The notes under the pieces are model-generated. The model was not told the origin of the DNA. It ran no database searches and saw nothing but the letters and a program-made list of their open reading frames with translations. Shown here piece by piece: positions 1 to 64,000 of a stretch of 64,000 bases of DNA. The stretch is from the NCBI GenBank assembly GCA_950106755.1, contig OX467088.1, positions 12,198,001 to 12,262,000 of the forward strand, given 5' to 3'. How positions within the stretch are numbered: the stretch's first letter is position 1; the number at the start of each line of letters is the position of its first letter. Both the position numbers and the translations under genes were made by a program. The DNA comes from Climacium dendroides. Its lineage: Eukaryota > Streptophyta > Bryopsida > Hypnales > Climaciaceae.

Positions 1-460
1 ACTCCATTGCTATAAGTTATGCACAAAGATGATATGTAGTAAGAGAGGATCTACCTATATTTCTTTTCAAGACCAACCAAAGAATAGTTTTCTCCGCCAC
101 ATTGCACAATTGTACTTAGACCTTATTTGCTTATTGAGGTAGGAGGTACTGGTACTAAAATTGACTAGGCTCTGAAAGTATCTTCTAACACAAAGGTACA
201 TTTTGCTTTCTTCAGTACACAAAATTCACAACTAATTCCACAAAGGTCCAAAAAATACGAAACGACTTAGGATAGATGCCGATTCCATTTTTCCTCCTAT
301 GAAAATTTACTGAAGAATATTTCAAGGAGCTTAGATTCCTCAAAAATGCAATCACCTTCGAAAGGTGTGCTTTTCAGGCCTCCCACCTTATACACCATTC
401 ACTCTCTATTCAGTTGAAGCTTATATAACCCATAAATGACACCAAGAACCTTTTTCTGGC

Positions 461-1246
461 TGATGAATGACAAAGAATCTCTCCATGTAGAACAAAAGTG
501 CAACTATTCATCTTCCAAAATTTGTGTGAAAAGGGAAAGTCTTCTACAATAGTTTGACTCCCAATGAATGCTTTTGCATTATTTTTAAATCAACAATTCA
601 CACGGTACCAAATCCACGGTGACCAGCTCGTCCTTCAAGGGTTAATCTTGGGCCTGTGTTGGAATTTTCTTGGACATTCATTCAAGTTGCGACATAACAA
701 GGGCCAGGGTAAGGTATTCTCCCTAGAAACAAATAAGTCTCCCAAAAGGGAAAAAATCAAACCAGCAAAGGCTGGCCTTTTGAAAGTACAAAGGTGCCCC
801 CTTTGCAAAAGAAGTTGGAATGGGTGTGCATTACAAGGGTGCTTTTGACGTGGAAGATGATGTTAAAATGGGCTTTCGTGCCCCCCCAATAGCAGCCTGA
901 TAGAAACTCTGTGCTATCTCAACAAAACCCAAAAAAACTCTATGCTATTTGGTGGCAAATAAAAAAATAAAATAGACGTGTAATTGATATATGAGAAATT
1001 CGTACATGAGATGTATATTGACCCTTAAACGTCGAGGTGGAAGTTTGGCGTCGGATGGATGACAAAGAATCTTTTAGTGTAGGATATAAGTGCAACTATT
1101 CATCCTTGGAATTTTGTATGAAAAGGAGAGATCTTCTACAATATTTTGATTTCCAATGAATGCTATTGGATTATTTTTTGTCCAATGATTCCCATGGTAT
1201 CAAAATGGATGATTTCTACAGTCACAAGCTCATCGTTTGAGGATTT
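461..1246. repeat. Diverged direct repeat pair in AT-rich DNA
   Basis: Positions about 461-646 and 1056-1246 are two diverged direct copies. They share the order 'gatgacaaagaatct', 'gtgcaactattcatc', 'cttctacaat', 'ccaatgaatgct', then a C-A-A-G-C-T-C-like stretch. A second small duplication lies at about 1567-1625 and 1668-1716, sharing 'gaccatctaacaa' and 'ttatttgtttatagag'. No coding signal is visible. The rest of 1-3150 is AT-rich DNA in which I see no gene. Confidence 0.6.
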
Positions 1247-3152
1247 AAGGTAGAACAATCCAATGTTGTCAATTGCCCAATTCCAACATCTATTGGACCT
1301 TCCTATTTGAGTCAATCACTTGCCTATGACTACAATCTTAGGAACCTTTGAATATTTTGGCAATGCTCTTGGAGAGGCAACACACCCGTGGGTGCTTTAG
1401 CATGGGTTTGTCCACGCTTTACCAATTTAACCCCGTACAAACTTTGAAAAATCATTGAAAATTCATTTCTGGTTAGAATGTCTTGATTCTATTAGCAAAT
1501 GGCTTCTCTCCAACTTCTCAATCTTTGTAAAATACGTGAGTTAACAAAAACAATAAAACTTCTTTACACCAATAGGTCCAAGACCATCTAACAAGATTAC
1601 ATAATAGAGGATTATTTGTTTATAGAGGGTTATTTTTAGTCATAACCTTTGTAGTAGGGACAAGTTTGGGACCATCTAACAAAATTATCTTACAGAGGTT
1701 TATTTGTTTATAGAGAAAGATTTCAGAGAGGTTCTACTGAACTTTCTCCAAGGTACCTAGATAGCAAATCTTCTTGGTAATAGGCATGTTTACATTAAGA
1801 GAACTGATGCATTAGCATGCAATTTGTCCTTAGAAATGAGGTACACTACTCCTAACATTGCTCTCAATGCAATGCAATGCAATGAGCTTCAATGCCCTCT
1901 TTCTCTGCTCACCAAGGCAACAAGACAATTGTTGTTCACTTCTTGTCTTGTAATGCTTTTTTTGCCAGCCCGGCTCACATGGCAAGAGGCCCTAAACAGT
2001 AAAAAAAAAATTAAAAAAATAGTGATGAGCTTCCTAATCTCAAATTTTGACATTTTTTGGATGGAATTTATTCAATTAGGAAATTGGGTATATATTCTAA
2101 TTCCAATGGCAATGGAATTATACAATTCCACAATTCCCCATTAAAACTTTGATCTGTGCACCAATTTGAAGATCAAGAAACATCACTGGATGTGAGGTCA
2201 TTTTTTTTTGGGTTCAATTGGGGCTGACCCAAAAAACTTTGGGCGTCAAATGGAAGCCCCTGTATGTTCAGAAGAGGGAATCCCAAAGAAAATGGGCTGT
2301 GTTGGGAAATGATGAGTGGAGCCTTGCCAAGAGTGTTCAAGGCAGCTTTACTTTGTTAACATAAGAAGGCAACAACAACAATCGGCCACCAAAAAATGGA
2401 GGTGGAAATGACAATGTGCAAAACGATGAAAATAGGGGAAATTAAAATATCCAATGATGATGCGGGCTTTAGTTGGAAAACATCCAAAGACATGGATTTT
2501 TTTAGGGATATAAAAAAAGTAAAGTGGAAAAAGGCAAATGTATGAAAATTCAAAGATGACAACACATGAAATAAGAATACAGCATTCACATAAAAATGAA
2601 GTGGAATACAATGTTGCAAAACTATACAACCAACTACAGAACACTATAAGGTAAAACATCCCATTGTGGTTAGATGACCCATAGTGGACACCTAACGACC
2701 CCATGACATTTTTTTCAAGCCATAATCAATGCCTAACCTGACACCCATGGAGTGATTAGTAACCTCATTAGGAGCATCCAACTTTTTAGTGTAAATTATG
2801 GTAGAATGTGACTTTTCTAGGGCCTTCTACATTAGAAATTATTGTGACTGCTTTAGGTGATTAAGATGAACATATTAGATATAATTTTTGTTGGTTATCA
2901 GGTAGCCTACTGACTCTTTTGGATAGATCAGTTCAAAAATTCATAACAAATTCATACATTGTCTGAAAAATAGAATTTCAATTGCTCTCACTATTTCTCA
3001 TACTTGTCTTTAAGTGGGAAATTTTTTGAAAAATTTCAGCAGTGGCGTGAGGGCAGACTCCAAATTCCAACCACAATGGGTTGCTTTACTTTACATCTAA
3101 CAACAACATACAACAAGTTCAAAATTATCTGAAGCCCCCCCAAAATGGAAAA

Positions 3153-3326
3153 ATGCCATATTTAACTATTTTTGGACTTTGCAAAGTCCAAAATTGGTAA
3201 AGGGACATCTAAGACAGTTGTAGACTTTGATTTCTATAGATTTTAGGAATCTAGACATGATGTAGATCTCCCGCTGGACAAAGTCCAAAATTCCTTAAAA
3301 AGTCCAAAAGTAGTTAAATATGGCAT
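3153..3326. repeat. Foldback element with about 28-bp inverted ends
   Basis: The arms 3153-3180 and 3299-3326 (both read from ATGCCATATTTAACTA) are inverted copies with one mismatch. The interior repeats 'aaagtccaaaatt' in both halves. The size and structure fit a small non-autonomous DNA element, but I could not find a convincing target duplication. Confidence 0.5.
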
Positions 3327-3454
3327 AAAAGATTGGAAAGAACTTTAGAAATCAGGATGTTAGTGTCTAAGAATACAGATTCCTAATGTGCACTGAGAAC
3401 GTTTTTCCCACCAAAATCAAACCCCAATCAACACAAAGCATGAATCATACACAA

Positions 3455-3867
3455 TAAGGTAGTATGGCCTTAAAGCGCCCATCTTCTTCAAACCGTCTTG
3501 TAGGTAGCTGTAGAATGAATGTCAAGTGATCCTTGAATGGACCTCTTGGTCTGTTAATGAATTCAAGAAAAGTTATTATTTTTATTGTAAGAGCCAATCA
3601 TTGTCTTTGGTTGCTGCACATTTTTTTATAAGTCACAAGGGGACGGATTTTGGGACACCTATGGTCACAAATAGGTGCCTATGACCTGAATCTTTGAAAA
3701 TTCATAAGTAATTCAAAAATGCTTGAAAAAATACGAAACTACTTCTGTTGTGTTTTGCATCTATTTTTCTTTCTCTGAAAAATGGGCTAAAAATCATTTT
3801 TTCCATGGAAACCTGTGAAAAAGACAAAATAGCTGGTAAATGGTCGCTTTAAGGCCATACTACCTTA
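3455..3867. mobile_element. Small inverted-repeat element, about 413 bp
   Basis: The ends TAAGGTAGTATGGCCTTAAA (3455-3474) and its inverse (ending at 3867) form terminal inverted repeats of about 26 bp with one mismatch. The interior has no open frame of note. The flanking trinucleotides do not form a clear duplication. It is probably a MITE-like insertion of unknown superfamily. Confidence 0.45.
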
Positions 3868-4829
3868 AAATAATTGCTACAATTACTGAGCAATTATTGA
3901 ATCCTGTAGTTGTGAATACAAAGGCAACGTCTTCAGAAGCAACACCTGGATTTTATATTAGACGTTATTAACATAAAAACATAAGTTGTTCTATTGGATG
4001 TCACCTTAAATTACGTCATATAAAACACAGGGTTCTTTTAGTGCTTGCTGCATGATTAGTGCATCCACAGTGATTCCTTCTCCAACAGTCGCTAGTTGTT
4101 GATGTATCAGCTTCCTCATACCACTCTTTCAAAATGCCAAGTGCAAAAGTACCCTCAGCGTCATGTAATCTAATCCGAGTCTAAGCTTCACTGATGCATC
4201 ATGTTAAAACCACCTATAGTCGACCACTTAAGTGATTCCGCACATGTTTTGGAGTAGGAGAAGGCAATGTAAATATTTTTGCCCTCTCAAAAGATAGAAA
4301 TGATGGATATTGCCAAATATTTGTGATTGTTTTCCTTGAATTCAAATTACTGTGAGTTTTGGAAGCCAAAAATTGGCATAAACCCATATTCAATGTATAG
4401 AGTCTTCCAATTTTGATCATTCAAGAACTACTTTCTTGCTTACTACTTTCTACTTTCTTGCTCACTATATTGGGATGTATGTCATGATCTTATTAGTCCC
4501 AACGTTGAAACACCACTTTCCAAGCTTTGGTTGGAAATAGGTTCCAACCTTAGTTGAAAATAGTTGCACCCTACATATTGGGTATGGATCCTTGATTGGG
4601 AATGGGTGGTTCTACCATATGCATGAAACAGACAACTAAGGTAGATGGTTCTAAAATGGCTTACTAATAGGCTCTAAAATGGCTCACCTTCTTAATTGAC
4701 ACTATTTTTACATGTTGCTTTTTCATAGCCTTCAACAATGTACATTTCAGGAGGTGTGCCATTTTAGAGTCCTCATTTATGGACTAGTGTAGGGTTTAAT
4801 TTTGAAGTCAATTTTTGGGTCAATTTTTT

Positions 4830-5500
4830 TTTAACCCTTAAAGTCCCCAAACCTCTTTTTCCATCAAAAAACACTAAAAATTGTTGTGTCTATTGTAAAG
4901 TGCAAAAAACTTTGAAATTTGTTTTATTTGCATATCTAACTACAAGATCTTGTACTATACTAATGTATAAATGTGAAGATTTAAAAAAAAACTTTGATTG
5001 CAAAAATTGCAAGATATTTGCATTTAAATTGATGAAGGATTGTTTTTTGCACTTTGCTTTATTAGATTTTCTAACTTTGAAGCATCTTCAACTCAAAAGT
5101 TTTGCACTATTGATTTCAAATTTCAAATTTTTATGTTGAAGAATTTAGTTGAAAGTCTAAAAAATTAAATCTGAATAAAACACCTAAAGATTTATTCATT
5201 AAAAAATCATTATTTTAATAGAAGACAGGTTCATGATTGAAGGAAAAACTAAATCATTAATAGCTCTTAGATGGAATTGAAACTCACTAATCTCAAGAAT
5301 GAGATTGTCCTAGTAAGAGATCTTAACCTTGTGAAACTATTTTTTTTTAAATTGTGAAAATTGAGTTAAAAAATAAATCCTACAAGTTATTTCGTCAAGG
5401 AAATGCTTTAGTTGCCTAAAAAACACAATTGTCTATAACTTGAATATAACAAATTTGAATGAAATGAATCAAAGTTTCTCATGCATGTATATATATTCAC
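4830..5500 (+). repeat. Dispersed repeat, copy 1
   Basis: This AT-rich stretch matches 15,630-16,260 in the same orientation. Shared landmarks in the same order are 'aacccttaaag', 'catctaacta', 'ttagatggaattaaa' or a close variant, 'gcctaaaaaaca' and 'aatgaaatgaat'. It has no coding potential. It is an unclassified non-coding repeat. The following 5.5-7.2 kb is also AT-rich and holds nothing I can identify. Confidence 0.55.
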
Positions 5501-7439
5501 AATCTATAAGGAAAAAAGTTTTAATTTAAAGTTAAAATTAAAGATTTTGTAGGGATTTTTCTTACCCATTGACCTAATAATTGGGCTTATTATGCCATGA
5601 CTTTTGCTCTTGGACATCAATCAAAATCAAAATTATATTTCTAGAAAGCTAGAAAATATTCTATCATCACTAAAGATTTTTAAAAATTATGAAAAATATT
5701 GAAATTGTAGAAATCTATCCAAAATCCATTTTGTCTTTCAAGAGGACAATGGGACTTTAAGGTTTAAATTTTCAATGTCATCAATGTATTGTGAAAAATA
5801 TATTGCAAAAAGAATAGGAAATCACTACAATATACACTCTCACATCAACCATAAAGGCAACAAAATCTAAAATTAATAGTTTAAAACAATTGATTGAAAG
5901 CTTTCATTACTTGGTTTAGAATAAACAAACTTGTCTATATACTATGCAAATGCTCTGTTCAAGGACAACAACGACTTGACCTAACATCTTATAAGTTATT
6001 GCATATTTGATTTAGATTTGGTCTTACTTGAGCAAATGTGAGCAAAAATGATTACAAGCATGCACTGCCATATTCAATTGAAAATACAATAAGGATTATA
6101 GACTTGAAGGAGAGAAAATAAAAACTTGAGTTTGAATTTTCTCAAATGTCATCCAATACTTGAATACCAATACATACAAGTAAAAAAATAGTCTCTATGA
6201 TGTCTATAAAAATAAATGTCCTCAATGACTAATAAATTATCCACAATTTCTCATTTTCAATCATTGTGGGCAAAGTTTGTATCATTGAGGATATATTTTT
6301 CTACTAGTGACAACCCTTGAAAACCTTATAGAAAATTGCACATCGACCTATAAATTTTTCTTGAAAATTACTAAATTAGTGCACACTATTATCCAACACT
6401 TTTGCAATAAAACTCCAAATCTAATCAAATTTACAATCATTACCAAATTGATATTTTACTACTTTGTAAAGCCAGATTTTGGTTTAGGGCAAATATGTAT
6501 ACCATTTATTGCTACACTTGCATTATATAATTTTGTAATGGAAATATAGTTTATGAACTTCTATACATACATTAATATTTTAATTGTGCAACATGTAAAA
6601 TGATTCTCTTCAAGTATAAGTTGGAAGGTAAATTTTGTCGTACAAATTTTTTATGAACACCAATATGGTCTTCTTATCATGGTAATTCTTTACTATTAAA
6701 ATCATATTACTCAGAGGGAGTAATAAATTATATATACATTCTTAAAGATTTTCTACTGTTGTCTTTATCATAAGCATGCAATGGAATCTATATTCACTAC
6801 ATCCATCTATGATTTTGGTAAAGTCCCTTGCCGATGCAATTACTAATCAAAGTAATTATCAATTTCTAGCATGTACAAAATTCAAGAATAAAGTAAGGAT
6901 ATATTTGTTTATTTTCACTTTGATGTATTCCAAACCCAAGTAGTGGCTATAGTTGAAAGCATTTCTACAAAAAGATGCCAAAATTTTGGAAAAAATATTT
7001 TTCAAATTTCAAATCTATATATGGGCACCAACAATGCTAGATTGCAAGCCTGCGAGCACGAACCCTACGAGCACTAAGTAAGGATGATGTGAGCGTTGAA
7101 TTCTGAAATTTAGAAAATCCTTAGAAAAGTCAATAATATTTTTAAAACTAGGTAGTATTTGCAAATTTAGGATAAAATATACTATTTTTAATAAATTCTA
7201 ATACCTATTATCGTGGGCCTATTACCATGGGCCTATTACCATGAACCGGGATTGTTATGTTGAACATGATTTTAGGTTTTGGTGTTGAGTTGTCTGTTGA
7301 GTGTTGCATGTTGTTTAGACGCGTGTTTGTCATATTAGACAAGCTTGTACTGCGGTTGTCCCTTTTTCAGGAATTTTTTGTACGACGGGCAGAATTTATT
7401 TTCCTACATAGAAAGGTCAATTTACGTCACTATAGGCAA

Positions 7440-7935
7440 CCATGGGTCAAAAACAATGGATGATTGCGACTCTAGAGGCCTAGGGGACTTTGGGTCCAGC
7501 AATCGAATGACTGCAAGTCCATGAGGGCGATTGCGAATCTACTAGGGTGACTCACTAGTAGAATCTTGTGTTTATCTAAACATGAATTGTTTAACTTGAC
7601 GTTGTTTACCTAGATGTTCAATGTAACAACTCTATATTCTTATGTCATTGAAGATGTTATAGTAAACGTTAGTGGACGTCAATATTAACATAATATTGAC
7701 ATAAAACATGATGTTGCTACATTGAACATCTAGGTAAATAACGTCAAGTTAGACAATTCATGTTTAGATAAATACGAGATTCTAGTAGTGACTGCAAGTA
7801 TTAGGAGGCGATTGCGGGTACCTAGGAGGCAAATTTGGGTACTAGGGGTGAGTTCAGGTATCAAAGGGGGCGACTACGGGTATCTAGGAGGCGAGTTTGA
7901 GTACGGGGGGTGAGTTCGGGTATTAAAGGGGTTGT
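7440..7935. repeat. GC-richer minisatellite interrupted by a MITE
   Basis: Units built from 'ggcgattgcgggtacctagg' and 'gtgagttcgggtat' repeat at 7440-7552 and 7791-7935. A related unit lies at about 10,130-10,215. The array is split by the CACTA-type MITE at 7553-7790. No reading frame runs through it. Confidence 0.6.
7553..7790. mobile_element. CACTA-type MITE with ACT target duplication
   Basis: The element starts CACTAGTAGAATCT and ends with the inverse of CACTACTAGAATCT. Its arms are nearly perfect inverted repeats of about 75 bp. It is flanked by the 3-bp direct duplication ACT (7550-7552 and 7791-7793), as expected for CACTA-superfamily transposition. It encodes nothing and would depend on a transposase in trans. 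Confidence 0.85.
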
Positions 7936-8674
7936 AGACGAAATTTTTAGCTAAAAATTATTAAGATTTAGAAAAAGGGACCATCAGGGGCCCCTTATTC
8001 ATAGAAAAGTAGAAAGAACTTTAAAAATAAAGTTAATTATATATTATAGCGTGAATAGGATTATTTATAATTAGGATGAAAAAAACAAAAAACAAAAACT
8101 TAAAACATTCTTTGGATGAATGGAATGCATCCCATGCACTTTTTCGGAAATAGGACACACCTTTTCATTTTATGAAAATAAAATGCTCAAAAAAAAAAAA
8201 AAATGATGACATTGTAAGATCCACATTTTTTATGCATATTATTATATTATTATGCAATTTGTTATTATTGTGTGAGAATTTATGTTGCAATTTGAGTACA
8301 AGATTGTATGAATTCAGAAATTGTGAGTTGTGAATTATAAGAGTTGTAAAGAAGATTACAAAAATGGAATTTAAATAAATAATTAAAATTGAATCTAAAT
8401 TGAATCTAAACACTAAGAAAGGAGAAACGGTAAGAAATACTCAAAGTCGAATTAGCGATCGTGAGAGGGTTTTCCTTGAGAATTGTATTGAGATTCGGAG
8501 TCGTAGGTTACGAAATTACAAATCAGTGTAGAAGTTGATTGAGAAAGACAACCCTAGAATCATCACATCACCGATTGCTGGATTTTTGAAACTCCAATTT
8601 TGAGGCCTTTTCAAATTGGAGCTTCAAATCCCTAATTTGCCAGTGGAAGTATGAGCGGCCTGGGGAGAAGGACT

Positions 8675-9297
8675 CTATGAGGAAATGAAGCAAGATTCGA
8701 GATCTTGAAGAATTCGGATTAATACTGAAATTTTTTTACGGCGACCAGATCCTGGTGTATGCATTATCATCCCAAGCAAGTAGTTGGAGTCCCGAATGGA
8801 GCTATTATTACTAGAGTAAGGAGGATGAGCACGGAGCGTAGAGAGATTGAGTCGAGTAGAAGATTTGCATTCTATAATTGATGATGCAGGCTTCCCGATT
8901 TTGAGCAATTGCTTGAGAGTTTGGAGCGATTGGAAGTTGGCTGTGCGTTTGCACAAACTAGCCATCAGAGAAGTGATGTTGGGAGCAGCTTGATTGCAAT
9001 CGGAACGTTGCAACATCGATAAACAAAACCAGTCTTTAAGTTCAAACTCCAAAATCTAATTCAATTGATTTGAGCAAGAGTGATGATTTCTTGTGGCGTG
9101 CTTTGAACTGAGGTGCTGTGACAATCTCGGCATGGAGACAAGAGAAGCTCAATCGGAGGTGTGAGTAGGTAGGCTGCAACCTTGCTGAGCGGCTGATTCT
9201 GCATTTGGCATTGACCTCGGCAATTCAAGGTTGTTAAAGCTTTGATCGGTGAAGCATTTGTTGTATCGCTGTACAAGCAACACAGAAAAAAATCCAA
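8675..9297 (-). other. Weak coding candidate, unrecognised
   Basis: Two minus-strand frames (9061-9297, 78 codons, and 8675-9052, 125 codons) lie end to end in different frames within a locally less AT-rich block. I recognise no domain. The inverse sequences CAAATCCCTAATTTG near 8627 and CAAATTAGGGATTTG near 9462 bracket the block. This may be a broken gene cargo of a repeat, or chance open frames. I do not assign a function. Confidence 0.15.
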
Positions 9298-10802
9298 ATT
9301 GGAAGTAGTGGGTTAAAATTTCTCAATCGTTAATTGTTGTATGCAATTCATTTGAGCATAATCAATTGTTCATAATCATAATTATCAATCAAGTTGAGGA
9401 ACTCAGGATTGGCTAATTCGACGAGAATGGCTGAAGTAGGTGCTGCGACGCTCCGATGAGTTCAAATTAGGGATTTGGAAGCTGTTGGGAGCTCTTCCAT
9501 GGCTATAGGGTGCGGCACCACGGCCATAGGCCTGGTTCACGGTCATAGGATCCCAGTTCAATTTTTTAAATTTGTGTCCGATTATAGGCCATTAAGCGGT
9601 TATAAAGGTACAGACCTTGGTTTTGGGCTCTTGTGGCTGATTTCCACAGCTATAGGATCTAGATCATGGTAATAGATCCAACTACATGTTAATAGGTCCA
9701 CAACCCACGGTTTAAGGTCTTTTCATGGTTATTTCACAAATTTTAAAGTGATTGGTTGTAAGATTTCTAAGTTTTTTAAAGTATTACCTTGTGTGATTAG
9801 GTCTAGTGCATGCATTGCATAAAGAGAATTTGACCAAACTTGACATATTGCCCAGACTATTTGACCTCCCTTAGAACAATAGGCAGGACTGGGACTTTTA
9901 TACATTGTGTTTGCATTCATTGATAAAAAACTGTCACCAAATTTTACCCCGGGAATAAGAGTGTAAACTTGTTCATAGACTATTTTTATGTTACAATTTA
10001 TATACATATTTATATTTAAATACATATTTTCTTCTATTTTTGAATGCATGTGACTTTAGCCACTATACGTTAGATCGACTATTTGACCATTCCCCTAGAT
10101 TTTGGAACCCTTGGTTTTGGGAAGTTAGGCAAAAGCTTAGACTACAAGGGGGACTACGGATACCTAGAAGGTAAGTTCGGGTACGAAGGGGCTGACTGTA
10201 GGTGTATCAAAAGTCACCTAAACCTAAACCCCTAAACGCATTGTAACCATATTGCCTAACCAACAGTTGTCCTACGTGTGGTCACCCTACACATGGTTGC
10301 CCAACACGGTTGTCCTATATAAGCAATTGCCCCTTCTTGCAATCACCTCCTCTTGAGGTTGTCCATACCCGGAATCACCCAAATTTTGCGACGTGGATGT
10401 CACATGGCATCCATTTAGCATCCACGTGGAGGCCCGGGCAAGGTAAAAAGTCAACCTGTCTATTGACCAATTTAGATGGATATGAGTTTTGATGTAGTGT
10501 TCGTCATATTTGTCAGTTGTCAAATTGTCCGCTAGAACAACCTTGCCATAGACCTATTATCATGGATCTATTATTGTTGTTATACACATTTTGTGTAAAT
10601 ATTTAATTTTCCATTACTTTTAAAAATATGAGACATATATATTATAAAGGCTAAGAGTTGGGGTACAATAAAATTCAAATTCAAATAGGAAATAGGTTGT
10701 ATTAAATACGTTGGCAAATTATAGTATTTGTCCAAATAGAAATGATACTTCTAAAGCTATATATCTAATTTCAATCTATAGTCTTCTAATTTCAAATGTC
10801 AA

Positions 10803-11057
10803 TCACTCAAAGACTCTTGGTCTTCTATGCTGAAGAGGTTTGTTTGGAACCTTGATGATACCAACTCTAATGAAAAGAAGCTTCACTTCATTAAAGCTGA
10901 AGTTTGGACAATTTATAAACTTATTGTCTACCGGATTCATTTTGCAAAAGTAATAGAATAAGTAGTAAAGATGTTTGCAATTTACATATTGATGGTGGCC
11001 ACCAACTGATAAGATGGCCATATCTACAAAATCAGGGCAAGTGCACTCCAAGTACAT
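10803..11057 (-). pseudogene. SWIM zinc-finger gene fragment
   Basis: The 84-residue frame has the SWIM pattern Cys-x-Cys ... Asn-Cys-Lys-His-Leu: ECTCPDF near the start and NCKHLYYLFYYF about 25 residues later, followed by a plausible helical tail (FSFNEVKLLF). SWIM fingers bind DNA or protein and occur in MULE transposases and plant regulators. Only the C-terminal part is visible and there is no obvious full-length gene upstream, so I treat it as a fragment. It lies directly downstream of the hAT relic on the same strand; whether the two were ever one gene is unknown. Confidence 0.5.
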
Positions 11058-11572
11058 GCCAAGTGTAATTCAATAAACCTTTTGCGTGGACTTACTAATA
11101 CATTTGGCCTTCACTTTCACAAGTAGCTTGGCCCATACTCTGCAATCAAGTGGTGCCTCCTTGTGCTCGGCGTGGATTTGCTCACCATAACAAACAAATG
11201 ACAACATAGTGGAGTCATTGTTCAAATCTATTAGCTATTTATTGTGTATTTGCTCATGGCTACAGTCAAAGAGGTTATTGAAACTCCAAACTCATCTGAG
11301 TTGAAATCCGTACTTTTCTCTTTTTACATACGATATAGAAATCCTTGATATATTTTCACCGCAACCACAAAGTCGCATATAAATGTCACGTTTATAGCGA
11401 AGTTGACAAGTATGTCTATTGCCTCAAGCATAGGCAACAATGTACACATTTCCAAAATAGTGAACAAGTCCAGGAGCAATATGAGACAAGCCTGTACATA
11501 TATGACAACAAGTGGTTAGTAGAGCAATAAGAACTGTCTGTAGCAATAATCACAATCTAAAAGCATAAACAA

Positions 11573-12690
11573 CAAAAGAAAGAACAATCAAGTTTAGGGA
11601 ACGCACCTTGGCTTTTGAATTCTTGTGGAGGTCCATTGTCATCTTATAGATGAGAGCCTGATACTCAAACAAGAGGCTGCGCAATGGTTTGATTAAACTA
11701 ATCTAACAAGTTTGCATATTTTGCAACATCTTCAAGCCTTTAGTCTCAATGAATTCCACTAATTGTTTGAATTCATTGAACCTTTTTGGACTCTGACTTG
11801 CAAAAGTAAGAATAAGTAACAAGAAGAAGTTTTTCAATATCACCAAATATCTCCAAATTCAACAAGGCCTTGAAGGCCAAATTGCAACAATATACAATAC
11901 AGTGCACTCTAATGAGATTGGGAGCATGTTTCTCTTTGAATTGTAGAATCACACCAGAGCGAGTTCCCTGTAGCATAGAGGCACCATCGGCACTAAAACT
12001 CCAAACCTTTTTGGCCACACCTTCTGAATCCAGCCCACCCTCAATGGCTCAATCTTTACAACCCCCACGATTAATTAGGTCAGTGAGATTTTCAACGGTT
12101 GAACTACATTCCACTCTCTACAATGAAATGAGTAATGGAATCCTTACCTAATCATGTACTATATACACATGGACAAAAAGAAAATTGGAGTTATCAACTC
12201 TTGTAACCTCATCAAGAATCACAACTAGAAATCTAGCAGCACTAATCAGCCTCTATGTCTCTTCCATAACCACCTTGTATATGTAAATAGCCATTGCCCA
12301 TTCCGAATTGTCACACTAGTAGGCAAATGGCAAGTCAAGAACGTTGAGCACCCTATAAAGAGTCTGATAGGATTGAAATTCTACCATTGTTTGACCATTG
12401 GAAAGCAGTTGAAATAATGTCACGAACTACACCCTCTTCTTGCAGGTCTCCAATGTGATACAATTGTTTAGTTGTTCCAACACTGTGGATGGAAGCTTGG
12501 CAACATATAAGCATAAATTTTTATGATGTTTACATTGGATGGCAATGTAGCTCTCTCCAGCTTTGACTTTATATTGTGGCATGTCCTTCTTAGTAATGTG
12601 TTTGCTATCATGTTTAAACAATGTATTAGACTTTAGATCCATAATGCAAGGCCTATCAATTGAAAAACAAACCTTGCATTTTATTATATA
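11573..12690 (-). pseudogene. hAT-like transposase relic
   Basis: Translation of the minus strand gives the recognisable core of plant hAT-like (ZNF862-like, TTF-type) transposases, broken by stops. In order it shows an N-terminal Cys/His-containing segment (12,427-12,690), an LDEVTRVDN-like segment with VHVYIVHD then a stop (12,150-12,230), the conserved SADGASMLQGTRSGV and VHCIVYCCNLAFKAL blocks (11,773-12,018), and IETKGLKML followed by a stop and then ISLIKPLRSLL (about 11,600-11,760). At least two TAG codons sit where tryptophan is usual, which suggests TGG decay. I saw no hAT terminal repeats or 8-bp duplication. Confidence 0.7.
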
Positions 12691-12699
12691 GAGAATGCC

Positions 12700-13983
12700 A
12701 TCCTATGCCACAATTCCCTTTGCCCATGGTAACTTTGCAGCCTATATTGTTTGGGATTTCTAGTGACAGTCATACCTCTTCTAAGCCTTCAATCGCTCGA
12801 TTTTAGTTTTTTTCCGCACTATCACACCTCTCTTTTGGGTGGAGACTAGAAATCCAAATCATCATCCGATCCATTTGACCAATTAAGAACCTTGACTAAT
12901 TTGGTGTCATTAGTATCTTATGAATCCTTTGAAAAAGTAATGTGAAGGGACTTAGTATTGACAACAACTGTGTCTCTAGACGCAAAAGACAAATTGGGAG
13001 TGATAGTGGTGTCCTAGGATTGCGACATGCTTCTTCTACGTCTAAGTAAGCGGTTGGCTTCTTCATTGCTGGGGTACTCTTTTCTAGATTGAAGCTTTGC
13101 TTCTAGTACCTTCGGCATGCAATTGTCAAAAACAACGAAAAAAGTTGGCTGTGTACTGCTCCTCAACTCGATTAGAAATATGACTTTATTGTTTGCTTTT
13201 GTGCCTTTGTCCTCCAAAAAACAAGTTGTTTTCCTTTCCATTTCATCTCCAAACACAAGACCTCTAGAGCCTCCCTCACTACTTTCTCTGCTTTCTTCTA
13301 AGCTAATCTCACAATTGACACTACATGCACAGCTTTTGCAATGGCATCATCTCTGAATTCATCTTTAGTATAATCCATAGTACACGATGGTTACTATAAT
13401 TTTTGAGAAGAAGTAAGCTAATAAAGAAACCCCAATTGTAATGACAAGCAATAAGCCTAGAGAAAAAAAAATCCAAGAACCCTCAAAACAACAACAACGA
13501 TTGTCATGAAATGATGGGGAGGATCTCCTAATTTAAAATGCATGGAGCAAGGAAAACAAGCATGGAATTTAAATGCCGCCATTCTCAACCAACTACATAC
13601 AATAACCACAACAATTAACAATGGAAATTGAAATTGGGATAGAGGCAACTAAGGATTGCAATCCAGCGTACACCCTATGATATCACTAGCCTCACAAAAA
13701 TTCTAGCTTTGCCTATGGACTTCCGGGCAAACCCTAGCTACTCTCAAGGAGTTTCATGGCAAAATAAATCTTCCATTTTTAGCACTAAGTGACAAACATA
13801 AATCTAAGCAAAAGAAACAATGGCAACAAGAGTGGCAAGCACAAAGCAAGTGAAGGAAATGAAGGAGATGGAGTGGCGATAAAGGACGTGAAAGTGGCAA
13901 GGATGCAGCTATTAAATGGCGATTTAATGCACATCCCAAGGTGGCGTTGTCACCATGTTGGCATCTGTCAACTGACTTCAAAA
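12700..13983. other. No recognisable gene
   Basis: Short frames on both strands (for example 13,014-13,256 minus and 13,789-14,082 plus) show no domain I recognise and no splice-consistent extension. The left part may be decayed upstream sequence of the hAT relic. Confidence 0.4.
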
Positions 13984-15140
13984 CACTATAAGAAAATTGC
14001 GTCTGCTTGGACATCCAGCCAAAAACGACGTATGTCTGCAAAAACACGATACGTCGCAGAAGACGTTGGGGTGTCAGGCTGAAAAAGTGAAGATTTTGCT
14101 CTGATGTCTTTGATAGCATTGCTAGATTTCAGTCACAGCATACTGATGCTACGAAAAACAATGATGCAATGTAAGACATCCAAGTGAACATTAGATGTTT
14201 TCAAAGATGTCCACAATAACATGTTCAGCCACGTCACCATCTTTGATCAAACTTAGCTCAGAAGTTGATTTAAAATTTTGTTGTGGTCAGAGGTAAAGTA
14301 ACTGTCTAAGGTTAAAAAGAGGACAACGGGCAGGTGGTGACTTCTAAAAGCTTATGTGGCATCTGACGTGACGTGATGAGGTGGAAATTGTGTGACGTGG
14401 ACATGAGTGATGATGTGGCATGCCACGTCAGCATACTTAGCCTATCCATGTTCCGATCTTGAATGTCTCCATAGACGTCACAAGTGATGTATTGACATCC
14501 ACATTAACATCACTTCTGGCGTCAACATTTTGTACTTACTGCGAATGTAACTTCAAACCACATGCTATCCACTGTGCGTTTCATTACGTCTGACTAGACG
14601 TGTGGGTGTTGTGGAAGCAATTGTAGGCGTCTTCTTTGATGTCAAAATGACTATAGATGCATGACATGACTTTATGCCCAAGGTTGAATTTGCACATGAT
14701 GCACGTCTTTCCTATGTAGTATAAAATGACTTATGTGTTTACTTGATTTAGGTTCATTTTTGGGCTATTGAAGTCTTACATTTTGCGCACGTTCAACAAA
14801 CTTCATTAGGATAAAATTCCACCCTATCCATATGATGTCACTTGCAGCACCAAGCAAGACAGACTCTGCTACAAAATGCACGTTCAAGATGCAATGGGTC
14901 TATTTGGAAGACATGAACATGCTGATGGCTTTGTATTTCTCAGACGTCCTACGTGACGTCAAAATGTTGGCACAGCAAACACATGTCAGTGATGTGAACA
15001 CCCTATGTTTCCTCCTCAGATGCAATGTCATCGCTAACTACGGCAACATACTTTCCACCATTGTCTGTTGGTTGGCGCACTGGGTCCACGACTTGTTGCA
15101 TTGGTTGTAGGCCATCGAAGTCCCTATCATTCACCAACTG
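13984..15140 (-). mobile_element. CACTA terminal fragment with 3' transposase piece
   Basis: It starts CACTATAAGAAAATTGCGTC and is collinear, in inverse orientation, with about 35,060-36,251 of the large CACTA element. The match covers the 3' subterminal region and the end of the DUF4216-homologous coding region (the inverse of the VNDRDFDG segment lies near 15,105-15,130). It is therefore the 3' end of a related CACTA copy. It stops abruptly at 15,140, where a second copy of the terminus begins. No matching opposite end or target duplication was found nearby. Confidence 0.75.
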
Positions 15141-15375
15141 CACCATATAAGAAAACTGTGTTTTTTCTGATGTCAGGCCAAAAAACGTTGTACGTCCAGG
15201 ATAACATCATACGTCTGAGAAAACATTGGGATGTCATGTCGACAAACGTTGAAAAAGCAGAGATTTTGGTTTGATGTTGTAGAAAGCATTGCTAAATTTC
15301 AGTCACAACATATTGGTGCTATGAAAAACAATGATGCAATCTAAGATATTGTTGTGGACATCAGATGTTTTAAAA
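15141..15375 (-). mobile_element. Second CACTA 3' terminus fused in tandem
   Basis: CACCATATAAGAAAACTGTG at 15,141 begins another copy of the same CACTA end. It runs parallel to 13,984-14,215 and shares 'gcattgct', 'tttcagtcaca', 'gatgcaat' and 'catcagatgtttt' in order. The junction shows microhomology between the coding sequence CTGCACCAT and the terminus CACTAT. Homology ends at about 15,375, and AT-rich repeat DNA follows. Confidence 0.65.
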
Positions 15376-15629
15376 AATGTCCAGAAAAATTTTCAAAATG
15401 TTATAAGCTATATAGATTTAATTTATATAACAATTTTATATAAATTAGATGAATGGATTTGTTATGAAAAAAGGTTTACAAAATCATATCAATATTATAT
15501 TATATAAAAATATTTATTTTTAACTTAAGATTTAAATTCTAAATTTTATTAGTTTAATATTATAAATTTTGCATCAATATCTAATGTGGGGTGATTTTCT
15601 AGTGTTCTTAGACTTTGAGATATTTGACA

Positions 15630-16260
15630 TCTTAACCCTTAAAGGACCAAGGCCTTTTTTTTGCCATAAAACATTGAAAATTGTCATTTCTGTAGCAAAG
15701 AGTAAAAGAAATTTTAATTTTTTTCCACATCTAACTATAGGATCTTACACTTAACAAGTAGAAAAAATTGTAGAAAAAATTTCAGAATTTTTGACCGCAT
15801 AGATTTAAAGTGGAAAAAACAAGTTTTTTAGCGCATTGAGGGACTAGATTTTTGACTTTGTAAAATTTTTGCACTACAGCGTTTTGAGATTTAAATATTT
15901 ATAGTAGAGAATTGAGTTGAGAGTTCAGGAAAATAAATAAAAAATAAAAAAGCTTAAATTTCATTCTTAAGAAAATTGTTAAGTAGAAGTAGGTAAGAAA
16001 ATCTAAAATATTAATGAATTTTAGATGGAATTAAAATGCACTAATTCCAATAGTAAGATTGTTCTAGCAAGTAAACTAAACTACGTGAAAATTTTATTTT
16101 GAAAAAATTGTAAAAATTGCATTTAGAAATGCATCCAACAAGTTATTTTTTTCAAGAAGATGCTCTAATTGCCTAAAAAACAAAAATGTCCATAACTTTC
16201 TCATAATAAATCCAAATGAAATGAATCTAAGCTTTCCAGATAGACAAAAATATAATCTAC
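15630..16260 (+). repeat. Dispersed repeat, copy 2
   Basis: A diverged direct copy of 4830-5500 (see that entry). It lies immediately right of the chimeric CACTA fragment. It has no open frame of significance. Confidence 0.55.
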
Positions 16261-16751
16261 AATTGGAATTCCATGTTGGATGTATTGTTGTGTCATATTA
16301 TATTGAAGTTGATGTTGCAAACAACCTAGATTTAATAAATGTGACTTTATCAATTAAATGTTCAAGGAGACATCCCCATATATGATGGAAATGACATGCA
16401 AATGTTCATCATGACATCATAAACAACAAACAAGATTTGTAAAAAATTTAGAAATTGTTGAAGCAAATGTTTAAAACAACATTAATGTGAATGTCTAATT
16501 TCATACTACAGATGTAACACTATATTCAATATTTTGAGAGGTTTGGAGTCTCTCAAAATAATATAGTCCATTTAGACCCTAAATAATGAATTATAATGTT
16601 CCACAGTTTAGGCTACATTTTCTAGTTGTAATTTGCAATTTCCATTAAAATGAGAGTCTTTTGAGTGATTGTCTGTTCAAACACATGTAATTTGGTTTAG
16701 AGCGGTTTAATGTTCTGATTAATATAAATAAAGATTGTGTTATTTTCTGAA

Positions 16752-16868
16752 CACCAAGTCATGAGCTCCGTAGTCTGTTGTAAGGGATTGTTCATCTCAT
16801 TGAAGCGGTCCGAGTTTGATTCCCGTCAAGGACATATGAGCGCATGAGAGAAAAAACATGACTTGGTG
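16752..16868. other. tRNA-like (B-box) segment between inverted repeats
   Basis: The perfect 12-bp inverted repeats CACCAAGTCATG (16,752-16,763) and CATGACTTGGTG (16,857-16,868) enclose a segment with a B-box-like stretch, GAGTTTGATTCCCGTC, near 16,812-16,827. A tRNA-derived SINE or tRNA relic is possible. I cannot fold a proper cloverleaf and the A-box match is poor, so it is not called as a tRNA gene. Confidence 0.3.
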
Positions 16869-17298
16869 CTGCTAAGTGAGCTTTGCAGGCAGGAAAATTG
16901 TAACAACCAACCGGCCCCCTACCCAGAATGTGACAAGTGCTTTACATGTTGACCAAATAAATAGTGGATATTTCCACTACATTTTGCTCCCCAATAGCAA
17001 TGTAATTTCAAATAAAATGTACTCAATGATAAACACAAAATAAAATGAAGTAAAAAATAGATAAAACAAAGTTGAAGAATACAAAATAAAGAATATTGAA
17101 CAGAAAAAACATTGTTTTGTAAACACAAAACATACACTTCAACACATTTATGCAATACCAAGCAATGAAATACAAACAATCAAATCAAACCTACACCATC
17201 TACTCTAATATATGAATTCCATTCGTTTTATAAAACATGACGATGGAAACAACATATTTATAAAATTTGCAATATACATCAATACATAGCTACAAATA

Positions 17299-20154
17299 TC
17301 AAGTATATGATGCAAGGCTTCGGTTGATGATGTCAATTTGAGCAGCTGGAATCTTGATCATGCATTGGTGAGTATCCTTCCGAATGTTAGACTTCCACGC
17401 TGTCATAAGAGCATTTGTATGCTCCCAAAGTGGCGGTTCGGTTTCATCCACTTTCCAACGTAAACCTCTTTCACTATCCCATCCAGTGTAGAAGTCTTGA
17501 ACATCTTCATCTCTCGATGTTGGACGGAAGTACTGAATGCGTATATAATTAGGTTTCTCCGGATTACAATTTGGATCAGACAATGCCCTTGCAATCCAAA
17601 CAGGATGACTGTCACCTTCTGTAGGTCGAATTGCAACAAAATATCCTTCAAAGAGATCTCGACCCACCCTAAAGGATGGTTGTGGACGACCTCTCAAAGG
17701 GCCTACGTATGCATCATCTTCTCCGAACTCTTCACGGTCCTCGCCGTCTTCATCTAATTCATCCACCCGAGTAGCTTGAACACGGCTAGTTGGCCAGAAA
17801 CCATCCTTTAAAACAGAAGATGAAGGTAGTGGTTCTAGCAATGCTATCTTGACGCCACGCCAGTAGTGCACTACGTGCTCATAACGTCTTCGGTACTCCC
17901 CAGTGCGATCTTGATTGCACAAATGCTCCCAGTACTTTACAAATCCGGATATGCCCTTCAAGATGTCCTCCGTGCCTTTCATTGGACTTGGCAAAACTGC
18001 TTCTGGCACTCCACGTGGCCACAAACTTTGCCCTTCCGAGTCCTCCTTCCACAATTTCATTCCATTACCAGCCCCCTTTGGTAACCAATCAACATCAGTG
18101 CACAACATCTTGTACTTCATAACTGGACATCCAGTAGAGTCCAAGTAAAACTTGACTTGTTGTGGCTTTGTATGACCAACCATGATGTCATTGCCGTCTA
18201 AAACACTGCCTGCTATGAAACCTTTGAAATCTGGCACCTCCTCTATGAGGTGAGGGATTGTTGGAATGGATTCCACATCCATAAACGACTTCATAAGTGC
18301 AGGAATTGTAAGGAAGTTTTCCTTCTTCAAAAGCATACTCCATCTTCCAAAGAGCGCATCAATATCATCATATGTATGACCCACGATCATGAAGTTCACG
18401 TACACTTCACGAAAGATCTTGTTTGCAACAAGTAGAGACCAGTAACAAAAAACAAATCTGTTTTTGTTGTCTCCGGTGGCATTATCCATCTGCACATTCA
18501 GAATTGGAGGCAGTGGCATCCCTGGACATAAGGTTTCCGGTGGTGGAGGTAGTGACGTTTCACACACTTCGACACCCTTGAGAATTGCCTTGGACAAATT
18601 TGTGGATCCCGACCCCGTAAACAATTGCCGAGAAGATGATTTCGGTGGTAATTCCAAATCTCGCAACAACTTTGCCATGGAGCCAATAGTGTAGTTGGAG
18701 TCGTGGGGAAACATATCCAAGCCATAATGCGCGTATCGAACATCACCATGACCGTGGGCAATCATGCCAGTCATTGAAACGGGCAACTTCGTGAGTCCAT
18801 CAAGTTCTTTAGTCTTATGGGAAAAGACCGGAGAAGCAGTCTTGGCATGGTCCATCTTGTCATGGTCCATCTTGTCATGCATGATTGTCAAACATTCGTG
18901 TGGAAACTCGTGCGAGCGGTAACGATTGACGTAATACATCTCCCTATGCGCCCGAGCAATAGCCAAATGCTTGTCAAGCCTCCTTGACCATATCAAAGCA
19001 CTTTGAGATCCAGCAATACAACTTCTTCGTAGCTCTTGTAATTTGTCACACACTGAACACCAAGCGAAATTATCACCAGGTTTCTTCACCTCGAACTCCG
19101 AGAACTTGGAAGACCTGATCTTGCTTAAGTTCGAAGTTGAAACCTCGGGTAATCCGAACGCTGCATTGACGTCGTTGATTTCCTTCATCTTACCCTTCCA
19201 CTGAAAAGTAGAGGGAAGACACATGGAAACAACCTTGTCCCCTGACTTCAAAGTTCGAGTACGATGTGGCATGTGGTCCGCCTCCTTCTCGAGGATGCAC
19301 TTTAGCGTTGCAGTTGCTTGTTGGGTGTGCTTTCTCGGCTTCTCCAATCCTGTATTCCCATGATCTCTTACCTCTCGTTCGTCCTTCCAATATTTGAGGT
19401 ATCGATAGAATGTGGCCTCCGGGACTCCAGAAATATGCATCCATGCTCGCATGCACACATTAATACCTTCAACTGTCACCGTCTTCCTTCCACGCGCATC
19501 TAAATGAATAGACCTATGTACTTCAGTTTTCATGTGCGACCTAAACTTGAATGATGTACAGGAGTACATTCTCTCGCGGAAGGCTCGAATCTTCTCCCTT
19601 GGAAACGGTTGAACGCAATTTTGAGAGCAACAGACTCTACTGGACACCAAGTTAATGGACTCTGGGGTGAGGAGTTCCTTAGATTTGCGGGATGTCACGC
19701 GAGGTGGATTTCTGAGGATACTTGAGTATGGCCGAGCAGATGTTGGAGGCTGTAGATTCTGGAGGCGAGCTTGCAGTTGATTAAATCTATCCCAAGCCTC
19801 ATGGTCGTGAAGGCTTGCTCCCGCGCAGTGGACTCGCTTAATCGGCCAAGCTACCAAATAGTAAATTTGCTCCTGAGGGATATCCACTTCAGAGAATGTC
19901 TTGGTGATGTGGACTACTACATGGGTATCTCCAAGGGGACCACTAGCCCCAAGCACGAGGTCTAAGTTGACACTATGGCAAGTCCCTTCGCCAACAAGTA
20001 AACTCGCCTCATTGTAGAGAGTGACACATCTTGTATTCCATAGACGACGCGGGATGCCCTCGCATTCAGGAATGCCGACATTCATCCCTTCCAGAATAGG
20101 AAATTCTTCATCCGAGAACTCCATGTCGTTGATGGGGTCCCCGTCAATATTCAT
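17299..20154 (-). CDS. DUF7869-type transposase-like protein, intact (copy A)
   Basis: This is a single uninterrupted 951-codon frame, much richer in G+C than its flanks. I recognise the DUF7869-type architecture found in many plant and animal repeats. It has a Cys-rich N-terminal module (VCCSQNC, about residue 172), a helical segment with VCMRAWMHISGV, a central pair Cys-x-x-Cys (WCSVCDKL), then the conserved core MDNATGDNKNRF (Asp557) and VGHTYDDIDALF (GHT at 592-594). The C-terminal part carries a WIARAL...IRIQYF stretch that may be a BAH- or Tudor-like barrel. The D...N and HT...DxD pattern suggests an RNase-H-like or DDE-like fold, so a transposase role is my inference. Translation starts at the first ATG of the frame; an upstream exon cannot be excluded. 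Palindromes cover the 600 bp upstream. A decayed relative lies at 57.3-62.6 kb. Confidence 0.8.
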   Translation of the reverse strand: MNIDGDPINDMEFSDEEFPILEGMNVGIPECEGIPRRLWNTRCVTLYNEASLLVGEGTCHSVNLDLVLGASGPLGDTHVVVHITKTFSEVDIPQEQIYYLVAWPIKRVHCAGASLHDHEAWDRFNQLQARLQNLQPPTSARPYSSILRNPPRVTSRKSKELLTPESINLVSSRVCCSQNCVQPFPREKIRAFRERMYSCTSFKFRSHMKTEVHRSIHLDARGRKTVTVEGINVCMRAWMHISGVPEATFYRYLKYWKDEREVRDHGNTGLEKPRKHTQQATATLKCILEKEADHMPHRTRTLKSGDKVVSMCLPSTFQWKGKMKEINDVNAAFGLPEVSTSNLSKIRSSKFSEFEVKKPGDNFAWCSVCDKLQELRRSCIAGSQSALIWSRRLDKHLAIARAHREMYYVNRYRSHEFPHECLTIMHDKMDHDKMDHAKTASPVFSHKTKELDGLTKLPVSMTGMIAHGHGDVRYAHYGLDMFPHDSNYTIGSMAKLLRDLELPPKSSSRQLFTGSGSTNLSKAILKGVEVCETSLPPPPETLCPGMPLPPILNVQMDNATGDNKNRFVFCYWSLLVANKIFREVYVNFMIVGHTYDDIDALFGRWSMLLKKENFLTIPALMKSFMDVESIPTIPHLIEEVPDFKGFIAGSVLDGNDIMVGHTKPQQVKFYLDSTGCPVMKYKMLCTDVDWLPKGAGNGMKLWKEDSEGQSLWPRGVPEAVLPSPMKGTEDILKGISGFVKYWEHLCNQDRTGEYRRRYEHVVHYWRGVKIALLEPLPSSSVLKDGFWPTSRVQATRVDELDEDGEDREEFGEDDAYVGPLRGRPQPSFRVGRDLFEGYFVAIRPTEGDSHPVWIARALSDPNCNPEKPNYIRIQYFRPTSRDEDVQDFYTGWDSERGLRWKVDETEPPLWEHTNALMTAWKSNIRKDTHQCMIKIPAAQIDIINRSLASYT

Positions 20155-20238
20155 CTCCGTATCCTTTAGACAAAATGGTAGTCACTCTGTTCAGAAGAAC
20201 AACACGTCTTTCAGTATCCGAATGAAACCATGACAATC

Positions 20239-20828
20239 AGTTCGAATCGAGCTTAACAGAGTGGATCTCGAGATCCAGAACACTCACTAAAATGATAGTA
20301 TGATCTGCGTATACAAGCATCTAGAAAGGATGAAAGCTCTGAATATTTGGAAAAGGGCGCGCGGGTAGTTAAGACATTAGAAATTCTCTTCGACAAATAA
20401 ATGGGAACTTACCCACGTCAACGTCAGCTCGATTCGAGCTGACCACTGGATCTATCGATTCGCACCTATTCAATCTAATCTATAATATTCTATATCACAA
20501 TCCTTACTCACGGCGACTTGAGATGACCAACCACATTATGATCATAGATCCTCATTCAGCTCGAATCGAGCTGATCACCTACACTACATGACTATTTCCT
20601 CGTTCAACTCTTTTTAGAGCAAATATGTAAATTGATAATTATTTCTCAACTGGCAAGATAAGATCTTCAAGAATCATAGTTTAGTTCGAATCGAACTAAT
20701 CGTGCAGCCGTTGCACTCGTTCATATATATTCTTTGTCAACTCAGTCAGCTCGAATCGAGCTGACTGTGTAGTTTCTGCACTTAGTCAATATGTTCCTTG
20801 TGTGTTAATGATAAGCTCGATTCGAACT
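20239..20828. repeat. Palindrome cluster A upstream of the DUF7869 gene
   Basis: Six copies of an interrupted palindrome, consensus (C)AGCTCGAATCGAGCT(G), lie within 600 bp: 20,239-20,254, 20,425-20,441, 20,557-20,573, 20,681-20,699 (TTAGTTCGAATCGAACTAA), 20,745-20,764 and 20,813-20,828. Half-sites appear as AGCTCGA or AGTTCGA. The same motif is clustered at 39.3-40.1 kb and occurs in introns of the ParB-like gene. A further palindrome, GGATCTCGAGATCC, is at 20,262. A promoter or protein-binding role is inferred from placement. Confidence 0.85.
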
Positions 20829-22700
20829 AAATCTCCCTGGATTTTCCGGAATAACTGATTCACTGATATTGAATAGAGTATTCCGTATTTTCCGGCATAC
20901 ATTTCGGATTTCCCTGAGCACTGAGACAACTCTACATCATCAACGACGAGGTCCGCGAAATGGTAAAATTAAATCGGTAATGCAGGGCAAATTGCTTCAT
21001 ACAATCATCGTTACAAAACTATAGAAACGGTCGACGCGTTCATCAGTACACCAGAGTTGCGAAGTCTTGAGCTCTATATCAATCAAACCGCAATACGGAA
21101 ACAACAAAGCATCAAACGGAAGTTGCATACCACCACATCACGTACGTCTCATTCAAAATAAATGAAAGCATCCCCAAATCTGCAAGAAACAAGTGTAGCA
21201 CTTACAAGTCCTTCATAAATGCTGAGGGGAAAGCACACGCAAGTCGACTCGGACGACGACAGAGAGAGCGACAGAGAGAAAGAAAGAAAGAAGATGACTG
21301 AATTCCGTGTGAAGGCGTCTTCCACAGTCAATGGCGGGAACTTCTGGGCGGCAAGAGAACGGCGCGAACTGAAATTTGAAATGCGTCACTGTAGGGCTTC
21401 CTAGAATTAGGGAGTACTTTGAAAAAGCACAACCAAAAAAGAGCATCCGAAGCGAACTTCCGGGGTACTATTAGGTGTACATTCCAATCATACATTCCCG
21501 AGAATATGGAACGCATACTTTCCAGGGAAATACTGTAAAGTTTAACTAGCGGTTGGTACTTCTGAATTCATAATTAGTATTTTGTTAGAATTTAAGTGCA
21601 TTATATCATATAGAATGCAAAAACAAAAATTTGATAAATCTTCAAATTGAAATTAATTAAAACAAAATTATGAAGAATCAGTTCGTCCTTGCTATGCTAT
21701 GCATGCATCATTTGAATTTCAGTATAATTTTTATGTATTAGATAGAATAAGAAATAGTTTTCAAAATAAATATTCAACTAAAAACTATTAAATTTTTTTT
21801 TCAAATGAGCAAACTTTGATATATACAACAGAAATTCATTAAACGATTTATGTTAAATAATATACATTAATGATACATTCAAATGCATTAGAAATTTGAA
21901 TCAATTATTACAAACAATGGCAATCCAAATTCTAGAATAAAAAATAAGCACTTCTGAAATGTAAAATTCAAGATTTCCATAAACAACTTAATTGTTGTGA
22001 AATCAAAAATAGGCATGAATGTTTTTTAAACAAAATGAATGCACTATTAATTCAATATATTCCATATTAATAAGAATATTAAATCTGCTAATAACAGGTT
22101 AAAAAAAAATAACAATTCCAGAGTCCAGATTGAATAATTCAATATTCTATATAAATAAATGCATCTATTTAATAGTAAATCCCACAAATGTAAAATACAT
22201 TCTCCACAATAATTTTAAGTTTATTTAATTACAACAAATCCAAGTTATTCTACACTTCGGAGATGGAACACATATTGACTGTAGAAACATCTACAATTTA
22301 AAACTTTTTGGTTCATTTGGCTAATGAAATAGACATGTAAATGAGAGAAAAAATTAATAGAAATTAAAAACGCCCTATTCAATGATAATGCATGGGCACC
22401 TCATGAAAAAAATAATGTAATTCAATATTTCCACGTGGCTCAAGGTTCATGCTAAACTGACTGAGCCTGCACTTTGTCTCACAAAGTCAAAAAAAATATG
22501 CAATAAAAGTGCTAATGAAAAAGGAAAAATTCATAGAAATTGCAATCACGCTCTTCTTTAACAATCCATGGACATCTAATCAAAAAAATAATGTAAATGA
22601 ATATTTCCACGTGCCTCAAAGTTCATACATAAAAGGCCAAGCCTGTACGAACGTCATTAACGTTATAGTACCTTGTGGTACGAACGTCATAAAACCTTGA
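20829..22700. other. Intergenic, mostly AT-rich; no gene seen
   Basis: 20,830-21,540 is moderately GC-rich with a short GA-rich tract (21,255-21,295). It may hold the far 5' region of the minus-strand gene. From 21,540 the sequence is strongly AT-rich with only short frames. Nothing recognisable was found. Confidence 0.5.
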
Positions 22701-22711
22701 GATACCAACGT

Positions 22712-23290
22712 CATGAAATTCAATAAAGGCCAATCTAGAAGGTCCAAAAACCTGTGTACACAAGCTCTAAATTCTTTTCGGATGTGGTTTTGGTCAATGC
22801 ATGTGTCGAAAAAAATACATTCATTTGGTGACCCACATGTATTTATAAACCTACACTATTAAAATTGACTATAGTTTGCGGTACCAATGTCATGAAAATC
22901 AATCAAGGCCAATTTAGATGGGCCCAAAGTATTTTCCCATAAGTTCTAAATTTTTTTTGGTTGTGGGTTAGGTCAATGTATGTGTGAAAAAAAATAAATG
23001 GGTGTCCCACATGTATTTTCAAACGTAAAGTCTTCAAATTGACTGTATTTTTGGGTCCCAATGTCATGAAAATCAATCAAGGCCAATTTAGATGGGCCCA
23101 AAGTATTTTCCCACAAGTTCTAAATTTTTTTTGGTTGTGGGTTAGGTCAATGCATGTGTGAAAAAAATAAATGGGTGTCCCACATGTATTTTCAAACGTA
23201 AAGTCTTCAAATTGACTGTATTTTTGGGTCCCAATGTCATGAAAATCAATCAAGGCCAATTTAGATGGGCCCAAAGTATTTTCTCACAAG
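22712..23290 (+). repeat. Tandem array of about 174-bp units (left arm)
   Basis: About 3.3 units repeat with period 173-179 bp, marked by 'catgaaaatcaatcaaggcc' at 22,891, 23,065 and 23,238 and a diverged first unit at 22,712. The inverse array lies on the other side of the CACTA transposon at 36,260-36,590, so the pre-insertion locus was an inverted repeat. Confidence 0.8.
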
Positions 23291-24072
23291 TTTTAAATTC
23301 TTTTTACAAGTTTCCATTTACTATTACCTTATTTCTTCATCAAATTGCAAAAGAAATTGTATAATCGTCAAAGCGTATGACATGTTGAAAAAGGTTATTG
23401 GTCAAAAAAGTGAGTTCAATGTAAATTACACTATAAGAAAACTGTGTCTGCCGAGACATCGCAATTTTGACATCCGGACATCGCGCTTGACATGTCTACG
23501 TCAGGGTGGACGTCCAATTAGACCATGCTGCCGTGGACATGCATTTTGCATGCTACGTCCACGCAGATTTTCAGGCTGGACATCGTGATGTCCAAAAAAA
23601 CTTCGGTCAACGGGGGGCTTAGGAAGTTGACATGTGGCTGCCACATAGGCGCGGGAAAGCCAGAGTGACTTTTTTTTCATCCATTGCCCGTCTATGATGT
23701 GGCGTCTGACGTGTATCTGACGTGGCATGCCACGTCAGAGCTGACGAGATTGGTTGACGTGGCATTCGCAAATGTTGACGTGGCATTTTTGGAACCACTT
23801 GTCTGGTCTCCCTAGCAATTTCGGATGTCTCCTGAGACATCGCTGTGGACATCCGCATGGCTTTTATGATGTCAAATGAAACATTTGTATGTTGAATGAG
23901 ATGTCCATCCTGACGTGTGGAATTTGCACATGCGTGCTTCTCAAAGCAGTCACTGTCATAGGAGATGTCTACTTGCACGAGGCAGCGCACCTACATGGTA
24001 GGGTAGCAGATGTATAGATGCATTGTAGGATGTCAGCGGTAACGTCCCGTTAGAAGATCTAAGTCTTCTGCA

Positions 24073-24330
24073 ATGCATGTATGCATTTTGTTGGACATTC
24101 CACTGTTTTCGTGGATGCATTTTATTGGACATTCCGATGTTTGGTGTGTGCATTGTGTTGGACATTTTGATGTTTTTTGTGTGCATTTCATTAGACATTA
24201 TGATGTCCGATGGATTTGTTGTCTGGGACACTCCGATGCTTTGTATTTGCATTGAATTGGACATGAAGATGTCTGAGCGGATGTGTGTTACGAGATACGT
24301 CATGCTTAATGAATGCCTTGTATTGGACAT
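24073..24330. repeat. 33-bp subterminal tandem repeats in CACTA
   Basis: Units with GGACATT(N)nGATGT start near 24,093, 24,127, 24,160, 24,193, 24,226 and 24,259. The period of about 33 bp keeps spurious reading frames open on both strands. Subterminal repeats of this kind usually bind the TnpA-like protein in CACTA elements. Confidence 0.75.
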
Positions 24331-24817
24331 TTTGACGTCACAATTCATTGGTTGGCGGGACATGGGATGCTGCTTCAGACATCAACAACAACCACAAATT
24401 GACAATGACTTCAAATAGGAGTATGTCCATATTCATAGAATAGAAAATCCAATACAATGAACAACCATGTCTCACAAAGGAGGATCACGGTAGAACACAA
24501 AGCCAAAGCTGAAAATGAAGACTAAGCCGAATAAAAAAATCAACACAAAGCAAAACACATATAAGAGAATTTCATATGAAAGCAACCTCTTCAGTTTCTT
24601 TTCCCGTCCGCTACTTTCCAGACATGCGAATGTTTGCAGTGACGTCCCATTGTTGGGGCTAACGTCCTCCTGTCTCTCGGGACGTCCACTGCAACACGGT
24701 CTGCATTCCATTTGACACAGGTATCAACGACTCCATGTTCTTGGAACCACTGTCCACGTCCGAGAACGGCATAATTTCAATACAAACTTCAAGATTGGTA
24801 AGAATCTCACCGTGTGT

Positions 24818-27289
24818 TCATTTCTTGCGTGGTGCCTCTCCCTTCTTAGAGGGATCTGCCACCGTAGAAGGGCTTGCCTTCAAAGACTTCGGTGCAGTTG
24901 TCTTCAAGGGCTTTGTTGGGGCCACAAACTTGGACAGCTTTACACTTGGTACAGTCCTTGTGACCCGATTGGAACGGGTAGACGACCCGGAGGATTGCAT
25001 ATTTGCCACCTAGAACAAAGTGATAACATAAAACACTTTAGAGAATGTGGACTCGTCGCATTTGGGGCTACATGTGGATGCAAGGACACAAAGCCTAATT
25101 CTTATGAGGAAAAAAATATGAATGACATCCAATGACCTCTTGTCATACGGTTTAGGGTGTGTAAAATACCTCTTGAACTCTACCGGTTTGTGCTGCAAGA
25201 GCAGACGTCTGTACTTCGGCGGGGGGAACTTCATCCACGAAAATGGCATACGGGTCTGTGGAGGACTTCTTCGTGTCCTTTCCGACGTCTGCTGAAGCAT
25301 CGCTGTGCTTGGAAATGGTCTGCACAACGCACAATTGGACGTCTGCATCAACGTTGTTGTCAGTCTGGACGTCCGAAACGGTGTCTTTCAGGTAGTCCAC
25401 TTCTTCTTCAATGCCATCTGCGATGTCTTAAGCAACGTCACCACCGACATCAACATTGACGTGAAGATCCCCCTCGACGTCTGTGGGGACGTCCTCAACA
25501 GCTACCTTCTTCACAGGAGTGACATCGCATCCAACATTCTGACCACCACCTCCTGCATTTGAGACAACATGACTTTGAAGATTGTTGCCTCCAAGGGAAT
25601 GAAGGAGTTGTTGGAGAAGCTCTTCTACTCGACCAAGGCGCCCTCCCAACTCTGCATTCGACGTCCGCAGTTCTTGTATAGCTGGACTGTAGTCATGAGG
25701 TGAGTTGCGGGTCTCCGCTTGGCGTCGAGCATACTCCTTGTCCGTTGCCTCCTTCACCTCCGACTCATAAGGTATGCGTCCAAGTTGTAGGGTCTAGCAC
25801 ACGAAAACAATTAAAGGTCTCGACATTGATGTCCACGCAAATATCATTTCAAACATGAGGTTCATAAATGCAGACATCTTACAAAGGAAGATGATGTCTG
25901 AATGGACATTCGAAACAAATGGAAGTGGAGGACTCTCACCAATTCACCTATGACATTCTTCTCAATGAGCCTCAATTGAGCCTCCTTGAACCCCTTTGCC
26001 TTAGAAACTGCACGCATTTGCGCGGACTTCTCCTTGGCGTCTGACGAGCTGCGCCTCTCTTGCAACCTCCTCCACACGGAGGGATCAACTTCTGGTGGTT
26101 TAGGGCAGTCCCCATCGATCAACTTCATCAAATGATGGCGAACATTGATCAGAGTCTTTGTCACATGCTTCGGAAACCACGAAGGATTTATCTCCACTTG
26201 GTCGCCTCCAACTTCCCAGTTTGAAATAAGATGGTCACAATACAAAACACTTGCAAACGATAAGACTTCCGAGATAATTTAATTTCGCAGACACAATGAT
26301 GTCTGCACAGACATCATTGTAGACATCTGGACACCACTGCAGACGTTAATATAGAAGGCATGGTGATGCTCATCCAAATTTCATATTCAGCATCATGACG
26401 TCCAAGAGGACATGAAATTCAAAAAAAGAACTAACAACCTACTCAAGCAATTTCGGTCACGTCACATTACCTGCATAGATTCTATCAAAGAATCGTTGTC
26501 TCTCATCCAAAGGCTGGTCAGCCCACCCAAACAAAGGATTCAATCCCTTGGCAAAAGCCTTCACATCTGCTATCAAATAGCTTTTTGCCTTCCCACGGGG
26601 AGAACCGCGTTCGTTCACCTCCACATATTGCTTGCGCTTGTTGTTGCGCTCCTTCTTCACATTGATCTTGCGAAGTAGAGGTTTAATAGGCTCCTTCTCC
26701 ATGACCATTACATCATCTGATTCTTCTTCCTCGTCCGTGTCAGGAGATCGAGATGTGGTCCTATGAAACCTCAAATACAAACAGCACTTGCAAGTCAACG
26801 GCCACTCGATCTTCGTTAGAACATCAACTCAGACATCGACTTGGACATCTACTTAGACAGAAGACTAAGACGTTGAAATGCAGAAGGCAGCGTGCTGTGT
26901 CTGACACAATGTCCACATAAACGAATATACACATCCAACCTCCTTTCAATAACACACCACATAAGAGGTTTAGGTGGCACTAGTCACCTGGGCTCAGATT
27001 CAACGGAGTCGTCCTCGCTCATAGACAACTGTGCTTCATTCCTTCTCGTGCGTGACACTCCCGTGTGACGCCTCTTGGGTGCTGGAGTACTTGCTACAGC
27101 TTTGCCCTTGTCCTTCACACGACTACTCACATGCCAAGGATCGTTCCTTTGCTTCGACCGTTGCTCTGTGAGTGGCCGACCTCTACTGTGTACCTCCTCA
27201 GCGGTAGAGTCGTCATTGTCGCTGTCAGCATGATGCCGAGACAGTGCTGCCTGTTTCACGGGCAGCTTTCTCCGAGAATCGGGGGCCAT
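24818..27289 (-). CDS. TnpA-like CACTA protein (Transposase_24-like), five exons
   Basis: Five exons with GT-AG borders can be assembled: 27,289-26,988, 26,760-26,471, 26,265-25,940, 25,793-25,170 and 25,009-24,818. Their lengths sum to 1734 nt, exactly 578 codons including the stop. The product starts MAPDSRRKL and has an acidic Ser-rich N-terminal region, then a segment with FGWADQPLDERQRFF, then the Ptta/En/Spm (Transposase_24-like) core with VDPSVWRRLQERRSSSDAKE. A short coiled coil follows (ELGGRLGRVEELLQQLLHSL), then a Lys/Pro-rich tail. Such proteins bind subterminal repeats and assist Tnp2. One in-frame TAA (25,428-25,430) breaks the fourth exon. The exon 3 acceptor is the least certain border. 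Confidence 0.75.
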
Positions 27290-27423
27290 CTCAGCTAGCG
27301 GCCAACAATGAAAAACCTCACCCAAAACCTGCGCAAGGCAATCAAAGCTCAAAACTAAAAGAACAAAACGACCAACTAACATGCTATAATGGTGTGCTTT
27401 CGTGGACATCAATTCCAGCACCT

Positions 27424-27519
27424 GGACGTCCAATTTAACATTAGGACGTTTTAACGGACGTCCAATTTAACATTAGGACGTTTTAACGGACGTCCAATTT
27501 AACATTAGGACATTTTAAC
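27424..27519. repeat. 32-bp tandem repeat, three units
   Basis: Three near-identical 32-bp units start with GGACGTCCAATTTAACATTA at 27,424, 27,456 and 27,488. They lie just upstream of the TnpA-like start codon at 27,289 and contain the palindrome GACGTC that is frequent in this transposon. A TnpA-binding promoter array is a reasonable inference. Confidence 0.75.
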
Positions 27520-27829
27520 GGATGTCCACCGTTCGACTCCTCTGTATACAAGACGCATAAGAACCAAGAACGTGACATGTGATGCACTGACGGACATCAC
27601 ATTGGACATCTGCATGTTTATAAAAACATTACTACTAAAAGCCAACACAAGGATTTTCTCATGCTACTCTCAAAGGCCAACACTAGGATCACTCCTGCAA
27701 ATGGAAACCAAAGTACTGGAGTGTAAGGAGAGAGATTGAAAATTCACTACAACATAAGACTACAACAAAGCAAAACCAAAAAAAAAAAAAAATTCAAAAA
27801 CCTGTAAGGCTCCTGCTGCTGAAGGAGCT

Positions 27830-28215
27830 GCGGCGCGGGAGGGGCTCCTCCTCCGGCGCAGGGACTCCCCGTGGTAGGGACTCCCCACGGCAGGGGCGAT
27901 CCCTGCAGCAGGGGCGCTCCCCGCGGCAGGGGGCTCCTCGCCCAGGGGGCTTCCTGCAGGGGGCTCCCCGCAGGGGGGCTCTCCGCAAGGGCGGCGCCGG
28001 GAGGGCTCCGTGCGGGGCTCCCCGCCCTTGCGTGGGGGCTCCGTGCAAGGGTGCCGGGGTTCCCCGCTTGGGCATGGGAGTCCTTCCCGCCTCCACACTC
28101 CGCCTCGACACTCCCACGCTCCGCCTCGACGCTCCCACGCTCCGCCTCGACGCTCCCACGCTTCACCTCCACGCTCTCACGCTCCACCTTCGCGCGTTGC
28201 TCCTCCACCTTCAAA
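27830..28215. other. Extreme GC-rich, G-run-rich block
   Basis: A very GC-rich island inside an otherwise AT-rich element, made of imperfect repeats of 'gcaggggctccccgc'-like words, followed by about 24-bp units ('cctcgacgctcccacgctcc', 28,095-28,175). Many runs of four to six G make quadruplex formation possible. Open frames run on both strands here because of the repeat and GC content, not because of coding. Confidence 0.6.
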
Positions 28216-28424
28216 CAAGAGATGCATCAACAAGAGAACAAAGATAATCCCAATGTCAAGCTTAAACTCCCCAACGCTCCTAGTGATGTTCAGTTAGACA
28301 TCAGTTGAAGCCTCAGTGTGTCACGGATGGAAAAAATGGATGAAACCCTAATCTGCCTACACAATTCAATGACGCCAATTTTAATTCCTAGAATTGACGG
28401 GAGCTGTTGGAGGCCATGACGGAG

Positions 28425-28500
28425 GCTTGCGGGGCGGGGCGGGGAGGGGAGGGGAAGGGAAGGGAGGAGAGGAGAGGAGAGGAGAGGAGGGAGAGGAGGA
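28425..28500 (+). repeat. Polypurine G/A tract
   Basis: About 75 bases are almost purely purine, built from 'ggggaggggagggg' then 'gaggagaggagaggag' units. Such mirror-repeat tracts can form triplex or quadruplex DNA. It sits next to the GC-rich block within the CACTA element. Confidence 0.7.
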
Positions 28501-29019
28501 AGCGAAGAAGGGAGGAAGTTGTCTACACGGTGCTTGCTCTTGTTTAGGCGCCTGCTGCGACGGGGGCTTCCATCTACTATAGCTACTGATTTTTCCATCC
28601 CTGCGGTGAGTGCAACAGCAACAATGCTGTCCACAAACTGGTGAAACATGCTCAACTCCTTAGAAGTTTGCAAATTCGAGTGTAGGTGAAGGAAGAAGAG
28701 CGGCTGCAGAAAGAGGAAGGCCGAACGTGGACCTAGGGTTTGTCTAAGTCCCATGACGGAGCGACAGCCCCATGTGTGACGTCGGGTGGTGTACTTTTCA
28801 GGAGGGCCCTTAGGTCGGAAGTTGACATTCGTGTGCTTAATCAGACATCACAATTGACATGTAGACATCAACTCGGACATCATGATGTCTGACTTGGTGT
28901 TAGTAACGATGCGTTTTTTGCCAATTTGAAATGGACAAGGGGATATGTTGCGATGATGTTTTGTATGACATCACAAATGACACTGTCATGTCCTAGTAGG
29001 CATGACTGCGTCTCATTGC

Positions 29020-29310
29020 ACATGTTCTCAAGAAATTCGAATTTGGCTTTGACCTTCCATTTTTATTCTCCAAGTGAATAATTCGAAGTTGTGAAATGGA
29101 ACTTGGCTTTGACCTTCTATTTTTATTCTGTAAGTGGGGTCTAAAGTAAAAGAATATCCTAGAGTTTGAATTAGGCTTCATGAAAATAAAATTTGTGAAA
29201 TGGAACTTGGCTTTGATCTTCTATTTCTATTCCCTAAGTCATTTCTTTGAAGCTTCTTCAAAATACAATTTCTAAATTAGAACTTGCCTTTCACCTTTTA
29301 ATTTTTTTTT
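29020..29310. repeat. Imperfect repeats within CACTA interior
   Basis: A unit containing 'gaaatggaacttggctttga' and 'cttctatttttattc' followed by 'taagt' occurs about four times between 29,020 and 29,310 with variable spacing. The surrounding 28.8-30.6 kb is non-coding interior of the transposon. Confidence 0.55.
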
Positions 29311-30636
29311 TGGCTCTAAGTCATTTCTTTGAGGCTCTACCAAATTAGAGCTTGAAAACTAGAAGCTTTAAAGTAGAACTTGAAATTCTTCTTGTCTTTA
29401 TCTTTTCTACATCTTTTATGGGGGACTTATTGAAATGAAACTTGTAACCACTTTTTCTTCTTGGAAGTAACGAAGTCCCAGCAATACAATTCATTCTTCT
29501 TCTGCTGTATTGTATGGCTATACTCTACCTAGGTAGCTTCTAAATGATGCTAAATTAGCTTCTTCTAAAAAAGTAGTGCCTATACTATACTATAATTTCA
29601 AAGCGCAAACCTTACTGCCCTCCTTAGCCATAGAAACCACTGACTACTTAGAGTTGCAGTCCTTAAAGTGCATGGGATGTAGTGTTGCGTAGCTTCACCC
29701 AATGCTTTTTCTGACCTGCCTACGCAGGACTTAACGTCAAGCAGAACATGTCAATGTCCTTATGAATAAACTTATAGAACTTTCCGGTGCCTTCCAGGAT
29801 GTTAGGCGTAGCACCCCATGTCAAACGTAGCACGTGTAGCAAATACCTTTTGATCTTCTATTCAGACGTGTTGATGTCACGTACAAGCCTGTGGGTGACA
29901 TTGTGGTATTCCTATAGACATAAATGCGTCTTACCGGACATGATGCTGGACGCACCTAGGGCCTTTGGAAGTCAACTCCAGCACATTCACGTGTCCTACC
30001 TCTGTTTGAGTTGATGCCCTGTAGTTAGAAGAAGAGAGTTATAAAGAGATTTCAAGTCATAAAAGCCACTTATCAATTACAAATTGCAAGAAGTAGGCGT
30101 TTGGGCGTCGGGTTTCATTGCTTGGCATTGCTTTTTTATCCCATTCTGAAGTACTAAGGAAATGAACCTCATTTGCAGTTTACGCTCATGTTCTTCGGAA
30201 ACAGGACCTAATATTTGTGGAAAATTTTCTTTCTTCCTCGGGACGTATACATTTGGTTGCCACCAAAACAAATAATTCATAGATTGTGATGTTGGATGTT
30301 ATAGGTTCACAAGTCTACAGTACTGCACGAACTACTATCCACGATCTAAGAGATAGTGATGAATAGATAGGTGAAGTAGACATGACGGTGTCAAAGTAGA
30401 TGTCTACAGTGACAAACATATGTTCACAAAAACATCCAGACGTTCAAAATTGTCACTAGGTGATCAGAAGTGTTCCTTTTCAACCACCCTTGACTTCCTT
30501 CTGATTGTCTACTATATCTTTCTCTTCGTCTTTCCCATTGCATGTTGTAGGAAACAAGTTTAATTACTTCAAGAGTGGACATTTCAAATTCCATAATATC
30601 AGCAAGTGCACGTACGTGTTGATGCTTGTGACGGAC

Positions 30637-33600
30637 ATGGAGGGCAGGCGTGGACGTCGTGCTGTAAGAGTATGCATCAATGCAGACGGCCGTGTCCTTC
30701 GCCACATTCCTATAGGTGACCTCATTCTACAAACTGAGTTGAGGGTGGCAACGCAGCTGAATTTGACGAGGTTTCCATGTCCATGCAAATATTGTCATGG
30801 AGGGAGACGCCGGACTATCCATGTGATTTGGAAGCATCATGGAGAGGTGGGACGGGATGTTTTTTTGACGAAGTCAATGATTGGAGGGGACCCACCCAAT
30901 GGATACCCTCCTAATGGCATATGGGTGGAAGATCTTGTATATGACGACGATGACATTGTTGAGAATGAGCAGACATAGTAGAGGAAGACATTCAGATGCA
31001 GGATGTGAACGGACGACCAGAAGTAGGGGACACTGATGTCGGTGACGCTGCTAATGACGACGACACTCCTCTGGATGTACAACACGACGTCCAAAGGCAA
31101 GTCATGGAGGCCTTTGATCGTGGCTATGCATTGCATTCGGACACCTTGGCGTCTGACGGAGCGTCAAGTGCTGAAGCAGACGTTGACGTTGACACTGTTG
31201 AAGACATGCAGCATTTATATGAGCACGCAACAACAGCACTGTACGAGGAGGCATCATCGAGTATTCTGTCAACAACAATCATCATCATAAATATGTGCGT
31301 GGTCTTCCGCGTGAGTAACCATTTCACTAGTGAGCTCCTACGGTATTTGTCATCAGACTTGCTTCCGAAGAACAACAAGCTCCCTACTAGTCATTATGAG
31401 GCAAGGAAAATGATTAGGAAGTTGGGCTTAGAATACAACAACATCCATGTGTGCCCAGGTGGTTGTGTGCTATTCGAAGCCGAGCATGCAAATCTAAGTA
31501 CGTGCCCGAAGTGCTCTAAACCAAGGTGGGTGGAGGGAACGAACTCGATACCAACAAGGGTCGTTCGACACTTTCCCTTGATCCCAAGACTTAAACGCAT
31601 GTTTCGATCTTCGGAAATCGCTCAGATGCTGACAGGTTGGACGCGGCATGTCAGCGATGACGGCATCATGCGGTCAGTGGTGGACAGCCCTACTTGGAAG
31701 CATGTCAGCGTGGACGTCCACTTTCACAACTTCAGTGCTGACGACAGGAACCTACGTCTGGCACTAGCACTGGATGGTGTCAATCCCTTCAAGCTGAGCA
31801 ACACGAATTGGTCGACATGGCCGGTGCTCATTTTGATTTACAATTTTGAGCCATGGTTTGTGACAAAGAAATTCTTCATCTCCCTTAGCCTTCTCATTTC
31901 TGGGAAGCAGTCTCCAACTTCTAAGAACATGGATGTGTTCTTGTGACCATTGTTGAAGGAGCTACATGCATTGTGGGAAGGTGTGGTGGCTCAAGATTTC
32001 TCACAGCCCGAAGGTGCTCGTCGCTTTATCATGCGTGGCTTACTAATGTGGACCATATCCGATTTTCCTGCGTATGCTTTGATCTCTGGCTTGTCTTGCA
32101 AGGGATATAAAGGATGCCCGGATTGTGGTCTTGAGACAGATTCTCGACTTGCAAGAACCGGCGATGTGAGGGCGGATCGAAGTACAAGAGGGTCCAAGAT
32201 TGTGTATGGGGGCATACGAAGGTACTTAAGTCGACACCATCCTTATCGTCGAAATCGTCGCTTCAATGGAAAAGTAGAGCATCGCTTCAGGCCAAAGGGC
32301 ATGACCGCCGAAGATGTTATCCGATATGCTGCATGGCGGCAAGCGTTTCTAGATCTGGGTGGAAGAGAAGATGGAAAGGATGACCCAGTGCATTTCACAG
32401 GGGTGAAACGCTTGAGTGCATTGTTTGAGCTGCCCTATTGGAAGGTACAAAGTGGTCTAACCTGACTTTGACATGTAGGTAGTGTCCAATGTCTGAGTGG
32501 TACGTCCTCTCTGACGTTCTGTGTCATAGTATTGGCGTGTTGATGTCCAAGTAGATGTCATAGAAGACATCCCGCTGCACAAATTGCAATAGCTGTAGAC
32601 AGTGGCTGCCTATTCAGCCGTGCAATGTGAACATTTCATGTTGTGTTACATGTCCCTTCAGACGTAGTCGTGAATACAAAGTGCAGGTTGAATGTTGTTG
32701 TACATTTTCTTAGCAGACAGCACGGGAAGTGACGATACACATTTTTTCAGAGGGCAAAGCGTAATTAAGATTTACGTGTGTTCCCTTCTGCAGTATCTTT
32801 TGATCCGACACATTTTGGATGTGATGCATTGCGAGAAAAACTTATGCGAGAACATGGTGAAGACCCTTCTTGCTATGAACGATAGCCCTAGCAACCGCAT
32901 TGATGCAGAACAGCTTGGAATACGTAGAGAAATTTGGCTTCAAGGCCCACAAAGACGCCAAGACGATTTCTACATGCCAAATGCGTCGTATACAATGACA
33001 GTAGATGAGCGCAGGGAGTTCGTGGATATAGTATCAAGTATCCATACCCCAACAAACTATGTTGGTGCAATTCATAAACGTCTACAGAATGGAACGTTAC
33101 AGTATATGAAGACACATGATTATCACATTCTCATGCAGCAGGTGAGGTTGCGATGGAACGTGACACAGGGGTTCGTTGAACTTATCCGAAGAAGGGAGGG
33201 AGTTTAGAGATTGTCACTGCTCCAGAACCATTGTGGACATCATATGTCTTTAGTAATGTTGTTGGAGGCAGTAGTATGTTAATGACAGTGCACGGGAAGA
33301 CGTCTTCATGAACATGATAGTGTTTCATTTGGTTGTGATGCGTTTTCTAGTAGTATGTCATAGTCAGCACAAAGAGGTTGTAGTGGATGTCCAAAATTAA
33401 TGTCCGGGTGATCCTCATGCAAGTTACAGGGAAATGTGTTAAAAATGTAGCAGTGGGAGAGTGACTTACAGAGATGTTGTTCATGTGTAGATTCTACCGG
33501 TGGCTGTCCGGAACATCTTGGATGAGAATGTGCGCTTGGCTATTATAAAAATGAGCAGGGTTTTCCAAAGACTTTGTGAGAAGGAGATCAAGGAAGCTGA

Positions 33601-35192
33601 CAAAGATGTCCTCATGCAGGATGTTATTATGGCAACCTGCCTTATAGAGAAGGAGTTCCCCACGACATTCTTGAATATAATGACCCATTTGCCAGTGCAC
33701 CTTGTTGAACAGTTATTTGTATGTGGCCTAGTGCATTGTAGGTGGATGTACCCCATTGAGCGATACATGAAGACTTTGAAGGATTATGTGCGGACTTTGG
33801 TGCATCCAGAAGGTAGCATAGCAGAGGGATATCGCATTGAAGACACGCTTGGCTTCTGCACGGAATACATGAGACAGTTTCAAGGGACTAGTGAGCGCGT
33901 TTGGGATGTAGACGAAGATCCCATCATGAATGACGAGGTGATACGTAGCAGAAAATCAAAAGAGAGGGCATTATCCGACGCTTTGCGAGTGTATGCACAT
34001 GCGTTCGTAATTGACAATGCGCCATGCTTGGAAGCTTGGCAAGAGTAAGTAACTAGCACTGCTTTCCAGTGCCACTTTGGACATCACGTTGCCTTATATA
34101 CACTCCTAGCATACGTCATATCCGACGCTGGCACGTTCAATGATGTCATGTAGGAAGACGCTTTGATGTTTGTTTTGGCCCCAGTGTGGACATCTCAGTA
34201 GAAGAGGAAACTTTCAACACACGATCGTTGTTAAGGACTACTTGAATTCTTGCACACCTTTGCAGATGTGCCATGCACACTGTACTTGGCCCTGGCATAC
34301 ATGATGTGAAATCTTCAATCCGTTGGCCTAATTTCATTATTGCTGAGTGTGATGTAGGGACTACACTGCAGCAAAGTCCCAAAGATGGGAGGAGCGGGAA
34401 GCTTTTCGTGTTGCATGGCGACGCTCAAATCCAGGAAGAGCTGTCCGTTATCCAGTTGAACTAAGTGAGTTTCCATCCTTCGCGTAGTGGCTGACGTCAA
34501 CGGTGACGGAGGCTGATCATTCTGGACGTCCAGTGGATGAAGACATCAGACATTATGCGCAGCTTCCTGAGCAGAAGGCAACATCCCACCGTCAAATGTA
34601 CTGTCATGGCATGCACCTCCGTGCCCGAAGCTCTGAACGTGGGCTTGTTACCTGTGACTCTGGAGTGGTAGCGAGTTTCACACGCCAGCTTCGTTGGGGT
34701 TTGCAAAATGGCCGGCCACTGGAATCCACGCAGGGGTATGTGGGGTACATTGAAGAGATTTTGGTATTGGATTATCGAAATCACTGCGTCACAGTGTTGT
34801 TGTGTGATTGGGTGAGGGGCACACAAGGTAGTTGAGCTCCTAGCGTGCAACAGGATAAGTATGGCTTCACGTTGGCAAACTTCAACCATTTGGATGGAAC
34901 AGTCCATGCAGATTCATTTGCCTTTCCTTTGCATTGCCAACAGGTATTCTTCTCCGACGATCTACATCGGCCTGGTTGGAAAGTAGTTTGCCGAACTGAG
35001 GTGAGGGATAGACATGGCTCATTGCACCCTCTAACGACAACCCCGAACATGGTGCAGTTGGTCAATGATAGGGACTTCGATGGACTACAACCAGTGCAAC
35101 AAGTCGTGGACCCGGTGCGCCAACCCATAGACCATGGTGGTGAGTATATTGCCATAGTTAGCGATGACATTGCATCTGAGGAAGAAGCATAA
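30637..35192 (+). pseudogene. CACTA Tnp2 transposase, multi-exon, decayed
   Basis: Domains appear in the canonical order. An N-terminal transposase-associated zinc module (FPCPCKYCHGG...HHGE) lies near 30,770-30,850. The Tnp2 core spans 31,300-33,200, with CPKCSKPRW, FPLIPRLKRMFRS, DGVNPF...NWSTWPV, GYKGCPDCG and ILDVMHCEKN. DUF4218 homology follows at 33,491-34,044 (MTHLPVHLVEQL, RWMYPIERYMKTLK), then DUF4216 homology at 34,488-35,192 (DKYGFTLANFNHLD). Introns with GT-AG ends are 32,445-32,793, 33,142-33,490, 34,045-34,265 and about 34,465-34,487. Breaks are a frameshift near 30,975, in-frame TGA at 31,944 and 34,833, and TAA at 34,462. The reading frame continues in register across each stop, so decay is recent. 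Confidence 0.88.
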
Positions 35193-36259
35193 GGTGTTCA
35201 CATCATTGACATGTGTATGCTGTGATAGCATTTAGACGTCACATAGGACGTCTGCGAAATACGTGGACATCAACATGTTCATGTCTTCCAAGTATTCCTG
35301 ATGCATCTTGAACATGCATTTTCTGACAGAATGTGTCTACTTCGGTGCTGCCCGTGACATCATAAGAGTAGGTTGCAATCTTATCCTAATGAAGTTTGAA
35401 GAACGTGCACAAGTTGTATGACTTGAAGAGCCCAGAAATGCCCTTGACCTAAGTAAACATATAGGAAGGAAGTGCATCATGTACAAATTCATCCTTTTTC
35501 ATAAAACAATGTCATGCATCTGGAGTCATTTTTGACATTAAATTGGACGCCTACAGTTGCTTCTACAACGCCCACACGTCCAGTCAGACGTAATGAAGTG
35601 CATCGTGGATAGCATGTGCTTTGAAGTTACAATCGTAGGAAATACAAAATGTTAACGCTAGAAGTGATGTCAATGTGGACGTCAGAACGTCAGGTGTGAT
35701 GTCCACAGAGACATCCGAGGTCGGAACATGGACTGGTCGTGGATGCTGACATGGCATGCCACGTCATCATCCCTGTCCACGTCATACAATATCCACGTCA
35801 CACAGCAGCCACGTCATCTTGCCACCTCGTCAGTCCACGTCACACAATAACCACCTCATCTCGCCACATCAAATGCCACGTAAGCTTTTAAGAGTCACCA
35901 CCTGCCCGTTCTCCTCTTTTTAGCCTTGGGCAGTCACTTCACCTCTGATCGCACCAAAATTCTATCTAAACTTGTGAGGTATGTTTGACCAAAGATGATG
36001 ACGTGGCTAAACATGTTATTGTGGACATCCTGGGAAACATCTGATGTCCACCTGGATGCCTTACATTGCATGCACGTTTTTTGTAGCATCAATATGCTGT
36101 GACTGCAATCTAGCAATGCTAACACAGACATCATCGCAAAATCTCGACTTTCTCGACCTGACACCCTGACGTCTTCTGCAACGTATCGTGTCTACGCGGA
36201 TATATGTCGTTTTTGGCTGGATGTCCAGGCAGACACCGTTTTCTTATAGTATTAGTAAC

Positions 36260-36590
36260 TTGTTTTGACTATTTTTTTTGTAAAGAAACATGGGGGTCAC
36301 CAATTAATTTTTTTCGACACATGCATTGACCAAATCCACATTAAAAAAAATTTAGAACTTGTGGACACATGTTTTGGTCCCATCTAAATTGGCCTTGTTT
36401 GAGTTTTATGACGTTGGTACCACAAACTACAGTCAATTTTAAGACTTTTGGTTTATATAAACATGGAGGTCACCAATTAATTTTTTTTACACATGCATTG
36501 ACCAACCCCACAACCAAAAAAAATTTAGAACTTGTAGATGCATTTAGTGGGGCCGTTTTAATTGGCCTTCATTGAATTTCAATTGACTTA
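36260..36590 (-). repeat. Tandem array of about 175-bp units (right arm, inverted)
   Basis: Two units, each with the inverse of the 22.7-23.3 kb landmark ('aattggcctt', 'acatgcattgacca', 'aaatttagaactt'), are spaced about 175 bp apart. Together with the left array they form an inverted repeat around the CACTA insertion site. Further right, about 36,600-36,800 resembles 22,360-22,460, and 37,350-37,450 resembles 23,296-23,400; both match in direct orientation. Confidence 0.75.
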
Positions 36591-37440
36591 GGCAAAATCA
36601 ATGAGATAATTTGTTTTTGGAAAAAGTTGGAAACACCCTCTTGGAGGATAGTCCATGGGCATTTTTTTAAAAGAAAATGTAATGGTATTTTTTCACCTGG
36701 CCTCAAGTTCATGCAAAGTTGGGAACGCCCTCTTCGATGATAATCCATAGTCGCTTCACCAAAAAATTAATGTAATTGAATTTTTAAACGTGATTGGCCC
36801 AGAAAATGTCCTAAACAATTTTGCAAGTGGTTTGAGACTGAATATAATTGTGCAACACTACATTAATGAAATTTTTTTATTACCACGTTTTTCAATTTCG
36901 ATTCTGTACAAGAGAACACGAAGTAAACTTTTCTGAAAAAAAAACAAAAACAAATAGTCTTTCTTAAAAAAAAGGATTTTGAAGAAAGTAAGTTTGTTAC
37001 AATATAAACTAGGAATAGCTGCCTTAATTGTAAACTTTAAGGGGACGAAACTAAATCTTGAATTAGAAGTGAAGTTTAGGGCTTCAATATGAAAAATTTG
37101 TCTAATATTTAGTGCTTACCAACTTCTTGGTTACAATGTTTTTTGTGTTTCAGAACAATATCATGAAAACATATTAGTAAAGAAGTGTATAAATGAACGG
37201 ATCTCAATAAGGCATGTAGGTATAACCAATTGTTCACAGTTCTAGGTACACTAGTGATGAAATATAGTGTTGGCAATAATAATCTCGAAGCAATCCAGTT
37301 AATGTTACCAATTCTAAATGACAACATACATAATGTTTGCCAACTATTGGGAATAAATTTTTTACAAGTTTACATTTACTATTACCTAACTTTTTTATCG
37401 AAATGCAAAAAAAAACATATAATCTTAAAAACTTGTGATA

Positions 37441-37765
37441 TGCTCGAAATACTAGGGGACGGGTATTAGCAGAGGCGGGTATCAACAGGGTGGGTATCAG
37501 CAAAGGTGGGTATCAGTACAGGCGTGTACCAACATAGGCGGGTATTAATAGGGTGGGTATCAACAGAGGCAGGTATCAATAGGGTGGGTATCAACAAAGG
37601 CGGGTCCCAGCAGAAACGGGTATCATCAGGGTGGGTATCAACAGAGGCGGGTACCCACATAGGCGGGTATAAATGGGGTGGATTTCAGTAGAGGCGGGTC
37701 ACCACACAGACGGGTATCAATAGGGTGAATTTCAGCAAAGGCGGGTCCCAACAGAGACGGGTATG
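37441..37765. repeat. GGCGGGTATCAACA minisatellite
   Basis: About 20 imperfect units of 15-18 bp alternate between 'gaggcgggtatcaaca' and 'gggtgggtatcaaca' types. No coding sense is apparent. Confidence 0.8.
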
Positions 37766-37827
37766 ATCACGATTTTGCGTTGTCGGGATCGGGTTAGGGT
37801 TTGGTCCCGCCTTTCGCGCTGCGTCTA

Positions 37828-38170
37828 TGCGTGCTAGAGGAAGTGCGACTGAGTTTCTCTGTACATTTTATTGTGTTCTCCTTTCCTGTAGTTGTTCTCC
37901 ATCATCTGCGAGTGTGGGAGCGAGGCATGTGAGTTTCTTCTATACTGTACGTGCTGGAGGAAGCGCGTCTGAGTTTCTCTGTACATTTTGCTGCGTTCTC
38001 CTTTCCTGTAGTTGTTCTCCGTCATCTGCGAGTGTGGGAGTGAGGCATGTGAGTTTCTAGTGCGCACTGTGAGGGATAAGTGTGGGAGCGTCGCGCTAGG
38101 GTTTGTGGTGCGCACTGTGAAGGACGAGTGTGGGAGCGAGGCACTAGGGTTTGTGGTGCGCACTGTGAGG
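37828..38170. repeat. 120-bp tandem duplication plus about 51-bp units
   Basis: The segment starting 'gtgctagaggaagtgcg' at 37,831 is repeated at 37,951 (period 120 bp, few differences). It is followed by two copies, about 51 bp apart, of a unit containing 'ctagggtttgtggtgcgcac'. It lies in the long upstream region of the ParB-like gene. 38.2-39.2 kb has only short frames and no recognisable gene. Confidence 0.75.
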
Positions 38171-39277
38171 ACCGAGGGACGTTGACGTTAGGGTTAAGGG
38201 TTTAGGCATCTGCACAATCAGTACTACTCAAACCTATTTGAGTACAATTCAGGCAGAGGGTAATTCAGGCATTCAGGCAGAAGGCATTCTGCATAATTCA
38301 GGTAGAGGGTAATTCAGACAGAGGGTGATGCATCTGTAGAATCAGTGAATTTAATTTATTCCAACGTTCGCAAACCCTCTATTCGAGCGACGAGTGTGGG
38401 AGTGAGGGATGTGAGTTTGTGAGTTTCTGGTGCGCACTGTGAACAAAGCACGTGATGTCAGCTGCGTAGTGTCAAGGACGGACACATTTTCATGCTAGGG
38501 TTTAGGAGCCATTGGAAGTGGAGGTGTTTTTGTTGTAGTCTGCGTTTGGAGACTTCGTGGGTGCGCATTGACACTACGTGGGTTCGTGTGAAGATTGCTT
38601 GGCTGCACAAGGAGGAGTGTTCATCAAGCGCAAGGCAAGAATTTTTGGTTACTTCATTTGCTTGTTTGTTTCTGGCTATTGTTCCGTTTCGCTTAGTTAG
38701 CGAGGTCAAGGTAGGTGCAATTCCAAGGTCATTGCGAGGTCATTGTAACCTAGTCTTCCATTCTTCTTTTGATCTGGTTTGTTTTGGATGTGTAAGCGTG
38801 CAACTTGTTTGGGTGCAATTTTCTGGTCTGCGTTTATTTGGATGTAGACTCTGTAAGCGGGGAATTTGTTTCTATTGTGTAATCAGCGACTTCAGTAGTG
38901 CATCTTGATGTTCCAATTCTGTTGAACTTGGGGACGAATGAATTGCCTGTCTCCCAAAATAATTGCATGTGACTGAGTAGTTGCAATTGCACTTTTCTTG
39001 TTTTCTCACTACTTGTTTTGTACTCTTGGATTTGCAGCAGTGCGATTTGGATACGTTTGTGGTAGCAGCTTTAAGGATTTTCTCATTTGTGGAAGGAGAC
39101 AAGTATCAAAAGGTTGTCATTATGTTATTTGATAGGTTAAGACTCTTTCGTAGGAAATTTGAAACAAAAGAGTGGTTGCACTGGGACGAGGGTTTGCATA
39201 GGGTTTAATAACATTGTAATGAGGGTTTGCTATACGGTTAGTTTGAGGGTCACTTTTGTCACACTACAATGCAAATT

Positions 39278-40107
39278 CAGCTCGAACACCATTGAATATC
39301 AAAAGTACAATGTACATAATCAGATGGGTTCGAGCTGAATATGCAGGAATTAGAACCACATAATCAGTTCGACTCGAGCTAATTACTAGTCGTAGGACCG
39401 TTGCGAGAACATGCTGAACGTTGTAGCAACCCGTAGAATTAGCTCGAATCGAGCTCATTAGAAAATGATGAACGTCTAAAAAACCTAAAAATCAGAGTCG
39501 ACTTCATGTAGAATATAAACAGTAGTTCAATATAAATAAATAATAATACTGCTCGAATCGAACTAAAACAACCAAAGAAAATCAAATAGAGAATAAACAA
39601 CAACAAAATGAAACAATGAACCAAACAACGAGGGGATTTAATCAGGTAGAGAGAACATGGGGGTCACTCTACGACGCAAGAAGCTCATTGATGATCAGCT
39701 CGAATCGAGCTGATCATAAACCAAACACACCATAGTCACCTAAAAAAGATGATCCGTATAAAAGACTATGTATTATGAGATAGCTAAAATCGGAAAAAAC
39801 AGACAGAGGACATCACATAAAATCACTAGTCGGGAGAAACACTAGAAAAAAAGACAGAATGAAAAAATCACTGATATCGCAAGGGAAACCTAAATGATAA
39901 GCCCACTCATAACAGAAATAAAAAAACACTGCGCTGAGGTATAGACAAAAACCCATTAAAACACCACTGAGCCTCCGCTAAATATAAGAAGGTGCACCTC
40001 CGAGAGTAATGTCCATGTAAACTGACGGGCACAATTAAGAAGTGAGAACCAGATAGATGACCTAAGTAGAGGTAGTGATGAAAGGCGATCAGCTCGAATC
40101 GAGCTAA
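39278..40107. repeat. Palindrome cluster A upstream of the ParB-like gene
   Basis: The AGCTCGAATCGAGCT motif recurs at 39,365-39,383, 39,440-39,456, 39,550-39,566, 39,691-39,717 (a long version extended by ATGATC...GATCAT) and 40,089-40,107. Half-sites lie at 39,278 and 39,326. The last copy is about 35 bp before the first codon used here. Further copies sit in introns and 3' regions at 41,599, 43,112, 43,140, 44,163, 45,650 and about 45,755. They avoid the long exons. Confidence 0.85.
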
Positions 40108-40140
40108 ATAAATAGGCTAACACGTTGACCACACTACAAC

Positions 40141-43100
40141 GTGCAGATGGACAGCCAAGTTGAGAAGCTGCAACAATACTTCACAAGGACAGAAGTCTTG
40201 AAGGTCAGTGAGGATGACGGGGACGACTTCCTCGACGACGGGGAGTACTGGGAATTCACTTACCCCGAGAGGGTCGAGTGTTGGAGCCTTACCATGATCC
40301 CCTGTACAGAGCTCATTGCCTTCTACGTGAAATACAAGGGGATGAGCTGCTTCCTCCCCATGTCCTACGAAGAGCAAGTGAAGGACGTGGTAGAAGACAT
40401 TCCGCCAACGATTAAGATTCACTGTCAAACGGCTGTCTTGGGTGTCCCCGCCAAAGATCAATACAACTTCACCATCTACTTCAACTCCGAGAAAATACCA
40501 TTCCGCGTGACAAATCTCATCCAGAGTCTTGAAACTACGTCGTTTCAGGACCACATGAGGGAGCTCGAGGAGAAGGTGAACGAGAGGGTCTTCTTGAAAG
40601 AAAACGGAGATCCAATATCAGGCCACAAACTATGCAGGAAGCTCAGGCAAATGTTCCAAGACTTTGCTTGTCTAAAAACAAAAATAACCATAGAGCGGGA
40701 AAGCAAAACTGCCCGCACCGTGTCCTTGAATGTGGAGAGCCAAGGAGGGAGTCAGATCTCCACTGACAAGCAACCTCCTGCGAATACACAGAGGAGGGGG
40801 CAACGAAACAAAAAGCCTGCTGATCCTGGGAGACAACAAAGGCAAACCAGTAACCTTGCCTCTTCCTCCCAGCAGAAGTCCATGGACAAATCGGGTGATC
40901 AGTCCGGCGTTGACGACATCGCCTGCGACTTCAGTGACATTCCCGAGTCTTTGCGGGTGAACAGGAAGCCGGACTACGAAGAGTCCAACAAGGCCTATAA
41001 GAGGTTCTGGACTGCTTGCACGGACGTGTTCTTGTACGAGATGGAGAAGAAGACCCTTCCCATCGACAAACTTATTCAGGCACCGGCCACGCTGAACATC
41101 CGAAGCAAAGAGGATCGCATCGTCGAAGACATGATGCACTGGCTCGTAAATATGCCAGACCACAGCAATCGGCAGACCCTCTGCGTGATGCCCGTGAACA
41201 AGCCCACAAGAGACGGTGATGATTCGTGGGAAGAAATCAAGGACGGCAATTTCTACATAATAAACGGGCAGCACAGTGTGTGGGCAAGCAAACTAATGCA
41301 GGACCCCAAGTACAATGTCGCACCCGAGATCATCAACGACTACCGAGCATGGAGTTGCTACATTGTGTGGACCGAGGACGCTGAAATTCTGCGATCCATT
41401 TCAGCGTATTACAACCGCGTGAACCACTTCCAAGCAATCCAGCCATCATGGGCCACAAACATTCTTGGGGCACGGAAGGTCTGGGAGGAGATGGGGAAAC
41501 CGCGGAACCCCAAGGATGACACCTCCTCTGGATCCATTACAAGCTCCCGGCGGTCCAAGGAGGCGCACATCAATAAGATGAAATACGCGGTAAGCATTCA
41601 CCTCGACTCGAGCTCAATTTGCACTGGGATATGTCCCTCCCACCAAACCCCGTAGTAGTTCAGCTTCAGTCAAGCTCATTCATTAACTGTCAGACAATGT
41701 GACAATTCGTTGCAGGAATTCCTGAAGGCCATGCAGATGCGGTTCTCCATGATCGACGTTGCAAAGGGTCAGACCAAGGCTAAAGGAAAAGACGCAAAAA
41801 ATAGTCTGGTGATAACCAATGAGGTAAAAATTATCACAGCACCAGACGAAGTATTCAACCTCTGGAGTGAGGTCATCTCTAGTGCGGCACATGGCGAGCT
41901 CGTTGACCTAGACACGCTCAAGAAGTTCAACGCCAAGCCTTCATGGAAAACGGAGAACGGAATGCTCAATAAGGAGTATTTCAAATTCTTCGGGAATCTC
42001 ACGTACGAGGACCTGAAGAAGCTCGCCAACCATATTTTGAATAAGTCTGGCGACAAAAGAAAGCAGCCTCATCCAAAAGTGATGATCAAGCAGTCATCGT
42101 CAGTTTTGGAAAGTTGCTACTCATCGAGTGCCTGGATTGAGAGGCGCAAACGAAAACAGTTCGTGAAGAAGGAGTTGAACAAAATTGACCCATCACTCGG
42201 ACTCTTGAACGCAGACAATGAGGTTGTGCCGGAGAAATGGAAGGAGTTTAAGTCCAAACATTTCGTCACCTCGGCCACAATGAATGTTCTCCTCGAAAGG
42301 CCTGGGAAGGAGTTCTTTTCGGAGATTAAGCAGTTGAAGTCCAAGAATAAGACCACAGAAGAAATTTCCAAGCACGCTGCTAAGTTCTTCAAGGTCTTTC
42401 TGAGAGAGAGAAAGAATTTCGTCCCGCCGTCAGCAGTGGCGTACTATGCGCCATACAACATCAAGGACAACAGACACACGGCATGGCCAACTGGTGTGTG
42501 GACTATGGACACTCCAGCTGATCTGAAAGTGGGGGTCATTGACTTCCGTTTGATTCCGGGAGTGTTGTCTAAGCAGAAGGGCACAATCGCGATTCCCTAC
42601 TTCAACACCGTCATGCTGTCGTTGATGGGGAAGCGCAAGCCCCTGCTGAAGGAGGTCCCAGTCTGGCTTTTTATCTGTGCGGATGTAGTGGAGCAGACGC
42701 AAGTAACCGCATTTGTGCAGAACCACGAGGAGTTGTACAAGTTTAGGTGCGAGTATGTGGACTACATGACTACAAGCGTCTAGGTGACATGTCGTCGGCA
42801 AAGGCAAAGTCCCATGCCAAGGTCCTGCTCATGTTCTTATTCAAACCCGAGTACTACACGGACGTCAAAATCCCGAATGCATTTTGGGCTTCGGACACAC
42901 CGGTTTTCAACACGCCGCGCGGGTACAATGAACTGGAATTCCGCATATACAACGTAGAGCTTCGCATGGAATTCTACTTGTGGGTGGTGAAGTCCTTCTG
43001 CAAGGCTGGTGACAGTGTGTTCTCGGTCTTTGCCGGAGGGAAGTTCACATGTGCTGCGGTGGTACGCCCTCTTCCCTCACATTCCTTCGAACTCACTATG

Positions 43101-44137
43101 AGTGTCGCTTCAGTTCAAATCGAGCTTAATTGTCCGTTGATTTAGCTCCAGTCGAGCTGATATGATAGTTTACTGATGCTAAACGCTCGTTTCTGTCACC
43201 GTAGATGAGTTCCGTGAATGTGTTCGCAGTTGGAGTTAAAGAGGACTCCCTCTTCTGGAACGACATCGTCACCACGGCCATGTTGCTTGACAGGGCCGAC
43301 TTTCTGGAGTCGGGCTACAGAGTGGAGGAGCCTAAGTCAAGTAGGCAGCGGGAGTCTCATTCGACACCTTTGCCCACGAAGACAATGCGGAGGGCCCCGT
43401 GGGATTCTCCATCCACTGGTCGTTGGAGCAAGAGACCTATTGAGGAGTCTGAAGTGATCTCCAGCTCCGATGACGACGCAGAGGATTGCCAGCAAGATGA
43501 AATGCCGGATCCTCCTTCATCGCCTGTTCGTGCAACACCAACAGAGCATCGTGGCTCCTCTGCGTCAACTGGAGACGCGATTGAGACGCAATCGTCGTCA
43601 ACTCCGTCGTCCACCCATCCATGGAAGAAAAGGAAGACTTCACTCGTGGATGACATCCTCGAGAGGAGGTTTGCTGAGATCGAGGAGAAGCGGCTCCAAG
43701 ATCGAGCGGAGAACATCCTACAGCAACAGCAGATGAACAAGAGGCTGGATAGCATGCAGACCTTCATGCTGCAAGATTCCAAGGAAGCTAACGACAAGTT
43801 AGACGCCTTGATTTTGTGGATGAAGGGTGGGAGGCCCATGGCCGAGGTCCAGCCTGCGGCACCTCAACTGAGGCTTGAAAACCAGCCATCAGCGTCGTCT
43901 TCGGCCCCACCTTCAAGTCAGGTAGGCCCAACAGAGTTCGCGGTGCCTGCACCACCCTCGCATCCACCGCCTAGGACACCACCTCCTCCACCATCATCCG
44001 CGGTTGCGCCACCGGTACCTGTGGAGGCGCAGTGTGCACTTGTTCCTCCAGAGGCAGGCAATGGTGATGTGGTGGAGACCCCCGACCAGCCAACCGCGTC
44101 TCCTAGCCAAGAGTCCGGCTCAAGTGCACCTCAATGA
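40141..44137 (+). CDS. ParB-like plus DNA-methyltransferase-like protein, four exon blocks (copy A)
   Basis: Exons are 40,141-41,589, 41,716 to about 42,765, about 42,770-43,061 and 43,205-44,137. The introns 41,590-41,715 and 43,062-43,204 have GT-AG ends and keep phase 0. Exon 1 ends in a ParB/DGQHR-like domain with FYIINGQHSVWASKLM (GQH at 376-378) and a following IL...ISAYYN segment. Exon 3 has the end of a methyltransferase fold: FCKAGDSVFSVFAGGKF resembles SAM motif I, and the next exon begins NVFAVGVKEDS like the following strand. The DPPY catalytic motif is not recognisable, so catalysis is doubtful. The last exon is Ser/Pro-rich with a coiled-coil stretch. A tandem duplication GACTACAT/GACTACAA at about 42,759-42,774 shifts the frame by 8 nt between exon blocks 2 and 3. 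Either this copy is broken or I misread a border. Palindrome A copies lie in both introns. Confidence 0.7.
41590..43204. promoter_or_regulatory. Intronic palindrome A copies
   Basis: The intron at 41,590-41,715 contains CTCGACTCGAGCT at 41,601-41,613. The intron at 43,062-43,204 contains AGTTCAAATCGAGCTTAA near 43,113 and AGCTCCAGTCGAGCT near 43,144. None falls in the intervening exon. The span given is from the first to the last of these introns. A binding-site role is inferred only from recurrence and placement. Confidence 0.55.
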
Positions 44138-44377
44138 TCACTCAGTGTTCTTGTACAGTATTAGCTCGACTCGATCTGGTTTTTGACGTGGGTTGTATGT
44201 AGTTTTAGAGTTATCTCATAGACAACTCAACAATTTTGACATAGCTGAACTTGTAGTGGACCGAACCATGGAGTTCAAAATTTTCAGACATTGTGTATGT
44301 ACATCAAAACATTTTTATGTAAAGCGGTAATACCCGGATTCCTTACAACACTTCCTTTGTACACTCCTGACTTGCAG

Positions 44378-45599
44378 GCGCTATCAATGTTGTAGATTTG
44401 TTGCCACCTACTGTTGCATCAGGTGTACTCACTTCCGAACCGACCTCATCGAAGAATGTACCTGATGTTGTCTACGAGCCGACGGATCAGAATGTCACCT
44501 TCAAAGAGGACAAGCCTGAATCCTTAAATAGTGCCGCTCTTCTACTTGAAGACAGTGTCATACCTGATGCTGATCTTCTCGAGGTCATGATACCCGAGCC
44601 AACCGCTACGACAAGGGATGTTACTGCGAAGACAGCCGAGACCTCGTAGCAGAAGGTATGTCTTGAATTTTACATTCTGAATTCTGTGTTTGTTTAGTGA
44701 CACCTACAAATCTGATCGACCGTTTCAATTAGCGCGATGTCCAGAGGCTATGAATGCAGGATAATAACTAGCTCCACATTCATCCATTATTTATCAGGAA
44801 TCTGATCCTCCACGTGATCTTCCAAGACATAAGGAGGTGATCAATCTTCCATTGGAGTCCAGGGTTGTGGACAAGTGGATCAACGTCGTCCTAGACCTCA
44901 ATGGGGTATTGTGCGCCTATGAAGATCACAAGTATAAGGGCTGGTCCAAACAGACTAGGGACGCATTCCAACTGCACTCTGCTACTGAGCCAGCAGTTGT
45001 GGGGCCAAAGCTAGTGTATGTCCGTCCCGGGTGTTCTGATTTCTTACGTGCGTTAGGAGAGATAGCTACAATTTTAGTGTGGAGCAGTATGAAGACTTCC
45101 ACCACTGATGAAGTGGCCGCCTATTTCTTTAAGGGGCTCGACCTACCGGTAGTCAAACTAGGACAGACCTCTTGTATGACTCTGAAATGTAGGGAAAAAA
45201 ACTCCAGAATTACAACATTCAGGGAGCCAGACACAAATAAGGAACTCTTCCTTAAAAACTTGGAGACCTTGTTCACTGGCTACCGGGGGAGGTTCTCGTC
45301 CCAAAATACCGTGATAGTGGATGACAGTCCCATGAAGCACATTCTTAACAATGCTGAGAACGTCATTTTACCAGAGTCATGGTCATACAGAGGTAATGGT
45401 GTGAAGGACACTTTCCTCCTGGATGTCCTGCTCCCTTGGTTCTAGAATCTTCACGTGGCTCGTGAAGAGGGACTTAAGTCCTTCCGAGAGAATGCGGCCA
45501 ATCGAATTGGACGCCGCATGCTCTGTGACGATAGAAAACAGAAGAGGGAGTACGATAAGTTGATGGAGGTCGTGCAGGCATCTTCCTGCATTTGTTAGG
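44378..45599 (+). pseudogene. FCP1/SCP-like HAD phosphatase-domain gene (DxN variant), with two TAG codons
   Basis: Exon 44,378-44,655 joins through a GT-AG intron to 44,797 onward, in frame. The second exon encodes an FCP1/NLI-interacting HAD-type domain: VVLDLNGVLC (first motif, codons from 44,885), ATILVWSSMKTS (second) and VIVDDSPMKH (last). The nucleophile motif is D-L-N instead of the usual D-x-D, so the general acid is replaced and classical phosphatase activity is unlikely. A DLNG-type subfamily is known in plants. In-frame TAG codons at 44,647-44,649 and 45,443-45,445 interrupt an otherwise clean frame, which continues after the second stop with NLHVAREEGLKSFREN to 45,599. No clear initiator ATG precedes the first exon. 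Palindrome A lies in the flanks at 44,163 and 45,650. Confidence 0.7.
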
Positions 45600-45886
45600 A
45601 CTATGCTAAGGGAGGCATAGGTTCTTGATTTCCATGCTCTGGTCTAATTTAGCTCGAGTCGAACTGACTTAAGCCTGCTTTCTACAGATTTGTAATTTCA
45701 ATCCTTATGCCTCTAATAAAATAGTCATGGTTTAGTGCTCGTGTCTCAAATCAGCTCGAGCTTCCTAGTTGCTTGGATGGTGTGATTGATTCACGTTCTA
45801 GGTTTGTTTGTGGATGGTGTTTCATGTTCTCAATGCTATGCAGTTCTATTTCATGGTCATGATATAAATATGATTTGCTTCTAGAG

Positions 45887-47134
45887 TCTGGACGTATGGA
45901 TTTCAACTGATGGAGATGATCACCTTCCGTGCGTTGCGTCGGCGGATTCTATATTGGACTATGGACAGTATGCAATCCTGAGCAGGGGGAACTTTCTGTA
46001 CTCGGCGGCAACAGCAAACTCCACAATGGACTATTCTACTAAGCCCGTGGATGACAGTGTAGTGGATAGTCCGCCTAATAACGGCCCACGTCTGCCAAAG
46101 TCCTGCTCACCTTCTCCTTTGCGCTGCGGGGGGCCACTTGCTTCTCAGTTATCGCTAGTGGCATCAGACATGGCGCCAAAAAAGAAGCTTTATGACGAGG
46201 CCACAACACAAATTCCTGCACCAAGGAACAAGTCAGGGATCTCTCATGGATCTCATGATACTGGTGGATCTTGTGATACTCATATCGGAGCTGCTTGTAA
46301 TAGTGCAAGGCGCCGTCCCAGGTATGTCATGTCAGGGAGCGTCCGGATGTCTAAGACACATGATGGGGTGCAGAGAATTCGAAGCGATGCTCGTCATCTC
46401 GACGCATCGGACCGCATGTTCTTACAACGGCAGAGGCATCAACGGTGGAATGAGTACAAGAAGCCAAATACAGGATACAGTCGGGGGCCTGAGATTCTCA
46501 AGGCGAGGGAGTTATAGCGATGTAAATCACACATATAATACTTGTTCATATTATGTGTTCATATTGTAGAGTGACAGTCTACAAAGAAATACATGTTGGG
46601 AATTTATAAGTGATAGTCTTTCGTCAATACTAGGGGTTCATACATTATACATTTAGGACTGCTCGGTAATGATGTTCTATAACAATATATGGGTGATGGT
46701 CCGAGATGACCCTAAACTATTGGGTGATGGGCGTGAGCTTTATGGAGACGCGAATTATCCAACGTCCATAGTGGAAGAGAAATTCAAGTTTCCAAATAGT
46801 TCACTTGGAGAATCGGTTGCAGTTTTTGCTCCTGGGCAGTCCATTCCACGTCCACAGGTTCCGTTGGAACAAGGGAGTTTGAAGAAACAGAAACACAGTG
46901 GATCGTTTTGTACTGCTGTTTCAACTCCCAGTTGGGGCATCTAGAAGAGAAGGTCGTTGTAAGCGCAATGGAAGCAACCTCGGACAGATTAACAAGGGGG
47001 GATACAGTCGGAGAGAAGAAATTCTAAAGGCTCGGGAGAAATTGAGGACTGCATCTTGTAGCTCATGTACAATTGTATGTAGAAGAGGTCCTAATTATGT
47101 ATATGTAGGCTCAACAATCCCTAAGTTTGTATAG
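45887..47134 (+). CDS. Basic Ser/Arg-rich exon(s), unrecognised, with duplicated 3' tail
   Basis: After an acceptor (CTTCTAG at about 45,880-45,886) an open frame runs to 46,517, encoding SLDVWISTDGDDHL..., a proline/serine stretch and an Arg-rich end with TGYSRGPEILKAREL. A second block, 46,669-47,134, ends with a related tail, GGYSRREEILKAREKLRTA, reached through a frame change near 46,925. The tail therefore occurs twice, at about 46,465 and 47,000. This could be the C-terminal part of the preceding FCP1-like gene or a separate element gene. I recognise no domain and assign no function. Confidence 0.35.
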
Positions 47135-47199
47135 AGAGTAGAAAAATAAAAACCCTAAACCTTAGTAAGGCCTTGAGCCCAATTTTATCAATAGTAGAG

Positions 47200-47690
47200 A
47201 ATAATGTATGGGGTTGTCGAAACTCGGAAGTTGTAGAGTCGATGTCTTAGACCCGACTATGTGCATAGTTGAGCCAATTCGTGGTAGAAGAGAAAGGAAA
47301 CATTATATAACCTTTACTCTCAGCTATTCTTCGAATGTACACTCATACATTGCTTTTTGGACATTGTGGTGTGTGAGAGTACATTCGAAGAGTAGCTGAG
47401 AGTTAAGGTTATATAATGTTTGCTTTCTCTTCTACCACGAATTGGCTCAACTAGGGGAACAGCTGGTATTCGATCCTACAATTTCCGGGGCTTTGACAAT
47501 CGTGGACTTCATAGTCATTATGGACAGTACGTTGTCGTAGCCCGGATGTTGTAGAGTTGAATAACAACTGTTGCCTCACCAAATAATCTTTTGCATTGCA
47601 CTTTCTCCAGTGCAATGTCTGAGAATATTAGGTCGGGTAATAGTTGGTATTCAACTCTTCAATTTCCGGGCTTTGACAATCCCTACGTTT
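47200..47690. repeat. Nested inverted repeats around a foldback
   Basis: The phrase 'ttgtcgaaactcggaagttg' with 'tagagtcga' (47,212-47,243) is repeated in inverse form at about 47,470-47,505. Another related pair lies at about 47,536-47,570 and 47,637-47,680 (inverse of 'tccgggctttgacaa'). A foldback element sits inside the first pair. Confidence 0.6.
47266..47453. mobile_element. Long-arm foldback MITE, possible TA duplication
   Basis: The arms starting GTTGAGCCAATTCGTGGTAG at 47,268 and the inverse ending at 47,451 pair for about 78 bp with only a few mismatches. The remaining centre is short. TA flanks both ends (47,266-47,267 and 47,452-47,453), compatible with a Tc1/mariner-type MITE, although the TIR sequence is not one I recognise. 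High arm identity suggests recent origin. Confidence 0.65.
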
Positions 47691-47699
47691 GTCTCTGCT

Positions 47700-48306
47700 G
47701 TTGATAAAGGCAAGCTCATAACCTTTTGGTCACGAAGCCTTCATCTTCTCGACGCAATTGCCAATTTCACAAAAATCCCAATGCTTAGTCGTAGTGCTTC
47801 CTGAACCCTACGTTTTACATCATATGTATCTTATACAAGTGTAGTCTACGATGGAAGTAGTAGTTTAATACATGGATTACTCTATATTTATAGTGCATAC
47901 ATCCAATACATGTATATTTGATGACTTCCTATAAATTATGAAGAAGTCACAATTTTGACCTTCGATTTTGGAATCTATACCTTCCGTATGCGCTTTCTGT
48001 GTCATTGCAATGCTTTCCTGGTAGTCATTGATGTACAAGTATATTAAATTCATGGTTGAAAGTCTCTTCCTCAACTCCCATTTCACTGGAAAACTCTCAT
48101 TTTAATGAATATTGTGTTATGTCCTTTTGAATGTTTACAATGACATAAAAAAAAACATAACTAAGACATGTAAATGTTTTTAAAACATCATTTCAGACAT
48201 CATTGTATTTATGTTGCTGCTCATATTTTAGTTTTGTATATCCCATATTGTTTGTCATGCCTCCTACACCCCACTAGTATAAAAGGCTTGTCTTTTCATC
48301 AATTAA
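47700..48306. other. Intergenic, no gene seen
   Basis: Short frames only (for example 47,877-48,086 minus). AT-rich DNA with no motif or structure I can name. Confidence 0.4.
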
Positions 48307-50066
48307 CACTACAACAAAAGCAGTGTTTTATGACTGCAAAATATAACTGCAGTGAGTCGTAAAATTAAAAAATACGACTCATGCAGAAATCACTGTAGAT
48401 GATTCGGAATATGACTGACTCCAGTCGTTTAGAAGCAGTCGCTTCAGACATCAGTCATATTGGCAGTCATATTTTCCGAGGGGTATAAATACCCATTTTT
48501 AGCCATAGTATGCCAACATGGCGTATACTTTGACTTTCCTAAGGGAGTCTTGACTTTTTCTTGAGTTGCCCGGGCAAACAAAAAAATCCTACGTGGAATA
48601 TGACTATGGTCAGTCATATTTTTGAATGACGTGGAATATGACTGAAGTGAGTCATATTTTGCAGTGATGTAGAATACGACTCTCGTCAATCATATTTTAT
48701 GGAATATGACTGAGGTGAGTCATATTTTGTAGTAATGTAGAATACAACTCTCGTCAATCATATTTTATGGAATATGACTGAGGTCAGTCATATCTTGCAG
48801 TGATATAGAATACGACTCTTGGCAGTCATATTTTATGAAATATGACTGAGATGAGTCATATTTTGCAGTGATGTAGAATACAACTTTTGTCAGTCATATT
48901 TTATGGAATATGACTTCTGTGAGTCATATTTTTGGCTTCATGAAGTTGCAAGTAGCTTCCAATGTCTTTGTTTCAACTTTTAATGCCTGTATATACAATT
49001 AAAGAAATGAGAGGTTAGTTTTTAGTGATTGAACAACAAAGCCTAACCTTCAAAGACTTATAAAAACACAAAATATTTAGCTCAAGTTTAGGATAGAAAG
49101 AATAAGATTAATGATGGAAGAAGCAAGAAAAAGAAGATAAGTATTAAGAGTTAACAAGAATCAAAAGTTAAGATGCAACAAGGAATAAAAAACAACAACT
49201 AAGACACAACAAGAAACAAGAAGCAACATAAAACAAGAAACAACAATTAAGACACAATATGAGGCAACAATTAAGACATAAGAACAAAGAAAAAGCAACA
49301 ACTAAGACACAAGAAAAAACAAGAAGCACCAACTAAGACATAACAAGAAACAACAAGAAATGAGAGTATAGATACAACAAGAACAAAAAAGAAGCAAGAA
49401 CTAGAAAACAAGAACTAAGAAGAAGAAAGAGTTCAAATGCAAGAGAAAGAAAGAATTTAGATGCAACAATAAGAAACAAGAAGCATGAACTAAAGAGCAA
49501 CAAGAAACAAGAGTTAAGATGCAACAAAAAGCAACAACAAGTGAGAGCTAAGAGACAATAAAAAGTAAGAAAGAAGAGCCACAAGAAGTGACGGCTAAGG
49601 TTCCAGAACCCTAAAAAGTGGCGGCTAGGGTTTCAAAACCCTAAAAAAATGACGGCTAGGGTCTCAAAACCCTAAAAAAGTGGTGACTAGGATTCAAAAT
49701 CCAAAAAAATAGGTGACTAGGATTTCAAAATTTTAAACAATGACTTCTCTATATTTTTTTGGAATTGCCCAAATTTTTCTTGAATTGCCCAAAACAAAAC
49801 AAAATCACTATTATATGAAAATATTAGTGATAATATGACTCAATGTTCCCAAACATGTTCCCTACGTTCCCTATGAAGTACTTTGGTATTCCTAATGGCC
49901 GTATAGTATACGCTTGTGATGTACAAGGCGTAAAAATGACTGACAGTCATATTTTGCAGTCATATTTCTCCCCAAAGTGTTGGCCTTCAAGAATATGACT
50001 GCAAGCAGTCGCCAATCATCCTCAGTCATAATTTTGCAGTCATAAAACACTGCCATTGTTGTAGTG
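48307..50066. mobile_element. Non-autonomous CACTA element, 1760 bp, TAA target duplication
   Basis: The left terminus CACTACAACAAAAGCAGTGT and the right terminus (inverse of CACTACAACAATGGCAGTGT) match at about 34 of 36 bp. The duplication TAA flanks it (48,304-48,306 and 50,067-50,069). Subterminal repeats contain GACTG(N)nCAGTCATATT in both orientations. The interior has no transposase, only tandem repeats and an A/G-rich tract. Its termini differ from those of the 12.8-kb element, so it belongs to another CACTA family. Confidence 0.9.
48600..48940. repeat. 68-bp tandem repeats (subterminal)
   Basis: Units marked by 'gtagaata' at 48,669, 48,737, 48,805 and 48,873 have a period of 68 bp. 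Each carries 'atatgactga' and 'gtcatatttt'. These are probably transposase-binding subterminal repeats of the enclosing CACTA element. Further in, 49,020-49,600 is an A/G-rich 'acaagaa'-type low-complexity tract, and 49,590-49,740 has about four 36-bp units with 'ggctagggt' and 'aaaaccctaaaaa'. Confidence 0.75.
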
Positions 50067-50080
50067 TAATAAGTAGATTT

Positions 50081-50410
50081 TTGAGCCATTCAATATACTT
50101 GATAAATATAGTGTATGGCATATTGTATGGTGTATTTTGTATGGCATGTTGTATATATATTGTATTTTGTATGGTGTATTTTGTATTGCATGTTGTATAT
50201 ATTTTGTATGGTGTATTTTGTATGACACATTATATATATATTATATTTTGTATGACATATTATATATATTATATTTTGTATAACATATTATATATATTAT
50301 ATTTTGTATGACATATTATATATATTATATTTTGTATGACATATTTTATATGTTGTATTGCATATGATATACCATATATTGCATATTTTATATTGTGTAC
50401 AACATATTAC
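50081..50410. repeat. AT-rich GTATGGTGTATTTT microsatellite-like tract
   Basis: Imperfect units such as 'gtatggtgtattttgtatgg' and 'tatattatattttgtatgac' fill about 320 bp. Open frames here on both strands come from repeat structure. Confidence 0.75.
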
Positions 50411-51148
50411 TACATTGACAACATTAGAACGTCCAATACAATGCATACATGCGTTCCAGGAGATGTCCCAAAAAATAAGTGTGTTCATAAATGCATCTCC
50501 TTCTACAAAGATCAAACAAGTGGACATCACCGTTGACATCCTACAATGCAAGAAGCCATCTACTACCCCAGCATGTACTTGTGCTAGCTTGTGCAAGCAG
50601 ACATCTCCTATGACAAGGTATGCTTTAAGAAGCACGCATGTGCAAACTCCACATGCTCGGATGGACATTTCAATTAGTATACAACTGTTTCACCTGACGT
50701 CATTTAAGACACCTGGACGTCCACAACGATGTCTCAGAAAACATCCTAAAATGCTAGGTAGACCAAGCAAGTGGCCTCCAAAAATGCCACATCAGCATCC
50801 GCGGATGCTACATCAGCATCCGTGGATGCCACATCAGCCAATTTCGTGAGCACCGACGTGGCATGCCACATCATAGATGGATAATGGATGAAAAAAATGA
50901 CACTTTGGCTTTCCCGCGCCTAGGTGGCAGCCACATGTCAAGTTGTCAACTCCTGAAGTTACTCGTTGACCAATGTTTTTTTGGACATCATGATGCTTGG
51001 CCTACAAATCTAATGCAACGTACCATGTTTTTGGCATGTCCATAGCAACACAAAGTGATTGGACATTAGTCCAGATATAGAACGCGTCACGCGCGATGTC
51101 CGGGTGTCCAAATTGCGATGTCGCCGCAGACATAGTTTTTTTATAGTG
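50411..51148 (-). mobile_element. CACTA 5' end fragment (inverse orientation)
   Basis: Read on the minus strand from 51,148 it starts CACTATAAAAAAACTATGTC and follows 23,429-24,180 of the large CACTA element closely. Landmarks include 'gacatcgcaattt', 'acatgtggctgccac', 'aggcgcgggaaagcca', 'gtggcatgccacgtc', 'tttgcacatgcgtgcttc' and 'ggagatgtct'. Only the 5' subterminal region is left; the partner end is absent. The terminus abuts AAA at 51,149-51,151. Confidence 0.8.
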
Positions 51149-52234
51149 AAAATCAATGTGGCAATTTGTCAGGGTTTTTTTTTTCAAAATTTGAATTTGA
51201 ATTTTGTCGAGGCCAAGTGGATGGTGCAAATTGGCTTCACAACATAAAAAATAAGAGCCCTGGTTGATTTATGCTTTTGTGACTACTAAAACACGCTGCT
51301 GTGAATTGTAGACACCTTGTCTACAACTTATTAACATTTCGATGTTTGGTTTGTGATAGGGACAAGTGAGGCTCACAACCTCTTTGGTAAGAATCTATAT
51401 GATTGGCACCTTTTTTCCAAGACTTTGACAACAAATTTATGTTGTCTTTGGGTTCTAAATTATTATGTGCTTATGGATTTAGATCACAACATGATTTGTC
51501 TATAGTTTATTGATATGATGTACTAGTACTATTACATATGAGGATATAAAAGTATTCTTGATTTGATCCTTTGGACATAAATATTTTTTTGCAAAAGATT
51601 TTATTATGTTGATTTGATGGATTTGATGCTTTGGTGGTAGGATCTAAGTGACCTCTATTTTTATAATATCCATGATTTATAAATCTATGATTTGTCTATT
51701 ATTTATAGGGAGGGCCGCTTTAGAAATGTCCCTCCCACCCACCTGGGTTACCTAAACCCTAAAGTCCAAACCCTCAAACTCCGTTTGAAGCTTAGATTAT
51801 ATTATAGTCCCATTTATAGGAATTGCATATTTTTCCATAATGTATTAAATTAGTGCTGCCACCTACCCCAATTATCGACCTAGATTGAACTTTGAATTTG
51901 ATTATTGTAAATAAAAGGTTGACTGCTAGGTGGGGAGAGAATAGTTGAATTTGATAAATTCTAAATTTGATAGTGCTTTAAAGAACAGTGCACATGCTAC
52001 TAGAAAAGACGGCCGTCAAAATTGTGGAAATCTTTGCTTCCCCTATTAATATCTCAAATACATAGGCGGAACATTAGATTCTATTTCATTCAATGAAAAG
52101 TTGTACCACATTCTATGACATCTGTTTTATATAAGAGATGGGAATGTTAGTGCAAGAACTGTCCTTCCTATTGGACACATTAATGATGTTGTCATGGACC
52201 CGAGAACTTCTGATAAATAACATTAGTAGAGGAA
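51149..52234. other. Intergenic, no gene seen
   Basis: Short frames only. It may contain the lost C-terminal continuation of the minus-strand ParB-like relic, but no recognisable sequence was found. Confidence 0.4.
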
Positions 52235-54880
52235 TTAACAGTTTTTTAGCGTTGTCCTCTTCGCCAACCCCAACACAACAAAGTTGTCATCGTTGGGAGT
52301 ATACTCCGCCATGTGTGCAAACGCAATGTCGTTTCGGAATAGGACCATGTCCTTACTAGCTATTGTAAACGCAAAGACCACCAGCATTTTAAAATTAGTC
52401 GGCTCGACGTCAAGGGTCTCACAATCCGTTTGCAAGGACTGTAAAACGTTTGCCAATGTCTCAACGTTGCGACATTGGAACTGGATCGGATCTAAGGATT
52501 GCTCATCACGCGGCGCAACATGGATTGAAGACTCGATGGCCGCAAATTTAGTCACAACACCAAGAAAATAGTTAGGGGTCTTCCCATTTGGTGATTTTTT
52601 TGTTGTAGGACTCATCGCCAAACCACTTGCTGCACTCCACGTCCTTCCTGAGCTCCTTCCAAATGTTGCGGACAACATCAAAAGTGTAGCCATACTCATC
52701 AGCCAACTCCCTCCAAGCTTCATCCAAGTAAGGAAGCCAATCTATATCCTTGCAAAGCAATGGGTAGTTCTTCTTAATGAACATCAACTTGTTCATCACG
52801 ACCTGATTGAGCTTTCTGTCCTTGACCCACTCAACCAAAGTTAAGTAGTTAGCAATGCAAACTTTCACATTATTCTTAATGCTCACTTTCTTCTTAAGGA
52901 TGTCATTTGTAAGCGTCTGAAGGTCAAAGTCCCGGAGTCCTAGTGTGGTTGTAATATTAGACTTCGTAATGTGCTGCACAGGCTTTGAGAACAATTTGAG
53001 ACATAGAGGCCTCACATACCCATCTTCTGAAATAAGATTTCCAACCTCCCACTCATCGAACACTTGCTTCTAAAGTTTCTAGGTTGCCTTGTTTGAAAAC
53101 AAAAGCGAAAGCTTGGTAGTGCCCTTTACCTCTACAAAGTGCGCCAAGACCGCCACTTTCACAGCCTATTTTAAGAGCAAAAGTAGACATGAATTTAGAT
53201 AACGGTTGCAGAGAATTGTATCGGCCGGCAACCGACACCCATAGAAAGTTCATTTAGATAGCAATGTTTGCCAAGTCTAAATATGTCGTCCAATAGCTGA
53301 TACCCTTGCAGTAACAACAAAAGCATGTATGAAACGCCTAGACAATAAATCCAACACTACGAAGAAGTGTAATTGTACCTCAAATGTAGGTGAAGGTTTG
53401 CCGTTGCCTTTGTGGGGCTTTGAATACCCCGCTGCCTTCCAAGTAGCTCTCCTTAGCTCACAACAAGACTGGAAATTTTTCTTCGCAACTTTTTCTGCAA
53501 GATTTAGGTTTAGCGCATTGGACACACGAACAAGAGTAAACTTATCTCGACTAAACACTAGCACAACATAAAACTTTTAAAGCTTACGCCTGGACTCTAT
53601 AGAGAGTGTACTATCCTTGAATAACTCTACACAAGCCGTATACATATGCTGGCCTCTAATAATATAAAAGTGAATAGCGGGATTTTGCCACTATGGAACA
53701 ACTTCACCTGACTCCAAAGTCACAGTATCCGTTATAAGAGGCATAGCCTCCATAACTGCATCTAAGCCACTATCTCGGTTAGTCGGTTCGTGCTTGCAAG
53801 GAATAGTATAAAGGTCTGATACTGCGCAAATCGGACGGTATGCCTTTACCATCCGCGTGACCTACCCGTAGTGATTGTGCCACAATATTAAGTCAATTAA
53901 TAACAAACAAAAGAACAACTAATCAAATAAATGAAGTGTGTCGGTTGGTAGACAATAAAATACAAGACATTAAAAGTAGTAGTGTCAGTTTTAGAAGTAA
54001 GACCTAAGTAAGCCGCTTGGCTGACAACCCTCAGTACCTAATGTCATTGGGAGCAATGTGCAATCTCTCTACACTGATAACCCTGCTAAGTTGCTCCCGT
54101 TTATAAGGAAATGCATGGTGCAAGCTATAGTCCAAGGCTTTATATATTGCATCAACCTCAGCTTTCTTGGACTTTGTTGTGAACTTGTTTCCCTTTACCA
54201 AGGCCTCATTGATGGACAAAATAATGCTATCATTTTTTGCCTTGCCCTTACCCTTCGCCTTTGTCGGGGTTCCCTAGGTACCAGCAATGGCCTAAGAACT
54301 TGGACCACCTTCATTGCTCCAACTTGGCTTCTTCTTTGTCTTAGATAGTTTAACTTCCACATTCTCATTCTGATATTTGCGAGCATTGTCTAAACCGTCC
54401 TATGCGTCCAAGAACTTGTTGGCATCAAGGGCATGTTCCCACTGAACATCATGCCATTCTCCTTAGACTTTGCACCACAGACTGCCTTAGTGCATTTGGC
54501 CCAAGGCAAGGCCACTGCAATTTTGTCAGTCTCCCCGTCTTTGTCACGAATGGGCTCTAGCTCGATGTAAACGTAAGTATCGTCCCCATTTACAGCTACT
54601 TTAAGGACATTGCCATGTCTAGGCATGGTACTGCCCTTCAAAACGAAGGTGCATGAAATTTGAATGAATTCATCCCGCGGAGTTCTCTAGCAGAGTCTCC
54701 ACTCTAAAATATTTGGGTTTGCCTTCCACGTAGAGCGAGGAGGATCTAGTCTATTAAAATTGACCATCGGAAACTCTAGTTCCTCATTGAGTAGCCTCTT
54801 TAGAACACCTAGCTTCTTGTGAGGTAATGGAGAAGCATTAGAGCCAAGAGCAACGAGAATAAAACTATCAAGACACAAAT
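52235..54880 (-). pseudogene. ParB-like gene, decayed second copy (copy B)
   Basis: Reading the minus strand from 54,880 gives a long discontinuous frame. It has an N-terminal part with VYIELEPIRDKDGE, a Lys-rich linker with KAKGKGKAKND, a block ending HIAPNDIR at a plausible donor, then after an intron NPAIHFYIIRGQHMYTACVELF (GQH at 53,646-53,654). The next exon is LVRVSNALNLNLAEK...LRRATWKAAG, then a long helical region to 52,572, and after a 1-nt shift FKMLVVFAFTIASKDM. The order of GQH motif, asparagine-containing helix, R-x-W-x-x-x-G and VWLF-like strand parallels the 40.1-42.8 kb gene, so I infer homology. Seven in-frame TAG codons (54,687, 54,400, 54,292, 54,274, 53,691, 53,079, 53,070) and no in-frame TGA interrupt it. 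The methyltransferase-like part is missing. Confidence 0.65.
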
Positions 54881-54884
54881 AAGT

Positions 54885-55440
54885 ATTGTAGCGACTGGTA
54901 GCCTAATACTTGCCTTTTGTATCGGCTGTCAGCTGACACACGACCTCCCAATTGGGAAGTAGTCGATGCTTGGCTATCCTATCAGTTGGTAGCCAGTACT
55001 CAACTTCGCTATCTGTTGGCAATTAATATCTAACTACTACAATGACTATATGTATAATACCTGACTATTGTATCGGCTACTAGCCAACACCCGACCACCA
55101 AATTGGATGGTAGTCGATGCCTGGCTATCCTATTGGTTGGCAGCCAATACCCAACTTTTGTATCGGCTGACAGTCCATACCTAACTACTGCAGCGACTGC
55201 ATGCGTACTAACTGACTATTAAATCGGCTACCAACTGACATCCAACCACCAAATCGAGTGGTAGTCGATGCCTGGCTATTCTATCGGTTGGCAGCCAATA
55301 TCCAACTTTTCTATTGGCTGGCAGCCGATACCTAACTACTGCAGCGACTGCCTGCCTAATACCAATCTATAATATCGGCTGGTAGCTGACATATAAGTAT
55401 GGCGGAAGACAAATCTGGAATATTTTCTTAACATGCGCCC
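54885..55440. repeat. Palindrome cluster B in 151-bp tandem units
   Basis: Variants of the palindrome TATCGGCTGGCAGCCGATA occur many times upstream of the ParB-like relic. A 151-bp higher-order unit is marked by 'agtcgatgcctggctat' or close variants at 54,961, 55,112 and 55,263. More copies continue to about 55,820. Variants also lie in introns of the relic (about 53,219, 53,940 and 54,014). Confidence 0.85.
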
Positions 55441-56899
55441 CGACCTATCATTGGTATCGATTGGCAACCGTTAGTCCAAACTATTTTGGCCTGAGCTTGT
55501 ACCCACCTACTCAAATTTTCACAAAGCGGAGGAAGTACACTAGGACTAGTTTTCGGGTACTCTTTTGGCAATATGTTTTTCTTGCACTTGCGAGCCTTTT
55601 AGCAGTTCTTTGTGCTCCCCCTCCATCAACATCAATATGTGTGCTCTAGTATCGCTGTCAGCTCTTCCATTCTAGTGTCAAATAGTGGCTGATAGATGTA
55701 TCGGTTGATAGTGCATCAAGTGTTGGCCGATACCTAACTATTGTAGCCCGCCCAGAATTGTATTGGCCAATGCTCAATCAAGTATTGGCTAGTGACGTTT
55801 ATCGACGGCTACGATGAATTCTGTCGACTGATGGTATCGGCCGCTACTCAACACTCACACAAAAACCCAGCTAAAAAGACCAAGCGCTACCCTGAAAAAA
55901 AACTAACTTATCAGCCACTCCACAATAGCGAGGAGAGCGGAGAGTGAGAGAGTGAAAAGAGAGAGAGAGATTGGAGAGGGAGAGTGAAAATGAGAGGGAA
56001 GAAGAGGAGGTCAGGGGAGTATACCCCCCCATTGAATGCTCCCTTGGCCTAAGAAGTCCCATTGTTAATCAATTCTTTCATTCACTGCCCATCGACTATC
56101 ATTTATCCGTCCCAACATTGATCCATTTCAAAAATTTTAATCAAATTTATGTGCATTTTGAATGACCCGCATTGAGACTAATTCATTCCATGATTGCTGG
56201 TTTTTTTAAAATCCGGCATGACTACACACCTCTTGTCCAAAATTGACCTCGATTTTGAATTCGTGGTACCTTTGTGTGAGGGCGACGCAATGATTCCCCA
56301 TTACCTGTCCACATTCAAGGATCAACCTCCACCCCACTACCTGTCCACATTTAACTTCAATTTGAATTCCCTACTTACGAATTTTAAATGTGGCACTTAA
56401 ATTGGAGGAAGGAGGAGTTGGTGGCATGGCCTTGTTGCCACATTCTTTCCATTACGCTCCCAAGAGTTGTTGCAAGCAGGCTGTGTCAAGCTGCATTGTG
56501 CGAGCAGACTATGTCGAGATTGCGCGCCCACGTCAGTTGTGCGAGTAGGTTGTATGAAGATTTCGAGTTCTATGAGTCCAACAGATTGCGAGTTTTGTGA
56601 GTCTGAGAGATTGCAAGTTTGTGGGTAGTGGTTGTGCATAAGAGAAGGCTTTTGTGTTCTGATGTTCAGGAAGGGCGTGGCGAATCACATATCTCGTGAC
56701 TCAAGTGTCCTAATCTCTCTAGTCAGAGTGATTTCGTGGGTTGTATAGTTTTCATTGATAGAAGCAAATATAGTGTCCATGGTTATGGCCTCCCCTATTC
56801 GGAAGTAGGGTTCAGCTTCATTGCATTTCTGAATCTCAAAATTTGTAAAGCCCATTGCAGTCTTCGTACGGAGCGTCCAGTGATCCATCTAGTACACTA
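55440..56899. other. Spacer between the divergent copy-B genes
   Basis: Contains scattered palindrome-B half-sites (55,450-55,830), a GA-rich tract at 55,930-56,000, and short frames at 55,971-56,639 without recognisable domains. It is equivalent in position to the 20.8-39.3 kb spacer of copy A, without the CACTA insertion. Confidence 0.45.
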
Positions 56900-57190
56900 T
56901 CTATGTTGGCCACTAGCCCATACAGAAATTTGTTTGTGTTGTCTAGGAGCCCATGCACTGATTTGCTAGTGTCGACCGTTAGCCGATACAGAAGTTTGTT
57001 TGTGTTGTCTAGGAGCCCACTATTGATCTACTAGTGTCGGCCGCCAGCCAATACTTCTTTATAGATATATTTCATCAAGAAGTTATCCTTGCTTTTGGAT
57101 AACAAGCTTTTGAAGTGAACTTCCGGTGTCGGCTGCTGGCCAATATAGTTAGTTTGCTGTTCTGTTGGAGTACTAATCTGTTGGTTGGCA
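56900..57190. repeat. Palindrome cluster B upstream of the DUF7869-type relic
   Basis: Copies such as GTTGGCCACTAGCCCATAC, GTCGACCGTTAGCCGATAC, GTCGGCCGCCAGCCAATAC and GTCGGCTGCTGGCCAATA occur at about 56,905, 56,968, 57,036 and 57,130, with a 'ttgtttgtgttgtctaggag' spacer repeated. Another copy sits in the intron near 57,942 (TTTGCCGGCAACCAATA). Placement mirrors cluster A near 20.2-20.8 kb. Confidence 0.75.
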
Positions 57191-58985
57191 GGCTATAAGT
57201 GTAGTCTCTTGTGACTACCTTTTTATCTTATCTTTGGTGCGGAAGGAAATGGAGAGGTCATTGAAGTTAGGGTTGGAAACTGAACCAATTACCTTGTTTC
57301 TTAAAAACGGTAGCTTTGGAAGATGGAAATTGCTAAAGGGCGTTGAGGTTGCTTTGACACCGGCTGGCTCTATTATGCCGGTCAAGTAGTGGTAGAGAAA
57401 GTGGTCTCCAGAGACCCTTGTCTCATGTCTGTGCGAATTCTTAATACAGCACAGAACATTGACATGTGCATTCCATTCCCTCAAGGCAACCTGAAGCACC
57501 TTCGTCAATGTGTTGGTCAAACCATCGTCTAGGAGGAATGCCATGTTCTACCATACGTTGGGTTCGAGACGCTAAGCGCTTCAAGTGACAACAAGGAGGT
57601 GGCAAAGAAGCTTATTGACGAGAAGCTAATTGCAGAGTTTCTCACGCTCATTATCAGCATAGTTGTTTCTCGTTTGCATGGAGATGGATCCGACATGCGT
57701 TGTGTGGGAATTGAAAAAATTGTGGAGTACTCTCCGAAGAGAGAGTGGGAAGGTTTTCTAGTTCCACACAGTTTCTTTGTTGTTGTGAAACTGGAGAAGA
57801 CCAATCTAGACTTTTACGATCATCCAGCTTACTGCCAAATTCCGCATTTTACGAAGCTGCAGAACTGCATCGGCTACCTTATCCTCTGAAGTGGATACAA
57901 AATTAGACCCCTTGATTCCAATTTACATTCTTCTCCTATTTGCCGGCAACCAATACAATCTATGTTGAGGCAGGTGAAAGTTAGGCGTGCAGAGGGGATG
58001 TCTCCAAATATTGCTAACTTACATCATCTTAGCAGCAACAAAGGCTCGAGCCATATTCAGGTTCGAGTTCAAAAGAGCAATCTGCAACAAAGCTTTGCCT
58101 ATCCCTCTGATGAGGAGGATAGGGATTCTAGGCTTTATTGTTTCGACGACAAAAATGCAAATTTTGGTCAGTCTTTGCCAAACGTTCAGAGTGACCGGAC
58201 TTCTAGTGTTAACTTCGACGAACCTCGTGGCAACGATGTTGGCATCAGCATTCCCAAAGTAGGCAATGCTAGTGCTAATGTATGTGCCGCTCTAGGTGGC
58301 GACGTCAGTAGAGGAGGACTTGGACCGGGTGTCGTAGTGCAGAGCAAGTAAATTCTCCGTTATACTCTCAAAAATCACTTTAGTGTATAACTAAGTGACT
58401 CTAAAGATCGAACCCATGAGATCCTGAGAAGTATCTAGCCTTATTAAGCGATTAAACTCAATCAATATCAAATCCTACTTTCTAGTCCTACGTCTGAAAC
58501 TGGAAATACTACAACACCTAGAAAATTGAGAACCGGATTCCTCCCACCATTCCAATCCTACTAACTATCTGGTCCGTAAATCATCACCACCCCAAGATTT
58601 TACTACTTCCGGTCTTGGATAACCTTGTAGACCAATCCGTTCTGGACTATCTATTCGTATCCTAGCTCCTGTCTAGTTTAGTTTTGCCTCTATTTCACCA
58701 TCAGAGAGATCGCCACTTGCTTTTAAGAGTGGTAGGCCCACCACTCCTTCCATGACTTATAGTGGCTGAAGACCCACTATCTTATTCTTTAATCTCCTAA
58801 CTACTCTAGATCCGGTTTGGTCCTTTACAACAACCCAAATGGCAATTCTGATTGTTGGTCAACCCCCTCGTACAATCTTCTCATACTACAACAACTTTTA
58901 ATGCCAATTCCTATTCATGCGAAGCTAAGTGGTCATAAATATACTTGTTTGTTCCAACCTCTATTAAAGCTCTTTCGTTTACCAA

Positions 58986-59135
58986 CACTACTAGAAAATT
59001 TCGTATTTTTGTTATTTTGGTCGCGTTGATCCAGTCAAAATCTGACAGAAACCTGTTGGTTTCAGCAGATTTTTGTCAGATTTTGACCGGATCAACGCGA
59101 CCAAAATAACAAAAATACGAAATTTTCTAGTAGTG
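58986..59135. mobile_element. 150-bp CACTA-type hairpin MITE, CAA duplication
   Basis: The element starts CACTACTAGAAAATTTCGTA and ends with its inverse. The arms are almost perfectly complementary for about 65 bp with a small centre. CAA flanks it (58,983-58,985 and 59,136-59,138). It is nested in the 3.5-kb insertion, which is itself nested in the DUF7869-type relic, giving a relative age order. Confidence 0.9.
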
Positions 59136-59659
59136 CAATTAGGGCGGTGAGACCTCACAAGAGATTGGACACTCAACTGGATTTCCTACCTATGAATTCT
59201 AGCACGACTAAGGAATCTTTCCCTATCTGCCTAGCCTAACAAAGGTTTTCTCACCCAGAATCCTAAGCTCTAGACGTGCTGAAGAACTGAAGTTTACTCT
59301 CAACTCTTTGCTACCCATTCACATACACTTAGAATAAGAAAAATGAAACATCAAGGAGAGAAATCACTCACAATCCTACTCGCGCCTTCCTAACTCCTCA
59401 TCATACAACACTGTCACACCCGAAAGAGACGTACAACAAAGAAGTCAGCTAAAAACATAAAAAGGTTGCAAAAAAAGACTCCCATCTCCTTTTGTAGGGA
59501 TTGGCTTATATACAAAAACCCTAAAATACAAAAGGCAAAAAGCCTATGGAATCTCGCCGCCATTCACACCAAACTTCCGATCCTAACTACTACTAACCGG
59601 ATCAGAACAAAATCCGGATCCGTGTCAAAACCTTTCTAGTATACACAATCCTAACTAGT

Positions 59660-61225
59660 TTACAACTTAGATCTTATGGTGGAATTCTTCGGATTGGGTT
59701 CCATCTGCTCAAAGACCTTGCTTAAGTTCTGATTCCGTTCTCCATCCGTAGGGTTAGGAGCTGGGTCGCCTTGGCCGGAATCGAATGTAGACTCTAAGTC
59801 AATCGCAGACTCAGGCATGTTGATCGATATTGTCCCTCTCTCTGATTTCTTGGATTTGGGAGTCCTATCCTTTCCTTCTCCTAGAACTAACTCATCCAAA
59901 AACGAATCCGGTAGAAAAAGATCCGAGAGCTAGATTCCCTTGGAGCATGTAGCCCCAGTCAATTTCTAGCTACTTTTCTCAATCCAGTCCGTAGATGTCC
60001 GTGCCTCCATCATTACCGTTTCGACCCGCTCAACAAAGTCCGTGAGAATCCTAACCATCCTAGAACTGGATAGCTTTTTCTCCTTCTGTACCTCCTCGTC
60101 AAACAACTTAGCCTTGGTGGCGGCCATTCTAGATACTTCCAAGGTGTCCTTCACCTACTCAGTTGTCTTCCGAGTTTCCTCCGCCATTTCACGAGTGGCG
60201 GTCACGTCTTCCTTCAAGGCGAAGATTTTTGCCTTCAAGGTATCCCACCTCCTTCTGCAACTGGTGTACTTCCTCTTCTTGTTTCCAGGCCTCGCCCAGA
60301 TTGGTGATGTAGTCTGCCATCTTCCCCGATAGCGTGCTGTCTGGTGGCACGTCCACCAACTTTTCGATCGCGGCCAAATTTCTATTCTTGACCTTCTAGT
60401 CCGCCCTGATGTTGTAGAGGATAGCTATCAAGTTGTTGAACGAATCCCGGGGATCCGTGTCTTCTTTGGAAATGGTTTTCTCATCTTCCGGTCTTCCTTC
60501 CGGGGCTGATTTGTCATGACTGGGTGGCGTCCCTCGTTGGTAGGGAGGCATCATCTTCTGTCGCTTGATTGGGCCTCCTCATCCTCTTCTTCGGTTTCCG
60601 GATCTGATCCGGGAATAGACTCCGCCTGGTCATCTATCTCTGACTCTATATATTTCAGGAGGACTTCTTGGATCCTCCACTCCTCCTTCGCTTTGGTGAG
60701 GAGTTGGTGGTTATGGTATAGGTGGAAGAGGGAAGGACATACCAGAGTGGCCCTACTCTTCTCCATTCTATCGATGAGTTGGGCAACCAAATCAAAAATA
60801 ATCCGGGCCCAATCAACTTTCCGGTTCCCACACATGGCACTGAAAATAGTGTTTCCAAGGGTGATCGTTACCCTTGTTGGCTTTTTTGGATGAAGGACCG
60901 GAATCAGAAATTTGAGAAGGCGGCAACGGCGGTCGTCTATGCAGTCCTCAATTGCATATCTGTCCTTCAGATTGACGGCACCTTGGAACTTGCCTCGGAT
61001 GAACTCATCCTTCTAGCTTGCCATTCCTAGACCACTTGCTCGGAAATCATAGACCGCTCTCTATACGTCCTTAGTGCAGAGGACCGGATTTCCTCGCAAA
61101 GTATTGTCAAACTCATTAGACAGTTTGCCCAGGAGTTCTTTCACCATCCGCTCTTCTCTAAAACCCCAGGGTTTTTCTCCAAACCTTGGGCCTTCTCCAT
61201 CTTCTCAGAGGGAAAAAACATAATC
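59660..61225 (-). pseudogene. gag-like coiled-coil protein relic
   Basis: An ATG at 61,221 opens with FFPSE, and after an early shift the frame reads through FGEKPWGFREERMVKELL, DEFIRGKFQGAVNLKDRY, RKVDWARIIFDLVAQLIDRM, LVCPSLFHLYHNHQLLTKAK and an acidic stretch. Then come helical segments: LAAIEKLVDVPPDSTLSGK, VTATREMAEETRKTTE and AKLFDEEVQKEKKLSSSR. The end is Ser/Pro-rich. The pattern resembles gag-like or plant-mobile-domain proteins; this is a resemblance only. In-frame stops are six TAG (61,061, 61,013, 60,396, 60,155, 59,966, 59,930) and no TAA or TGA, with frameshifts near 60,551 and 60,200. No protease, integrase or reverse transcriptase was seen. Confidence 0.5.
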
Positions 61226-61569
61226 ACTTTCTGAGGTTTCACTTTGATCGGGACAGAGCTAGCTGATCTTACTCTCTTTCTACATAGCTGCGGCATAGAC
61301 ATAGACTATATCGCTCAAAACCCTTTCTGATTCTACCTCACTCTCTTCTAGCCGCACGTCTCATTCCTCACTTTCTCTCTTTGATCTCAACCGGAAGCAA
61401 AAACCTTCAACACACGCTTTCGAGGTCCGCTAGTACATTCTCGGACCTCCACCTTAATCTCACACACAAGCCCCACACGGAAAACTAGGGCGCTAAACGG
61501 AAATAGAAAAGGAAACGCAGGGAATACTTAGGCAGAGAGAAAAATGAAAAAGAGGTGTGACTAAGAAGG

Positions 61570-61590
61570 CCAGTCTTTAAATAGTCTTAG
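61570..61590 (-). promoter_or_regulatory. TATA-like box of the inserted element
   Basis: On the minus strand, ACTATTTAAAGACTGG lies about 350 bp upstream of the ATG at 61,221 and is followed by a pyrimidine-rich CTCTTTTTCATTTTTCTC stretch. This is a plausible core promoter for the gag-like gene. There is no further support. Confidence 0.3.
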
Positions 61591-62639
61591 GACCCCAGAT
61601 TGGTCATCATGACCTTTTCCGGTCCGGTAGTCCTAACATCCGGTTCAACCCTAATCCGGTTCCTAGACCAAATTTAGAATGACTTCCGTCCAACTTGAAA
61701 CTTTGGACTGGATTAGATCCGGTTGGCCTACTACTTCATTTTCCCTGTTTATTTTTAGTTTACTTACGCCTCCTAATTGGATCCAGTTCCTTTGATACTG
61801 GTTTCCATTCCAACTTTTAGATAAGTTAAGAAAACCAAAAATTCACGTTGCGACACCGGGTTTGCCTTGGCCAGACTAACCACAATGGAAACATAAGTAC
61901 TGCGAACTACTGAATGATGACTTCTCTTTCTTTGGAAGAGCAATGATCCAGATATGTCTTCTAGATGAAGCTTGCGATGATGATATTCTTGGTGACACAA
62001 ATGTGGGCGTCATGTTCGTATCAGAGTACAAGACTCTCCAGATGACAACGATGCGTTGGAGGCTAATCCACATAAGACTAGAAGGTGGTTGGCTCTTCTC
62101 TGAAATTGTTACGTTGTGTTCAGAAGTTGTAGGGTTAGAGAATTATGATGAAGGAGGATTACCTGGGGTTCTAAAGAATCCTTACTGATCGGTTCGTCGG
62201 AGAGTTCTTCCTAATGATCGCATGTGCTTCTCTAAACTGAGGAAGAAAACGCTAGAGGTAGAGATTCGGAAGGTTAGTACTCAAATATGTTGCACAAAAA
62301 AATGTTGTCAGCGATTCCTTTGGGAGGATACTAAAACTCTCCGTCGGAAGTATTATGCGAGTACTTTTGAATCAAGAAGGGAGACGGTGTTCAAAGTCAA
62401 CTTCATCCGGGTGCTTGCCGAGGCAAAATGTTCATTACCCTAGCTAACCATGAAGTATGTGAGACCGCGTGGTACATCATTCATGGAATTTCAAAGTTAG
62501 CTTATCACGTCTACAAGGCCGCTACTTGTAAAGGTTGTGTTAGCGGGATGCATGGAAACTTTGGAACTCGTTGACCACGTCCACAAACAATTCAAGCGTA
62601 AGCTACTTTGGCAACAATCATTGTGAACCACCTTATTGG

Positions 62640-64000
62640 TTCACTTTTAATATAATAGAAAATAATTAAAATATATATATGAATTTTATATTCAAAAGTG
62701 TTAGTATTTTAGATTTAACCACAACCACTAGTTAGAAGGCTTTTAGCACTAATCAAAGAAAAACTAGAGAAAGTAAAAAATATAAAAATAAGGTGAAAAC
62801 AAAGATCTAGATATAAATTGAAGATTACAAAAAAAATGATAAACATAAAAAGCACAAAAAATATTAATGAACATATAACTACTAAGAAAACACTAACTTA
62901 GTAATAGAAGCACTATTTAGTCAAAAATAATAATTAAAAGGCAAATTTCAATAAATTAGGGATGGATGTAGGTGATTAGCAAGTTAGTTAGTAAGTAAGG
63001 GTAATAGTCGAATTAGGGTTTGGAGCTCTCTCTCTCTCTCTTTTTTTTTTCCCTTGGGTGCAACTTATGTGTTTTTTGTGTGGGAGAATTTTTTGGGGAA
63101 TTCATGGCATGAAAAGTTAAGATTGTGGGAGATTAGGATAAAAAGTTTTTAGGAACAATTTGTCAAGTAGATTTTCACTTGGTGAAGAACAAAACTGAGT
63201 GAAAATGGAGGGTGGTTGTAGGTTAGAAGAGAAAAGTGATTGACAACTTTAAAGAACATCAGATGGCCCACTTTGATGGACGATTGCGGATGCATAGAAG
63301 GTCCAATGGAGCTGAATTTTGTAGAGGACGAGCGACTTGAAGTCAGCTCTCCAACAAAATTTGTCTCACCTAATTTAGAGCTATGATGAGGTCAGAGCAA
63401 CCAATTTTGTGCAAGGTGGTCTCAGCCGCAACCATGGAGGACGGCCAACTTTGGCGAGTTGTCACACACATCTAGAGCAATGGATTCAAGCAAAATTAGG
63501 ATAAAAGATGCGCCTTCAAGTCAGCTTTCAAGCTAGACTAATTTCACTCAATTTGGAGCGGAATCAAAGCATTGGTGGAGGTTTTAATGAAGAGGTGTCT
63601 ATTGACCCTAGCAAGAGGTTAAATTTGAGTTTTTTGTGAATGTTTTCTTCAATTTTCATGGTGAAATTGCAATTTTCATGGCACATGGGTCTGAAAAGTT
63701 TTTTCTTGTGCCAATGGTCAATTGAAATGCTTGATGATGATTGAAAATTGCATACAAGCTCAATGATTAAGATTTAGTGGAAGTTGGAGGTCTGTGGGAG
63801 CATGGTGTGCTGGAATTGATAATTAGGGCTCAATTTTGGGCCATTTTAGACCTCTAGGGGCAATTTTGAATGCAATTTTGACTTAGGAAGCTCCCCTAAA
63901 TCATGTGGAGGTTAGATGAGGTAATTTAAGTAAATTAGGGCCTGTTTTTATAGGTTTAGGAGGTCTGGTCCTCTTTCACTTGGGGTCAATTTACAAAAAA
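62640..64000. other. AT-rich right end, no gene seen
   Basis: 62,640-63,000 is strongly AT-rich, then comes a CT-rich microsatellite near 63,025-63,055. The remaining sequence has no long open frame and no recognisable motif. It may be intron or flank of the copy-B DUF7869-type relic, whose catalytic part would lie to the right. Confidence 0.4.

Follow-up and report, generated by a model that had tools for sequence, protein, structure and literature searches.

Gene content of the locus

The window, i.e., the 64 kb stretch of DNA analyzed here, contains a DUF7869 gene on the minus strand and, divergent from it on the plus strand, a gene with ParB and methyltransferase folds (hereafter ParB-type gene), followed by an FCP1-like gene (Table 1). 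The two divergent genes lie about 20 kb apart, 12.8 kb of which is a CACTA element with Transposase_21 and DUF4218 ORFs (Pfam). Its inverted ends, with TTA on both sides, bear out the original prediction that a later CACTA insertion split the unit.

Table 1. Features in and around the unit (coordinates of the window).
Feature	Position	Strand	Remarks
Left candidate terminal motif	16636..16657	+	pointing inward; inverted match 20/22 to 48093-48114; core CAKTRAAATGRGAGT exact at 16643
DUF7869 gene	17299..20154	-	proposed RNase-H-type transposase, putative barrel-like domains at N and C ends
Six palindromes upstream of DUF7869 gene	20237..20830	.	starts 20237, 20424, 20556, 20681, 20746, 20812
CACTA	23429..36251	.	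inside the unit, not part of it; ends CACTATAAGAAAAC, TTA on both sides
Six palindromes upstream of ParB-type gene	39320..40107	.	starts 39320, 39364, 39439, 39548, 39695, 40089
Exon 1, ParB-type gene	40147..41589	+	NGQHS motif; ParB/Noc fold in P. patens relative P0112
Intron 1	41590..41715	+	palindromes at 41598, 41660; GT..AG; relatives' frames stop/start near same place
Exon 2, methyltransferase-fold part	41716..43058	+	reading frame broken near 42783
Intron 2	43059..43204	+	palindromes at 43110, 43142; palindrome-compatible peptides in relatives' same intron
Exon 3	43205..44137	+	MSSVNVFAVG...; low-complexity, proline-rich tail
Palindrome between ParB-type and FCP1 genes	44161..44179	.	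2 mismatches
FCP1/NIF-like gene	44837..45445	+	DxN at catalytic motif; early stop (45443)
Palindrome 3' of FCP1 gene	45649..45667	.	relaxed scan
ORF, possibly fourth gene	45954..46517	+	no Pfam or NCBIfam match
Right candidate terminal motif	48074..48114	-	pointing inward; two core copies, 48074 and 48093

According to the ORF listing, the DUF7869 gene forms a single open frame of 951 aa, and the protein matches PF25273 in Pfam (E 3e-41). It had been described as intact; the frame is indeed open, but it contains a 15-bp tandem duplication within a highly conserved motif, which is present in single form in 94 of 111 relatives and in double form in none. The predicted structure suggests a transposase-like fold, and five acidic residues are conserved across 46 DUF7869 proteins (D435, D557 and D599 in 46/46; D432 and D597 in 45/46). 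In the predicted model, which is poor at residues 429–437, D432/D435 appear to lie just behind beta1 and D557 behind beta4, while D597/D599 appear to open the helix that follows beta5, within a core of approx. residues 399–631. Sequence searches of solved structures gave no match for DUF7869 alone and one chance-level match for its alignment (E 0.099), and at E 1 no Pfam family besides DUF7869 matched more than 5 of the 46 proteins. A literature search, with Repbase Reports outside its reach, returned no paper naming DUF7869. Based on fold and conservation, we propose that DUF7869 is an RNase-H-fold, DDD-type transposase, predicted to lie between Tudor/PWWP-like and chromo-barrel-like domains.

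The ParB-type gene had been assigned its ParB-like and methyltransferase-like parts without any tools, and both are confirmed at the level of fold: a ParB/Noc CTPase-domain fold was found in the P. patens relative, together with a beta-class N6-adenine methyltransferase fold. The ParB-type fold is best known from bacterial chromosome partitioning, where GxxRxxA is the nucleotide motif of ParB. This motif was not found in the ParB-type proteins, which have NGQH instead (15/24; the other nine are frames or models starting behind the motif). Likewise, the catalytic DPPY is absent, with DPP(Y/F/W) in 0/24 proteins; the 12 proteins covering its place show I/V-D-L/F-R there, as read by eye. No Pfam family exceeded its cut-off in the 24 proteins, the weak matches being Tugs in seven (best E 0.00036), DUF6551 in two and N6_N4_Mtase in one (E ~0.03–0.06). 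Curated family models gave no relevant match above cut-off either (PHROGs, best E 0.028), and the ParB alignment retrieved arginine methyltransferases among solved structures at E about 0.009. Nothing related was found in a literature search for moss, ParB and transposon (without Repbase Reports).

The next gene on the plus strand, predicted as a DxN FCP1-like gene, carries a NIF domain (PF03031, E 5.6e-16, 59.1 bits vs. a cut-off of 21.8) and reads DLNG at the catalytic motif, which is DxDx(T/V) in canonical FCP1/SCP phosphatases. In 40 of 61 relatives the catalytic motif was found, in all 40 with N at the second place. Two relatives stayed below the cut-offs of the NCBIfam FCP1 and dullard models. 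Reading frames are broken in the ParB-type gene and shortened in the FCP1-like gene (Table 1).

A palindrome in the non-coding parts of the unit

A 19-bp palindrome of odd length with a free center base, TNAGYTCGAWTCGARCTNA (general form TNAGYTCGANTCGARCTNA), has nine exact sites in the 64 kb, compared to none in 100 dinucleotide shuffles. When any center base and up to three mismatches were allowed, 18 sites were detected inside the unit, all 18 outside exons and ORFs: six upstream of the DUF7869 gene (all perfect), six upstream of the ParB-type gene, two in each of its introns, one behind it and one behind the FCP1 ORF. The same relaxed scan gave no site in the exons and ORFs of the unit (7,754 bp), in the CACTA (12,823 bp), in 1–17298, or in 21540–23428, 36252–39259 and 46518–48106, and a single site with three mismatches in 48107–64000. 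In this window the palindrome follows the genes and not their surroundings. One palindrome family had been claimed for both upstream regions, introns and 3' flanks; this holds for all of them except the 3' side of the DUF7869 gene, where the window has none.

A second contig (L001) has a DUF7869 gene with 53% identity, and the palindrome occurs again upstream of it; weaker sites with 2–3 mismatches also lie downstream of that gene. Further, the translated introns of some other ParB-type genes contain palindrome-compatible peptides, as judged from protein read-through. For intron 2, the best mismatches in eight proteins were 0, 1, 1, 2, 1, 2, 2 and 0 (residue-shuffle p up to 0.12); P0118–P0121 resemble one another and are, therefore, not independent in this test. 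For intron 1, two of nine proteins had one mismatch and seven had 3–6, the latter including P0128, P0129 and P0135, which lacked a recognizable splice anchor and were represented by their last 20 residues. Only P0053 of the 111 DUF7869 proteins passed the 5' extension anchor, with two mismatches to the palindrome. In the peptide-signature scan, the DUF7869 protein P0041 gave a perfect fit; signatures were found in 1/111 DUF7869 proteins, in 2/24 and 3/24 ParB-type proteins in two frames, in none in the third reading frame, and in 0/61 FCP1 proteins. The sharing of one palindrome by the non-coding parts suggests that the element may encode a protein which recognizes and controls its own DNA.

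Boundaries and linkage

Originally, the unit was drawn from 17299 to 47134, and neither ends nor a target duplication had been found. The unit is probably wider, spanning about 16636–48114 (about 18.7 kb once the CACTA is subtracted), with candidate ends marked by inverted motifs of the form CATTAAAATGAGAGT. None of 300 shuffled pairs reached the 20 identities of the two 22-mers, the limits having been set afterwards, and the motif core is also present in L001. The candidate ends read CA...TG, and only a 2-bp TG is compatible with a target duplication. Self-comparison revealed no longer inverted repeats around the unit. In wider flanks (13001–17298 vs. 46519–52000) a better score, 21/22, was obtained for one other pair of inverted 22-mers (14410/50874), which was rejected because it connects two pieces of CACTA type. 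Long inverted arms at 14001–15146 and 35049–36234 were likewise discarded, as they belong to related CACTA elements.

Linkage in relatives had also been predicted. In Ceratodon, the genes carry the adjacent locus tags KC19_3G000200 and KC19_3G000300, linkage being read from the tag numbers, and two of six P. patens ParB-type gene models run into the FCP1 gene. By tag order and gene models, the genes are linked in relatives; together with palindrome sites confined to the unit, save one weak site, this supports the view that genes 20 kb apart form one unit. Among named DUF7869 matches, five are from P. patens and three from Ceratodon; among named ParB-type matches, six are from P. patens, five being within 91–92% of one another's representative P0112.

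Interpretation and alternatives

The reading as a candidate new large element of linked genes with a shared palindrome is supported, the unit being a probable transposon with candidate ends. We consider it reasonably probable that a moss family of DNA transposons, whose gene set is conserved, is represented here by a degenerate copy, including the following mechanism of palindrome control. DUF7869, as a putative RNase-H-fold DDD-type transposase, would work on the inverted motifs at the ends. At the DNA level, in this window and one relative, the family has a palindrome of its own that recurs in non-coding parts only. By analogy with VANC for VANDAL, an element protein, most likely the ParB/pseudo-methyltransferase, would load at these parS-like palindromes, cover promoters and introns and keep them open against silencing; alternatively or additionally, it might tune both divergent promoters. 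The FCP1-like DxN protein could help at the level of chromatin or RNA polymerase II, perhaps by binding rather than catalysis. More tentatively, and possible rather than probable in our estimate, the unit may represent a eukaryotic transposon superfamily with a ParB-parS-like system, in which the ParB/pseudo-methyltransferase, as a nucleotide-driven clamp, loads at palindromes in promoters and introns, spreads over the non-coding DNA and blocks its methylation, while DUF7869 transposes and the polymerase is the target of the DxN FCP1-like protein.

The same transposon could use the palindrome as a binding site of the DUF7869 transposase, like CACTA subterminal repeats, for assembly or self-repression, with the ParB-like protein nicking or recruiting. 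This would fit the six perfect sites ahead of the DUF7869 gene, the L001 sites upstream and, weaker, downstream, and the nonspecific nicking reported for a bacterial ParB-methylase (PMC5512222, excerpt). However, the sites in the window are internal and also lie in ParB-type introns instead of adjoining the candidate ends, and we regard this reading as doubtful. A non-mobile cluster of moss genes, of host origin or domesticated, with a host factor co-regulating them via the palindrome, would account for the lack of a target duplication, the neighboring Ceratodon tags and a gene with introns; it is improbable given several copies of each gene, the predicted transposase-like fold, inverted end motifs (one again in L001) and broken frames, as expected of dead copies.

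Large viruses also carry ParB, adenine methyltransferase and phosphatase genes, and the viral-like gene repertoire could point to an integrated remnant of a large DNA virus. This is very unlikely: no capsid, polymerase or packaging family was found in the 9 of 18 ORFs (at least 150 aa) scanned with Pfam, introns are present, and pattern scans of a viral-contig collection (DUF7869 protein and alignment, exon-1 ParB-type protein, FCP1 alignment, palindrome) yielded no confirmed relative. Just as hard to credit is a chance neighborhood of two unrelated mobile fragments sharing a common genomic repeat; the distance of about 20 kb between the genes would allow it, but the roughly 32 kb of the window beyond the unit have only one weak palindrome and the CACTA none, and the linkage recurs in Ceratodon and P. 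patens.

With the transposon reading, DUF7869, a domain of unknown function, gains a testable role as a transposase, and a ParB-type fold is placed, together with a dedicated palindrome, in a mobile element of plants. If true, this would be a second, independently built plant transposon that marks its non-coding DNA for a regulator it encodes itself. Since the system is found in mosses, it is open to experiment in Physcomitrium, and sequence-specific silencing escape by transposons becomes testable beyond Arabidopsis.

Comparison with known systems

KDZ elements (Kyakuja/Dileera/Zisupton) are defined by a KDZ transposase, with an 8-bp duplication in Zisupton. CACTA/EnSpm, Plavaka and Lanisha (CMCT clade) are DNA transposons with ends CA...TG in most of the clade, as in the candidate ends of the moss unit; two of the proposers of Lanisha reportedly work on the moss Ceratodon. 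Lanisha/CACTA membership of DUF7869 was rejected, as the C(2)C...H(3-4)H signature is present in 0/46 proteins between D557 and residue 760. Lanisha is mentioned in PMC12730594, which also describes IS3EU DNA transposons: like the moss unit as read here, these have transposase and accessory gene on opposite strands and carry chromatin-modifying genes. IS3EU ends, given there for fungal families, are TAYGG..CCRTA with a 6-bp duplication. Membership was rejected, as there is no TAYGG in 15400–17299 and no 6-bp duplication, a result that presupposes a left end within this interval. Comparison by hhalign gave 0.5% for DUF7869 vs. the bacterial IS150 and 0.1% for the catalytic part vs. IS150 and part of IS3, so a distant link is neither supported nor excluded.

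Bacterial and phage ParB-methylase fusions, in the excerpted source (PMC5512222), likewise combine a ParB fold and an adenine methyltransferase fold in one protein; the moss gene differs in having introns, in lacking DPPY and in NGQHS for the ParB arginine motif. As in ParB/Noc-parS, a ParB/Noc-like fold occurs in a palindrome-rich unit, whereas the moss palindrome, a candidate binding site, has an odd number of bases and a free center base. None of the nine ORFs scanned in the window matched a MULE transposase or VANC protein in Pfam. The VANDAL (Mutator-like) elements of Arabidopsis with their VANC anti-silencing proteins (PMC5735166, PMC10398659) resemble the moss unit in having accessory genes and a family-specific short motif that is dense in their own non-coding DNA, both in introns and upstream of genes. 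The VANDAL motif is a 9-bp directional one in tandem repeats, that of the moss unit a 19-bp palindrome, for which the candidate binder is ParB-like.

Gene set and state of the copy

The DUF7869 gene is divergent from a three-exon gene encoding ParB-fold and methyltransferase-fold parts (ParB-type gene), and the CACTA insertion that the original prediction had placed between them is indeed present. The final part of the ORF at 45954-46517 recurs at 46900-47060 (GYSRREEILKAREK versus GYSRGPEILKAREL), possibly as a decayed duplicate.

Features of the candidate unit, with palindrome sites counted with the centre base free and up to 3 mismatches
Feature	Position	Strand	Palindrome sites	Remarks
DUF7869 gene	17299-20154	minus	6 upstream	single exon, 951 aa, PF25273 E 3e-41
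CACTA element	23429-36251			between the divergent genes; TTA each side; Transposase_21 and DUF4218 inside
ParB-type gene	exons 40147-41589, 41716-43058, 43205-44137	plus	6 upstream, 2 in each intron, 1 behind	GT..AG junctions and start/stop points of relatives' frames
FCP1/NIF-like ORF	44837-45445		1 behind	3' of ParB-type gene
ORF	45954-46517			3' of ParB-type gene; without known family

In protein searches, every named relative of DUF7869 and of the ParB-type protein came from Physcomitrium patens or Ceratodon purpureus. The predicted linkage of the genes is supported in these relatives: the Ceratodon genes of P0017 (DUF7869; KC19_3G000300) and P0115 (ParB-type; KC19_3G000200) have adjacent tags on a contig of 25,160,467 bases, and in P. 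patens two ParB-type proteins out of six, P0114 and P0122, run at their ends into the FCP1-like opening DKWLNV(V/I)LDLNGIL. When three protein searches were compared, ParB-type and FCP1 matches shared contig sizes 8979 and 183300, and DUF7869 and FCP1 matches shared 1005336; equal sizes suggest the same contig in each case. We take the three genes to be a conserved set. The D, DN and GHTxxDID motifs are also conserved in P0111, a distant DUF7869 protein from a JGI metagenome (27% identical across 405 positions), and the family may therefore extend past the moss group.

The copy in the window is probably dead. A break near 42783 disrupts the ParB-type frame, and the FCP1-like frame runs into a stop at 45443. 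The DUF7869 gene had been called intact. Its frame is open, but a 15-bp tandem duplication (18840-18879) doubles DKMDH in a highly conserved motif, which is single in 94 of 111 relatives and double in none, and may have inactivated this copy. P. patens and Ceratodon do have relatives whose predicted proteins are full-length.

A shared palindrome

The 19-bp palindrome TNAGYTCGAWTCGARCTNA has nine exact sites in the window; 100 shuffles of the window that preserve dinucleotides contain none. Under the relaxed count, the unit holds 18 sites, with none in the CACTA element (12,823 bp), at positions 1-17298 or in exons and ORFs (7,754 bp in all), and a single one, at 3 mismatches, in 48107-64000. 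Palindromes are perfect in 6/6 sites on the DUF7869 side and 4/6 on the ParB-type side. The site closest to the start codon precedes it by about 80 bp for the DUF7869 gene and by about 40 bp for the ParB-type gene. In the window, the predicted distribution applies to both upstream regions, the introns and the flanks behind the ParB-type gene and the FCP1-like ORF, but not to the region behind the DUF7869 gene.

A scan of genome contigs yielded three loci with a DUF7869 relative. On L001, a contig of 4,327 bp assigned in the database to a cyanobacterial isolate, lies a complete DUF7869 gene with 53% identity to the one in the window. The L001 protein is nearest to other members of the family, P0042 among them (75%), followed by P0096 of Ceratodon (59%); we take this contig to be contamination from a moss or another eukaryote. 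Its 594 bp upstream contain three palindrome sites with at most one mismatch (none in 300 shuffles), weaker sites (2-3 mismatches) occur in the 3' flank, and the coding part has none. The other two loci, L002 and L003, are distantly related and belong to records named as Bacteroidetes MAGs; in neither is the palindrome present with up to 3 mismatches. The DUF7869 genes of all three loci are most likely eukaryotic, and contamination of public genomes filed as cyanobacterial or Bacteroidetes is probable.

Where ParB-type frames of relatives continue into introns, the peptides were checked for compatibility with the palindrome. Five of eight intron-2 peptides fit with at most one mismatch (P0116, P0117, P0118, P0120, P0125) and three need two; for intron 1, two of nine fit with one mismatch (P0132, P0134) and seven need 3-6; one of 111 DUF7869 proteins (P0041) has a 5' extension fitting perfectly, all of these being best cases across codon choices, from several closely related proteins, and weaker than the DNA evidence.

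Candidate ends and other repeats

Scanning 15400-17299 against 46518-48700 for inverted ends gave 16636/48114 as the best pair (18/20 bases). Over 22 bases, 20 match, which none of 300 shuffled flank pairs reached within limits chosen after the pair was already known; its exact 15-bp core was equalled in 3 of 500 shuffles. In wider flanks, the sole other pair with at least 20 matches (21/22) links two CACTA-type pieces. The core CAKTRAAATGRGAGT, composed to fit the observed cases, has just four exact occurrences across the window and L001-L003, namely 16643 (plus), 48093 (minus), 48074 (minus) and L001 4236 (minus). The L001 core lies 798 bp past the stop of the DUF7869 gene and is directed at it, as is the window core at 16643, at 642 bp. 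The candidate ends sit between repeats matching sites outside the unit (15632-16234; 48306 onward), and no target duplication is established, since the outer flanks match in 2 bp (TG) only.

CACTA-type pieces at 13982-15389 and 50522-51151 are related to the nested element (78% and 75% identity, inverted). Hairpins at 47266-47453 (87% self-complementary) and 47532-47679 (74%), both within the candidate unit, and at 58986-59135 (92%) are possibly MITE-like insertions. Beyond the CACTA ends lie 174-bp tandem repeats (22634-23333, left) with an inverted counterpart (36302-36581, right), accompanied by a direct repeat (23294-23384/37354-37442); perhaps they are an older insertion that CACTA jumped into.

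Comparison with known elements

We rate the unit as probably a large DNA transposon that carries accessory genes, a kind already known. No description of its gene set and regulatory DNA signal was found in the literature searched: DUF7869 was named in no paper within reach of the search, which excluded Repbase Reports, and the papers listed for moss transposons and ParB-type genes, judged mostly by their listing, described no such element. Lanisha, a group near CACTA, was proposed in 2020 in Repbase Reports, as cited in PMC12730594; the Lanisha clade signature is absent from DUF7869, and membership was rejected.

Bacterial ParB binds palindromes, and by analogy we infer that the encoded ParB-fold protein is the palindrome binder; the main rival is that the DUF7869 protein, the proposed transposase, binds it instead. 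The unit would recognise itself through the palindrome, leading to anti-silencing or to co-regulation of the two divergent promoters. This self-recognition is proposed from the encoded ParB fold, the binding habit of bacterial ParB and the parallel with VANC, the anti-silencing proteins of Arabidopsis VANDAL elements. According to PMC5735166 and PMC10398659, VANC proteins recognise motifs crowded in the upstream regions and introns of VANDAL21 itself, and their binding removes silent marks. The unit resembles VANDAL21 in that its motifs, too, are packed in its own upstream regions and introns.
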